Source: Nymphaea colorata (lineage: Eukaryota; Streptophyta; Magnoliopsida; Nymphaeales; Nymphaeaceae). From it: a stretch of DNA of 64,000 bases. The notes beneath the pieces were generated by a model, which ran no database searches, was not told the DNA's origin, and saw nothing but the letters and a program-made list of their open reading frames with translations. The position numbers and the translations under genes are program-made. Where the stretch lies: assembly GCF_008831285.2 (NCBI RefSeq), contig NW_022204507.1, positions 2,048,001-2,112,000 of the forward strand, given 5' to 3'. The first letter of the stretch is position 1. Every line of letters starts with the position of its first letter. Shown piece by piece: positions 1 to 64,000 of this stretch.

Positions 1-185
1 TGCGAGTAGATCAAGCATATACTTATGTTGAGCAAGAAAGAGACCTTCAGGGGTAATATATTTATTACTAACAAATATATTTTATATTTAAATTTTTTTA
101 TAATTTAAAAAATATTTTATAATTTATAAAAATATTATTTTATTATAACCAGGCTGGGCCAACCCGGCCTGATGCCCACCCCTAC
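1..185. repeat. AT-rich stretch ending in a GGCC-rich tail, dispersed-repeat type
   Basis: About 120 bp of TTTATAATTTAAAAATATTTT-like sequence is followed by a short GC-rich segment made of GGGCC/CCCGGCC words. The same arrangement (AT-rich core, then GGGCCAGGCC and CCGGCCCGATGCCC words) appears at 28080-28350, and its GC-rich part recurs at 49330-49460. I read this as a dispersed non-autonomous repeat. The left end is cut by the window edge and no terminal repeats could be defined. Confidence 0.35.
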
Positions 186-1469
186 TGAGTCATAAGCTGA
201 TCATACTCTACCTTGCTCATAGTCACCTTGAAGCTATCAGGAGCTATCATGGAAGGAGTCTCTCCAAGTGGTGTAGCGGCTCAGGCATAACCTACAGGAA
301 TCTAAGAAGTGAATCTCCCTCTGCCACCTAAGGTATCCTCTTCCATATGGGAACTAGAAGCTGGACAACCATGTTTGTCCCAACATCTATCTTCTAAATG
401 TTCCAATTTGCGACAGTATGTACACTGAAATCTACCTCTGCCCCCTACCACAACCTAAGCCTTTTTCCCTTGTAGCATGTCCATGTCCTCTGGACACGGC
501 TAAGGAAGCAGCAGGAGACTCATTCTAGGGCTGAGAGAGAGATACAACAAATCTACTAAGTGTATTATCTGTCTCAGCAAGATCTGGAATTTGTGCACCA
601 GTAAGCATCTGAACTTCAGCTATTTCATATTTAGGGGACTAACCAGCCAATAACTTTGCCACCATTGTTTGCTCAAAATGAATCTTGTAACATGCCTGAC
701 ATGGAGGTCGAAGGGTCTTCAATCATTCATACGCTGTTTTAACTGAAGCAAAGTATTAAGATAATTCCAAGAGTAATTCTTCCTCAACTTGTAAAATTTT
801 TGAAACATTATTGTCATGAGAACAGGTTTGTCTCAACAAAGTCCACATGTGTTTAGCAGTTGTATAGTAAGCAAGAGTAGAAGCAATATCAGACTGCATA
901 CTGTTCATAATCCACGACATAACAATACTATTATCATCTTTCCATGTGGTATACTTTCTTGTTTTAACATTTGGTTCATTTTCTTCAATGATATGGTCTT
1001 TCTAATGTCCTACTACAGACATCATGAACATAGCGACCAAATTTCATAGTTGTGACCATCTTTCACAGTCGAACTATAGAAGAATAAATTCCCAACAACT
1101 TTGTATTCCGTATGAGACTCGTTCTTAGGTATACTGTTGTTCCAGATCCATCGTAAGACAAACAATTGAACCACACAGTCTGACTATAATACGCAACAAT
1201 AAGTAGAATATGCAACAGCAATGAGCAAAAGTAGAGCACACAACAGTAGAAACAATAAACAGTTGATAAGGAGCTTTTTGCTGAAAAAAAAAATCCACTT
1301 TATAACATAGAGAGCTGGTCCATGGCAGACAAGAAGCAGGTCATAGTACGTATCTTTTCCATGCCTTGTTTAACTGCACACATATCAATCCTAACATCCA
1401 CGCTACGCACAACTTGAAGACTGATCATATATTCCATAGACATGATAAAAAAAGACTTTTAACACTTTA

Positions 1470-1605
1470 TTCCCACACTTAGTAGAAGTGACCAGCGACA
1501 AGGAAGAAGACTCTGTTGTTCCCACGCTTAGCAGAAGTGACCAGCGCCAATGAAGAAGATTTTGCTGTTCCCACGCTTAGCAAAAGTGACCAGCAACAAG
1601 GACCA
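1470..1605. repeat. 49-bp tandem repeat, about 2.8 copies
   Basis: The motif TTCCCACGCTTAGCAGAAGT recurs at about 1470, 1519 and 1568, followed each time by GACCAGCG and a GAAGAAGA-like stretch. It lies in the leader between the primer-binding site and gag of the minus-strand copia remnant. Tandem repeats are common in retrotransposon leaders. Confidence 0.7.
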
Positions 1606-1809
1606 TTAGCTAATTTGCAACTACATCCACTTCAACAAGGCATCAATCTACGGTTTTCATTTTTTGTTGAGAAAACCCTAGATCGAGCCCCAATATGCAT
1701 GATCTACAAGTTTTACCCACAAAATCCACAACGATAACAGAAGAAGAGGAAGAAGATGGGTAAGATGACGATGACAAGAGGAACAGGTGTCAGTCCCAAG
1801 AAGGGTATG

Positions 1810-1821
1810 GCTCTGATACAA
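1810..1821 (-). other. Copia primer-binding site
   Basis: On the minus strand the sequence reads TTGTATCAGAGCCATA. This matches the copia primer-binding site TGGTATCAGAGC, complementary to initiator tRNA-Met, with one change. Its orientation agrees with the gag remnant at 1140-500. Confidence 0.65.
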
Positions 1822-2094
1822 TGTTGCTGGAAGCAAGAAGGGAGAGGAGAGAGAGAGAGAGAGAAATTCTCTTTGTTGTTCTAATAGTCGGCCTTATTTT
1901 CATGCTAAATGAGAATTAGGGTAAGACAACAAATTACAAGATTAGTCCACTACTAGAACATTTATTTGTAAAGAGTTGTTCCTAAAAAACTTAAATATTC
2001 AAAACACCACCTAAGACAAATATTATTCAAGAGGGCTGAAGGTTGTTGCAATAGAAAATTTGGACATAGTTAACGATAAGCGAGTTAATGTCTA

Positions 2095-2245
2095 AACAAG
2101 TTAACACTAAACGAGTTAAATGAGTTAAACGAGTTAAATGAGTTAAACGAGAACTCGACTCGAGTTAGAGCCGAGCTCGAGCTCAATTTTTTTGAGCCGA
2201 ATTGAGCTTGAGCTGGCCAAGCTCGGGCTCGACTTGGCTCGTGTG
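2095..2245. repeat. CGAGTTAAA / GAGCTCGAG dispersed repeat
   Basis: Reiterated CGAGTTAAATGAGTTAAA words pass into GAGCTCGAGCTC and GAGCCGA words. This low-complexity composition is typical of non-autonomous dispersed repeats in plant genomes. Terminal repeats or target duplications could not be delimited. Confidence 0.45.
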
Positions 2246-3380
2246 CACCAAAGGCTATAGAAAAAACTGAAAATGAAGCCACACCAAAATACAGAAAACC
2301 AGATTAAACAAAAAGCATAAATGGATTGGCTCTATACCGTTTGGAGGCATAAACAAGCAAACATGTTATACAAGCCAAAAACGTAAGAGTCGATCAATGA
2401 ACTTTGCGAAAGCGTACCAATGTTCATAGCACAAGTGAGAGAGAGCCCAATGAATCTTCCAATGGTTGTAAGGGTGCGATGCGAAATACTTTAAGATGAG
2501 ATAGAGGAGATCACACAATCGAATATCACCTGACCACTTGTGCCTTAGGGACCACAACCCTATTTATAAACTTTAAGAGGGTCCAAATGATGGTTTTGCC
2601 CACATAAACCAGATATGAATCCTCTTTGGTTTATACACAAATAATCCGTATTAAAGAAGATGATAGCAGAACCAAACTTTTAGATTACATTAAATTAGGT
2701 CTATCCATACATATAACCTGTCATATATGAAAATTGACACGTATATAGGCCCACTATATAGATTTCTTACAAGATGAGTCCTGCTCAATTGATGTCTAGC
2801 TATCAGTCAAGGACAAAGATAAATGACCTAAGCAAGCTAATGAGGAAAGGTTTCGCCAAGTTTTTTTTTTTTACATCTCAAGAAATGTAAGTCTTCATAT
2901 ATTCTGGGTATGCTTCACGTAAAAGTTCGGGGCAGCTATGATTTTCCCACCTTTCATGCATCAACTGGAACCAAAGGAAGAGATGATAGGTGCCTCCTCG
3001 TAAAATAAATTTTAAGTGGAAAAAAGAACTTGGTGGGCTAGAAATAATTCAACAAATAATAATAGGTTTTGTTTCTAATTGAGGAGGTGTCCGTCTTGCC
3101 GAATCTTTTTCTTCTTATTTTATAAAGCTAGAGACAAATTATTACTACTGCTCAACACTTGAGCTATTTGTTTCGTTACAGTCGACTGTCGGGTAAGGGA
3201 TTGACGGTAGCCCTTGCCAGGTAACGAGCGATGGTTCGTCAAACCTTGCCAGACTTGACCTTTGTCCTAACAGCACCCTTGCTTATGAAGGCCGGCTCGT
3301 CGACCACTGGACCTTCGCCCAAACACCGTGGGTTGGCCCTCATCCGGCGAAGCTCCGACTCCCTCCCACCCTTATATTTT
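2246..3380. other. Intergenic; upstream region of the reticulon-like gene
   Basis: No protein-coding gene is visible. A TATA-like TTTATAAATAGGG on the minus strand near 2571-2558 could be a cryptic or LTR promoter. From about 3200 to 3640 the base composition becomes GC- and CpG-rich, as expected around the 5' end of an expressed plant gene. A TTATATTTT box near 3371 lies about 100 bp before the ATG. Confidence 0.4.
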
Positions 3381-3473
3381 CAGATATTCTGTAGGGCAGA
3401 AACTTGCCGGCCGACGGCGACGCGCCTCGTCAGATCCCCTGTACACGCAGAGCGAGAGAGGAAAGCCTAGCCG

Positions 3474-6400
3474 ATGGATCGCCACCCCAGCGGTCAGAGG
3501 GCGGAGGCGGCGAAGCCTCTTGTGCTGCTGCTTTGCGGGTCACTCGTGTACTACCACTGCGCCCTCAGGGACTCGAGCGTCGTCTCGCTTGTCTCCGACG
3601 TCTTTATCGTCGTCGCCTGCTCGCTCGCCATTCTTGGCCTCCTATTCCGCCAAATGAAAATCTCGTAAGCTTATTCACCAAAAGACAAACAATTGAAGAG
3701 ATCGATCTCTTCATCCATTTCTGTTTTGAATTGAAAACCGGTCCACCTTTCTTCTACCGCCGGCTTTCTGTTTTCGGCATCTTCTATCAGTCATCAGTAT
3801 TCAATTATCGCGATTTCGTTTAGTTACTTCTTATGTACTTGTTTCTTTGTTGGACTTACTGAGTCAGGTTCAGTTGCGGCGTTGGAGATTCAAGGGCATT
3901 TCGTTTGGGTGCTTTTTCTAAGCATTCCATGGGGTAGGGAATGGGAGGGGATTTAAAGTGACAGTCCATTGTACGGTGCTCATATTGTGTTTATATTTGG
4001 ATGCACGGTATTCCCTTATTGAGTTGGTCCGTGAGGATTTTGTGATTCGAGGGCATCTTAATTTCGGTGCTTTCCAAGTTTAGGAATTCATTCCTGCGGT
4101 TCGGTGATCTTAGTTAGTGCTTATTGGGGAATTGGGTTCTTAATCTAGCCAGAATGGAGTTCTATGAGCATAGAATTACATATTCATCTTATTGCTGCTT
4201 CTTGTACTAGAATCGAGGGGAAGTTTGGCAAATTTTAGAACTCAGCGTTTCATATTATTTGTAGAAGTATTGAGAATTCAGAGAGGTGATAATGATGAAA
4301 TCTAATGCACATCGGTTGTTGAGTAGACCTACATGCTACTTGTCGCATATGGGAAATAGGTCTTCTGGAAATTTGAGAAAACAAAACAAATAAAAAGGAA
4401 AATAGAACACTGTTTCCCCATATTTGGCCCTTGAACGTCAGTGTTTTGCTCAACTGTTGCTGCTAGATTGCCTGTCATGTTGGCAATGGGGTTGATTTGT
4501 GATGTTAGTCATCCACCAAGGAATGTGGGTGTCTAATTGGAAATGGATGGGTATAGTCATTTGGTTTCTATGAAGGATGTAGTGTGGATAGTTGCTATAA
4601 CAAGTTTAGTTCTCGAATTTCTTTTCTGCCGGTAGCACATGGGATAACCTGTGCATGTCTTTTCATGATGTTATCCGTGAGGATTAGTGTGATACGTGGT
4701 TCTTTATCCTAGTAGAAAACGAAAGAAAAATGGTATTCACTCTTCGTGCCATAACTATGTAGGGTACCTGTTGATCCTCTTGAGTGGCAGATATCTCAGG
4801 AGACTGCAAATGGAGTGGCTGCTTGCTTGGCTAACACCGTAGGTGCAGCAGAATCTGTATTGAGAGTTGCTGCAACCGGGCATGATAAGCGGCTCTTTCT
4901 CAAGGCATGGTTGTATATGATTTCTGTTGCTTTATGTATTCGTTGAGCATGTTTGCTGTCCCAAAGTGAAAGTGCAAATTTATTTTTAGCAATTTTTGTC
5001 TTCAAATGTTGGAAATGATTCTATTATTCTGTTCATGGATCAACTACGCTTGCTTTTGGTAAAGTGCTTTTTCATTTCTGATGCTTAAGTGTTAGTTGGT
5101 TAGAATGATTTTTATTTGCATGCTTCGAAGTGTTAGCCTGTTAGAATGATTTTCATCATTTATGTTCGCAATTCGCATGCTTGGCTTAAGCGTGAGTGTG
5201 GCTTTACTTATTTCTCACAATTTTTTTTATATATGTGTTTCTTTTTTCCCTTTTATATCTGTGAAATTTTTGTTGTCGGTTGCAATCATTGTCACATAGA
5301 ACCGGCTTTTTTTTTAAAAAAAGAAGCCTGATGAAAATATTTAAAACAATGAAAATGAAAAAATCCATCTTTTCCCCCTTTTTGGACTTTTCGTGTTTCT
5401 TTTTTTGTGTTTTTAGTCACATTTTTTTATGTTTTTTTTAAAAGTTTAAAAGCTAAGTTTATTTGCCTTCATTTCTATTATTACTAAAAGTCTAAAATAA
5501 CATTTGTATCATTTTCTCAAGTTATTTCTTATGCTGTTTTTTAGTTTTTCAATTTATTTTACTTTTTCCTAATTTTTAGGATTATTCTTTTCTAAAAAAA
5601 TTGCCTAATTTTTGTCAAAAATTTCCCGAGAATTTCAGCTTTGCCGAAAATTATTCAAGAAAGACTCCGCTGTTTGGATATCTGTGAGAATGGTTGCAAC
5701 CACGCTGATACTTCACCATTGAATGATCTTTCTGACCATCTCGCCCTTCACTTGGATCATCTCTGTTTGTTTTTGCTCCTTGTATTCTGGATTTTTGGCC
5801 CCATCCCATCATTTATATGTTTTGATGCACAGAATCCTACCTGCCTATTTCAGTTTGACAGTTTCTGCAATGTTACAAGAATAAAAATGTCCTAGAAATT
5901 TCTGTAGGTGGTTCTTATTCTTTATCTCTCATCCGTGTTGGGTAGAGCGGCCTCTGGCGCAACAATTGCTTATGCGGGTAAGTAATATCTGTCTTTCTCC
6001 TCGTCTATGATATATTCAGGACCTGGTTGGGAGAGGGCCTAAAAATATCAATGTAGACCTTGGACGCTCAACTTATTCATCCCCAAGGCATTTTTCTTTT
6101 TGTAGGAAACTGTTTACGGATTAACAGTATATTTTTATAATAATGCATGTTATATATGAGCAATAGAATGTCTTGCTAATTTCTGCAAACTTTGTTAGAA
6201 TCCCCACTATTCATGTAAAAGATGCATAATAATGGTCGGAACAGGTGGAGGTTAGATGTATTAAAAAGGAAAATGTGTGTACTTGTAGCCATCTTTTTCT
6301 TTTTTACTCTATCTGCATTTAGAATGTCTTATGAGATGCCTTTAAGGCTATGATTTGTGAATGACTATGGCATTTAAACACAAAAGTAGCTCGATACTGA

Positions 6401-6580
6401 GATCATAGTTTGTGTTTTCAAGTTCATTGATCTATATTCTTTGTGCTGGTGTCTGTTGGAGCAGGATTATGCATAGTGTGCGTGTATTCTTTCATGACAA
6501 GTTCGGTTCCAGTCACTTCCTGCCCTTTACAGTTTCTGAACAGAAGAGAGACTCCTTCTGTTGAACAGGAAAACTTGTAA
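3474..6580 (+). CDS. Reticulon-like protein (small plant RTNLB, B22/B23 type)
   Basis: The four-exon model is 3474-3664, 4763-4904, 5908-5977 and 6465-6580, joining to 519 bp and 172 aa. Reticulons insert hairpins into the ER membrane and curve it into tubules. The protein has a hydrophobic hairpin at about residues 14-58 (LVLLLCGSLVYYHC, then VACSLAILGLLF). A conserved cytosolic loop at 65-111 includes VPVDPLEWQISQ and VLRVAATGHDKRLFLK. A second hydrophobic hairpin at 112-146 includes LYLSSVLGRAASGATIAYAG. Exon 1 uses ATG 3474 in a CpG-rich context. Introns 1 and 3 are GT-AG; intron 2 begins GC. With that donor the frame reads FLK-VVLILY, matching the family. The length agrees with small plant reticulons. 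Family membership is secure; the exact paralogue is inferred from memory of the Arabidopsis proteins. Confidence 0.87.
4905..5907 (+). other. GC-AG intron 2 of the reticulon-like gene
   Basis: The donor is CTCAAG|GCATGG and the acceptor TTTCTGTAG|GTGG. The nearest GT, three bases further on, would put exon 3 out of frame and destroy the conserved second hairpin. The 3' half of the intron is very T-rich, as expected for plant splicing. Confidence 0.7.
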
Positions 6581-7150
6581 CATTGTCTGGTTTGCACGAC
6601 ACTGTTGTAAATACTTAAAGCCGCGGGATTTCTTTATGCAACTTCACTTTGGCATGGGCCTCTCGTTTTACATGGCTGGTGACTTCTTCCTATCTGGGAT
6701 CGATCTTTGCTTTTACACGCCAGGCATGTTTTCTTCTCCAGACTCCAACTGCTGTAGTTCAGACGAGAATAGGAGGAAAACGTCTTGTGAGGTTGAACAC
6801 GAGAAACTGCAGAGTGGTGCATTCAACACTTTTGTTGTCTGATCCAAGTGTAATTTTTGAACGAGTTCGCAAGTGCTAAAAAGATAATGAGACAGTAGGC
6901 GTGACCATTTGAAATCTTCGAAGTGAATCTGTAACATGAACTTCTGGGTTTCTGTTGTCGTGAATCATTGCAAAACTGGATATCCTTCTTCAGTGTGTTA
7001 TTCAGGTTGTAGATATTATTTAGTATTTCTTGACGAGCTTTCTTTGCAGGGGATTTTCCATGTCTCAAAAGTTAGGATCCACCTTAGAAAGAAAATGTTT
7101 TCGGTATGCAAAGAAGACATTTGTAGGAAAAAAGTTCAACTATTGTACAA
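6581..7150 (+). other. Probable 3' UTR and flank of the reticulon-like gene
   Basis: AT-moderate sequence follows the TAA at 6578-6580. Short overlapping frames on both strands show no family resemblance and I regard them as chance. The polyadenylation site cannot be placed with confidence. Confidence 0.35.
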
Positions 7151-7200
7151 TTATATATATATATATATATATGTCTGTGTGTGTGTGTATGTGTGTGTAT
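7151..7200. repeat. (TA)n-(TG)n compound microsatellite
   Basis: About 10 TA units are followed by TG-rich runs broken by TATG. A second short TG run sits at 7351-7364. Confidence 0.9.
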
Positions 7201-7525
7201 TCTAGGAAAATTGGTATATCTTGGACCAGTTAGGCAGGGATATAAAATGGACCTCTTAAATTCTTGTTAACATATAACAAAATATGAGCATTCTAAAATG
7301 TGACTCATAATTTAACTTAACTGTTGGTGTCTAGGTTTTGGATCTGGAATTGTGTGTGTGTGTTTGCGTATTTTAGGAAAATTGGTATATCTTGGACTAG
7401 TTAGGTCAGGGATATAAAATAGATCTCTTAAATTCTTGTTAAAATATAACAAAATATGAGCATTGTAAAATATTTATCACTCAGAATTTAACTCAACTGT
7501 TGGTATCTAGGTTTTGGATCTGGAA
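7197..7525. repeat. 171-bp tandem duplication
   Basis: The segment starting TAGGAAAATTGGTATATCTT at about 7203 recurs at about 7374. Both copies run through AAATTCTTGTTAA, ATAACAAAATATGAGCAT and CTAGGTTTTGGATCTGGAAT. The copies differ by scattered substitutions and small indels, and each is preceded by a TG microsatellite. Confidence 0.85.
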
Positions 7526-7960
7526 TCGGGTCTAAAGTGGGTTTAGTGGACTGACCCAGAAGATGGTTATAAATAAGGGAATTGGGGTGCAATTAGGGTT
7601 ATCGAATGTAATGTAATCCTTCCTTTGGTGAGGGTTTGCTCTAATTGAGTTAGAGCTGTGCGTGTGAGTGAGTTTGTTTTTTATCTATGTCAAAGAAAAA
7701 TAAATAAACAAAGAAAAATAAATAAACAAATAAATATCTATCTAGTCAAGAAATATTTAAAACCAAACAATGTGTACAATTATAACTTATAATACACAAG
7801 TATTTTTACCTTCTCTGCACAGCATCAGGCAAGACTCTTTGTTATATTACTATTACAAATGACTTGTTTTATATGGTTTGCTCTATTTGTTTCACGTTGG
7901 CGCTCTAAATTTATAGATATGAAATGTCACTGATACGTAATTTCATAAGTAATAAACATA
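7526..7960. other. Non-coding; LTR- or promoter-like stretch
   Basis: GGTTATAAATAAGGG near 7566 resembles a TATA box, followed by a GTGCGTGTGAGTGAG run and an A-rich AAATAAATAAAC repeat near 7690-7735. No coding sequence is visible. It could be a relict LTR, but no partner copy is present. Confidence 0.3.
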
Positions 7961-8127
7961 AAACAAGAAAATATATTGTCATAGAATCAATTAAAAATTA
8001 AAAGGTAAGTATACGACTATTCACACCTTTGCCTTATCAAATTCCCAATATATCTTCAATTTGTGTAACTGTTCATTGACAATTGTAAAAGAAGCCTTTT
8101 TCTTAACACAGGCACATAAATTCTTTG

Positions 8128-8310
8128 TTTGTCTTCGGCACTTGCTTCCATTGCAAGTTGTCATCACATGCTAAAGTACCAATGCATTGTGATACTTTCA
8201 ATACATCGTCTCCTATTAGTTGCCCATACTTATTTATAGATACTTTAATTTTTTCACCTATGGACAACCTTGCAACCTCTAGAAGCCTATTTGGGCCTCA
8301 TGTGTGCTTT
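8128..8310 (-). pseudogene. Transposase_24-like (Ptta/En/Spm) remnant
   Basis: Read from about 8310 down, the frame gives GPNRLLEVARLSIGEKIKV, then INKYGQLIGDDVLKVS and WKQVPKTNKEF. This matches the conserved plant CACTA second-ORF pattern of GPNR, a basic strand, YGQPIG and W+xVP. A TGA precedes GPNR where the family usually has arginine, a likely CGA-to-TGA change. It lies downstream of the DUF4216 remnant, as in intact CACTA elements. Confidence 0.65.
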
Positions 8311-9217
8311 GCTTTGGGCACCAAAAGACAATAAAAGCAACATAATAAATCTACATTCAAGATTCCTAAAAAAATCTGACATATAATTATAATACAACCA
8401 CATATACCTACACAAGAAATTGTAGGCTGGCTATTTGTTTGACTTTGACCTACTAGCATGGATTGTGATTGATTGGTGCACCTAGGGATAGAAAGAAGCT
8501 CCTCACATACTTTTTTTTTAGTTAGCATCTATAATATAGATACTGGTAGAGATACCTTTTTGGAGCAACAAAAACCTATATTTTCTCTACTCTAAATAGA
8601 GTAAAACTTACCGACAGTTGTACTAGCTTACCTAAATAAAGAAGTAAAAATGAAAGTAAATAGTAAGACACACAAAGTAATGACATGAATCCAACCAAAA
8701 AAGCCTAGATAGCCTAGATGGACATAGCAATCCACCTTATCCAACCCAAGAAGCAAGTTATAAGCACTTGATCATAGTTGAATACACGATAGAGCAACAA
8801 AAACACAAGTAAATTCAATAAGTTATATAGGTAAATCTGGTTGACAGTGCAGTTTTGTTAGCATTAACAAGATCATATCATAGCATGCATCTGTCTGAAA
8901 AAAAACTTTTAGACAAGGTCCCATTATATTCTAACCTCATATTAACTCAATCTGATATATTGATCTTATTAAGATGAAGAGAAAAACATAAACATACGAG
9001 AAATTAGCTACTGATTTATAAGAGAATCTAAAAACATGGTTGCTTCATGAACAAGAACTTTGTTTAGTCAATTTGGAGTAACTTGACTATCCCTCATTTC
9101 ATAATAATAATAATAATAATAAAATAATAATCGAATTCCCTATGCAATATTACAATAGTTCTATATGTAACCAGGAATTTAAGCAATGCTGTAAATTCTA
9201 TATTCAAAATCACAATA

Positions 9218-9910
9218 TCAGAATGCATTAAAAATAATGTGTAATATATCGAAAAGGGTGAAGAAAACAACAATGTATGGTTGTTTGCATGTGTGACCAC
9301 TAACAAAACAGACATAGCAGAAAAAGTGAAAGTCTACATTTAGTGAACTATCAACTTCATCTTCTTCTCTTGGTCTTTTCTTTTGAAGTACATTCATGCT
9401 AATCGTAGTCACATTCCTGTTTGTCATAACCCAACCCATGTTGCTATCTTCATCAGTTTTGACATTGCTTTCAAAGTCCCAATATATTTCAAAATCTTCA
9501 ACATTTAGGTCTCCACCTTCTTCATTCATTGCAAACAAATTTCTTGGTTTTGTCTTGATAACAACTTTTCAATCATTATCTAAAGGATCATCAATATAGA
9601 AAACTTGTTTAACTTGAGATGCTAAACCAAAAGGCTCATTATACATGCATCTGTGATTACAATTAATGAGTGTGAAACCAAACTTGTTTTTCGCCGACCT
9701 TGCAACCCAAGAACATCGAACCATTCACGTTTGAACAACACAAATCTAAACTCTCCATAATATTTCAGTTCAATAATATTTTCACTGACAACATAAAAAG
9801 TGACATTTTTTCTTCTAGGCCAGATATCTCTAGTACTCGAGAAACTTGATGTAAGTACAACGATGTTTTGGGTTTTTCTATTACTCTCTATTTTGTAAGA
9901 AGCTGACACC
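9218..9910 (-). pseudogene. DUF4216-like C-terminal domain of a CACTA transposase
   Basis: From 9910 downward the frame reads FSSTRDIWPRRKNVTFYVV, then IELKYYGEFRFVLFKREWF. A frame change follows, and then LFAMNEEGGDLNVEDFEIYW. These are DUF4216 features (YYG+F+FVLFKCxW). A homologous LFAMNEEGG stretch occurs at 51794-51600. Confidence 0.65.
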
Positions 9911-10213
9911 CATTATGAGATATCCTTTGAACCTTCTTACCAACAATTGAGGACCATGTAATAGCCATTTAATTTCTTCTATCACTTTCTGATTAGATGG
10001 AAGTAACATTTGCATATGAAAATATAATAAATGTTTTTTTAAAAAAATAAGTTCAATAAAAAAGTATGGTAAGACGATATGATTATAAAGTTACATGTTT
10101 CGTAAACCAAACTTGAAATTGGATTTTATGTATGTTTTCAACTTCTACAATATTGACTTTTTATTTCTCTAATATTTTGTCTGTATCAACCATTAGAAAT
10201 ACAATAACATCTA

Positions 10214-11030
10214 CTATAAATTTATATAGTCATCCAAAAGAATATATTGATGTGTCTGCCACAATATAGTGTCATCTAAAAGAATAATATCAATCTTTCT
10301 CAAAGCTTGACCCTTTCGCCATTTTGTAGTTATTTCTCCATTTACTTTTACAATAATGTCATCATTTATGTGTGGATGATTCAACCGTGTTTCCACATTG
10401 TGCAAGTATGAAACACAAAATTCCATGCACTCTTTTCCAGTAACCTTTAGCATAGAACCTTCTGAGCAACTTTTATTTTGAACAAATGTTTTTAACCTGC
10501 TTAAAACCTTATCATCATGCAAAATCATTGTTATCAACTATAAGCAATTTATAAAAAAATAAAAATACACTTTTAAAGTACCAATAGTATCTTTTGATAT
10601 GATACATTCATCGATATTGCACTAGACAGCCTAGTAATGACTCCCTCATAGTGAACATCCTAAAACAACCACTATCGGAGTGATATGAAGAATGACATTC
10701 AATTCCAGTTTTGGTGAGCACTTTGAACGATTTGTCAAGTGTACCATGATATCAAAAAATGGAGGGGAGAATATCCTTTCTAGGTGGCACAATGTAATGA
10801 AAATTTTTTCTTCCAAGTCTTGCAATTCATTCTCCTAGAAAACTTTTGAGTGCAACTACTTGAAGAAACTCCACAACAACATAATCACTAAATTCACTTT
10901 TTTTAGTGATCTCCATAGGGCCAAAGGAAGAAGCTAATGCATCAAAACATGACAGTCATGAGACTTAAGCCCTGAAAGTTTTTGTCAATGCGCACACATC
11001 GACAGATATTTGAAGATTAACCATCTGAAA
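10214..11030 (-). pseudogene. DUF4218-like region of a CACTA TNP2 transposase
   Basis: Segment 10537-10214 contains GSMLKVTGKECMEFCVSYLH and NVETRLNHP, matching the DUF4218 tail (EGSIAEGYxxEECLTFCSRY, then ETRxNR). Upstream, 11030-10750 contains the decayed equivalent of the L+SHDCHVLMQ motif, which is clearer in copy 2 at 53197-52922. Confidence 0.6.
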
Positions 11031-11650
11031 CTTTATTTTTTTGACACTTTATAGAAAACAACTTTCTCACTTTGGTGCGTTGAGAAGTAAGCTGGAGTCA
11101 AATGTATTTTATCGTAGCCATCAACTTGCAGAAGGTGAAGGAATGGCTTATCGATATCAAGTCAGGGGTATAATGTGTCTTTTGATTACTCATCAATATT
11201 CAATAATGTACCGATTAAGTTATCACGTATGTTATTTTTGATGTGCAACACATCCATTGTGTCGCAATATGTTCCCGATAAGGCAATTGAAAGAGTGTAC
11301 TTTTTCTTCCTCTAATTATGATTGTATGAAAATCTTTTGTCTAAAGATAGTCTTAATATTTTCAACTTCATGTGGTACCTCAAACTAGAAAGAACAATAG
11401 GAGCATGCATCTCCTCAATAGTACCATCAAAAGAGCATGCATTTCAATGATGTCGATGTGATATATGCAGCCACCATTTATGCACAATAAACACTGCTTA
11501 TGGAGCCTATTTACGATAAAAACAAGTTTTCTTATAACAACAAGGACAAGCTAGGTAAAATTTAGTATTCCATCCTAACATATTTGCATACTCATGGAAA
11601 TCATTAATGGTCCATAATAGTGCTTCATGTAAGATGAATTTACCATCTTT
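11030..11650 (-). pseudogene. TNP2 (Transposase_21) remnant
   Basis: Reading down from about 11620 gives EYANMLGWNTKFYLACPCCY, then SFDGTIEE and VLHIKNNIRDNLIGTLLNI. These match the TNP2 landmarks of G-W-ST-+-ACP-C, FDG..E and NVCDNLIGTLLN. Stops and frameshifts are frequent and the N-terminal third is missing. Confidence 0.65.
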
Positions 11651-11714
11651 TGATGTCATATGTGTTGACACCAACTTGTCAGACTTTTTTCAACTCTTCT
11701 ATTATCTACATAAT

Positions 11715-12225
11715 TGTTTCAACTGATTCGATTGATTTGATTACAAATATATAGCTTGATATTACCTATGTAACTGTTATGTTGACATTATTTATAATCA
11801 AATATCATCTAAGTCTTATATGGGGATATTATTTACACACGTTCGTTATCTCACAAGTTAATGAACATCGATTCAATTGATTGGATTACAAACGTATGAC
11901 TTGGTATTATCTATGTAATTGTTATGTTGATGTTATTTATCATCGTTCATCGTCTATGTTTTATATATAGATGTTATTTAAACACATTTGTTAATGAATA
12001 TTGATTCGATTGATTAGATTATGAATGTATAACTTTGTATTGTCTATGTAATTGTTATATTTATGCTATTTCTCATTGATCATCGTCTAAATCTTATATG
12101 TGAAGGTTATTTAAATACATTTGTTAATGAAGATTAATTAGATTGATTTTTTTACAAGCATATAACTTGGCATTGTCTATATAATAGCTATATTGATGTT
12201 ATTTATCATTGATCACAGTCTTACC
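11715..12225. repeat. Tandem repeat, about 133-146 bp, four degenerate copies
   Basis: The recurring frame GATTGATT...TTACAA..TATAACTTGGTATTGTCTATGTAATTGTTATGTTGATG starts near 11730, 11877, 12010 and 12143. Each copy also contains CATCGTCTAA.TCTTATAT and a TTATTTAAACACATTTGTTAATGA-like stretch. It lies directly 5' of the CACTA transposase remnant and could be part of that element. Confidence 0.75.
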
Positions 12226-13640
12226 TGCCATCAATAAATGCAACAAAACAAAACAAAACCTTATGTAAGAACAATATAAAACATTGTTAGTGTTAAATCG
12301 TATGTATACCACTATAATGCAATTGGCAAAGTACACTACAACGCACATTGATTCTCTCACACTCATTCAGCTACATTAAATGAAGTTGTTGGTTACTCCA
12401 GTTGCATTAAATTAAAGCCGTCGATAACTGCAACAAAAACAATTCGCAAAGAATATTTGTTGTACTATCACGTGTGTACTGCTGCTTTGCAAATGGCAAG
12501 GTATTGCTGCAATGAACTGGAGTATCGCATGCTCTTACTATAGCAATGTAGTCATCAATCAATGTATTATCATGTGGTTGCCTGCAAGTGCATTAAATAG
12601 GCCATGGCAGGAAGAATTTGAACTATATTCATAGATAAAAGAGTCTACTATATTCATAGATAAAAGAGTCTCTAGCATACTATTGCATTTGAGAAGGTGA
12701 AGAGGGTGAAGTAAAAGTCATTCAGTGATGAGATATAGCGGTTGTCTATGTTCTCAGCCCAAACAAATGGATAAGTTACATTGTAAGTATTCTATAGCCT
12801 CATACCATAAGGAAATATGGTAGGTGGTTCAATTATATAGTATGTCTTCTCCTTACTGGTTTTGCACGACATAATAGAGTTAGTGTGACAAAGTAATGAA
12901 CGAAAAGTATTGCATTCTCAGTCATCTTGTTATGATTTTTTGCATTTTTCAGAACATTTATTGTTTGCTTGCTAATGATACATTATTTATGACCTTGTAT
13001 CATGTTATACAGAGCACAGTTCAACGGATGGCCTTCAGTTTTGGTTTCATGCATTAAAGTCATGCTTCCTATGTTGTAGGAAGAGTGCCATCATTGAGTA
13101 TTATATGTGCTTGACATGCCGAAGGCTGCTTGTTTATACCACAATTCATTAGAAATACATGGACCAGTACATCTTAATTTGATGTTCGTAAAGGAATTTT
13201 TAGAGAGTGAGTGCAGGATTAGCATGGCTTAATGGCACTTTTTTCATAAAAGGAAAGCTCCACGCTAGAACAAAGCATACAATTACCATGCATTAGTCAT
13301 CAAATACACTTAAACAATCTACAAGACCGTGAACCGGCTTTTGACTATGTAGGTCGTAGATAAACATCACACACCTTAGTCAGGATGTTGTTTTCTTGCT
13401 CACAAATAGGTTGTTTTCTTCACAAGATGATATATCACATCTCAAAAAAAAGATATGTGACGACTTTGTGAACTATGTAAAAACACATGAGGAAGATAAC
13501 AGAAAGCAATGGCATGGACAATGTTTGTGTCTAACAAAGTGAAGAAGAAAACAAAAACTAATGACATGAACAATGTATTTTGCATCTAATGTAGTTACTA
13601 CTACCATTGAAAAATAGTTACCTCAGACAATTAGCATGCA
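12226..13640. other. Non-coding spacer with one 25-bp duplication
   Basis: No coding sequence is recognised. A perfect 25-bp direct duplication (unit beginning ACTATATTCATAGATAAA) occupies 12622-12671. The remainder shows no clear repeat or gene. Confidence 0.4.
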
Positions 13641-14225
13641 GTCGTCACACCATCGTCAAATAGTTGTTTTCTCACACAATTTACATGCAGTTGTTATCTC
13701 ACACCATCAACAAACACTTGTTATATAATATCACTAGCATACAGTCTTTATCCCACATTATTGGTAGACACTCATTATGTAATACGTTTATCTCACACCA
13801 TTAACAGATATTCGTTATCTCACACCATAGACAGATAGTCCTTACTATTCTTAAATATTTGTTATATCACACCATTAATAGACATTTATTACTTCACACC
13901 ATGGATGGATGGTCTTTCCATTCTTAAACAACCATTATCTAACACTATTAATAGATAGGCATCATCTTACACTACTAATAGACACTCATTATTTAACACC
14001 ATTAATAGACATTTGATATCAAGCACTATTAACATATAGTCTTTATCTCACACCATTAGTAAACATATTTGTTATGTAATACCATTATCTTGCACCATTA
14101 ACAGGAATTCATCATTTCACACCATGTACCAATGGCTCTTATCATTTTTAAACAGTCAGTTATTGGAATCCACTAACAGCAAGTCACTTTCTGACACCAT
14201 TAACATGCAGCCGCTGTCTCATGGC
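13640..14225. repeat. CTCACACCATTAA minisatellite, about 30-bp degenerate units
   Basis: Roughly twenty degenerate units of the form TTATCTCACACCATTAATAG plus ACAT/GCAG run across about 580 bp. Unit spacing varies between about 25 and 45 bp. Subterminal repeat arrays of this sort are known in CACTA elements, and the array lies on the 5' side of the minus-strand CACTA remnant. That link is inference. Confidence 0.7.
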
Positions 14226-16420
14226 GTTTTGAGCGTTAGATATCCACCATTTGCATTGACTTTGCATAAATGGAATGTGGCTGTTTCGTTTTGTTTTGTT
14301 CCAATGGATTCGAAGGGCCTCTAAAATCTAGACTCCTAGTTTTTTACCTCATGAAATAATAGAGATCAGTTTTTCACTGTTTTGTTATTCTTATCTTTCC
14401 TGACTTTTTTCTTCTCATCCAAATAACATCATGATTTTTTCTACAAAGGAGTTATCTTCCCCTTGGGCAGACTATTTTGCTGAGAGAGATATCAAAATTT
14501 CTTAGTTCTTATTAAAAATATTAAAAATGTCGTCGGTCATTATAAGGCTCATCAAATTAGATGCATAACTGCTTAAAGTTTAAGGTTATGATCCAAAATG
14601 TTGAGCTCCCATTAGTGTTGAACAGTAGGGATGTCGATCATTTGATGAAGAACCATATGGTAAACGTCGTTATGCAACTGGGGGCAAGCTTATTAATAAT
14701 TGGACAGTAGATTTCTAGTATCATTTTATCAAAACTCAACAACATAGGAGAGGCTAATACTGACATTGGGAACAACTGCTCAATTAGCGCAGTGCAAAAG
14801 TTGTATACAACAGATGCAAGTTGACAATTAACCAGTCGAACAAATGCTAACCAAGATGTTTCAGTGAGTGAGGTTGTCTCTTGTTCATCAATTTAACATT
14901 AATATATTCGAGAAGCTCCAACTCCCAGAAGCATTACACAGATTGTTGTGCACATCTTTCCGCCCTTGGGTGCCCAGTAAGTTACAGGAAGTAGTTCTCT
15001 GATTGAACCTTGCGGTCACGGCAACATAATGACCCTCAACAATTAGCACAAAACACAAATTGGTCAACACATTGGCCTCATCTAACCCTTGAAATTTTGA
15101 CACTGCCCTCTGAAAAACCACACTTCTCGCTAGATTGTTGAAGACCTGTACTGAGATGATAACAATTAAAATTATTGCCCCAATGGAAACTTGCACCAAA
15201 AGAATCAGCAGGATCCTTAATAAGGATTTCCCGGCAAAAGCTTTTGAAATTCTACAACTCCTTCCTGGTGTCTTCACATAAATTTTACATAATTCACAGA
15301 TTCACCACAGCACAGAAAGATGTGGGACCAGTGTAGTAATACTTCAGTCTGTCCGTTCAAGTACATTCTGCAATAAACTTGTTCGTACACCAACCAACAA
15401 AATTCTGGAATTCAAAAATTATGCCACAGCAATGACCTCAGTGAACAGTCGAGGTAGCAGAGACCCACGCCTCCAGCATTTTCGAGTGCTTCTCCCTGCA
15501 ATATAATTTCCACATTAAAGGCACTTCAAAAGTACCTCAAACATGTTCTAATCAAGCTCCTTTTTTGACCCTTCAAAACAGTGAAACTTCATCCAAGGTT
15601 CCATTCAACACCCAAAGGTTTAAATTTTTAAAACAAGGTAATGATAAACATAATAGAATGCCAAAATCTATGCTAAGCTTTCTAACGTGTCCTTGTGGCC
15701 AAAATCAGAAAACAAAACCAAGAACCTCAAAATCAGAAAACAACAGAAACTGTGCAGAGCACCAATCAAACCAGTAGACTTCATTTATAAGAATTCACTA
15801 TTGCTGCATAAGATTAATAACTTGTAAATTGATGCACATCCAAAGTCTTCTTCTTCATAACAATGTGCATGAAAAATCATGAATTACAATAAATCAAAAG
15901 CTTGAAATGAGGAATTTAATTTGGACGGGCTTCAGGCGTCTCATTTAAATACACATAAATTGGCTTTGATATTAGTCCATCATAATGAACGTATTAAAAT
16001 GTACTTTCAAAAGAATAAATAGCATTCCATCTTAGTTTAGTTTCTGAGAAAGTCACCACTGTTGCACTAGAAGCATTAGCACTAACATATAGAAAACAAT
16101 TATCACAAATTTATGTCAAAGCAACAAACATGTAGTGCAGAGACCCAGTCATGCTAATTCAGGCAAGGCACAGAGATCTCGTAGTTACTTTTGGTTGTCT
16201 CATGGGTGTGGGATGTGGGAGCTGGTGCAGGAGCAAGCATTCTTCAGAACTACCTGGGTGCATGTGCCGTAAGTGTAAGTGTGTGAGAGTGTGTGTGTAA
16301 TTAATTAATAAACAATATAATAAGTATATTTTTGGCTGAAAATCAAATTTCATTAAAAATGTCATTTTAGTCCTTTTTTTAAATTTTACGTTGAATAAAG
16401 TTTTTTTTAAAAATAGTGGC
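14226..16420. other. Intergenic region 3' of VPS36
   Basis: No gene supported. A minus-strand open frame at 15277-14888 has a hydrophobic stretch but no ATG and no recognisable family. Short frames elsewhere look random. Confidence 0.35.
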
Positions 16421-16424
16421 AGAC

Positions 16425-16505
16425 CTTATCGTCCTTTTAAAAGGATGACAGCCTGTTTTCCTTTTAATAGGTAGACAGGCCTGTCGTCCTTTAAAAGGAT
16501 GACAA
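16425..16505. repeat. Pair of TCCTTTTAAAAGGA palindromes
   Basis: The words CGTCCTTTTAAAAGGATGAC (about 16430-16449) and CGTCCTTTAAAAGGATGAC (about 16486-16504) are near-palindromic and flank a related TCCTTTTAATAGG copy. Three related units lie within 80 bp. Confidence 0.7.
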
Positions 16506-16532
16506 GCTGGTCAGAGAGAAAGAGGCTTGGTC

Positions 16533-16540
<8 letters not shown>

Positions 16541-16571
<31 letters not shown>
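16541..16571. repeat. (GA)n microsatellite
   Basis: About 15 GA units lie inside a longer purine-rich tract (16505-16660), in the 3' flank of VPS36. Confidence 0.9.
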
Positions 16572-16574
<3 letters not shown>

Positions 16575-16920
16575 GCCGGGGAAGAAAAAGAGAGAGAAAA
16601 GGAGAAAAGAAATGGAAGGATAAGAAGAGAGGAGAAAAGAAAGAGGGAAAGAAATTTTTTTGCCAAAAAAAGAAATGGGTTTGGTCAACAACAAACGTGT
16701 GTTGACCATGCCCAGGTTTGTGTCAGAGCCACACCCTCGTCCAAACCTGCATTGTGTCGATAAAGGTCTGGGTCCCTTTTCGAAGAATCTGTGACATAAC
16801 TTTTGGAACAGCAAATGTACATAACCAAGAAAAGATGAACAAAATAATCATTCTTGATAGAACAGAATGTTCATGCCAGATGACACCTCCACAACTAAAA
16901 AGAAGCATAAGTTGTGGAAC

Positions 16921-18592
16921 TTACGGGTGAAGATCATTTGAATGGACCTCCTTGAACAGATTAACATAAAAGCGAAGGCCCTCATGGCTGACATCTCGGC
17001 AAAGGAGACCTTCAAAATAAAGACACCTATAAGCAACCCCATAGCATACAGATAATAAAAAGCTGACTGGCATCGCAGTATAGGTAAATGTACAACCTCT
17101 ACTTTCAGCTGCAACAAGATGCTCCTTTGCCAATGCAGGAGCAATCCCTAATGTTCGTGCAGCATCACTTGCACTTATCCCCAATCGAAGGGCATCAGGT
17201 CTTACCACAAGGCTTTCAATTCTGGCAAAAACCTAAGTTGGACAGAATACGCAATGGTTGAGAGCTTTGAAAGGAAGAAAAAGTACCACAAAATTGGGAC
17301 AGCAAAAGGAAAACATATGGGATATAATAATCCATAAATAACTTCTTGCAGTAAAAAAGAATGACAATATTAAATGTGAAAAAGTTTACTCCAGCAACTT
17401 CTGCACCAAAAAAGATCTTCAAATAAACCCTTCACTAGAATTTTCGAAGTTAGTGCGAGGAGTACCTCCTCATCACTGTGCGTCTTGTTCTGTATGACCT
17501 TGACTCCACTGTCAAATTTTCTGAGCATTACAGGACTGCAAATAGGAAAAGACACAATAATAAGAACAAAACACATTGCCTCTCAGCATAAAATGTGTAC
17601 ATACTTGGATCCAAATAAGAACATGAAGTTCTTTATTGTCTCCTTTTCCACAGTAATTGCTAGACAAAATAGCAGCATAGGAACCTGAATGCGAGTTCAG
17701 GTAAGGTTCTGGTGTGCATACACATCATATTTCTCCCAAATCGCACAAGCTTGTAGCATGTCTTCTGGAGATATTAACTCTGCCAGGAGTGGCCGATTAG
17801 AATGGAGAAAAGACACCTAAGAAAAATGCTGTAGTAAACAAGTACCTGTTCCTCTAGCACGGTTAAAGAGACAATATGCATCTATCAACGCAACCATTCC
17901 TCCCGACCTCTCCAGATGCCCTTTGATAAAATCTGCCAACTGCAGAACAAAAAATTAAACATGAAAATAGATGGCATATTTGAACCAAATGTACACTGTG
18001 AGCAACATACATAATGGATCCTGCTGACGGCAGGGAGAGAAGAAGAATCAATAAAGACCAAGCAGTTAACATGACATGACATTGTAGCCACACGACAGCT
18101 ATCATTGGGGCTGTAAACAAATAAAAGGGAAACACAAGTGTAAACCTCATAGGTCCCACAGCAGTTTCATAAAGGCACTTTGAGCTCATATTTTAAGCCC
18201 ACCAAGCCTGCTTCTTTGAGATTTAAATGGGAACCCAAACGACATAACTCAGCCAAAAACATTCAGACTGCCCGAAAAAAGGTCTGAGAGTAGAAGAACA
18301 GTAAAATACAGGATCACATTATCCATATTTCAACTACGGAAAGAGGACAACACAACTTGAGGATGATCATTAGAATGACCTAAGAGAATACCTGACGAGA
18401 TAGTTGCTGATGATACAGAGCACCAGCTGTTTCTTTCGTAACAGGAGACACAATTCCAACGCTTAGAAGCCAATCTTGCATGTCCTGCTTCGAACCCATT
18501 TCTTCGTCGGTTGATGCATTGGTAGCAGATGGACCTGCTAAAAGCTTTACTCTCATTTTCTCAGCGAGCAAGACCATCTCTTTAGCTTTACC
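16921..18592 (-). CDS. VPS36: VPS36 exons 2-7: helical region and winged-helix domains
   Basis: Exon 2 (67 codons) opens after GCATTCAG with GGTAAAGCT in phase 0, exactly matching the phase of exon 1. The remaining exons give [20 protein letters not shown], then [37 protein letters not shown] and [20 protein letters not shown]. The last coding segment is [18 protein letters not shown] plus ten residues to TAA at 16923-16921. Introns are 452, 66, 186, 233 and 87 bp. There is no ATG-led 5' end here, so this is not a separate gene. Confidence 0.92.
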
Positions 18593-21500
18593 CTGAATGC
18601 ACAATAGTTTTCAGCCACAAAATGGAAACAGCTCCCAGTTATTACACTTTTTATAAGGTGGAAAAAGAATAATAAATGCACAACCAGCAACAAGATTTTA
18701 CCACCATTTTGTTGTAAATCAGAAAATTTTCGAAAGTATAATTATATAACAAAGCCAATTATTGGGGCAGGTTGTACATCAGTGTATGACAATAACCTAG
18801 TGGATTTACAAAATGCATATTTTACAAGTATTACCCATCCCAATGCTTGATACTAGCATGACCTAGTTCAACCTAAATAAAGCTAAAAACTAAAGAATTC
18901 CGTCCCAAAACACCAATACCTTTCTAACCTTATTTCTGTAAAATGAAATCATGATTTTGATTTTTTTAAGTTTTTTTTTTTTTTTAATGTATATAATTGG
19001 AACTAGTCCAATGGCTAGTTCTCTCTAGGCTTCCCCTTCTTCTCTTGTATAAAAATCTCACTATTCATTGTACAAAGAAGGCTGTTATGAACAGCAGTTT
19101 TCTAGTAATTGACTAAAGGATCCTTATTCTCCCACTTGGCCTTGGTGCCTATTTTCTGCTTAGTGACTGTTGAAGTCACATTTTCATGGTATCATAGCCC
19201 TGTTGGGCTGATTCTTCATAGGATTTCTAAAGTTGGGTTGCTGCTTCTATTTCTGAAGACTGAATCATCAGACTTCTACCTCTTCGTCGCTATCATTCTC
19301 ACGTTGCGCACCACCTGTATGTGAAATCTTCTCAAAGACTGCCTGCTTCTAAGTTAAGTTATCTTCTATTCCTTTCTGCTGCACCTCTGAGAAAGGATAT
19401 TCATCCTAAACAGCACCTCAACATTCAGCTGTTTTGATCTTGGTTTACTGCTGCACTCCAAAGTATACATCCAATTCTAGGCAGAATATGGTCTGAAGCT
19501 ATTCTAGCCTCAGTTTTTGAAACTGATTTCTCTAAATGTGAAGAAATCAGCTAATCATCATCCACCAACTGTTCGGTGAAACGTCCAAAGTATTACTTAG
19601 TCCTCTATAGCAGCTTTCATGGAGGATTCCAAAATTTCGATCGAAGGAGGGAGCTTTCATGCTTCATACAAGCTCGATGGAACTAACTATACGTTATGGG
19701 CTAAAGTTTGGAAATACACATCAAAGGAAAATGCTTATGGAGCTTCATAAGGGGTATGTCCATTCCTCCTTCTCTCAAGTTAGCTAAACTAGAAAATGAG
19801 ATTGAGAAAGAATTGGATAAAGTAGAAAGACAAAATGCTATTAATGAATATTATAAGAAACTAAATGAGGGAAATCAAGAACTGAAGAATTAAAGAATGG
19901 ATTTATGAAAGCATCGAACCTATAATTGCCCAAAACCTCATGTACTATGAGAGGGCAAGTGAGGTATGAGAATACCTCAAAGGAATGTTTACCCAAAAAG
20001 ACATGGTCCGGAAGTATCTATTGATTTAAAAACTCAAAATATCAAACGAGGAGAGAAAAATGTAAGAGATTACTTTATGAAAATCTCTAGTGTTTGGAAT
20101 GAGTTAGATCAACTTAGCCCTAAACTAGAAAAGGTTTGCAAATGTCACGCGATTAGAAGAGATAAAGTTGATGAATTTAGATTTTTTTAATTTTCTTCAA
20201 GGGCTAAGACCCGAATTTGGACAAATAAGATCAGACCTATTGTCCTTGACTTCTTCTCCACTTATTCATGAACTTCTTACCCAATTAAGTGGAGAAGAGA
20301 CTAGAATGAATTTATCCAAAGAAGAAATGAATAGTATTTTCATTTCCAAACAAGAAGACAAAGTTATAGCCGCTTCTAAACCTGAAAACAACATTAGAAC
20401 TTATAGACCCCCTCATTTTAAAAATCAAAATAAAGGAAGGTTTGTCATTTTTTTCATGAACTGGGTCACATAAGACCTAATTGCCCAAAATTGAAGGGGA
20501 ACAACAATGAAGGACGATCACAAAATTATGGAGGAAATTTTCATAGAGGAGGCTTACATTCTCAAGGTGGGCAACCCTAGAGAATTTGATCAAGCTCTCA
20601 AGAAAGTTGCAAATATTCAAAATGAAGGATGTGATCTTGCGTCAATCTCCTCAATGTTGAACCAAATTATGACGGCTCTTCAACCTATGATAAAGGAGTC
20701 AAATTTCGGAGTTCTAGCAACAACGACATCCACCTCCAACACTTCTGGTATGGTCCCTTGGCTTTTAGATTCTGGTGCTTCATTTCATATGACACCTAAT
20801 ATATCCTTTTTGACCAAGTATGAACAAGCAAAAAAGGAATCAAATGTATTTACCGCCGATGGAATGACTTTGAATGTTCAATGAGTTGAAAATTTTGAAA
20901 AAGAATTTGGAGAAAAACAAAAATTCTTCATACCAAAAGTTAGTTATGTTCCTAAACTTAATCTTAACTTACTTTTTGTCTCTCAAATTTCAAGTCATTG
21001 TTTTGATATAGTTTTTCTCACCAAGTAAATATTTTGTGTAGGATCACCAAACCGATAGACTGATTGGAGTAGGTTTTAGAAAGGGAGATCTTCACTACAT
21101 GAACAATTTATTTATTCCCAAAGAAAACTTTTGTAACCACGTCAAAAATGTTGACATCAATGTTTGGCATCAAATATTAGAGCATCCAAACATTAAAAAA
21201 TTATCTTTGATGACTTTTACCAAGGATTTTTGTATTGAGAATTTTAAATGTAATAATTATATACATAGGAAAATGAAATCCTTATCTTCTGGACAAAGAA
21301 GTTTCTTTACTTCTATGCGCTTTGAGCTTGTTCATTCAAAAATTTGCACAACTTGGCACAATTTGATGCTAAATTAAAAATCCTAAGAACCGATTCCAGA
21401 GGTGAATATATTTCAAATGAATTTAAAAGTTATTTGAAAAACTATGGAATAGTTCATCAAAAATCACTCAACAAAATGGACTTTTTGAAAGAAAACATAG

Positions 21501-24500
21501 ACACATGGTACAAACAACAAGAACCTTACTTATTGGGAAAAATATACCTACAAACTTTTGGGCTGCAGCCCTTGCCTCGGTTTATCTCATAAATAGAATG
21601 CCTTCAAAAGTTTTAAAGAATACGACTCCTTTTGAAAAATTATTTAAATGTGAGCTTGATTTCAATCGACTTTGAATTTTTGGATACAAATATTATGCTT
21701 TAAATGACAAGACTTACAATCTGAGTTCACAAAGGTTATTGAACCTTTATTGATTATCTGAGAAACAAAAAGGCTATAAATGCTATGACCCAATCAAAGA
21801 CAAAATCATAGTTTCAAGAAATATAAAATTTAATGAAGAAAATGGATTTGAAAAATGTAGAGAACCACAAAACAACAATGATTATTCTTTTCTATTCAAG
21901 TATCTCTCCCAACTTGATGATGAAATGTATGATGATATTGACGATAGTAATATTAATGATAGAAATGATGATGGAGTATCCAAAGACATAATTACATATC
22001 ATAGAAGAAACTGGCAACAAAACATAGGTGAAGAAGAACACCATGAAACTCTTGATCTTCAATTCCACAAGAATTTACTTCAAATGAAGAAAATCTGAGA
22101 AGAAGGCAACCCAATAGGTTTGTGTCATTTGAAACATTAACCCCAACATATAGAGCTAGAATCATTGCCATTCACTCTCACTTTAAAGTTTAAACCATCT
22201 ACATTTAGTGAAGCCTCAAATTATATTAAGTAGAAGAATGCTATGTTACAAGAATTAAATGCCTTGAGGAAAGCTCAAACATGGGAAATACAAGATTTAC
22301 CTATAAGAAAAAATACAATTAGATGCAAATGAGTATAAAAAGTAAAAACAAAAAGTGATGGATCTTTAGAAAGATAAAAAGTTAGGCTTGTTGCTAAGGG
22401 ATATACTCAAGAATATGAAATTGACTATGAAGAGACATTTGTTCATGTAGCTAGAATGACTACTGTTAGGACTCTTATTGCATTAGCATCTATTAGAAAC
22501 TGGAACAATTATCAAATGAATGTTAAAAATGCATTCTTAAATGGAGATCTTACAGAAGAAGTTTACATGGATGCACCACGAGGTTTGCGACTTCCACAAG
22601 GAAAAGTTTGAAGACTTAAGAAGGCTCTATATGGTATCAAACAAGCCCCTAAAGCTTGGTTTGATTGATTTAACTCTGTTATCTCTAACTATGGATTCCA
22701 TTCATGTTTGATTGACACTGTCTTGTTTGTCAAGAATACTACTGCAGGTATCATAATCCTCCTACTATATGTTGATGACATGATCATTACAAGTAGAGAC
22801 AAAGAAGGAATTAAAAAATGTAAGAACCTACTATAAAAAAAAACATTGAAATGAAAGATTTGGGTTTCCCAACGTACTTTTTGAGAATTGAGGTTACATA
22901 TTCCACTAGAGGCTATTTTTTATCACAAACTAAGTTTACTGTAGATATTATTGTTAAGTCAGGTATAACATATGATAAAATTACGGAAACTCCTAAAGCA
23001 ATAGGAAGCAAAATGAAGATTAATGATGGAGTTCCTCTTACAAATCCTACTCCTTACCGATAGCTTGTGGGATCTTTAATGTATCTCAGCATCACCTGCC
23101 CCGATATTGCTCATGTGGTTCATACAGTAAATCAATTTCAACATGCTCCGTCAACCGTTCATAAGAGAGTTATTCTTCCCATCATTAGATACATCAAAGG
23201 GACAATAAATAAGAGAGTATTTATGGCTTCTTCTTCCTCTCTAAACTTAATTGTTTATACTGATGCTGATTGGGGAGGAGATCCAAATGACAAAAGCTCA
23301 ACCACTTGATTTTGCATTTTTTTAGGGGAATCACTCATCCCATGGAAGTGCAAAAAGCAACATAATATTTCTCTTTCTTCTAACGAAGCTGAATATTGAG
23401 CCATGGCCTCCACTATAAGATTTTGAGTATCGAACTATAACCCACGATTAGTTTCAGCAAAGGAAAGGTTAAGAGAGAACAAGAAAAAGAAATGAGGAAG
23501 GGAGGTGAGTGCTTAGAGTCTCACGCAACCCATTTATATAATGATCCTTCTACACAATTTACAAGAATCCAGAATGAAGCAATCACAATAATCTAGAGTC
23601 TAGAATGAAGCAAACACAATAATCTAGAGTCTCGAATGAAACAATTACAAAAATTACAATCATGACCCTACCTAGATAAATGTGATCAGATATAGTTAGA
23701 CATGGTGCCAAACCATATACAACTTGAGGGAGGATGATAAGATGTTAGATATGGATGAGACTAGATCCAACATCTTATCATCCTCCCTCAAGTTGTACAT
23801 GGTTTTGCACCATGTACAACTTGCTTTTTAGAAATTAAAATCGTTGATTTGTTAGTCTTTTTGTAAATAAGTCTGCGACTTGTTCATCTGTACGAACATA
23901 AATAGGCTGAATCTCCTTGTCTTCCACTTTTTGTTTAATAAAATGTTGATCAATCTCAATGTGCTTTGTTCGACCATGTTGTATGGGAATAAAATCAATG
24001 TTAATAGCGCTTTGATTATCGCACATTAACATTGATATTTTAATCTTTTCTCCAATGTCCTCTAGCAAATGTCTAACCATGTAACTTCAACAGTACCGCA
24101 GCCATACATCTGTATTCAGCTTCAGTGCTGAATCTTGCCATTGTTTTTTGCTTTCGACAACTCCAAAGACACAAGGTTACGTCCAATGAAAATACAAAAA
24201 CTAGAAATAGACTTTCTTTGATCGGGATCTCAGCCCAATCTGCATCTATGAATGCCATAAGTTGATGTCCAACAGTTATATTTCCACTCTTACCATAAGC
24301 TAAGGCATCTCCTGTTGTCCCTTTTAGATATCTTAATATTCTTTTGATAGAATCCATGTGAGTATCTCTAGATGCATGCATAAATTGAGATACTTGATTC
24401 ACAGCATAAATATTATTTGGTCTAGTGAATGGAAGATATTGGAGTGCCCCAGCAATGCTTTGATATTGTGTAGAATCTTCATATAACTTCTCGTCCTGAG

Positions 24501-27500
24501 CACTTAGTCTTTGATTCCAACATGCTTACAATTAGACATACCTGTCTTTCCAATAGATCCAACGTGTATTTTTGTTGTGTCAATGTGAGACGATCATTGT
24601 GCCTATCAATCTCCACTCCAAGAAAGATTCGTAAATCACCAAGCATTGTTGTGTTCTAGCTCATCCCCTGTTTCTAAATCAATGGTCAGGCATCTTACGC
24701 CGGAGCAGATCAAGGAGAAGCGCCGAAAGGGAGTTTGTTTCCATTGCGACAAACCCTAGGCGCTTGGGCACACATGCGGATGACTTCATATGTATTTGGT
24801 CGAACAAGGGGATGCAATGGAAGATGAAGAAGAAACGCTATAGGAGGAAGAGGCAAACAGGAAAACGACGCTAGATGGATCGCCTGAGATCTTCTGGCAT
24901 GCCTTGATGGGGGATGAGGTGCCTCAATTAATGAGGGTAGAGGGGCGACTGTGTGGGCAAACAATGAATGTGCTGGTGGATATGGGATCCATCCATAAAC
25001 TTCATCTCTGAGAAATCAACGAAGCTGCTGGGCTGAGTGGTATAGAGACAACCAGCATTCGATGTGGTGGTAGGAGATGGAAGCACGCTGAAGTGTAGTA
25101 AAGAAATACTGAAAATTCAAGGACACAGGTTTACCGTAACCCTCTTCACATTGGCGATGGCTGGAGCAGACCTGGTGTTGGGTATATACTGGCTACGAGG
25201 TCTAGGAGAGGTGGTCTAGGACTTTATTGGGATGAAAATTCACTTCAAGAAGAGGGAACAAGGACCATTTACATTACAGGCTAAGGCCAAGAATCCAGTG
25301 GTTGAGGAATCTGCACTCAAGATTATGAAGTAGTCAGCAGCTTCATTCTTGTTAATGAAGGCAATCGAGTCGGATAGGAGAACCGGAGAGGAGTGGCTTC
25401 ACAGAGCGAAAATCAACCCTTCAAGGCTGCAGAAATTGATACACGATTACATGGAGATCTTCGCTGCTCCTACTGGCCTGCCTCCCCCCCGTGCGAGTGA
25501 CCACGTATCATCTTGCAGCAAGGCATTGAAGCAATCAGGTTGAAACCACATTGCTACAGCCGAACACAATGACAAGCACTGGAAGAATTAGTGCAGGAGA
25601 TGTTGGAGCAGGGTATCATTCAACCTAGCCATAGCTCATTTGCCTCACTCACCTCGTTGGTTCAGAAAAAAGGATGGAAACTGGTGGTTCTGCATTGGAT
25701 TACCATGCCCTAAATGCAGTACCGATCAAAGACAGGTTTCCAATCCCTATTATCATCGATCTCTTGGACGAACTGCATGGAGCTGCTAATTTTTCAAGAC
25801 TGGATTTACGCACGCAGACTGTCATCAAATCAGGGTAGCTCCGGATGATGTCCCAAAAACAGCCTGCCATACTAATGATGGACACTATGAATTCAGGGTC
25901 ATGCCCTTTGGCCTGACCAACGCACCAGCAACTTTTCAATCAATCATGAATGACATATTCCCCCCTCCCCCCCCCCCCCCCACCCCACTCCTACGCAGGT
26001 ATGTGTTAGTATTTTTTTTTTTTTGACGACATACTCATATATAGCAGGAATGAAGAGGACCATGTAGAACATCTAAAGAGGTTGCTGTCTCTACTGCACC
26101 AGCATCAACTCAGGGAAAAGTTGTCTAACTGTTCATTCAGGGCAACATAATAGCCTACTTGGGGCATATGATTAGTTGCAGGCAGGTGAGAATGGAGGAG
26201 AAGATTTCAAAGGTGAGAGATAGGAGGACTTCTACAACTGTTTGAGAGTTGAGGACCTTTTTAGGACTTGCTGGATACTACAAGTTCGTGAAGGGGTATT
26301 GGATGCCAGCGGCACCCCTAACAGCACTGACAAAGAGAGGAAAATTCCTATGGACACGGCAAGCCGAAGATGCCTTCACTGCAATAAAAGGGGCAGTAAC
26401 GTCTGCGCCAGTCCTCATGATGCCAAAATTTTCAAGCGCCATTCATCGTGGAATCTGATGCATTAGACATGGGGGTGGGCGCTGTTCTCAATCAGGATCA
26501 GAACCCCATCGCGTTTTTCAGCAAGGCCATGGGGGTAGCATTCACCGCAAGGTCAGCATATGAGAGCGAATTGATAGCCATCGTGTTGGCTAGTACCAAG
26601 TGGAAACATTTTCTGATGGGCAGACGCTTTACTGTTCTTACTGACCATAGTAACCTGAGATATTGTTTACAGCAACAGAATTTATCAGCTACCTGCAGAA
26701 GTGGGTCTTGAAGCTCATGGGATTCGATTTCGAGATACAATACCAAAGAGGAAAGGAGAATTCAGCAGCAGATGGCCTGTCCCGGGCTGCCACTGCTACT
26801 GCCACTTACACTACCACTACCACAGCCATGCCAACGTCTGCCCTCTTAACGTTGTCTCATATTCAAGTCGAGCTGTGGAACCAGATTCGACAAAGCCACC
26901 AAAATGCCCAATCAGTGCAAGAGATTAGGGAATGTTTGAGGAATGATCCCCTAAGGTGCTATGGGTATATCATTGGGAGGACCCCTACCTGTATTTCCAA
27001 TGACGTATCTTCATTCCACCTGAGATGGAGCTACTGCAGGTGCTTATGACCCATTATCATAATTCCAAGGTGGCAGGGCACGACGGGGTGGAGGGAACCT
27101 ACCGAAGAATGCAAGACACCTTTCTGGCCAGGCCTGAAGAAAAATATTCAGGACTTCATTAAAAACTGTGATACATGCCAGCGCAATAAGTATGAAACCA
27201 TGAGACCAGCCGGCTTCCTGCAGCCTCTGCCCATACCGGAGATGGTGTGGGAAAATATTTCCATGGACTTCGTCGAAGGTCTGCCATCCTCCCATGGAAA
27301 ATCAGTCATTCTAGTAGTTGTAGATAGACTGTCGAAATATGCCCATTTCATTGCTTTTGCTCACCCTTTCAGCCAAATCTATTGCTAAAACATTCCAAGA
27401 CAGCATGGGCAGACTCCATGAAATGCCCAGGTCCATAACCAGTGGCCAAGATCCTTTATTTCTGAACACCTTCTGGAAGGAGTACTTCCAATTGCAAGGA

Positions 27501-30500
27501 ACCAGGTTGCAGATGAGCACAGCATATCATCCGCAGACGGACAGGCAAACGGAGGTGATTAATCGATACTTAGAGACATATCTTCAATGCTTTGCAGGGC
27601 AACAACCAAAAGTTTGATCTGACTATTTGTCGTGGGCTGAGCAAGCATATAATTCTCAGGTTGACACCGTTTGAAGCTGTTTATGGAAGGCTCCCACCCG
27701 ATATCAGACGATATCAACCTGACACTGCCAAGGAAGCATCAGTGGACCTTCATCTTTGCTGCCGAGATGCCATTTTGCAAGACTTGAAGCACCACTTGGA
27801 ACAGGCCTGAAACAGAATGATCATCCAATACAATCACAGGCATCGTAATCAGCAACATGAGGTGAACTCCTGGGTATACTTACACAGGCTGCACAAAACA
27901 GCAGCACTCAACTCCCCAACAGGACCTAACAAACTCTCAACCATTAAGTAAGGCCATACAAAGTAATACGCAGGATAGGGCCACTGACCTATGAACTGCA
28001 GCTGCCAGAGGGGAATGTGATACACCCTGTTTTCCATGCATTTTAGCTGAAAGACTGTCCACAAGAGATCACAGGTTGGTCTGACGGGACCCAGGTTGGC
28101 CCAACGGGGTCTGATTCGGCCCTATATGTTTTTTTAGTATTATTTTTATTTTTATAATGATATTATGATATATATTTTATTATGATTAATTATACTTATG
28201 TATTGTTTTATATTTAAAAACATATTTTTCATTTTAACGGGCCAGGCCAGGCACGCTCGAATTTCAGGTGTCAGACCGGGCTTGGGCTGCAGTTACGAGC
28301 TGTGACCCGGCCCGACTCTTATCGGGTTGCGCCGGCCCGATGCCCAGTCTAAATAAAGACATCATAGTCACAAAAAATATTTCGGAGTTTTAAACGGCGA
28401 GGTTTTTTTCGGGTAGAGCTTGAAAAAAAAGGAAAAAAATAGGAAAAACAATTTTGAAATATTGGATCTTTCATTATTTAAACCCTGTATCTCCTTCACT
28501 TGTAGTGATTTATCATTCACTGAATGAGTGACGAACTGATTTAATCTGACAACATAAAGAAGATTGTAATGTCACTTTGTATATAAACAAACCATTCAAA
28601 ATCTTACTCATTCTTTATGCTTTGGGATACTCACGGACAGAATGCAGTCAATTTGATAATGATCGAGTGACATTGCTTCTTCAGTCCGAACAAAGGAATC
28701 AGTTAGATATGATGCAAAATGGACCTTGTTCTATCGTTGATCAGAGATTTCTATATGAAAAATACGAATCGTACAATTCCTTTGTTGTGGGGTCATTTGC
28801 CCACGAGGGGTAATGAGAATAATTATAAAATGGATTGCAAACTATGCCTAGATATCGGATAAATGAATTTAAAAAAAAATTAAAAAAATCCTAAAATGAG
28901 GAAAAGATAAATGAGAAACTAATAAGATAACATTAAAAAAAGTACATAACGTAACACCATAAATCTCATTTCATCTTAAAAAAAATCATAATTCATAAAT
29001 GATAAAATCATAAAAGTAAAACAAAGACAAGAAAATGAGGCCTTATCTGAATAGCTATGCACAACAACATAATATTTATTCACCAAACATTGAATCACGT
29101 CTATAAAGTATGAAATATTAACTATTATTAAGTTATAGAGTTATCGTATATTAACCCCTTCTATAGAATTGAAACGTCGAACTAAAAAATCAGTCTTCAG
29201 CCGAAGGGCTATGCACAAAATATGGATTCCACAGAAATGAAAAAATCAGAAATAAACATAACGCATTAACTATTCCAAGGCACAGAAAATCCAAAAACAA
29301 AAACTAAAAAGTTTCTAATGGACAGAATGCATAGCTCAGTTTCTAACGGGCAGAGTTTCTAACAGACAGAATGCATAGCATAAAAAGACCAAAACAACCA
29401 ACAAAAAGCCAATGCACAATAAACTAAAAAATCCAACACAAATACAGTGAAAAATCCATCGTTTGTAATCAAATCCGGCCGCTGTGGCTGCTTTTCGCAA
29501 TCGGAGGTCTGCTGGGTGCTGGAAAATGCACCTTTCCGTCGGCAAGTACCACCGTTGACGCTACCGCTCACCGGAAATCACCCAAGGGAGAAACTCGTCG
29601 GAAGTCAGAAATTTACAAAACCTAAAATGCCGATGAGTTTTTCCCCTTTCTTCGTCGACTGATTTCCTATTTGTTGATGCAGGCTTTTTAACTTTTAACT
29701 TTCAATTTTTATTACATTTATTCTGCATCTACCATTAATTTTTTTAAAAATTACAAATGATGCCACTGTTTGTCCAAAAAAAAAACACATCAAAAAAGAT
29801 GCAAAAAAATGCGTTTAAACATGTTTTTTTCATTTCGACTGTATTTTTGAAAAAAAAAATGTTTTTTTTTTGTTTTTCTGCGGCAAGTCAAAATTTTGGG
29901 TTTTTTACATGTTTTTCCAAAAAAATATCATGTTTTTGTGACTATGAATAAAGTCCAGCGAGATACCCTCCCAAATGCAAGAGGGAATTGGTAAAAGCTG
30001 CAGTAGGCCAGCAGGCTTGAGGGTTTCATACTTGTGCCTTTGGCATGTGGGACAGCTCTTGACATACACTCTTGCAACTCTTTTCAGACCCGAACAGAAG
30101 AAGGTATGTTTGGTTCTTTGATATGTTCCCTCCACACCTTGATGCCATGCTTCTATGGTATTGTGGAACTGAAACGGCAATTAACTCACTAAACTAGATT
30201 GAGGGGTATAAAAACACAGTCCTAGTTGTTAAGGTTGTACGAATTGGATCAGGTCTGCCTAGACCCAATCCATCTTACCTACACACCAAAACATAATGGG
30301 CGGTGGCATACCTGTAAATACTTGTTGTTTTTTGTATTTACTTGTAACATAAATTAGGTTATATCAAAGACAAGGAGGAAGGGCCACGGTTGCTGCCCTC
30401 TTTTCTTTTCCCTCTCTCTATTGCACGTGCAGTCACCTCTTCTTCTTCTTCTCCTCTTGCATCTACAAAAGATTCCATCCAGTGGTTTGGCATTATATCT

Positions 30501-33500
30501 CAAAATCTTACATGGTATCAGAGCAAGGTTGTTGCCACTGAAATTGTCCGGTAAGATTCTCTGCCCTAATTTTTGTTTTTCTGCCCTAACCCTAAAATCT
30601 TTGACCTAACCCTAAAATCCTTGATCTCTGCCCTACCCTAAAATCCATGCCCTAATTTCTGTTTTTCTGCCCTAACCCTAAAATCTTTGACCTAACCCTA
30701 AAATCCTTGATCTCTGCCCTAATCCAAAATTCGCTGTTTTTTTTGGTTGCTATCGTGACCCAGTACCTACCATAAGTCTTCATCCTTATACGTTTAGCCT
30801 CAAAATCCACCATGGACCATCACAACCGCAATTCTTCCATATTGTTGTCCAGTTTCCTCTCTCAACTCATTTCCCAACAGTTGAATTACACCAACTATTT
30901 GACTTGAAAACGTCAAATAGTCCATTTCATCAAGAGTTACCGTCTCTATGGGCATCTCAATGGCACCACACCTGCGCCACCCGAATGGATCAAGCGAAAG
31001 GTAAAGAATGCTGCAAGGCAAATTCAAGAAACCGTTGCTGAAATTAATCCCGAATATGAACGTGGATGGCACATGATCAATCCCTTGTAGCATATATCAC
31101 CTCCATTTATCAGAAGAAGTCTTCTTCTGGCGGGTGTTGATGATGATCTTTCAGTTGTGGAATGTACAAGCTACCACGTATTCTCAAGTATCAGAAGCGA
31201 GATTTCTACAACTCAAGAGGCAATTTCAGGATATCAAGCTAGGAACACGTTCAGTTTTGGAATATATACATGAAATCAAAAATGTCAGTGACCAACTTGC
31301 AATCATCGGGCACCCAGTCAGTGACAAGAACAAGGTACAGCAGACTTTGAGTGGTTTGGGGTCAGATTTTGATGTTTTCTGCACTGCTTTAAAGGTATTA
31401 CCTGTTCTTCCCTCTTTTGAAGACCTGAAAGCAAAATTGATTAAACATGAAGCAAGTCGTGTACAACGACAAGAATTATTTCCTTCTGGCAGTCACAATG
31501 TGTTAGTCACCAGGACCCATGCTTTGCAAGGAAGCCGTGATAGGGTTTGGAACTCACAGGCAGGCATGGGGAAATGTATTCTTCCAACGCTAAATACAAA
31601 TGCTCAGGCAAATGTACCAAGAAGGATACTACTTGCTTTTATTGCAATAAGAGAGGTCATGTGAAGTCAGAATGTTGGTATAACCCTCGAAACAAGGGAA
31701 ACAAGTCAGACGTGACAATAAGGCAGCAGGGTCAACTGTATCGAACACGATTGTAGCATCGAACATTCCTTCTGATGTGCAACAGATTTTAATGACAGCC
31801 TTGTCTAAAGTCAATCTTAAGCAAGATGAAGAAGAACAATGGTATGTGGATTCTGGTGCTGCAGCCCATGTGACCGGTGACGCAAGTAAGCTTTCTAGTG
31901 CTCTCCCTTATTTAAAAGGCTCAGTTGTCACAGGAGATGGTTCTCATCACAAAATATCACATATTGGAAATGCACACATATCCATGGCTCATTCCTCCTT
32001 TCCTTTAAAGAATGTTCTTGTTGTTCCAAACGTCAAGAAAAATATCATTTTTGTGTCAAAGCTTATTGATGATATTCATTCCTCTGTTGATTTTACTCCT
32101 TCTGTTTATGTCAAGGATGCTCAAACTAAGAAGACATTCGTTGAGGGTGTTCGCAAAGGAGACATGTACGTCATTGAAGAACCTCCAAAGGTGTCCAAGT
32201 CTTGTGTTTCAGATTCATCTTTTCCCAGTCATAGTGAAGTCAATATAGCAGAGTATGATGAGCCATCCATTTGGCATGGTCGTTTAGCACATTGTAGTCA
32301 GTCTTTCATTCAAAGTCTTGTTGCAGACGGACTATTACAAAAGTCTAGTCTAAGTCCAGTAAATGAGTCTAGCATGTGCTCAAGCTGCCATATTTGTAAG
32401 AGTCATGCTCTCCCTTTTCAGTCAATAAATAAGCGAGCTTCGAAGTTATTTGATACCATATATTCTGATGTTTGGGGGTCTGCTCCTATTTCTTCTTCTT
32501 TCGGGAGTAGATATTATCTTGTTTTTATTGATTCTTATTCTCGTTACACTTGGATTCACTTCATGAAAATCAAATAAGAGGTTTTCCGCTTGTTCACTCA
32601 ATTCCATGTCTTGGTCCAAAACAAATACTCTAGTAATATCGTGCATTTCCAATGTGATGGTGGTGGTGAGTTCATTTCAAATGATTTTACTGAGTATTTA
32701 CTCTAGTAATATCGTGCACACCTTCATCTACTCAGACCAACAACATGTCTTCACCTACTCGGTTTTTAGGAGTAGTGTATACTCGACGATCAGTTTCAGC
32801 AACTGCTCCAGAAACTGTCCTTGCTTGTCCACGTAGATCAAAACGTGTGTGGCACCCTATTGATAGATGGGTAAGTCATGATAATTTCTCTTTGGATTTT
32901 CAGTCTTTTATAACAGAATAGAACAAAAAGGTGGAGCCAAAATGCTATGAGCATGCATGCAAAAGCAAATATTGGGTCGAGGCCATGAACAAAGAAATGG
33001 CTGCCTTGAATGAATGTCAAACTTGGGAGATTGTTCCTCGTCCACATGGTAAGAATGTAGTGGGCTTAAAATGGGTTTACAAACTCAAATACAAACCCGA
33101 TGGCAACATTGATAGATATAAGGCTCGTCTTGTGGCTAGAGGCTTCACTCAGAAGTATGAGGAAGATTATGATGAAACTTTCAGTCCAGTCATCAAGATG
33201 GGAACGATCTGTGTTATCATCTCTCTTGCAGTCTCACATGGATGGACTTTATATCAGTTGAATTTTAAAAATGCTTTCCTTCATGACTTTCTAAAGGAAG
33301 AGGTATACATTGAACAATTCCCAGGTAATGCTACCAATGATCCAACTCAATGGGTGTGCAAACTATAAAAATCATTGTATGGGCTTAAGCAAGCATCTCG
33401 CTCATGGTTCGCTAGATTTTCTCTTCATATACAGCAGGTTGGTTTTCTCCGAAGTTCACTTGATCATTCCTTATTCATATATCATGCAGGTGAAGTTACC

Positions 33501-36500
33501 ACTTGGCTACTCATATATGTAGATGACATAGTTCTTACTGGAAATTCTTCATGTCATATATCTCATGTTAAGGAGGTATTGAAACAAGAATTCAAGATGA
33601 AGGACCTCGGCGAACTACGATATTTCTTGGGTGTTGAGCTTGACAGAAAATGTGACACATTAACTCTTATGTAACATAAATATACTCTTGATATTTTGGA
33701 TAGAGCAGGTATGACAAATTGTAAGCCCATAAATACTCCTAGTGTTCTCAACACAAAATTGAATGCATCTGATGGGACTGATGCAAACTCAAATCCTAGT
33801 TTCTATCGAAGTATAGTTGGCATGCTGCAATATCTCACCTTTACACGTCTAAACATAGTGTATGCAGTGAATCAAGTATCTCAGTTTATGCATGCACCCA
33901 CAGAAGGGCATATGGATACGACCAAACGCATTTTGCGTTACCTCAAGGCTACTCTTGGGGATGGACTCATTTACACAAGATAGTCAACTATTTTGAATGC
34001 ACATAACATTTCCATCTACACTGATGCAGACTGGGCAGGTGATCCAGACGATAGACGATCAGTTTCAGGTTATTATTTCTTCCTTGATTCCAATCTTATT
34101 GTGAAGTTTGTGCGCCTAGGATCGGGTCTGTCCAGACCCGATCCAATTCTTTTATATCCACACGCCCCAATATACTAGGCGGTGGCATACTTGTAATTTT
34201 TTACATATTTTTGTACAAACTATTGTAATCTGATTAGTTATCTTAATATAACAGTGATTAAGGATTGCAGGGCGTCTCTAACGCCAACTGCACCTTCTCT
34301 TCCATCGGCTTCTACCTTCTCTACTCAATCACTCTTGTTTCAGGCTGGAGAGACACAGATTTCTGGAAAATCTTGCATGGTATCAGAGACAGGTTCAGCA
34401 TCGTCCTTCGGTAAGTGGATTCAGTCCTGGCGTGATTTGACCTAAATCCTATTTCTGGCATGATTTGCCCTAAATCCTATTTCTGGCGTGATTTTCCCTA
34501 ATTCCGGTACTTCCCCTAAATTTTACCTCTGTGTTATCTACCCTAATTGTGTTCCATTTAATTTCTACATCACATAATCCTCTAATCCTTCTTGCCCTAG
34601 TTCTGTCCAAACTCCAAACCAAACCCGTTTCATTATTCCTCTTCGATTTTTGTTCTCGTTATTCAGCCATGGACCAGCGAAATTCCTCTCTTATCCTCCA
34701 GTTTCCTCTCCCAACTTATCTCCCAAAAACTGAATCACAACAACCATATGACTTGGAAACGTCAAATAGTCCCATTTATTAAGAGCCATTGACTCTATGG
34801 ACATATCGATGGCACCACTCCAGCGCCTCCAAAGTACATCGACCGTGAAGTGAAGAGGACTGTAGTAGCAGATCAAGCTGATGGGACGCCGGCTGGGACT
34901 GAGATCAGATTTGAATATGAAACTCTTACTGAAAACAACCCTCAGTATGAAGTTTGGCTGGCTCACGACCAGTCCCTTGTTGCCTACATTACTTCTACTC
35001 TGTCAGAGGAAGTATTGGGAGGCGTTGATGATGATTTAACAGCTCTAGAGTTGTGGTCTATGCTTGCCACGACGTACTCTCAAGTATCGGAAGCACGATT
35101 TCTACAATTAAAAAGGCAGTTTCAGGACATCAAGCGCAAGACGCGTATAGTTTTGGAATATTTGAATGAAATAAAAAAATGTAAGCGACCAGCTTGCTGT
35201 TATTGGACATCCGGTCAGCGACAAGGACAAGGTGCAGCAAGCTTTAAGTGGACTGGGAATAGATTTTGACATATTTTGCATAGCTTTGGAAGTTCTACCT
35301 GTCCTCCCATCCTTTGAAGATCTGGAGGCCAAGTTATTTCAGCACGAAGCTAGTCGTGTACAGCGACAGAACTTGATTTCTTCCAACAGCCACAATGTAC
35401 TGATTAAAGGGACACGCAACGTGCAAGGGAATCGCACCCGTCCTTGGACTCCTCAGGCAGGAATGGGAAGCGGTATTCTCCCAAAACCACCAGGCATGAA
35501 TACTACATCTACCACGCCTAGAAGGGTTCCTACTTGCTTCTATTGCAACAAAAGAGGGCATGTAAAATCAGAACGTTGGCACAACGGTCAGAACAAAAAT
35601 AACCAGATCAGGCGTGAGAACAAGGCAGCAACAGGGTCAGCTTCATCATCATCCGGCTCAAATGTGACATCAAATATTTCAGCAGACGTGCAGCAGCTTT
35701 TAATGACAGCCCTATCTAAACTCCAGTTGAAACAAAATGAGCAAGGAGAATGGTATGTGGACTCTGGAGCAACAGCCCATGTTACTGGTGACACACGTAA
35801 TCTCTCTAGTGTTTTCCCTTATTTAGATCAAGGCTCAGTTGTCACGAGAGATGGTTCCCATCACACAATATCGCACATTGGAAATGCACAAATATCTATG
35901 GGTCGTTCTTCCATACCATTAAAGAATGTCCTTGTTGTTCCAAATGTCAAGAAAAATATTATCTCAGTGCCCAAACTTATTGATGATACTCATTCCTCTG
36001 TTGAATTCACACCATCTTCTGTTTATGTCAAGGATGCTCGAACCAAGAAGACATTCGCTGAGGGCACTCACAAAGGAGATATGTATGTCCTTGAAGAAGC
36101 TCCAAAGATGTCAAAACCTTACCTTTCAGATTCATCTCCGAGACATAGTGAAGTTAATGTCGCAGAGTATAATAAGTCGTCCATTTGGCACGGTCGATTA
36201 GCTCATTGTAGTCAGTCTTTTGTTCGGAGTCATGTTGCAGACGAACTCTTAGATAAGTCCAATCTGAATTCAGTTAGTGAGTCCAGCATGTGCTCGAGTT
36301 GTCACATCTGTAAGAGTCATGCCCTTCCTTTTCAATTAATCAATAAAAGAGCTTCAAAGGTTTTTGACACTATATATTCCAATGTTTGGGGGCCCGCTCC
36401 AATTCCTTCTTCTTCCGGGAGTCGATACTATGTCATTTTTATTGATTCATATTCCCGATATACTTGGATCCATTTCATGAAACACAAATCAAAAGTTTTC

Positions 36501-39500
36501 CGCTTGTTCATTCAATTTCATGCCTTGGTTCGAAATAAATACTCCAGTGATATTGTGCATTTTCAATGTGATGGTGGTGGTGAATTTATTTCAAACGAAT
36601 TTACTGAGTACTTACTAAATCATGGGATCACTAGACAAATCTCATGCCCGCATACACCTCAGCAAAACGGAATTGTTGAAAGGAAACATAGGCATATCGT
36701 TGAAAGTGTGCTCAACATGATGCATGACACAGATTTACCTATGACGTTGTGGACCGAGGCTTTTCATACGGCTGTCCATGTTATAAACCGACTGCCATTG
36801 GCTTTGCTTGATGGAAAATCACCATTCTTTCTATTACATCAATCACCATTCTTTCTATTACATCAAGAACAGCCAGATTATGAGGAATTGTGTGTTTTTG
36901 GATGTGTGTGCTACGTGCATATTGATGTTTCCTTAAGGACCAAATTTCAAGATCGTGCTGTTTTATGCAGATTTATGGGGTATGCAGAAAATTACAAGGG
37001 CTATAGATGTTACAATCCTAAAACTGGGCGTGTGCATATTTCACGGCATGTTGTTTTTTATGAAAGCAGGTTATAGGATCCAAAGGCGTCTTCTGTGACA
37101 CTCAATGACAAAAATGAGGTATATGATACTTTGTTACATGCTGAAATTTTAAGACAAGGAATGGAAATGTTGCCTGAGCAGAGAGAGCAAGTTGTTGATG
37201 AGCCCGAAAAATTTGTCAGTAGTTCCTTGGACAGCACCACTTTCTTGGACAACCTGCCTTCATCCTCTCAGCCCAATGATCCACCTATAGATAACCGCTT
37301 CTCAGGCCTAGTGTATTCTCGGCGGTCAGTCCCTACTGCACCTCCACGTAAGTCACAACGCGTACGACATCCTATTGATAGATGGGTGAGCTATAACAAA
37401 TTTTCCTTGGATTTTCAATTTTTTATGACAGAAGTCAGCAAAAAGGTGGAACCAAAATGTTATCAACATGCGAGTAAGGAAAAATGTTGGGTTGAAGCTA
37501 TGAATGAGGAAATGGCAGCCTTGAATGAGTGTCAGACTTGGCAGATTGTTCCTCATCCAGATGGTAAGAATGTTGTGGGCTCCAAATGGGTTTACAAACT
37601 GAAATATAAGCCTGATGGTAGCATAGATCGATATAAAGCTCGCCTTGTGACGCGAGGCTTCACTCAGCAATACGGGGAAGATTATGATGAAACATTCAGT
37701 CCGGTCATCAAGATGGGAACGATCCGCGTAATTATTTCTCTTGCAGTCTCATATGGATGGACTCTCTATCAGTTGGATGTCAAAAATGCCTTCCTTCCTA
37801 GGATTCTAAAGGAAGAAGTATACATGGAGCAACCTCCCGGCTATGCTACACATGATCCTCAAAAATGGGTATGTAAGTTACACAAGTCTCTATATGGGTT
37901 GAAGCAGGCTTCTAGGTCATGGTTCGATCGGTTTTCTCATCATATACAACAAGTTGGTTTTCTTCGAAGCTCTCTCGATCACTCTTTATTTATCTACCAT
38001 ACCGGGGAAGCTACCACTTGGTTACTTATCTATGTTGATGATATTGTTATTACTGGAAATTCTACTTCACATATATCTTATGTTAAAGATATGTTGAAGC
38101 AAGAATTCAAGATGAAGGATCTCAGCGAATTACGATACTTCTTGGGTGTTGAACTTGACAGGACAGATGATAGATTGACTCTTACGCAGCACAAGTATAC
38201 TCTTGATATTTTGAACAGGGCAGGCATGATTAATTGCAAACCCATAACCACTCGTAGTGTTCTCAACACTAAATTAACTGCCTCTGATGGAACTGCTGCA
38301 TATCCCAATCCTACATTCTATCGCAACATTGTTGGTACGTTACAATACCTCACTTTTACACGCCCAGACATAGTATATGTTGTAAATCAGATCTCTCAAT
38401 TTATGCATGCACCCATGGAAGGACATATGGATGCCACTAAGCGAATCTTACGGTATCTCAAAGCTACTCTTGGAGATGGACTAGTCTACTCAAGAGGCCC
38501 CAATGTTACGCTTGGACATTGCATTTATACCTATACCGATGCAGACTGGGCAGGAGATCCCGATGATCGACGATCAGTTTCAGGTTTCTGTCTTTTTCTT
38601 GATTCTAATCTCATTTGTTGGAGCAGTAAGAAGCAGCGCGCAGTTGCTCGATCAAGCACTGAGGCAGAATATAGAGTAATGGCTGCTGGGACAGCTGAAG
38701 CATCATGGTTACGCCATTTGCTTGGAGAACTCAGCCTTCCTATTGTTCAGTCATCCTTACTATGTGACAACCAAAGTGCGATAAAAATTGTCTTCAACCC
38801 CGTTCTACATAATCGCACCAAACACATAGAGATTGATCAACACTTCATCCGTCAGAAGGTTGAAGAAGCCGAGATCTTGCCTACTTATGTACCCACCAGT
38901 GAACAAGTAGCTGACCTCTTCATCAAAGGACTCACAGGACAACACTTTTGGGAATTGAAGAACAAGTTAAGCATGATCAAATCTCATGCACAACTTGAGG
39001 GGGGCTGTTAAGTTTGTGCGCCTAGGATCGGGTCTGTCCAGACCCGATCCAATTCTTTTATATTCACACGCCCAAATATACTAGGTGGTGGCATACTTGT
39101 AATTTTTTACATATTTTTGTACAAACTGTTGTAATCTGATTAGGTTATCTTAATATAACAGTGATTAAGCCATTAAGGATTGCAGGGCGTCTCTAACGCC
39201 AACTGCACCTTCTCTTCCATCAGCTTCTACCTTCTCTACTCAATCACTCTTGTTTCAGGCCGGAGAGACACAAATTTCTAGAAAATCTTACACTTATTTG
39301 TTGGAATAGTAGGAAACAACATGCAGTTGCCAGATCCAGCATTGAGGCAAAATATAGGGCAATGGCTGCAGGCACAACTGAAGCCTCATGGTTATGTCAT
39401 CTGCTTGGGAAACTCTCCCTTTTCATTGCTCAGTCATCTTTATTCTGTGACAACCAAAGTGCGATCCAGATTGTTTTCAATCATGTTCTACATAATTGTA

Positions 39501-42500
39501 CTAAGCATATAGAGATTGATCAACACTTCATTCATCAAAAGGTCGAGGAATACGAGATTGTTCCTACTTATATAGCCACATCTCAACAAGTAGCTGATCT
39601 TTTTACCAAGGGGCTCATAGGGTGGACTTCGAACTTGTATTCTAGCAGTTTGAGGACTCATTTCTGTTGGGTGGGGTTCAGCACCTTTTGCAGCACGCAG
39701 CAACGCAAACTACTATGGTCAGTGTGCATCAAAAATTTGCTCTCTAGGAAGTAACGTCTCTACTTTTGAACAGCCATGATTAAGCAATTAACTCCCTTTC
39801 ATATGCTAACTTACCCTCAAAATTTTTGCCCATCACTTTGCTGAAATATGCTATTGGATGTTTGTCTTGGGTTAGAACTGCCCCCACATCCAAATCTGAT
39901 GCATCGGTCTCTAGGGGCCTTCATTATAGCTTCTTTCAGTTGGAACAAGGCTCTCAGCCTATCCCCACTCCATTCCCATATATTTCTCTTAATCATATAA
40001 GTTAAGGGAGCAGCTATTCTCCCAAAATCCTTCACAAACCTACAGTGATATCCAGCCAGTCCTAAGAAGGCTCTCATCCCTTTAAGGTTGGATGAAGGTT
40101 GTCAATACGTTATGGCAGCTACCTTATCACTCTCCATACATGCTACTGGCCAGTAATCGCACGGCCCAAATAGGTGACATGGGTCATACCAAAGGAGCAT
40201 TTGGATGCTTTAGCTTGGAGTTTGTGGAGTCTTAGTACCAGCACACTTCTAACATGATCTGTCATTTCTACCGTAAATGAGTATATCATCAAAGAACACC
40301 AAAACATACTTGTGCAAGCAAGGTAAGGCCTGAAATGTAGCAGGAGCATTAGTAAGGGCAAAAGCCATTACTCTAAATTCGTAAAGGCCCTCATGAGTCT
40401 GAAATGTTGTCTTTGGGGCATCATTGTGCGGAATCGGGTGCAACGTTGACCGCAACGGGTACGATCAACGTACCCCGGGTCATTTTTTACCATTTTCAGA
40501 CTCAGTCAACTTTGACCGAGTCCAAAATTGTTTGGTTTTGAATTTTAACGTTTTTTACAATTTTCACATTAAAATTATCGAAACCCTTAAACGATGATGG
40601 TTCTTCTTCGTCTTCACCCTTCACCGACAGACTCACTAAAACAGAAGAACGGCGAATGGCGAGCGGCGATGGCAAGCAGCGACAGCAAGCAGAGACGGCA
40701 GGCCGCGAACGTTGTTTTCTTCATTTTTAATCGAGCTCCGTTCTTGTAGAGTGTTAGAGAAGGAAGAAGAAGAAGAAGTTTTGGGTCGTACTGAGTTTTG
40801 GATTTTGTGGGGTCGATCAAAGGCGATTCTCTGCTAACGTTCTTGTTATTGTCGCTTTTGGTGAGTGATGTGGAGCTTCTCTTTGTTCTCGTTTTCTCGT
40901 TTTGGTGACATGAAAAAGTAGAAACAGAGTATAAGCTTTTTTTTGCATGCCGCTGTTCATTTTTCTTTCGTCCTTTTTTCTTTCGTCCTGGCTTTCTCAT
41001 GAGATATTGTTGCATGCATTGGTAATCTGTCTTTGTTACCATGATGGTTTTTCTCCTTGATTCTACATTTTTTGTTTTTGGTTTTTCTTTGATATTGATG
41101 AGTCTGCAAGTAACCATTCTCTCTCTCTCGCCGTTCCCTTTTAGGATATATTTTGGTTTAATTTGTGGTTCAGATGATACATTGGATTCCTTTTAGTGTT
41201 TTGATCCAGCTGGTTTTTAGTTTTATCTTTTCATTTTCGTTTTCCTTTCCTCGTTTAATTTCCTTTTCGAGTTCGGTGTTCTAATTGTTATTTGCTCTAT
41301 ATAGTTGGAACAAAATAAGCCAGAGAAAAGGGCGATTCTGGTTGTTTTGTTCAGTCCAAATCGCCCCAATGATTTTATTTGTAACAAATTTGTGATTCTT
41401 ATGATATGCAATTGTCACCCTACAATTTCGTCTGCGTTTCTATACTTTTCTTCTACTATGATGTTCTTTTGTACTCTTGTCTTTGTGGTTCTTATGTTGT
41501 TTTGGATTCATTTGTATCTTTAACTGCCAGGCTTTTCAGTTATCGCCTTATCGGTTACAGTTTTTTGCTTTTCAGATATAAATTGTAATGGCTGATAAAG
41601 GAACATAAAAGATGCCTACAAGTGGAAATGGAAATATGGCAAGCAGTAGTAGTAGTGTTAATACCGTTGCATTAGAAATGGATAATAATCCATCTCAGCC
41701 TCTTTGGCGTTGTGTAAAAAAACTAGGAAAAGCACCAGGTGGCGGTGGGAATATAATTTTTTCTTGCAATTTCTGTCATAATACGTTCACTGGCTCTTAT
41801 ACACGTTGCAAGGCACATTTATTGCATATCAAAGGCAATGGAAATTAGACCATGCGAAAAAGTTAGCAAAGAATCGATGAAGGTATTCAAAAAAGAACAA
41901 GATGCAGCTGAGATGAAAAAATCTTCAACCAAGTCAAGTGAACTATCTGTTCCTCTTCATGCAATTGAAGAAGGTGAAGATGCTTCAAAGAAAAGAAAAA
42001 CAAACATGGCGATTGGAGCTACCAAAACATTAGCACAAGCATTCAAAAATATGGGAAGTGTAGAGATGGATAGAAGGATCGGAAGGTTCTTTTTTGCAAG
42101 TTCACTTGCTTTTAATGTAGCCAAAAGTCCTTATTGGAAAGATGTTATAGGTTTGGATAATTGCAGTTTGGTTGGTTATGTACCCCCGAGTCAGAGAAGT
42201 TGAGAACAGTAATTCTTGCAGAAGAGAAGGCAAACATCAAAAAATTATTAGAGAAGAAGAAATTTTCATGGACACAATATGGAGTATCTATTGTTTCTAA
42301 CCGGTGGACTGATATACAAAGACGGCCACTGATAAATTTTATTGCTTATTCGCTTAATGGACCAATCTTCTTGAAATGTGATGATGCATCTAGGGAGTAT
42401 AAAGATGTTGAGTATTTAAAAGGGCTATTTATAGAAGTCATCAAAGAAGTGGGTGAAGATAATGTTATGCAAATTATTACTCATAATGTTCCACTTTGCC

Positions 42501-45500
42501 AATGAGCAGGGATGAATTTGGCAAGTGATCCAAGTATAATCACATATTCTGGACTCATTGTGTGGCACACAGTATAAATCTAGCACTTAAAAGTATTAGC
42601 AACCCATCAAAAGATGATACAAACACTGTTAAATTGTGTTCATGGATTGAGGAGCTTGAGCATAATGTCAAAAACATCAGAAATTTTGTTGTAAATCACA
42701 ACAATGCTCTTGCTATATTTAATAGGCATTCTGATTTGAAATTGCTGAAGGTAGCAGAGACTCGTTTTGCATCCATTATTGTAATGATGAAAAACAAAGC
42801 AGGTGAAACATGCATTAACACTTACGGTGACTGACAATGATTGGGAGTTTTATCGGAGTGATGACATTGTGAAGACTCAAGAAATTAAAAAATGTATTTT
42901 AGATGATGAATGGTGGGATAAGATTACATATTTTCTGCAGTTTACAGAGCCTATGTGGTAGATACTGAGAGAAGTTGATAAAGAAGGGTCCATGCTTCAT
43001 AGAGTTTATGATATGTGGGATAATATGATCGAAAAAATTCAAAACATTATTTTTAGACATGAGAAGAAGAATGTTGCACTTGATGATTCTGAGTTTTTCG
43101 ATCATGTGTATAAAATTTCAGTAAGAAGATGGAATAGAAGCAATAACCCTTTGCATTGTATGGCACACTCTTAAATCCCAAATATTATGGGCAAACATGG
43201 TTGGCAGGAAGTACTGGTCGTGTTCCTCTTAATCGAGATCCAAAAATATCAAACAATAGGGAGATATGTTTGGAAAAACTATTTTTTTATTCTCGTCGAT
43301 TGAAGATAATAAATAATGAGTTTGCGAGCTTCTCTGGTGGAAGAAGTGATTCAATACAAACTACAATGGCAAGAGAAGAAGAAGATCCTGTTAATTGGTG
43401 GTTATGTTTTGGAGCATCGACACCAAATCTCCAACAACTTGCATTGAAGTTATTATCTCAACCTGCAACCTCTTCATGTTGTGAAAGAAATTGGAGCACT
43501 TATTCTCAAATTCACAACATCAAGAGAAATAAGCAAACTAGTAAGCGAGCAGAAGATTTAGTTTATGTCCACTCCAACCTACGCTTACTTTCATGTACTT
43601 CAAATGATTACAGGTATTTCTTCATTCCGATGGTAGAAGAATTATTGGACAAATTGAAAGGCACAAACATATTTTCAAAACTGGATTTAAGGGCAGAGTA
43701 TCATCAAATTAGGATATTTCCTAAAGACATTCTACATACAGCATTTCAAACTCATGAAGGCTTTATAAATTTAATGTTATACGATTTGGACAACTGGACT
43801 AACTAATGTACCCGCAACCCTTAAAGTATTGATGGATTATGTATTCTGCCAATCTGCCCATATTTGTGTAAGTTTGTCTTAGTATCCTTTGATGATATAC
43901 TAGTTTATAGTGCAGACATGGACAAGCAATTGGAGCAGTTGACTAAAGTGCTCAGCGTGTTGATGGAACACAAAATGCATGCCAAGACTTCAAAATGTTT
44001 GTTTGGGAGCACTCAGATTATTTATCTTGGCCATGCAATCTCTGGCAAAGAGGTTCACATGGACTAGGACAGAATTATATCATCAAGGAATGGCAATTAC
44101 CCAAAGGAATAAAAGGATTAAGGGCTTTGCTTGGACTCGTATGGTATTACCGAAGATTTCTAAAGAATTTCAGAAAGATAAATGCACCCCTAACTATTAT
44201 CTAGTGGGGAGAATATTTCAAATTCATACATATCATAACAGCCTACGACACTACATACAACAGAAGAACCTCAATCCAATCTGGCAGAAATAGATGATAA
44301 GGTTGCTTGGCAATTATTTTGAGATCCTTTATAGGAAAGGCTCGGATAACTTAGTGGCAGACGGCTGCCAAGGCAGATTGAACAGGACCAAGGAGGAAGT
44401 TAGCTCAGATTTCATTCAACACACTAATTCTTCCAACTTTAGACCTTTGAAGCAGAACTGGCAAAGCACATCAGCATGCACTTTCAGTTCGAGAAATAAG
44501 GAAAAAGCTGGAATCCACATCAGTGCAGATGTATGGATACAGGTGGTGAGCAGTATATTATCAGTTATCAAAAATGCATTCATCAAGGAGGCAGGCCCAG
44601 AGGAAATACAAAGTATAAACTACATACCAAAGGATTAAACACACCCTCTGTGGGCCCAGGATGAGAAGAGAAGGGAGTATGTGCAACAATGCACCATTTG
44701 TTAGAGGCATAAATATGAAACTCTTAAACCTGCCAGCCTCCTCCAGCCACTACCAATTCAAACACATATTTGGGAGGACCTATCAATAGATTTCATTGAC
44801 GGCCTCCCCAGGTCCAAAGGGAAATCATCCTAGTGCTTGTTGATCGACTTTTGAAGTATGTGCATTTTATGGTTCTTGCCATCCCTTAGTAACAAAGGAA
44901 GTGGCTAAGGCTTTTCAGGAGAACAACGAAAGTTGCATGGAATAAGTCAATAGTAAGTGATAGGGACACCTTTTCTTGAGCAAAATTTGGCAACGATATT
45001 TTTCATTGCACGGTACTAAACTCAACATGAGCACAGCCTACACCAACCGACCGATGGACAGACCGAAGGGTCCTAGAAACCTATCTAAGGTGCTACACGA
45101 AGATGCAATTGGATTGATTTTCTGTCTTAGGCTAGTTTCACTTATAGCTCAGCTCCACGTTCAGCTACCAAGATGTGTCTGTTCAAGACCATCTATGGTC
45201 GACCTCGACTAGATCAGCGTTGCTTTTAGCCTCATACTAGGCATGGGTTTACTCTTGCCTAGAAGGCATTAATTTAATCCAGTAGCTGACGTACTGCACC
45301 TTCATCATAAGCGAGACAATGAAGGAAAACAACTGCGTTGTAGTCCTTACATGTGACGATTTTATATGACGACTAAAATATAGGGCTAAGAAGTAGGAAT
45401 ACCTATTACATCAACAACACGTAACCAATCCACCGACATGCAGCACAAAGGAAAAGCGACCCAAGGTAAAAGGAAAACCTTGTATCGGCTACAAACTGAA

Positions 45501-46210
45501 GAACTTTTTCTTATGGATGGGTACAAAGTGAAGATTAATAACGATAGAAACAACGATAAAATAGAGACGAGTATTTCTGTTACCATGAGCGCATTGAGAT
45601 CTTGAAACGCTTCCTGCAAGCTCCGGTCCGTGCTCTCCCATAGTTCCTGCTCCTTCCGGAGAATTCCCGAGACCCCGACAACAGATGCGCGGCTTCCTAC
45701 TGAGCCCTCGCCCGAGCTAGCAGACGCCCTTCCCGACGAACCCGAGCCCTCACCATCTCTCTTGCTTTCCCAAGTCCTAGACCTCAGAATCTCCCAAAAC
45801 CGGGTCAAAAACGCATCATGATCCATCTTGCCCCTCATAACCACGTAAATCACCACCGATCGCTTTCCCTTCTCCTCGATCGACCCGTCATCCGAGGCAC
45901 ATAGCTGGATTCCGAGCCTCGGGCTGCGGAACATCTTCTTGATAGATTTCTTCGGCTGATGGACATGAACGACAGCTGATAGAGGGATCGCAGAACCCGA
46001 GGTGTAGCGACGATCTTCGCCGATCCAGATGAGCCTCAGCGTGGTGAGGATGAGCACGCCGGCCCGCAGTGTGGAGAAACCAGGAATCTCGTCGGTTTCA
46101 ATGTCCACAGAGTCGAGGGTGGAGCACTCGACCTCCCCGGGTTGCAACACCGGCAGCCCGCTACTCGTCAACGGCACCGGTGGCAAAGGCTCTGGCCGTC
46201 TTCCGTCCAT
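16921..46210 (-). CDS. VPS36: VPS36, ESCRT-II subunit, with a 27-kb first intron
   Basis: VPS36 is an ESCRT-II subunit that sorts ubiquitinated cargo into multivesicular bodies on endosomes. Seven exons (46210-45584, 18592-18392, 17939-17846, 17779-17722, 17535-17466, 17232-17097, 17009-16921) join to 1275 bp and 424 aa, close to the about 440 aa of Arabidopsis VPS36. The protein has an N-terminal GLUE domain (about 15-145), a Ser/Gly-rich linker (about 150-180), and a helical region with [19 protein letters not shown] running into [13 protein letters not shown]. Two winged-helix domains follow, including [15 protein letters not shown] and [19 protein letters not shown]. All seven donors and acceptors are GT-AG and phases agree at every joint. 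The start is ATG 46210; an upstream in-frame TTG at 46240 is not a plausible start. No exon is broken. Introns 2-6 are 66-452 bp; intron 1 is 26,991 bp of nested transposons. Confidence 0.9.
18988..23413 (+). mobile_element. Copia-1: degenerate Ty1/copia element with 5' LTR
   Basis: A probable 5' LTR (about 18988-19186, TATA-like TATAAAAATC near 19048) is followed by a primer-binding site, then gag, protease, integrase, RT and RNase H in copia order. Landmarks are [11 protein letters not shown] (19674), [14 protein letters not shown] (20757), [17 protein letters not shown] (22525), LYVDDMIIT (22767) and [17 protein letters not shown] (23258). Stops and frameshifts occur throughout. RNase H breaks off after EAEY-stop-AMAST, where the minus-strand copia LTR begins. 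The 3' LTR is missing. Confidence 0.85.
19187..19200 (+). other. Primer-binding site of copia-1
   Basis: TGGTATCATAGCCC follows directly after a CA-ending LTR (...ATTTTCA). It differs from the usual TGGTATCAGAGC by one base. Confidence 0.7.
23420..24660 (-). mobile_element. Copia fragment with 3' LTR (RT end, RNase H, LTR)
   Basis: From 24655 down, the frame gives [20 protein letters not shown] (the end of RT). RNase H pieces follow, including [20 protein letters not shown] and [24 protein letters not shown] and [12 protein letters not shown]. The polypurine tract CTTGAGGGAGG precedes a probable LTR starting TGATAAGATG at 23780. The LTR carries a TATATAAATGGG box (minus strand, near 23540) and short TTCTAGACTCTAGATTATTG repeats. 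It abuts the truncated RNase H of copia-1 near 23413-23420, so it probably inserted there. Its 5' two-thirds are missing. Confidence 0.8.
23701..23814. repeat. Near-perfect 50-bp inverted repeat, 14-bp loop
   Basis: Arms 23701-23750 and 23765-23814 pair with three mismatches. Both arms contain ACAACTTGAGGGAGGATGAT, the polypurine tract and start of a copia LTR, facing each other. A smaller hairpin (CAAGTTGTACATGG / CCATGTACAACTTG) sits within the right side at 23789-23823. Confidence 0.85.
24683..28130 (+). mobile_element. Gypsy-A: decayed Ty3/gypsy element
   Basis: In gypsy order: a CCHC knuckle remnant (GVCFHCDKP, near 24736), protease (VLVDMGSIH, near 24971), RT ([19 protein letters not shown], near 25575; [18 protein letters not shown], near 26025) and RNase H ([19 protein letters not shown], near 26444). 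Integrase follows ([15 protein letters not shown], near 27080, to [16 protein letters not shown], near 27660). A polypurine tract (AGAGGGGAATG, 28007-28017) and an LTR start TGATACACC (28018) end it. Frameshifts and stops are frequent, and poly-C (25963-25981) and poly-T (26012-26024) expansions disrupt RT. The 5' LTR and most of gag are missing, and the 3' LTR is short or truncated. Confidence 0.85.
28080..28350. repeat. AT-core repeat with GGGCC-rich flanks
   Basis: GACCCAGGTTGGCCCAACG lies on one side and CCCGGCCCGACTC / CCGGCCCGATGCCC on the other, around an AT-rich core. It is similar in style to 1-185 and 49330-49460. Probably a dispersed non-autonomous repeat at the end of gypsy-A. Confidence 0.4.
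28570..28810 (+). pseudogene. ycf2: Plastid ycf2-like fragment (NUPT)
   Basis: The open frame contains [17 protein letters not shown] followed by [16 protein letters not shown] recognise the second motif as the stretch of chloroplast ycf2 just before its acidic EFEEGEGEG segment. After KYES the sequence leaves ycf2, and the beginning ([11 protein letters not shown]) is not clearly ycf2 either, so only about 150-200 bp can be assigned. A short nuclear plastid insertion inside VPS36 intron 1 is the likely reading. The identification rests on remembered ycf2 sequence. Confidence 0.6.
28811..29944. other. Intron segment with no recognised element
   Basis: AT-rich sequence with a repeated word around GACAGAATGCATAGC (29322-29376). 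A moderately GC-rich stretch at 29460-29650 has an open frame on the plus strand but no recognisable family. Poly-A and poly-T runs follow to 29940. No gene supported. Confidence 0.35.
29945..30226 (-). mobile_element. Gypsy-B, downstream part: integrase zinc-binding region
   Basis: The minus strand reads [20 protein letters not shown], then [20 protein letters not shown] and WEGISLDFI: the gypsy HHCC integrase domain and the start of the catalytic core. It stops near 29960. Its upstream part lies on the far side of the copia nest at 39632-40432, so the copia insertion split this element. Confidence 0.8.
30227..30512 (+). repeat. 5' LTR of copia-outer
   Basis: It begins TGTTAAGGTTG and ends ATCTTACA immediately before the primer-binding site: 286 bp. 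It is related to but clearly diverged from the copia-inner LTRs (shared GGTGGCATAC and LTR-end words). An imperfect palindrome sits at 30246-30271 where copia-inner has a perfect one. Confidence 0.85.
30513..30524 (+). other. Primer-binding site of copia-outer
   Basis: TGGTATCAGAGC is the standard copia site complementary to initiator tRNA-Met, directly after the LTR. Confidence 0.9.
30561..30732 (+). repeat. 86-bp tandem repeat in copia-outer leader, CCCTAA-rich
   Basis: Two copies (from about 30561 and 30647) each carry GCCCTAACCCTAAAATC, GACCTAACCCTAAAATCC and TTGATCTCTGCCCTA. The words resemble the plant telomere unit CCCTAAA but are interspersed with other sequence. Confidence 0.8.
31134..32577 (+). 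pseudogene. Copia-outer gag-protease-integrase, broken
   Basis: The plus strand gives a gag segment ([19 protein letters not shown]), a CCHC knuckle, a frame change, and an open frame 31777-32577. That frame holds protease ([13 protein letters not shown]), the GAG-pre-integrase region ([14 protein letters not shown]) and the integrase CxxC ([14 protein letters not shown]). The core start [15 protein letters not shown] retains the first catalytic Asp. A stop after FMKIK ends the frame. Confidence 0.8.
34100..34377 (+). repeat. 5' LTR of copia-inner
   Basis: Starts TGTGAAGTTTG and ends TCTTGCA just before the primer-binding site. It contains a perfect 12-bp-stem palindrome at 34119-34144. It lacks the 8-bp CCATTAAG insertion seen in the 3' copy. 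Confidence 0.95.
34378..34389 (+). other. Primer-binding site of copia-inner
   Basis: TGGTATCAGAGA matches the copia initiator tRNA-Met site with a final C-to-A change, directly after the LTR end. Confidence 0.9.
34669..35375 (+). pseudogene. Copia-inner gag, two frameshifts
   Basis: Gag would start at ATG 34669 ([10 protein letters not shown]). It loses frame within about 20 codons and is recovered from about 34740-34850, where [20 protein letters not shown] and [19 protein letters not shown] follow. It loses frame again near 35180 (EIKK) and continues in the 35232 frame ([16 protein letters not shown]). Gag forms the virus-like particle. Two frame breaks mean the element cannot make full-length gag. 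Confidence 0.8.
35232..37076 (+). pseudogene. Copia-inner gag end, protease and integrase
   Basis: A 614-codon open frame ends in TAG 37074-37076. In order it has the gag tail, a zinc knuckle [14 protein letters not shown] (last Cys replaced by Arg), protease [15 protein letters not shown], the pre-integrase region [13 protein letters not shown] and [14 protein letters not shown]. The integrase core has [10 protein letters not shown], where the family has Asp, then [14 protein letters not shown] and [13 protein letters not shown] 21-bp local duplication gives a repeated SPFFLLHQ near 36826-36866. The C-terminal words [14 protein letters not shown] are typical of copia integrases. Confidence 0.88.
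37095..39011 (+). pseudogene. Copia-inner reverse transcriptase and RNase H
   Basis: An open frame of 638 codons continues pol after the TAG. RT landmarks are [60 protein letters not shown] and [12 protein letters not shown] (catalytic YVDD intact). RNase H landmarks are [36 protein letters not shown] and [17 protein letters not shown]. No internal stop is present. It would be one polyprotein with 35232-37076 if the TAG were absent. Confidence 0.92.
39006..39292 (+). repeat. 3' LTR of copia-inner
   Basis: Starts TGTTAAGTTTG after the polypurine tract and ends ATCTTACA before the CTTAT duplication. It is 287 bp and shares the perfect palindrome at 39025-39050. Confidence 0.95.
39632..40432 (-). 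mobile_element. Gypsy-B, upstream part: RT and RNase H
   Basis: From 40432 down the minus strand reads [20 protein letters not shown], then [25 protein letters not shown] and [28 protein letters not shown] and finally the RNase H words [12 protein letters not shown] and LLEYKFEVH. This continues logically into the integrase at 30226-29945. Stops and frameshifts are present. It ends abruptly at 40432, where unrelated sequence leading to the hAT remnant begins. Confidence 0.8.
40433..43605 (+). mobile_element. Decayed hAT transposon
   Basis: A non-coding 5' portion (40433-41587) precedes a transposase with BED finger, DUF659 region and hAT dimerisation domain, all broken by frameshifts. Terminal inverted repeats and 8-bp target duplication could not be identified. 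Its left end abuts truncated gypsy-B and its right end runs into gypsy-C, so both termini are probably lost. Confidence 0.75.
41588..43605 (+). pseudogene. hAT transposase (BED, DUF659, dimerisation), frameshifted
   Basis: ATG 41588 is followed after six codons by TAA. The frame then gives [19 protein letters not shown] and [20 protein letters not shown] (a BED zinc finger). Frame changes fall near 41840 and 42190. The DUF659 region contains [19 protein letters not shown] and [15 protein letters not shown] further change brings [17 protein letters not shown] near 42550 and [17 protein letters not shown] near 42750. The C-terminal dimerisation domain has [29 protein letters not shown] and NLRLLS. 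With four or more disruptions it cannot encode an active transposase. Confidence 0.82.
43612..45230 (+). mobile_element. Gypsy-C: decayed RT to integrase fragment
   Basis: It starts within RT ([36 protein letters not shown]), then [20 protein letters not shown] and [20 protein letters not shown]. RNase H follows ([20 protein letters not shown], near 44300), then integrase ([11 protein letters not shown], near 44715; [21 protein letters not shown], near 44980). Many stops. It runs opposite to gypsy-B, so it is a different insertion. Both LTRs are absent. Confidence 0.8.
45584..46210 (-). CDS. VPS36: VPS36 exon 1: GLUE domain and linker
   Basis: This 627-bp exon encodes residues 1-209 and ends at GCGCTCATG|GTAACA in phase 0. 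It contains [13 protein letters not shown], then [17 protein letters not shown] and [18 protein letters not shown], all typical of the lipid- and ubiquitin-binding GLUE fold. It is GC-rich, unlike the intron. The next exon to match, starting GKAKEMVLL, is 27 kb away, and joining the two restores the conserved ALM-x-KAKEM sequence. Confidence 0.9.
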
Positions 46211-46690
46211 TAATAAAAACAATTGCCGGAATTGACCCAATGCGGCGGAAAGAACGGCTAGACGAAGCGGTTGCTTTATCGCAACGTAGAATCTAACTTA
46301 ACAACGAAGCAGGACGAAAGAGGAAGGAAGAAGAAGAAGAAGAAGACGCAGTCAACCCCAACTGCAGCCCTCTGGTCGGAGAGAGAGAGGGTGTCCGCAA
46401 TCGAGTGAGAGGGAGGGAGATCAATAGGAAGGCCGGCAGCGGGGACAATGAGAAAGTGACAAGCGGAGGAGCGAGAGGGAAGGGTTGGCACTTGGCAGAA
46501 AGAGATGAAAGGGTGAAGAGGCCGCGGACTGAATGGGCGCGCAACCAGCCGGACCTCCGACGGCCCCGCACCAAGCCGAGTTCGGATGATGGATCAGACC
46601 CAAAGGCCCAAAGAGATGGGCCTGGCCCCAGATAAAATTTTCACTTGGGTCGGGCGGGAGGTCATTAGGGCAAGGTATGACGTCATCTTT

Positions 46691-46700
<10 letters not shown>
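46211..46700 (-). promoter_or_regulatory. 5' UTR and proximal promoter region of VPS36
   Basis: GC-rich sequence upstream of ATG 46210, including a GAA-rich tract (46320-46345) and purine-rich runs at 46380-46420. No unambiguous TATA box is seen, consistent with a housekeeping promoter. The minus-strand transcript start cannot be placed from sequence alone. Confidence 0.45.
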
Positions 46701-46956
<256 letters not shown>

Positions 46957-49330
46957 CTCTCTTATCCAACATAGGTTTTCTCTCTCTAATGCACGGTTCT
47001 ACGATCTCTTACATTTTGTTTAGATTGAAGGAAAAAATATAGTAAATGATGAAAGGGGAAAAAATGGAGGGATTAGTAATGAGAAGGAAAAAAAAAAAGA
47101 AATTATTATAAAATTCAGTTTAAATAGGGGGGAAAGGAAATAAAGGGACTTAGGTTAGGTTACAATAATGCCCTTATCACTATAGCTAATAGTCGTGCAA
47201 CAACAAATCAGACAAGTCGTGCAATAACAAATCAGACAGGAAATAGTTGTACACCTTAAATGTCCATAACAATATACACATACGCATGACACAAGGTCGA
47301 ATTTGCATCCATAGGAATAAACTCATTTGAAAGTAGGGAAACGACTGAGACAATTATTCAAGTGGTTAATCACCATTAGCCAAGCCATTCAGGTGCATAA
47401 CAATTAACTACTATGTAAAGCATGTATTTATTAAGAGTTCCTAAAATATCCAATGCTGCATGCATTTATTAAGAGTTCCTAAAATAATTTTGTGACAAAT
47501 CTAACTTTACAAACAATTTCAAGAATAAGGTGGACGACCAACTATGACATTCATCTAAGGTATGTACAAGTGACATGTATAAACCTTACATTATATGAAA
47601 TATGTAATATAAATAATAACCTAGGCAACAATTAAATATCTAAGGCAATTAAAAAAATTCTTCACACGAACAAATAATAATAGGAATTTGTTCAGTATCC
47701 AATAACAGACTCAAATGTGAATGGTGCAAACACCATAAGGATCTATTCAGGAATTGGAAACAAGAGACTTGTTGAAGTTAAAATGGTTGTTACTCTCTTT
47801 ATTTTTTCCTTGCTCGCTTGGTCTATTTTTTCCTTACTGGCTTTGTTTTTTCCTTCCTCACCTGCTTTGTAACACCCATGTGTTTCAGCTCTTACTTCTT
47901 TGTGTGTGAAAAGATCAAAACTGTTGGGTGTTATATGTCATCCACAATGTAAAAAAAACAAATGCGGATATATGATCCATCCTTAGGCGATGGCAACAAT
48001 AAAATAGTGGAAGACATTTATAGATTGGCATATGGTTTAACCTTAAGTGTGTATGATAACTTATATATTTGGTATGTTTTTTTTTTTTGTTCTTTTACAA
48101 TGCAATTGAATGAATGATGTCTTCAACTTCAAATGTTGTGTGTTCGTGATGAAATACGTATGGGAGAGAACGAGTGGAAAAAAACTTGTCAATGTTCTAC
48201 CATTATATCTAGCACCACCAGATTGTTGCACTGTTCTTGCTACTGTCAACCTTGTGGCCTCGCTGATCCATCATCCTAACGTTGTCACAATCATCTATGC
48301 CTCTGTTGACCTACGCAGTACGCTCATACCTCTATTTGTTGCATCCCTGCTGCTATGCCCTTGTGTATTGTTCTGCCATTCTTGTCTAGCATTCTTAACA
48401 AAATGTTTGTAGGCCCTTGCGTAGCGCACGGTTATCCTACCTCTATTCGACGCACTATTCGAACACTCCTGACACTATCGTCATCATCACGAGCCCCTAT
48501 TCACTGCATTGCTGTTGTTGCTTTGACCATTTGTTGACTCCTAGTCGTCATGTTTCTGCCATCCCCAGCCACTTAAAGTTGCTGATGTTCTCGGCCTTTT
48601 TGCTTCTTTTGTCTCCCATCCCTCGCTGGCTTGGCCATTGCGATTAGTTTCAACCACAATTTGTCATGTTGATTTCATTTTGGATGTTCATGCTTCCTAT
48701 CGTCTCTAGCCCTAGTCGGCCTTCCTGTTTCGTCGTCCTTAGTCCATGTTTCTACCCATTGGGCTCGCTTAGCATTGAAATTGCTATTTCTAGATTTTAT
48801 ACTAACAAAGTTGATTTCCTACTACTTTTTTGTGCCATGTGGGGGGACCGCTCTGCTTTTTTTCGATCTGCATTCCTTTACATGCTGCAACTTCATTAAC
48901 AGCTTAGCCTTATTGTTATGGCACTCTTTTAATTATCTCGTTGTACAAGAGTGGCATGTTATGTGTGGCTTCTCATTAGCCCATGGCTTACATAGTTCGG
49001 CACTTTAACTTTGTCTCACAAATATGCAACCATTAATGGGCTTTCTAAACTGTTACTCTTCGTAATAGTTTTGGCCTCCAACTTTCAGTATATAGTTTTA
49101 GGTTCCAATTTTCCATGGGACCTCTTAGTAATGTTGGCTCGCTCTCTCTCTCTCTCTCACACAAGTTTACACTTGCTCAAGTATTGGTTGTTTGATTGCT
49201 TGATTGTGGCCTAAGTTGATAGTTACGTTGGCTATTCTCTCTCTCTCAATGTATCAATCATTCTCTCTCTCTCTCTCTCTCCTCCTAATTGAAGGCCTCG
49301 ACAACTACCTAGGTGCTTTTGATGAAGCCC
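46957..49330. other. Intergenic, no gene recognised
   Basis: AT-rich sequence. A short AAGAGTTCCTAAAATA word repeats near 47430 and 47470. Between 48100 and 49220 several plus-strand frames of 60-100 codons overlap in different phases with no recognisable domain. CT microsatellites occur at 49140-49160 and 49260-49282. Confidence 0.35.
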
Positions 49331-49465
49331 CTTTTTCATCTCTTAAGACCGGGCTTGGATCATGAAAATTATCCTCCAGTCAACCCGGCTTGACAACTAA
49401 GAGGGCCGGGGCCTGGGCTGTAGACAGGCATCAAGCATGCCCAACCCGACCATATCATGCATTGG
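49330..49465. repeat. GC-rich dispersed repeat (GGGCC / CAACCCG words)
   Basis: Contains AGGGCCGGGGCCTGGGCTGT, GCCCAACCCGACC and GGGCCCGTAGCCCTAG, resembling the GC-rich ends of the repeats at 1-185 and 28080-28350. Boundaries uncertain. Confidence 0.35.
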
Positions 49466-51540
49466 GCCCGTAGCCCTAGTTGCTCTTCTTCTCCTTTTTT
49501 ATGGTAAAGCCACAACGGAAAAGTGTAATGCATTACCAAAATGGTACATTTAGTATCTATCTATAACATCAATTTCTACAAATGCAGTGTTGTTTCTCCT
49601 ATGGATGAAGTTGGATTTATAAAACCAAAACCTCTAATTGGGAAAAGGCATGATCAGGTAGGTAGATACCTAATTAAAGCTTAATTCCATCTTGAGGATA
49701 CAATAGAATTAATTAGTAATCCCAACGGCAAACATGTAAAATTGGAAATTAACTAAAATCCTAAGGGTAAAAACGTAGTTATAGGACTAGGTACATGCCT
49801 AGTAATAGTTATAATTGAAGACCATAGAAATATTACGGGGAAAAAGAAGGCATTTAATAAAATGTTAGGGGTAAACTCGGAATGAAAATGAAAAGGGCAC
49901 AATAGGTATTTAGCATAAAAGTAAAGGTAAAAATGGAAAACTAAACAAATAAGTGTCCAACTAGTGAACTGATTCAATGGTTTGTGAAATATTTTTTAAA
50001 ATATTTAATAGAACTTTGGATCACACATGAATCAGCGGGGAGTCCACCTAGTGTACAACCCAACCACATTATCAACAACAACAATAAAAAAAATATAATT
50101 AATATAATTAACTACAAATAAGAACAGAGGGCAATACCCCCTAGGGAGGAAAAGTGGGAAGGAGAGAGAGAATGAGCTAGAGAAAGGACGAGGAGGAGAA
50201 GGAAAAGGAAAGAGGAGAAGAAGAAGAGGTGGAACATGAAAGAGGAGGAGGAGAGAGATGGCACCTAGGTACAGTCAAATCCTTGCTTGATCAAGAGTTA
50301 ATCAACATTTTAATCATCTTAGAATAAGGCAAAAGGATGAGATCTTCCCAATGTTAGGTTCTTTTTGTGTGCGCCTAAATATTGGTTTGTAATTGGCGAG
50401 ATGGCATAAATAATAAAAGAAGATTGTACGAGGACATACATGTTATCTCCTTCATATAACATTTAGTAGAACAATTATGCCACTCTATAAATTTAATCCT
50501 ATTATACCTAATTACTTAATATAACATGTCAAAGGTAATAGCAAACAGGTCAGACTAAAATAGAAGTTTTCCAAAATTTTCAGAAAAATAAATACACCTT
50601 GTTTCCTAGCATCAAAGTAGCTCCTATGGATAAATAAGATTATTCTAAATAATCAATACATATTTCAAATTACATTTTATTCAAAGAGTATCCAACATCA
50701 TTCTATGTATTAAAATCCGTAACAAGCTCGAACATTATAGAAGTTAATATTTAACAAAATTATGTTCATAAATCTGCACAAGAATTGAACATATGAAGCA
50801 ACAAGCAGAATTGCAAATGCAACACAAAATTATTAAGGGAAGCCATTCAAGGTATGGAACAACATTAACACACTTGGGCTATGATGCAGCTCATCTTCTA
50901 ATGCATAAAGGAGAAAATTGGTAACCATAATACTTAGACAGAGAACCTGTCACGGTGTCATAATGATCGCCATAATGACGAAAGAAAGCTGAAAAATAAA
51001 TAACTCAATTCAGCTCTGAATTTCCAAGAGCACCTGCTGGTCTAGAATTAGTTCAAATTACTTGCCACTGAAGCCAAAAGGAACCCCAACTGGATATTTT
51101 AACCACTTTGGATCTCTCAAATGAACTAAAAAACAACAACATAAATTGTAAGTTAGCTTGTTGTCAGAACTTAATTTCCTAAATAATATATGAATGGGGC
51201 ACTGAGAAACCACTTTCGTGCCTTAAAATGAAAAGAAAAACAAAAGCATATGGTTTTGCTGCTCTTGTAACTTAATTTCCTAAAAAATACCTAGAAGGGA
51301 CAAACAAACTTATACACTATATGAAATATCAGCAAGATATTAAAACACTGAGGCGATTGCATCGGTTAAAATTAGTCACAACAATTCCTAAACTAAAGTA
51401 TATCCAACATAAGTTGCACAAGACTTCATTAGCTCATTCACATTAGAAACACTGTGTCTAAACAAAATGAGGTCCACATGAGTACTGAAAACACCAAAGG
51501 CACATGGGTATGATCAACCTACCAAGCATGGTCAACCCTT
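49466..51540. other. Intergenic, no gene recognised
   Basis: AT-rich with a purine-rich block (GAGAGAGA and GGAGAAGAAGAAGAGG words) at 50135-50262. No protein family or RNA gene is seen. Sequence just left of 51540 may still belong to CACTA copy 2. Confidence 0.35.
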
Positions 51541-53400
51541 TTTGCATATGTTACCATTGACAAGACATACATAGTAAAAAAGTGGAAGTCTACATATAAT
51601 CATCTATCAACTTCATTTTCTTTTCTTGGACTTTGCTTTTGAAGTACATTCATGTTAATTATAGTCCCACCCATATCTGCCCTAACCCAACCCATGTTGT
51701 TGTCTTCATCAATTTTGTAACTGCCTTCAAAGTCCCAACATATGTCAAAATCATCAACAGTTATACCTCCACCTTCTTCATTCATAGCAAACAAATCTCT
51801 TGGTTTTGTATCACTGACAACTTTCCAATAATTATCTAAAAGATCTTCAACATAGAAACCTTATTAAACTTGAGATGCAAAAAAAAAAAAAGACTCGTCT
51901 TTCATACATCTACGATTATAATTAATGAGTGTGAAACCAACCTCATCATTTTTCAAACTTTGTAACCTAAGAACATTGAACCATTCACATTTCAACAACA
52001 TAAATATGAATTCTCCATAATATTGCAGCCCAATAATATTTTCAATAATACCATAATAAGTGACATTTCACCTTCTAAGTCAGGTATCTCTAGCACTCAA
52101 GAAACTTGATGTAAGTGCATCAACAATATCGCTGTTGCTTTTTGTTTTTTATTACTTTCTCTCTCTTTATTATAAATTTGAAACCCATTCATGAGATATC
52201 TTGTAAACCTTTTTGCGAGTGATTGAGGACCATCTGATAGCCATTTAATTTTTTCTATCAAATCCTTGATTAGGTTGAAGTAACTTTTGCACTTAGAAAT
52301 AAATAAATGTTTATAAAAGAATTTCTATAAAATAAAAAAATATAGTGAGACCAGATTACGGTCAACTTGTGTGATTCCTACTTGAAATTGGATTTTAAGC
52401 ATGTTTTTCAACTTCACGTATAGAGTCTATGATGTTGACTTTTTATTTCTCTAATATATTGTTTGCATCAACCATTAGAAATATGTAAGCATATTATTAA
52501 ATGACATGTATGTATTGATGTAAATATTAAATGACATCCATGTATTGATGTGCATGCTGCATTGTATTGTCATCCAAAAAACATCTTCTCAATTATAAAA
52601 TTATTCATTCACTTACTTATATGGTAATATCATCATTTCATTGTTTATGATCCAACCACATTAACACATTGTGCAAGTATCAAACATGCAATTTCATGCA
52701 CTAGTCAGCTAGGTAACCTTCGACAATAGAACCTTTTGGATGACTTTTATTTTAAATGTAAGATTTCAATCTTCTTAAAAATTTGTCATCATGCAATATC
52801 ATAATTATCAGCTATAAAAAACTTATGGAAAAATAAAAGTATTATAGTGATACTAGTACTAGCACATCTCAAATGATACATCCATCAATGTTGCACTAGA
52901 CGGCTAGTAATGTCTCCTTCATTAGGTAATAGGCAAATATATCATGATATCAAAAAATGCAGGAGGACAAAACCGTTTTAGATTGCATAATGTAAGGGAA
53001 ATATTTTCTTCTAAATCTTTCAATTCATTTTCGCACAAAACTTTTGAATATTGTTTGAAAAATTTGCATAACTTCATATTCACTAGAGTCACATGTTTTG
53101 GCAATGATCTACATAAGGCCAGTGGAAGAAGCCGATGCATCAAATCATGAGAGTCATGAGACTTGAGCCTTGAAAGTTTGTGTTCTTTAATATGCACACA
53201 TCAAGAGACATTTGAAGAGTAACCATTTAGAGTAATGATATTTTTCAACACTTTACAAGAAACATCTTTCTCACTTTGTGCATCGAGAAGGAAACTAGAG
53301 ACAAATATACTTTATCAACTCCTTCAACTTGTACAAGGTGAAAAGAATGTATGATCGACAAAGTTTGTTGTTTGCACATAAAATTTTCCAATATTACATG
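51540..53400 (-). mobile_element. Decayed CACTA (En/Spm) transposon, copy 2
   Basis: On the minus strand, 53197-52922 gives LKSHDSHDLMHRLLPLAL, then KLCKFFKQYSKVLC and CPPAFFDIMIYL: TNP2/DUF4218 landmarks. Further down, 51794-51600 gives FAMNEEGGGITVDDFDICWD and NMGWV (DUF4216 region). It is the same family, orientation and domain order as copy 1 at 7960-11650, with related but clearly diverged sequence. The N-terminal TNP2 part is absent beyond about 53400. Confidence 0.72.
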
Positions 53401-53800
53401 CATACCGAAATAAATGCAACTTGTTTACCTATACTCACATTCGTTCCTTGCATGGGATTCTATGAGACAGGACCCGACCAATCGGTATGAGGTCCGACCA
53501 CTCGTGGCACCTTTACAAGGAGTAATTAGACAATGGACTAGACTAAATGTTTCAATTTTTAAATATAAATGTCATCTAAAACCTAAGGAAAGCAAATGTG
53601 CCATAATTTTGAAATCATGCATGTCTTAAAATCTAAATAGATATCATAAATAGACTTATGAACAAGAAGAAGTAAAACATGATGTTTGTTTATGTCCCGA
53701 TAATCATAGATCAATGCAATCAATGTCCTAAATCTAATATAAAAACTAGGTCATATAGTTCCAGAATCCGGTCTTTACTAAGACATGGATGTAGGATGTG
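53401..53800. other. Spacer without recognised features
   Basis: No coding family, repeat or RNA gene is visible between CACTA copy 2 and the GATCCAAAATC-rich region. Confidence 0.3.
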
Positions 53801-54680
53801 GACTAATTAGGAAAAATGGATCTGAATCCAAGGATTAAAGTCATGACCTGAAAATTTTATATAATTATTGTTCTAATTTTGAAATGACAGATGTATAGAA
53901 ATTCAAACTCACGTTAATAAGCCTCATGATCCAAAATCAAGGTAAAAGATCCAGTAGATTTGATCTTGTATTAATAATAAAATATTCTAAGATCCAAATT
54001 CTGAGAAAACAAATCCAAATCTAATGATTGTCATAGTTTAAAATCTTGTATTTGGGCATGATTCTATGGGAATTGATCTATGGTTTTATTATCCAAAACT
54101 CAACATATGAAATCCAATCCAAAATCCAAGGCCTGAGATCCAAGATCCAAAATCTAAGGTCTGACATCCAAAATTCAATATCTAGGATTTACAGTTCGAG
54201 AGCCAAAATCCAAGATCTAGAATTCAAAATCCACAATATGAGATTTATGATCCAAAATCCATGATTACATATTTAGAGTCCAAGATAATGATTGTCATAG
54301 TTTAAAATCTTGTATTTGGGCATGATTCTATGGGAATTGATCTATGGTTTTATTATCCAAAACTCATCATATGAAATCCAATCCAAAATCCAAGGCCTGG
54401 TATCCAAGATCCAAAATCTAAGGTCTGACATCCAAAATTCAATATCTAGGATTTACAGTTCGAGAGCCAAAATCCAAGATCTAGAATTCAGAATCCACAA
54501 TCTGAGATTTATGATCCAAAATCCATGATCACATATTTAGAGTCCAAGATTTGAAATCCAATACTTGAGATCCAAAATACAAAATCCATAACTTGAAGTA
54601 TGATGTTTGAGATCCATAATTTGAGATTCATAATGTAAGATCAATAATCTAAAATTCATCATCTATTATTGTGATTATTG
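53800..54680. repeat. GATCCAAAATC-type short-repeat field
   Basis: The words GATCCAAAATCC, GAAATCCAA and GAGATCCA recur every 10-25 bp across nearly 900 bp in imperfect form. It encloses the 264-bp tandem duplication. Confidence 0.75.
54023..54550. repeat. 264-bp tandem duplication, two nearly identical copies
   Basis: Copy 1 is 54023-54286 and copy 2 is 54287-54550. By eye they differ at about six positions. Each contains a 72-codon open frame starting MYLGMILWELIYGF, which has no recognisable family and is an artefact of the repeat rather than a gene. Confidence 0.92.
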
Positions 54681-54959
54681 ACTTCTAAATCCAAAGGCAT
54701 GATAATATCATGTTTTAAGATTAAATCCAATTGAAATCTAGGATTTTGATGAGTAGGGCTAGGTCGGCCACAGGGCTAGGTTCGGTTTCGCCAAAGCGAC
54801 TTTACCTACCTAAGGATGATTTGATTGTAGTAAATATGCTTGATCCTAGTCAAACCATATGATTTGTGATATAAACTCAATTCGACTTGTGTAGATGGAT
54901 ATTGAGGAAATTGATTAGATCCACATCATGCGATCAGGTTCAGACATAGTGGAGTCTAA

Positions 54960-55260
54960 TAGCCTGTTTGGATGGAGGGAGAGGGAGAGAAAGGAATGGA
55001 AAGAAAGCATTTCCTATGTTTGGATGATTAGTTAATATGGAGGGAAAAGAAGGGAGATGTAATAACTGTATTTGGATGTAAGGGAAAAGAAAGAAAAGGG
55101 AGAGAAAGAAAATGAGTTTTTAATGTAATTTCAATCCCTCCGAAAATGGAGAGATTGGAAGGAAAAGGAATGGATGATCATTTCCTTTCCTTTCTTCTCC
55201 TTTCCCTCCCCATTCTCTTTCATTCCCTTTCCCTTCCATCCATTCCTTTGGTTTGGGCTA
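54960..55260. mobile_element. Foldback MITE-like element, about 300 bp
   Basis: The left end GCCTGTTTGGATGGAGGGAG and the right end CCATTCCTTTGGTTTGGGC are flanked by TA on both sides. The left half is almost all purine (GGAGAAAGGAATGG words) and the right half almost all pyrimidine (CCTTTCCTTTCTTCTCC words), so the element can fold on itself. The end resembles the GGCCTGTTTGGATGG-type MITE ends common in plants. Superfamily not determinable. Confidence 0.55.
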
Positions 55261-57900
55261 GGTCTTAGAGAACTGAACTAAAATTGACTCCACATCTCCA
55301 TGAACTAGGTTTTTTGAAATCATGTAAAAAGTCGATTTTGAAAACATTTTTAGAAAACTATGATTTTAAATAGTTTTTTCATGAAAACTGGACTATATTC
55401 AGGTTTTCACGTACCTAGGCTAATAACACATGGTATGCGACTACCTAACATGGATTGGTTTTAGACAAGGGGTGCATGATGATCCAAGTACGTGTTAAAA
55501 TAGATGTGCAATGCATGACTAATGAAAGCATGAAAGAAATATAGTCTATTATACATGAAGCAAAAGCAAAAGGCAAGAAATTATGAAATTGAAATAGAAA
55601 AGAGAAAAGAGAGAGAAACATACTATAACGAGGATGTGTGCACTAAATTCTTTCGAAAATTAAACTATATGGATGAATTCTAATTTGAAAACAAGAAAAG
55701 CGTTAAAACTGGAAAAGATGAAGGTTACTTTGAGATAGACTTGATGACATTTAGAGTCATGAGTGCAATTCCCACACCTAACCTTGTTGATCTTTGGAAA
55801 TTCATTTGAAAACATTATTATTGTGGATTTTATCATTTTTAGATCCAAGTTTGAAACCTACTTTTATGGAAGATGGCTTAGGATATGGGAATAAGCTTTT
55901 ACTGGATTTATAGATCGACCAAAATCATTTGGATGTGGATTTGAAAATCCGTTTATTTACAAATGAGTTTTGGAATTTGAATTTAATATGAGATTTTGGA
56001 TAGAACTTGGGTATAGATCTGAAATCTAATTTATTTGGATCCAAATATAACTTGGTTAAGTTTATGTTCAAATATAAAATCAAATTTTTATTTAATTTGA
56101 GAACACATTTATTTTATACTTAGAAACTTATTGAAATTTGGCACTTTTAGACATGGACCGAGGAAATGGATTATGAATTTGGAGAATTGATTTGAAAACC
56201 CTGGTTTGATGAAATTGGCATGAATTGAATCTGCCCAGGTATGGATTTTATAAACTATATTTGGATTTTAAAATGGTGGTCTATAAAATTGGATTTGTTT
56301 AATGAAATGATATTGGATATGATTTTGAAAACCAGATTGAGTTTTAAATTTGAGGTTCTGAATTTGAAAGCCATTTGAAAATATTGTTAATGTCGCCTCC
56401 GGTATGGCTTGAATGCATTGAAAGGAATAAGCCTTGGGCTAAAGAGGTATTGCGAGAGGAGAACTTGGCCATGCATGTGCTTCCATCAAATAAGCGATAA
56501 TCCTCAAGACGCCAACTGAAGAGTTCTCTCCATCTAGAGACACGCAGATCGATGCTTGACACTCGCTTAGGTAAGCTTTCGATGGGATGTCATTGATTCA
56601 ACTAAATGAATTGTGGTTTCCCCAACCACACATTCAAATAGGAACAACCTAGCCAACAAGCAATTATTAAAGATTTACAAATAACGACACCCAACCGGGC
56701 AGGACCCTAGCACAAAATCCAAAAAATAAAAATTTCTAAATTGCCCCTAAGTTTCACTTAAACATGCATGTACCCATCCCCAATCAAATCATACGATCTG
56801 AATCCAAATATTGAGAAATCACGTTGGCCGTTCATTGCTCTCCTTTCAATTTTCTTAGGTGGTCAAGGCAAAATAAAAAATGATGAGGTAGATGCCACCA
56901 CACTTTATCTTGAAAACCACCAACTAAAAAGAAAACTTTAGTCTTCTATTGACAGAAATATTTGGTTAGGATTGATGATATGGGAAAGAGAATTAAATTC
57001 TCTTTCATTTTCGAAATTATTAGACCCACCTAGTCCACATGCAAGAACTAGGTGAGTCTAGGTTCAGTCAAAGCCACAGGCTTTGATTGGACTCTAATTT
57101 AGTTATTTTTATTCTAGAACCGAGATTGCTATCTAATTCTAGTTTGAACCTTGATTTTAATTTGCTTATTTCACTTGACCATACATCTTTGGCATTTTAC
57201 CAACTTGGCTCAATCTTTTTGGAGAGTGTGTACCAAATTGATTGAACTTTCACTGAGCATAATTCACTTACTCGGTATTTCAAGTTCTTTCAACTTGTGG
57301 AGTTAGATCATGTGATCATATGCTCTTGATTATATAAATTGATTTGAAATAACACCGAATTAAAGTTTCTAAGATTTTCATTTAGAACTTGCATGGACAT
57401 TTCAGTCCATAATTCTAGTATTGGAGGAACTGAGTATTGGAGGAATTGACTAAGTCAATGTTTAGTTTGGATAAGGAACTTTAAGTCCAAATCATGAGAT
57501 GAAATTGGATTTCAGACCTAGCTCATTGGCTTTGGTATATCTTGATTTTTAGAGCTCTATTCTAGCACTAATTGAAGTTTTGAAGCTTAAGTCTAGCTAA
57601 AGCTTGAACGTGAAATCTTGTTTTATATCCAGTATAGGATTAGAATTGAGAATTCAGAGTTCCATGTGAGCTCAGAGCTTAAATTATTGAATGAAGATTG
57701 CAAGTGACTCCTAGACTTCACTCTAGGGCTTGGGTGTGGTCGGCATCGAAGTACTTTACTTCTGACTTTGCTTAAAAGATTTTGTAGAATTTTGAAATTG
57801 CCGCTGGAATTCAGATGACAAAAACTCGAGCAATTACCATAAAAAAAGATTCATATGAGGTTGATACAGAAATTTTGTGACTAAGGAGAATCTCACGTTT
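55261..57900. other. Intergenic, no gene recognised
   Basis: AT-rich, with short GGATTTGAAAATC-like words scattered over 55800-56350. No open frame of recognised family, RNA gene or structured repeat was found. Confidence 0.35.
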
Positions 57901-60900
57901 TCTTGAGCAAATGTCCAAACCTGGCCACAACACCACCAACCTAGCATCTACACATCCCGTGTCCGATCCGTCACCGAGCAACATAGGTAACCTCTCAAAT
58001 TCTTATCTTTCACGTGTAATGGATGTTGAATGGGTGATAGACTTTGGAGCCTCTAATCACATGACTAGTCATGATTGAAGTTTAAATGTTGTTAATAATG
58101 ATCAAATGTGTTTATACAGCTAATGGCTCAAGAATGGTAGTGGCAGGAACAAACAAGGAAAATTTTCTTGATCAATAAGAAAGATTTTGATGTTCTTATT
58201 AGTCCTAAGATTGCCTGTAATCTCGTCTCTGTTATTAAAATTACAAAGTCTCATAATTGTTTAGTTATCACATCTCCCAAGGATGTGATCTTTCAAGACA
58301 TGAACAAGAAGACAATGATTATCAAGGACCAAACATATAGTTGAGTGTGATGGGCTCCACATTATCAAGCAGCCTGTTAAAGCCTTTATTTGTCACATAT
58401 TGTCGAACATGGATTTTAGTCTGTGGCACTCACACATCTTGATCTTGCCCAATATACAACTTTGAAATTTATGCTTCCTGAGTTGTCTTGTAGTAAGTTA
58501 TCTTGTGATGTTAGCGAACTTGATAAAACTATTCATTTGCCTTATAAAATTTATAAGTTTAGAAGTATAGAGTTGCTTGATTTATTACATTCTAATGTAT
58601 GGAGCCTGGCCCGATTGTGTCTATGTTTTGTTTTAAATATTATGGTACTTTTATTGATAACAAATCATGTGTATCATGGCTAAATATCTTAAAGCATAAG
58701 CATGAGGTAGCAGAAAGTATTCAAAACTTTCTACAATATGGTAGTTAGTTTGGATTGAAAATTAAAATGTTAGATCTAATAATGGTGGAGGTAGATAAAT
58801 GATGTATTGATAACCTTTTTAGATGAAAAAAATATTATGCTACAAACTCTTGGGTTGACAGTCCTCAACAAAATGAGGTTGTTGAATGCAAAAATCGACA
58901 ACTCCTCAATGTTTCTCACTCTATTATGTTCCATATGAAGGTTCCACAATTTTTTTTTGGGCTGATGGATTGTTTGCAGCATACTATCTTATAAATTGTC
59001 TGCCAAATTCTAGTGTAGAAACCAGGTTTCTATGGAAATTTTGCGAGAAAAAATTCTCCCTAAATCATGTTAAGGTATTTGGTTGAAAGTGCTTTGTTCA
59101 CGTACAAGAAAACATGTGTAATAAGCTTGAACCGCAAGCCATCAAATGTATTTTTGCAGGATATTGCACTTTAAAGAATGGATTCAAATGTTTTGATATA
59201 GTCACGAAATGTCTTTTTATAACTCGGGACATCAAGTTCTATGAAAGAGAACCTAATTTTATGAAGTCTATTCCTAAGAATATAAAATAAAGTCATGAGA
59301 AGAGCATAGATATGAACATTATTCTTTCAATGCCAAATTTCTCTCTGAACCCTCAACTTCAGTTTGTTGAAGGAAGTACTTTCAAAGCCATGAGTAATGG
59401 GACTATTGATGCTGCACCCATGATGGAGAACATGGTTGTTGAAGAACCAGCTCATCAGATCTAGAGTAATAGGGAACTTACGCGATCCATTTGAATTTTC
59501 ATACCATCATCCAAACTAAGAACTTAATACCTTTACTGCTCCCATTTAAAGCCTATTGTTCACTCTATAGAAGAACAATTTGATCTCAGTAGGCTTGGGG
59601 AAGGCTGTCGAATGTTTATGGCAATTGCCTATGCTCAAAACAAACCCTCATTGTTTTCCCATTTAGAGATTCTAAGTGGAAAGAAGCTATGAATGAGGAG
59701 TTGAAAGTATTAAAGAAAAATAAAACTTGGACTATGGTGTCATTACCTCATAAGAAGACTACAAGATGCTGCTGGATATATAAAATCAAATACAACAATG
59801 ATGGATCAATTGAATGATATAAGGGAAGGCTCGTTGTTAAAGGGTATACATAGAGAGAGGGAATGACTTCACTAAGGTCTTTGCTCCTATAGCCAAAAGG
59901 AGTTATATATGGATCTTACTATCAGTTGCTACAAATAAAAATTGATGTCTACTGCAACTAGATATTAAAAATATGATTTCCAAGTCACAATCATAACACT
60001 GGAAAGGTGCGCAAGCTTCAAAAATTTATCGATGGCTTAAAACAGTCTCCCTGGGCATGGTTTTTGAAGTTGAGTAGTGTCCTTATTGAAAAGGAATTCA
60101 AAGGCAGTATTGCCCAACTAAACCTTATTTATATCTTGTATTGATAGTGGCTTCATGATATTATTGGTCAATATAGATGATACCATAGTGGCAGGAGATG
60201 AGAGACAGTTGATTCGGGTGGTAAAAGACACTCTCCATGGCAAATTTGAGATTAAGGACCTTGGAAATTTGTGGTATTTTCTAGTTATTGAACTAGCCCA
60301 CTTAGATAAAGCTATGCTTCTGTGTCAAAGGAAATATATGTTAGACCTCTTAAAAGACACAAGGATGTTGGAATCCAAAGTTGTGGTGACAGGGTTCAAC
60401 ATCTAGTGGGGAAACATCGTTCACTTAACTATCACTTGTCCTAATTTCTCCTATGTAGTCAGTGCTATCAATCAGTTCATGCATCAACCTATAACAATTC
60501 CTATGGAAGAGGCTCAGAAGATTCTATGATATTTGAAGGGTAGTCCTGGCAAAGGTATCCTTATGAAAAGAAATGCAACATGGACATCGTTGGGTTCACT
60601 AATGCTGACTGCATTAGGGACCCTAATGATAGAAGGTTGACTATAGGTTTTTGTACATTCCTTGGAGGAAATCCTGTCACTTGAAAGAGTAAAAAACAAT
60701 CAATGATTGCTCAAACTAGAGCAGAAGCAAAGTATAGAGTCCTGGCATTGGCACCTATGAGTTGATTTGGATTAAGTCTCTGTTAACTGGGTCTTATCAT
60801 GAAGCAGCTTATGGAGCTTAAATGTAACAATATAGCCATATACATTAGTACTGGTGTCGTTTTTCAAGAGAGGACCAAACATATAGTGGTGGATTGGTAT

Positions 60901-61036
60901 TTTGTCGAAAGAATCTGTTACATTTCATGTCACTAGTCAAGATCAATTGGCAGATGTGCCTTTACATAGCGAACGACACATGAGGATGGTTGACAAGTTG
61001 AGACAGATCAGGATCTATGCACCAACTTGAGGGGGA
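57900..61036 (+). mobile_element. Decayed Ty1/copia element, protease to polypurine tract
   Basis: It starts near the gag-protease junction and contains EWVIDFGASNHMTSHD (58030), integrase words (near 58420-59080: PYEGSTIFFWADGLFAAYYL), KCIFAGYCTLKNGFKCFD (59147) and RT WKEAMNEELKVLKKNKTW (59678). RT continues with LLVNIDDTIVAGDERQ (60158) in place of YVDD, and RNase H follows to 60950. The polypurine tract CTTGAGGGGGAG lies at 61026-61037. Stops and frameshifts are numerous. LTRs and gag are missing or unrecognised. Confidence 0.82.
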
Positions 61037-63744
61037 GCATCTCATCGTTCTTACCATTATAACCAACCTCCCTTTCCCTTCTCGTTTGTGTTTGTCTTTG
61101 GTAACTCTACTTGAGTTTGGTAGTTTCTTTTGTGTGCCATTGCATTTTCCTTGTGAGGTTGTTTTCTTGCTAATGCTCATGAGATGGCCATCAAAAAGTT
61201 TTTGTATGGCCTTCATGGCTGTGTGTTCAATGAACAAGCAAAGTGAAATATTCTCATCATGGATGTAGGCTACAACACTGAACCACGTAAGTTTCTGGTG
61301 TTCTCATGATTGTACGTGTGACTTTTTGTCTTTGTTGTGCATACATAGTTCATGACACTTTTAATCCTAGGCTTCGCCAAACTCAAGCCCCATGCTCATA
61401 GCACAAGGTTGAAAGAGCACAACTCAAGCTTTCCCAAGCTGATCTGAGACAAACTTTACTGGTGATCGACTAGAGGTAAAGCTGCTTCTAAGACTCCAGG
61501 TGGCCCAAACAGATTCCATGGATATCCTTATATTAGTTAAAGAGAATGATTATGAAAAAGCAGAAGCTGGCGGAACGAAAAAACAAAAGTGAGAGGAAAA
61601 TGAACTAGGAAAACCAAGTCCCAAAACAATAGTGAAGCCCGATATATTTGCTAGAGAGGCACTCACCATATATCTTAGGGTTTAGGGGCACTTTATATAA
61701 TGAATATGCAAAAATTTGGAGTCAACCAATATATAAATAAGGGAATTTTATTGGATTGTGTGGCAATTGCTCACACATGCCCACATGTGACTTTCCCATG
61801 TCCCAAATTGGGGCTGGTTGAACACATAGTCACATATGCATGTAACTATGAATCCACTTAAATCTCTCACTAATCTAAACCCACTTTAAAAAGCCCATGA
61901 GGAACTATCCAATCAGATACAATATTGCTAGTGTGCCCAAACCAGAAATTTTGGATCCCAAAACCAAGAAGTCAACCAAACTTGACCGAGACGTAAGCCT
62001 ATCGGACCCAAAAATTTCCCATACCTATTGGACTTGGACCTCACCTCTTACCAACCATCAATGAAAGATGTAGTGCATGAAGTTACGGATCTGCTAATAC
62101 ATACCCTGCAAGTGAATTTTGAAAGTGTGGATAGCATGGTACTTGTATCCGACATTCCCATTGCTAGTGAAACTGAAAATGCTACAGAGGACTGCATATG
62201 GTTCAAAGTGCCACAAAATTTGTCTCAATTTTTTAGTCATTTCCTGCAGAAAATAAAACTTCAAACCTCAAGATTGTAACATGAGAACAAGTGAAACGGA
62301 AGTGTCAGGACTCAAGGGAGAGTCTCTCTGAACCTCAGGAGAATGATGCAGGAGTTGTAACTAAGGTAACCGTGGCGCCCGAAATCCATCAGGAACTTGT
62401 TCATTTTTCTATTTTGATATTTGTTCATTCCCTGGCTTAGGTATCTAAAAAAATTAGATATTGTCAGATTTAGTTAGTATGAACCATCTTAATAGGACTA
62501 TCCAATTTAGTTTGAACGTGGATGCGTTTTACAATCGATGGTCTTAAAATGAATTATGTAGTCTCGCCCTGGTTTCTCTTCATTCCTTCTCCAGCTTCCG
62601 TTGAATTCTTGCTTTGAGTAGGGCCTTTTTATAGGGTTTAAGAACAAATAACCCTCCTAATCCTTTGCATGGCACCATAACTAAAGAACTCAGTGGAACT
62701 CTAGCTATCCTAAACCAAGAGAATACTGAATTGTGTCAAATTAATGCCATCGGCTAGAAACCATATCGGGAAACCTGACATGATTCCAAAATAAAATTAG
62801 AGTCAGCTTTTTCTGTTCTAGGCCCAAAGAGTTGGACAAGATAGGTGAACCATGGCCTTCAGGTTCGACTTCTATGGAAGTCACTTCTTCGTGCAAGCTA
62901 AAACTAATTTGAAAAAGAAAAAAGAACTCTTGACGAGCGAAGCTTTTTTCGTACGGCAACAAAGGAGTATGACTAGCAATCAAATCACATCCACCAAACA
63001 CCTGAAAAGGCCTGAAAAAACTTGGCCGCTTAAGCATGTCCACGCGGCTCTGAAAAGCTACAAAAAAATAGGAATGGAAAAAGAAAGAGCAGAGATCAAT
63101 TTTGCTTTCACAAACACCCACAGATCAATTAGTGAAATTGTTCTGCCTGCTCATTTACCTGTTGGGCCCAAAACTGAAATTCCAATTTTTGGTGTTCACT
63201 CATTAATGAATAGTATTCATACAATATAACAAGTTATATCCTGGAGTAGAATGCGGGAAAGACAACTATCTCTGTCCTTGATATACTGGAAAGAACCATC
63301 TCCAGTAGGTGATATACTGGGGATTGTTATCGCCTCATGGGCACAAGGGCCCAAGAAATGCCGCAGAACGATGAATGAACCTCAACTGGCATATAGTACA
63401 AAGTTTACTCGAAGAAGAAGTTATTCTCCCAACAGTTTGTGGAGGGCATCCTCCAGTCATATCAGCATTCACCAGATGATCCTCCCAGAAATTTGACAAG
63501 GACATTAGAAACTTTTACAAGTTCTCTCTATCGTTTCTCCAAATGTTAAATAAAAAACTTCACTGCAGTGAGCTTGATGAGCTGAAAATGGCAGCTAAAC
63601 TGTTACCCTTGCGTGAAGACATGAGAAAACCCATCGAAAACCCTACTGCTGTCATAACCATCATCACAGCTATGTTTTCCTCGTCACCAAACCAATAGTC
63701 AGCCGCAGGAATAGCTGGTGCCACCATCCAGTTAAAGCAAAACC
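61037..63744. other. Intergenic and 3' flank of the mitochondrial carrier gene
   Basis: The first few hundred bases may hold a truncated LTR of the copia element. Open frames at 62741-63121 (minus) and 62852-63229 (plus) overlap on opposite strands and show no recognisable family. The minus-strand 3' UTR of the carrier should occupy the last few hundred bases before 63745. Confidence 0.35.
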
Positions 63745-63937
63745 TTAGTCGAGATCAAGATTCTTTTTCATTGCTTCGTAAACAAGATATGTGATGCTAG
63801 CAGATGGCACCACTTTGAGCAAATTGGGAAACAGACCCTTGTAAAACCCTGAAAGACCTTCATGCTTCATGGTCCTCCAGAATACATCAGACATTCCCTC
63901 ATAGCCAGCACTTGCATTAGAACGCTGTGCCTGCATT
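63745..63937 (-). CDS. Last exon of a mitochondrial ATP-Mg/phosphate-type carrier
   Basis: Mitochondrial carrier (SLC25) proteins span the inner membrane with six helices and exchange nucleotides, phosphate or metabolites. This exon starts after TTTTCAG with A|ATGCAG, completing an Arg codon before MQAQ, and ends at TAA 63747-63745. It gives the third-repeat sequence [20 protein letters not shown], then [20 protein letters not shown] and MKKNLDLD. The end MKKNLxLD and [14 protein letters not shown] are characteristic of plant calcium-dependent ATP-Mg/phosphate carriers (APC type). Upstream exons, including any EF-hand region, lie beyond 64000, so calcium dependence is not seen here. The AMP/ATP carrier ADNT1 is a less good fit by its C-terminus. 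Confidence 0.85.
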
Positions 63938-64000
63938 CTGAAAAGGTGTCAGGTGTTAGAGAAAAGATGGCATGATATGCCTCCTGGAAAGTACTTATTA

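Follow-up and report, generated by a model that had tools for sequence, protein, structure and literature searches.

Long, transposon-filled introns located near promoters are already well documented in plants. Of 37,866 gene models in rice, 4,227 are reported to contain heterochromatic introns. These introns are longer than others and concentrate close to promoters, and genes that carry them, some of which depend on OsIBM2, lose downstream transcript via premature polyadenylation when OsIBM2 is reduced or mutated (PMC7145194). In Arabidopsis, the proteins IBM2 and EDM2 probably keep proximal poly(A) sites within intragenic transposons from being used (PMC10241880). The Chloranthus genome report describes long introns as owing their length mainly, it appears, to LTR elements, with expression dropping only above 40 kb (PMC8626473).

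Here we describe a VPS36 gene in Nymphaea colorata whose first intron fits this picture and calls for no new mechanism. The heterochromatic-intron genes of rice likewise carry a long, transposon-bearing, promoter-proximal intron in a normal gene, and for the rice genes both heterochromatin and OsIBM2 effects have been measured (PMC7145194). For Chloranthus spicatus and magnoliids, orthologous genes are described as lengthened by intronic LTR retrotransposons, and the long-intron genes are expressed; one example is a TFIID subunit gene of another plant, whereas the present case concerns VPS36 (PMC8626473). Organelle-derived DNA is also found in a read-through intron, intron 7 of Arabidopsis IBM1, as it is in VPS36 intron 1. 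However, heterochromatin in IBM1 is described as being caused by the insert, whereas the plastid pieces in VPS36 (177 and 103 bp) form a minor part of the intron (PMC7145194).

Arabidopsis has one VPS36, reported to be required both for the embryo to develop and for the seedling to survive (PMC12051064). Nymphaea resembles it in that one complete copy was found, and differs in the size of the first intron. In the library searched, one literature search found no earlier report of the intron described here, and only a paper on retrotransposon integration in fission yeast surfaced. Based on the analyses below, we consider it very probable that the locus is one functional gene for the ESCRT-II subunit VPS36, the sole complete one found, in which transposons have stretched intron 1 and exon 1 is joined to exon 2.

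Structure and Identity of the Nymphaea VPS36 Gene

The gene occupies 29.3 kb on the minus strand of the window, which is the whole 64-kb stretch of DNA analyzed (G000:C15:2048001-2112000). Splicing its seven exons in silico (Table 1) yields 1,275 nucleotides that run from ATG to TAA and encode 424 amino acids with no internal stops. GT-AG ends are present in all six introns. Introns 2 through 6 measure 452, 66, 186, 233, and 87 bp, and the junction between exons 1 and 2 lies in phase 0, where the protein reads ALM|GKAKEM. The initial annotation had given these exon coordinates, the phase match, the continuity of ALM with GKAKEM, and an upper limit of 452 bp for introns 2 through 6, all of which were reproduced exactly on rejoining the exons. 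Its description of all seven exons as intact also holds for the open frame and the splice dinucleotides.

Table 1. Coordinates of the VPS36 exons and of the sequences that make up intron 1, numbered from the first nucleotide of the window
Feature	Position	Strand	Remarks
VPS36 exon 7	16921..17009	-	89 nt, TAA at end
VPS36 exon 6	17097..17232	-	136 nt
VPS36 exon 5	17466..17535	-	70 nt
VPS36 exon 4	17722..17779	-	58 nt
VPS36 exon 3	17846..17939	-	94 nt
VPS36 exon 2	18392..18592	-	201 nt
VPS36 intron 1	18593..45583	-	26,991 bp, GT-AG
3' remnant of original intron	18593..18960	-	no repeat matches
Copia C1 plus flanking repeat, antisense to VPS36	18997..23654	+	Pol_BBD, RVT_2; limits approximate
Copia fragment C2 (RT-RNase H end), sense to VPS36	23761..24643	-	64% to element B, inverted
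Unclassified repeat stretch	24644..25763	.	at least 49 matches including self; best other 86%, contig C12
Gypsy part G1 (RT, RNase H, integrase)	25764..27807	+	RVT_1, RT_RNaseH, Integrase_H2C2
Largely repetitive stretch with two plastid-derived pieces	27850..29900	.	at least 96 matches including self
Plastid-derived piece 1	28448..28624	+	97.7% to C783:66978-67154, 4 mismatches in 177
Plastid-derived piece 2	28768..28870	-	93.3% to C783:48121-48017, 103 bp
Gypsy integrase fragment G2	29908..30165	-	self-comparison, Pfam
Older copia A, first part (interrupted by B)	30226..34099	+	Pfam, self-comparison
Copia B	34100..39292	+	LTRs 34100-34377 and 39006-39292; CTTAT target duplication both sides
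Copia A, second part	39293..39621	+	self-comparison
Gypsy fragment G3	39629..40464	-	DNA similarity, frames
hAT-type DNA transposon, coding remains	41609..43608	+	Dimer_Tnp_hAT in 43147-43806; DUF659 under cut-off
Gypsy fragment G4	43609..45209	+	self-comparison, frames
5' remnant of original intron	45210..45583	-	limit is end of last gypsy frame
VPS36 exon 1	45584..46210	-	627 nt; ATG, GLUE-type domain, EAP30 positions 1-32

Pfam searches of the joined protein identify a GLUE-type domain (Vps36_ESCRT-II, PF11605) at residues 15-103 (8.6e-11; 42.3 bits versus a cut-off of 24.1) and an EAP30 domain (PF04157) at residues 178-401 (6.5e-54; 183.4 bits), the latter covering profile positions 1-218 of 219. 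With a GLUE-type and a full-length EAP30 domain both present, the predicted protein is a member of the VPS36 family of ESCRT-II subunits. When the parts are searched by themselves, exon 1 matches EAP30 profile positions 1-32 (E = 0.0042), although its 17.3 bits fall short of the 26.8 set as cut-off for the family. Exons 2-7 match positions 34-218 (2.1e-43). Because the first match ends at position 32 and the second begins at 34, the two halves represent complementary, adjoining parts of one EAP30 domain. Judged from these profile coordinates, such adjacency is more than chance, and it is not expected of two unrelated fragments.

The closest solved chain is that of human VPS36, or EAP45 (2zme_B; 4.1e-53), which aligns over residues 174-415 of the Nymphaea protein with zero gap at the exon 1/2 junction (residues 209/210). 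In addition, the frame upstream of exon 2 is closed by a stop that lies seven codons from the splice site, with no ATG between, and thus the only start available within exons 2-7 themselves is an internal methionine (codon 6 of exon 2). The initial annotation had favored one gene over two, and this view is borne out, as far as sequence comparison can tell, by the complementarity of the EAP30 matches, the gap-free human alignment, the intact frame and splice sites, and the result that no second complete VPS36 was found.

Transposons Make Up Most of Intron 1

Nine elements or fragments were placed in intron 1 by self-comparison, Pfam, and genome searches (C1, C2, G1, G2, A in two parts, B, G3, hAT, and G4), in agreement with an initial count of at least eight transposon pieces. 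The placed copia, gypsy, and hAT sequence comes to 20,710 of 26,991 bp (77%). Eighteen intron frames were scanned with Pfam and 11 of these matched, all to transposon-type families, with the match to DUF659 in one frame and those to Usp-48 in two lying under their cut-offs. Pieces that carry RVT_1, RNase H, and Integrase_H2C2 are presumably gypsy elements and are labeled as such. C2, G3, and most of G4 lack Pfam matches of their own and were placed by DNA similarity and frame reading, where C2 and G3 are 60-65% similar to other intron pieces. Pfam found no match in the C2 frame at 24073-24525, in the one G3 frame scanned (39820-40101), or in the hAT-region frame at 41757-42203.

The ends of the hAT element were sought by scanning for paired termini. 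The best pair (7 of 8 duplication letters and 12 of 14 inverted-repeat letters) was rejected; its right end, at 43779, falls inside gypsy fragment G4. Beside the hAT remains lies an unexplained 192-amino acid open frame on the VPS36 strand (40617-41192, minus), which is among the seven scanned frames without a Pfam match.

Both ends of the intron are free of repeat matches over roughly 370 bp. A genome search with window positions 45200-45600 returned a single match, to itself. The corresponding search with positions 18593-19950 gave at least 72 matches, of which one is the query itself, two start at query positions 369 and 378, and the other 69 start at 404 or beyond (window 18996). In the largely repetitive stretch at 27850-29900, repeat matches leave about query positions 226-513 and 776-1016 uncovered. 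All such match counts are lower bounds, and a region without matches is not thereby proven to be rare. If an originally short intron had been opened up by insertions, one would expect this arrangement, in which repeats fill the middle and the short ends are non-repetitive.

Measured by length, the placed elements comprise 18.7 kb antisense to VPS36 and 2.0 kb in the sense orientation, the latter only fragments. This excess agrees with selection against sense elements, since poly(A) signals in these would truncate the transcript, a pattern for which nine pieces are too few to provide a test. Intron 1 contains 91 frames of at least 70 amino acids, among which no nested host gene was identified by scanning 18 with Pfam and reading the rest by eye. 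Searches for tRNA genes and Rfam families each returned zero matches, and TTNGATYTG, which we take to be an intron-enhancer motif, has no hit in the first 1,500 bp of the intron.

The two plastid-derived pieces match contig C783, which we take to be the plastid genome from its length of 159,842 bp and from frames in it that resemble petA and cemA. This contig holds 47.5 kb of N, and more plastid pieces could therefore stay hidden. The two pieces lie near each other in intron 1, and their sources are about 19 kb apart in C783. Perhaps the pair is a mosaic insert that served as filler in the repair of a break.

Nested Copia Elements and the Age of an Insertion

Copia B is nested in copia A, which continues in register beyond it. 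The insertion of B came after that of A. Element B has a primer site and a polypurine tract, and its coding sequence is interrupted and split over several frames. Comparison of its two LTRs at 278 sites shows 8 transitions and 2 transversions, along with 2 indels (K2P 0.037). At substitution rates of 4e-9 to 1.3e-8 per site per year, B is calculated to have inserted 4.6 to 1.4 million years ago. The LTR family is dispersed in the genome: 40 places were scored of 389 candidates, including the two LTRs of B, and the others are 78-93% identical. Over about 1,065 aligned codons, element A carries 5 stops together with 3 frame changes, of which one coincides with a deletion of ~205 residues.

VPS36-Like Sequences Elsewhere in the Genome

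The VPS36 protein was compared with the entire assembly (407.8 Mb in 783 contigs) and gave 10 matches at E<=10. Seven are its own exons, two overlap at one place on contig C8, and one is on contig C529. The Pfam GLUE model has two matches in the assembly, of which only the VPS36 locus is over the cut-off, and EAP30 has four matches over the cut-off (two on contig C4, one on C529, and one at the VPS36 locus). Together, the protein search and the GLUE and EAP30 searches found no second complete VPS36 in this assembly, which may be incomplete and from which a diverged copy could escape detection, given that the GLUE model has limited sensitivity and missed a C8 relic that the protein search caught. 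The initial annotation had raised an intact VPS36 elsewhere as a reading that would make this locus a broken copy; what the assembly search produced is this relic, a decayed form of exon 1 only.

The relic (G000:C8:7814024-7814457) has 80% DNA identity to exon 1 over 440 bp (window 45748-46187), ends within the exon, and carries stops and frame changes. Except for short chance-level matches, no further VPS36 exons were found in C8:7784001-7824000. The C529 match is 30% identical and contains an in-frame TAG. Similarly, a search for VPS25 found a gene on contig C12 and also a sequence on C34 (18652-19062) with 3 TAG and 2 TAA in frame. These features suggest that C529 and C34 are likely contamination from another eukaryote, perhaps a ciliate, in which stop codons have been reassigned.

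As a subunit of ESCRT-II, VPS36 characteristically binds VPS22, VPS25, PI3P, and ubiquitin. Genes for partner proteins are also present, namely VPS25 on C12 and a further EAP30 gene on C4. The pair of EAP30 matches on C4 has zero VPS36 tblastn matches at E<=10, and by exclusion we take this putative gene to be VPS22.

Indications That VPS36 Is Maintained by Selection

Decay was simulated as if selection had been lost at the insertion of B. Without indels, 0.30 of the runs still have an intact frame and intact splice dinucleotides, which is not significant; the fraction is 0.061 or 0.029 when indels are set at 0.10 or 0.15 of the substitution rate, ratios that are assumptions of the simulation. 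The lesion load of element A, scaled to 425 codons, corresponds to about 3 expected lesions versus 0 in VPS36, where some of the A lesions may predate the insertion of A. Relative to the C8 relic, exon 1 differs at 24/144, 18/142, and 36/144 sites in codon positions 1, 2, and 3, respectively, and this third-position excess gives a chi-square of 6.5 (2 df; p about 0.04; hand calculation). The same comparison includes 6 gap events, 4 of which are not multiples of three.

These decay and codon-position tests provide moderate support for a functional VPS36. The stronger argument is that the searches turned up no other complete VPS36, together with the status of VPS36 in Arabidopsis as a single, essential gene.

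Interpretation and Alternative Explanations

We propose that an ordinary first intron grew to 27 kb through successive transposon insertions and the addition of some plastid DNA. Most likely, the entire 29.3 kb is read by RNA polymerase II, and exons 1 and 2 are linked by the spliceosome at the original intron ends that appear to survive as short non-repetitive stretches. The transposons of intron 1 would be silenced. What the sequence shows directly is the gene structure, the intact frame, the splice consensus, the continuity of the domain, the nested insertions, and the failure to find a second complete copy, whereas transcription, splicing, silencing of the transposons, and function are inferred.

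One alternative is that the insertions broke the gene, parting a GLUE-only half from a winged-helix half such that neither yields VPS36. The halves are indeed separated by 27 kb of mostly transposon sequence, yet both are intact after an insertion dated by its LTRs, exon 1 ends in a donor site, and exons 2-7 lack an in-frame ATG between the upstream stop and exon 2. Polyadenylation signals of the transposons could stop transcription, and intron 1 contains 21 copies of AATAAA on the sense strand; however, the antisense strand has a similar number (17). Although the simulation without indels gives a 0.30 chance of intactness with no selection since the insertion of B, a broken gene must also be reconciled with the failure to find a complete second copy of a gene that is essential in Arabidopsis. 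We regard this explanation as very unlikely.

A functional VPS36 might also employ intron 1 as a switch, wherein silencing shuts intronic polyadenylation sites and weakened silencing yields a short GLUE-only protein instead of VPS36, lowering the dose of ESCRT-II. This speculation seems very unlikely as well. The hypothetical product would have 209 residues plus a 65-residue tail (window 45386-45583, minus), and the hydrophobic character of the first part of this tail is probably to be expected from T-rich intron DNA. No AATAAA is present within the initial 2 kb of intron 1, and support for such a switch is accordingly weak.

It is quite improbable that the assembly process joined the two halves artificially across a repeat-rich gap. 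The interval is rich in repeats and such joins do occur in scaffolds of genomes of this kind, but the window contains no N, B sits inside A with a matching target duplication and with A in register on the far side, and both intron ends are proper splice sites in one phase. Least probable of all is a fission into two genes whose GLUE-only and EAP30-only proteins assemble in trans: exon 1 does have a frame that stays open into the intron to 45386, adding 65 residues (ORF 45386-46297), and exon 2 does offer an internal ATG at codon 6, but the break would fall inside the EAP30 domain, after position 32, and splice sites have been kept on both sides.

Significance and Additional Features of the Locus

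A single functional VPS36 gene at this locus would leave the general view of such introns unchanged. It would nevertheless provide a clean case, in that a gene present once and indispensable in Arabidopsis retains its frame and splice sites over 27 kb of nested transposons that include a datable insertion. The locus also serves as a warning that gene models here may be split, and it is plausible, as the initial annotation expected, that automated annotation would divide VPS36 into two truncated genes. Greater interest would attach to a regulatory role of intron 1 or to a dependence on IBM2 and EDM2, if either were true.

IBM2 combines a BAH domain with an RRM domain. The Nymphaea assembly has 15 BAH-domain matches, 14 of which are over the cut-off. 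VPS36 could be a useful test locus for whether the read-through of transposon-filled introns, and the IBM2/EDM2 system, extend to the Nymphaea lineage.

Two further features of the window lie outside of the gene. Long similar stretches are located on either side of VPS36 (9284-11154 and 51541-53358), with 74-76% identity and the same orientation. In addition, a 264-bp unit is present at 54022-54550 in two tandem copies with 97% matches.
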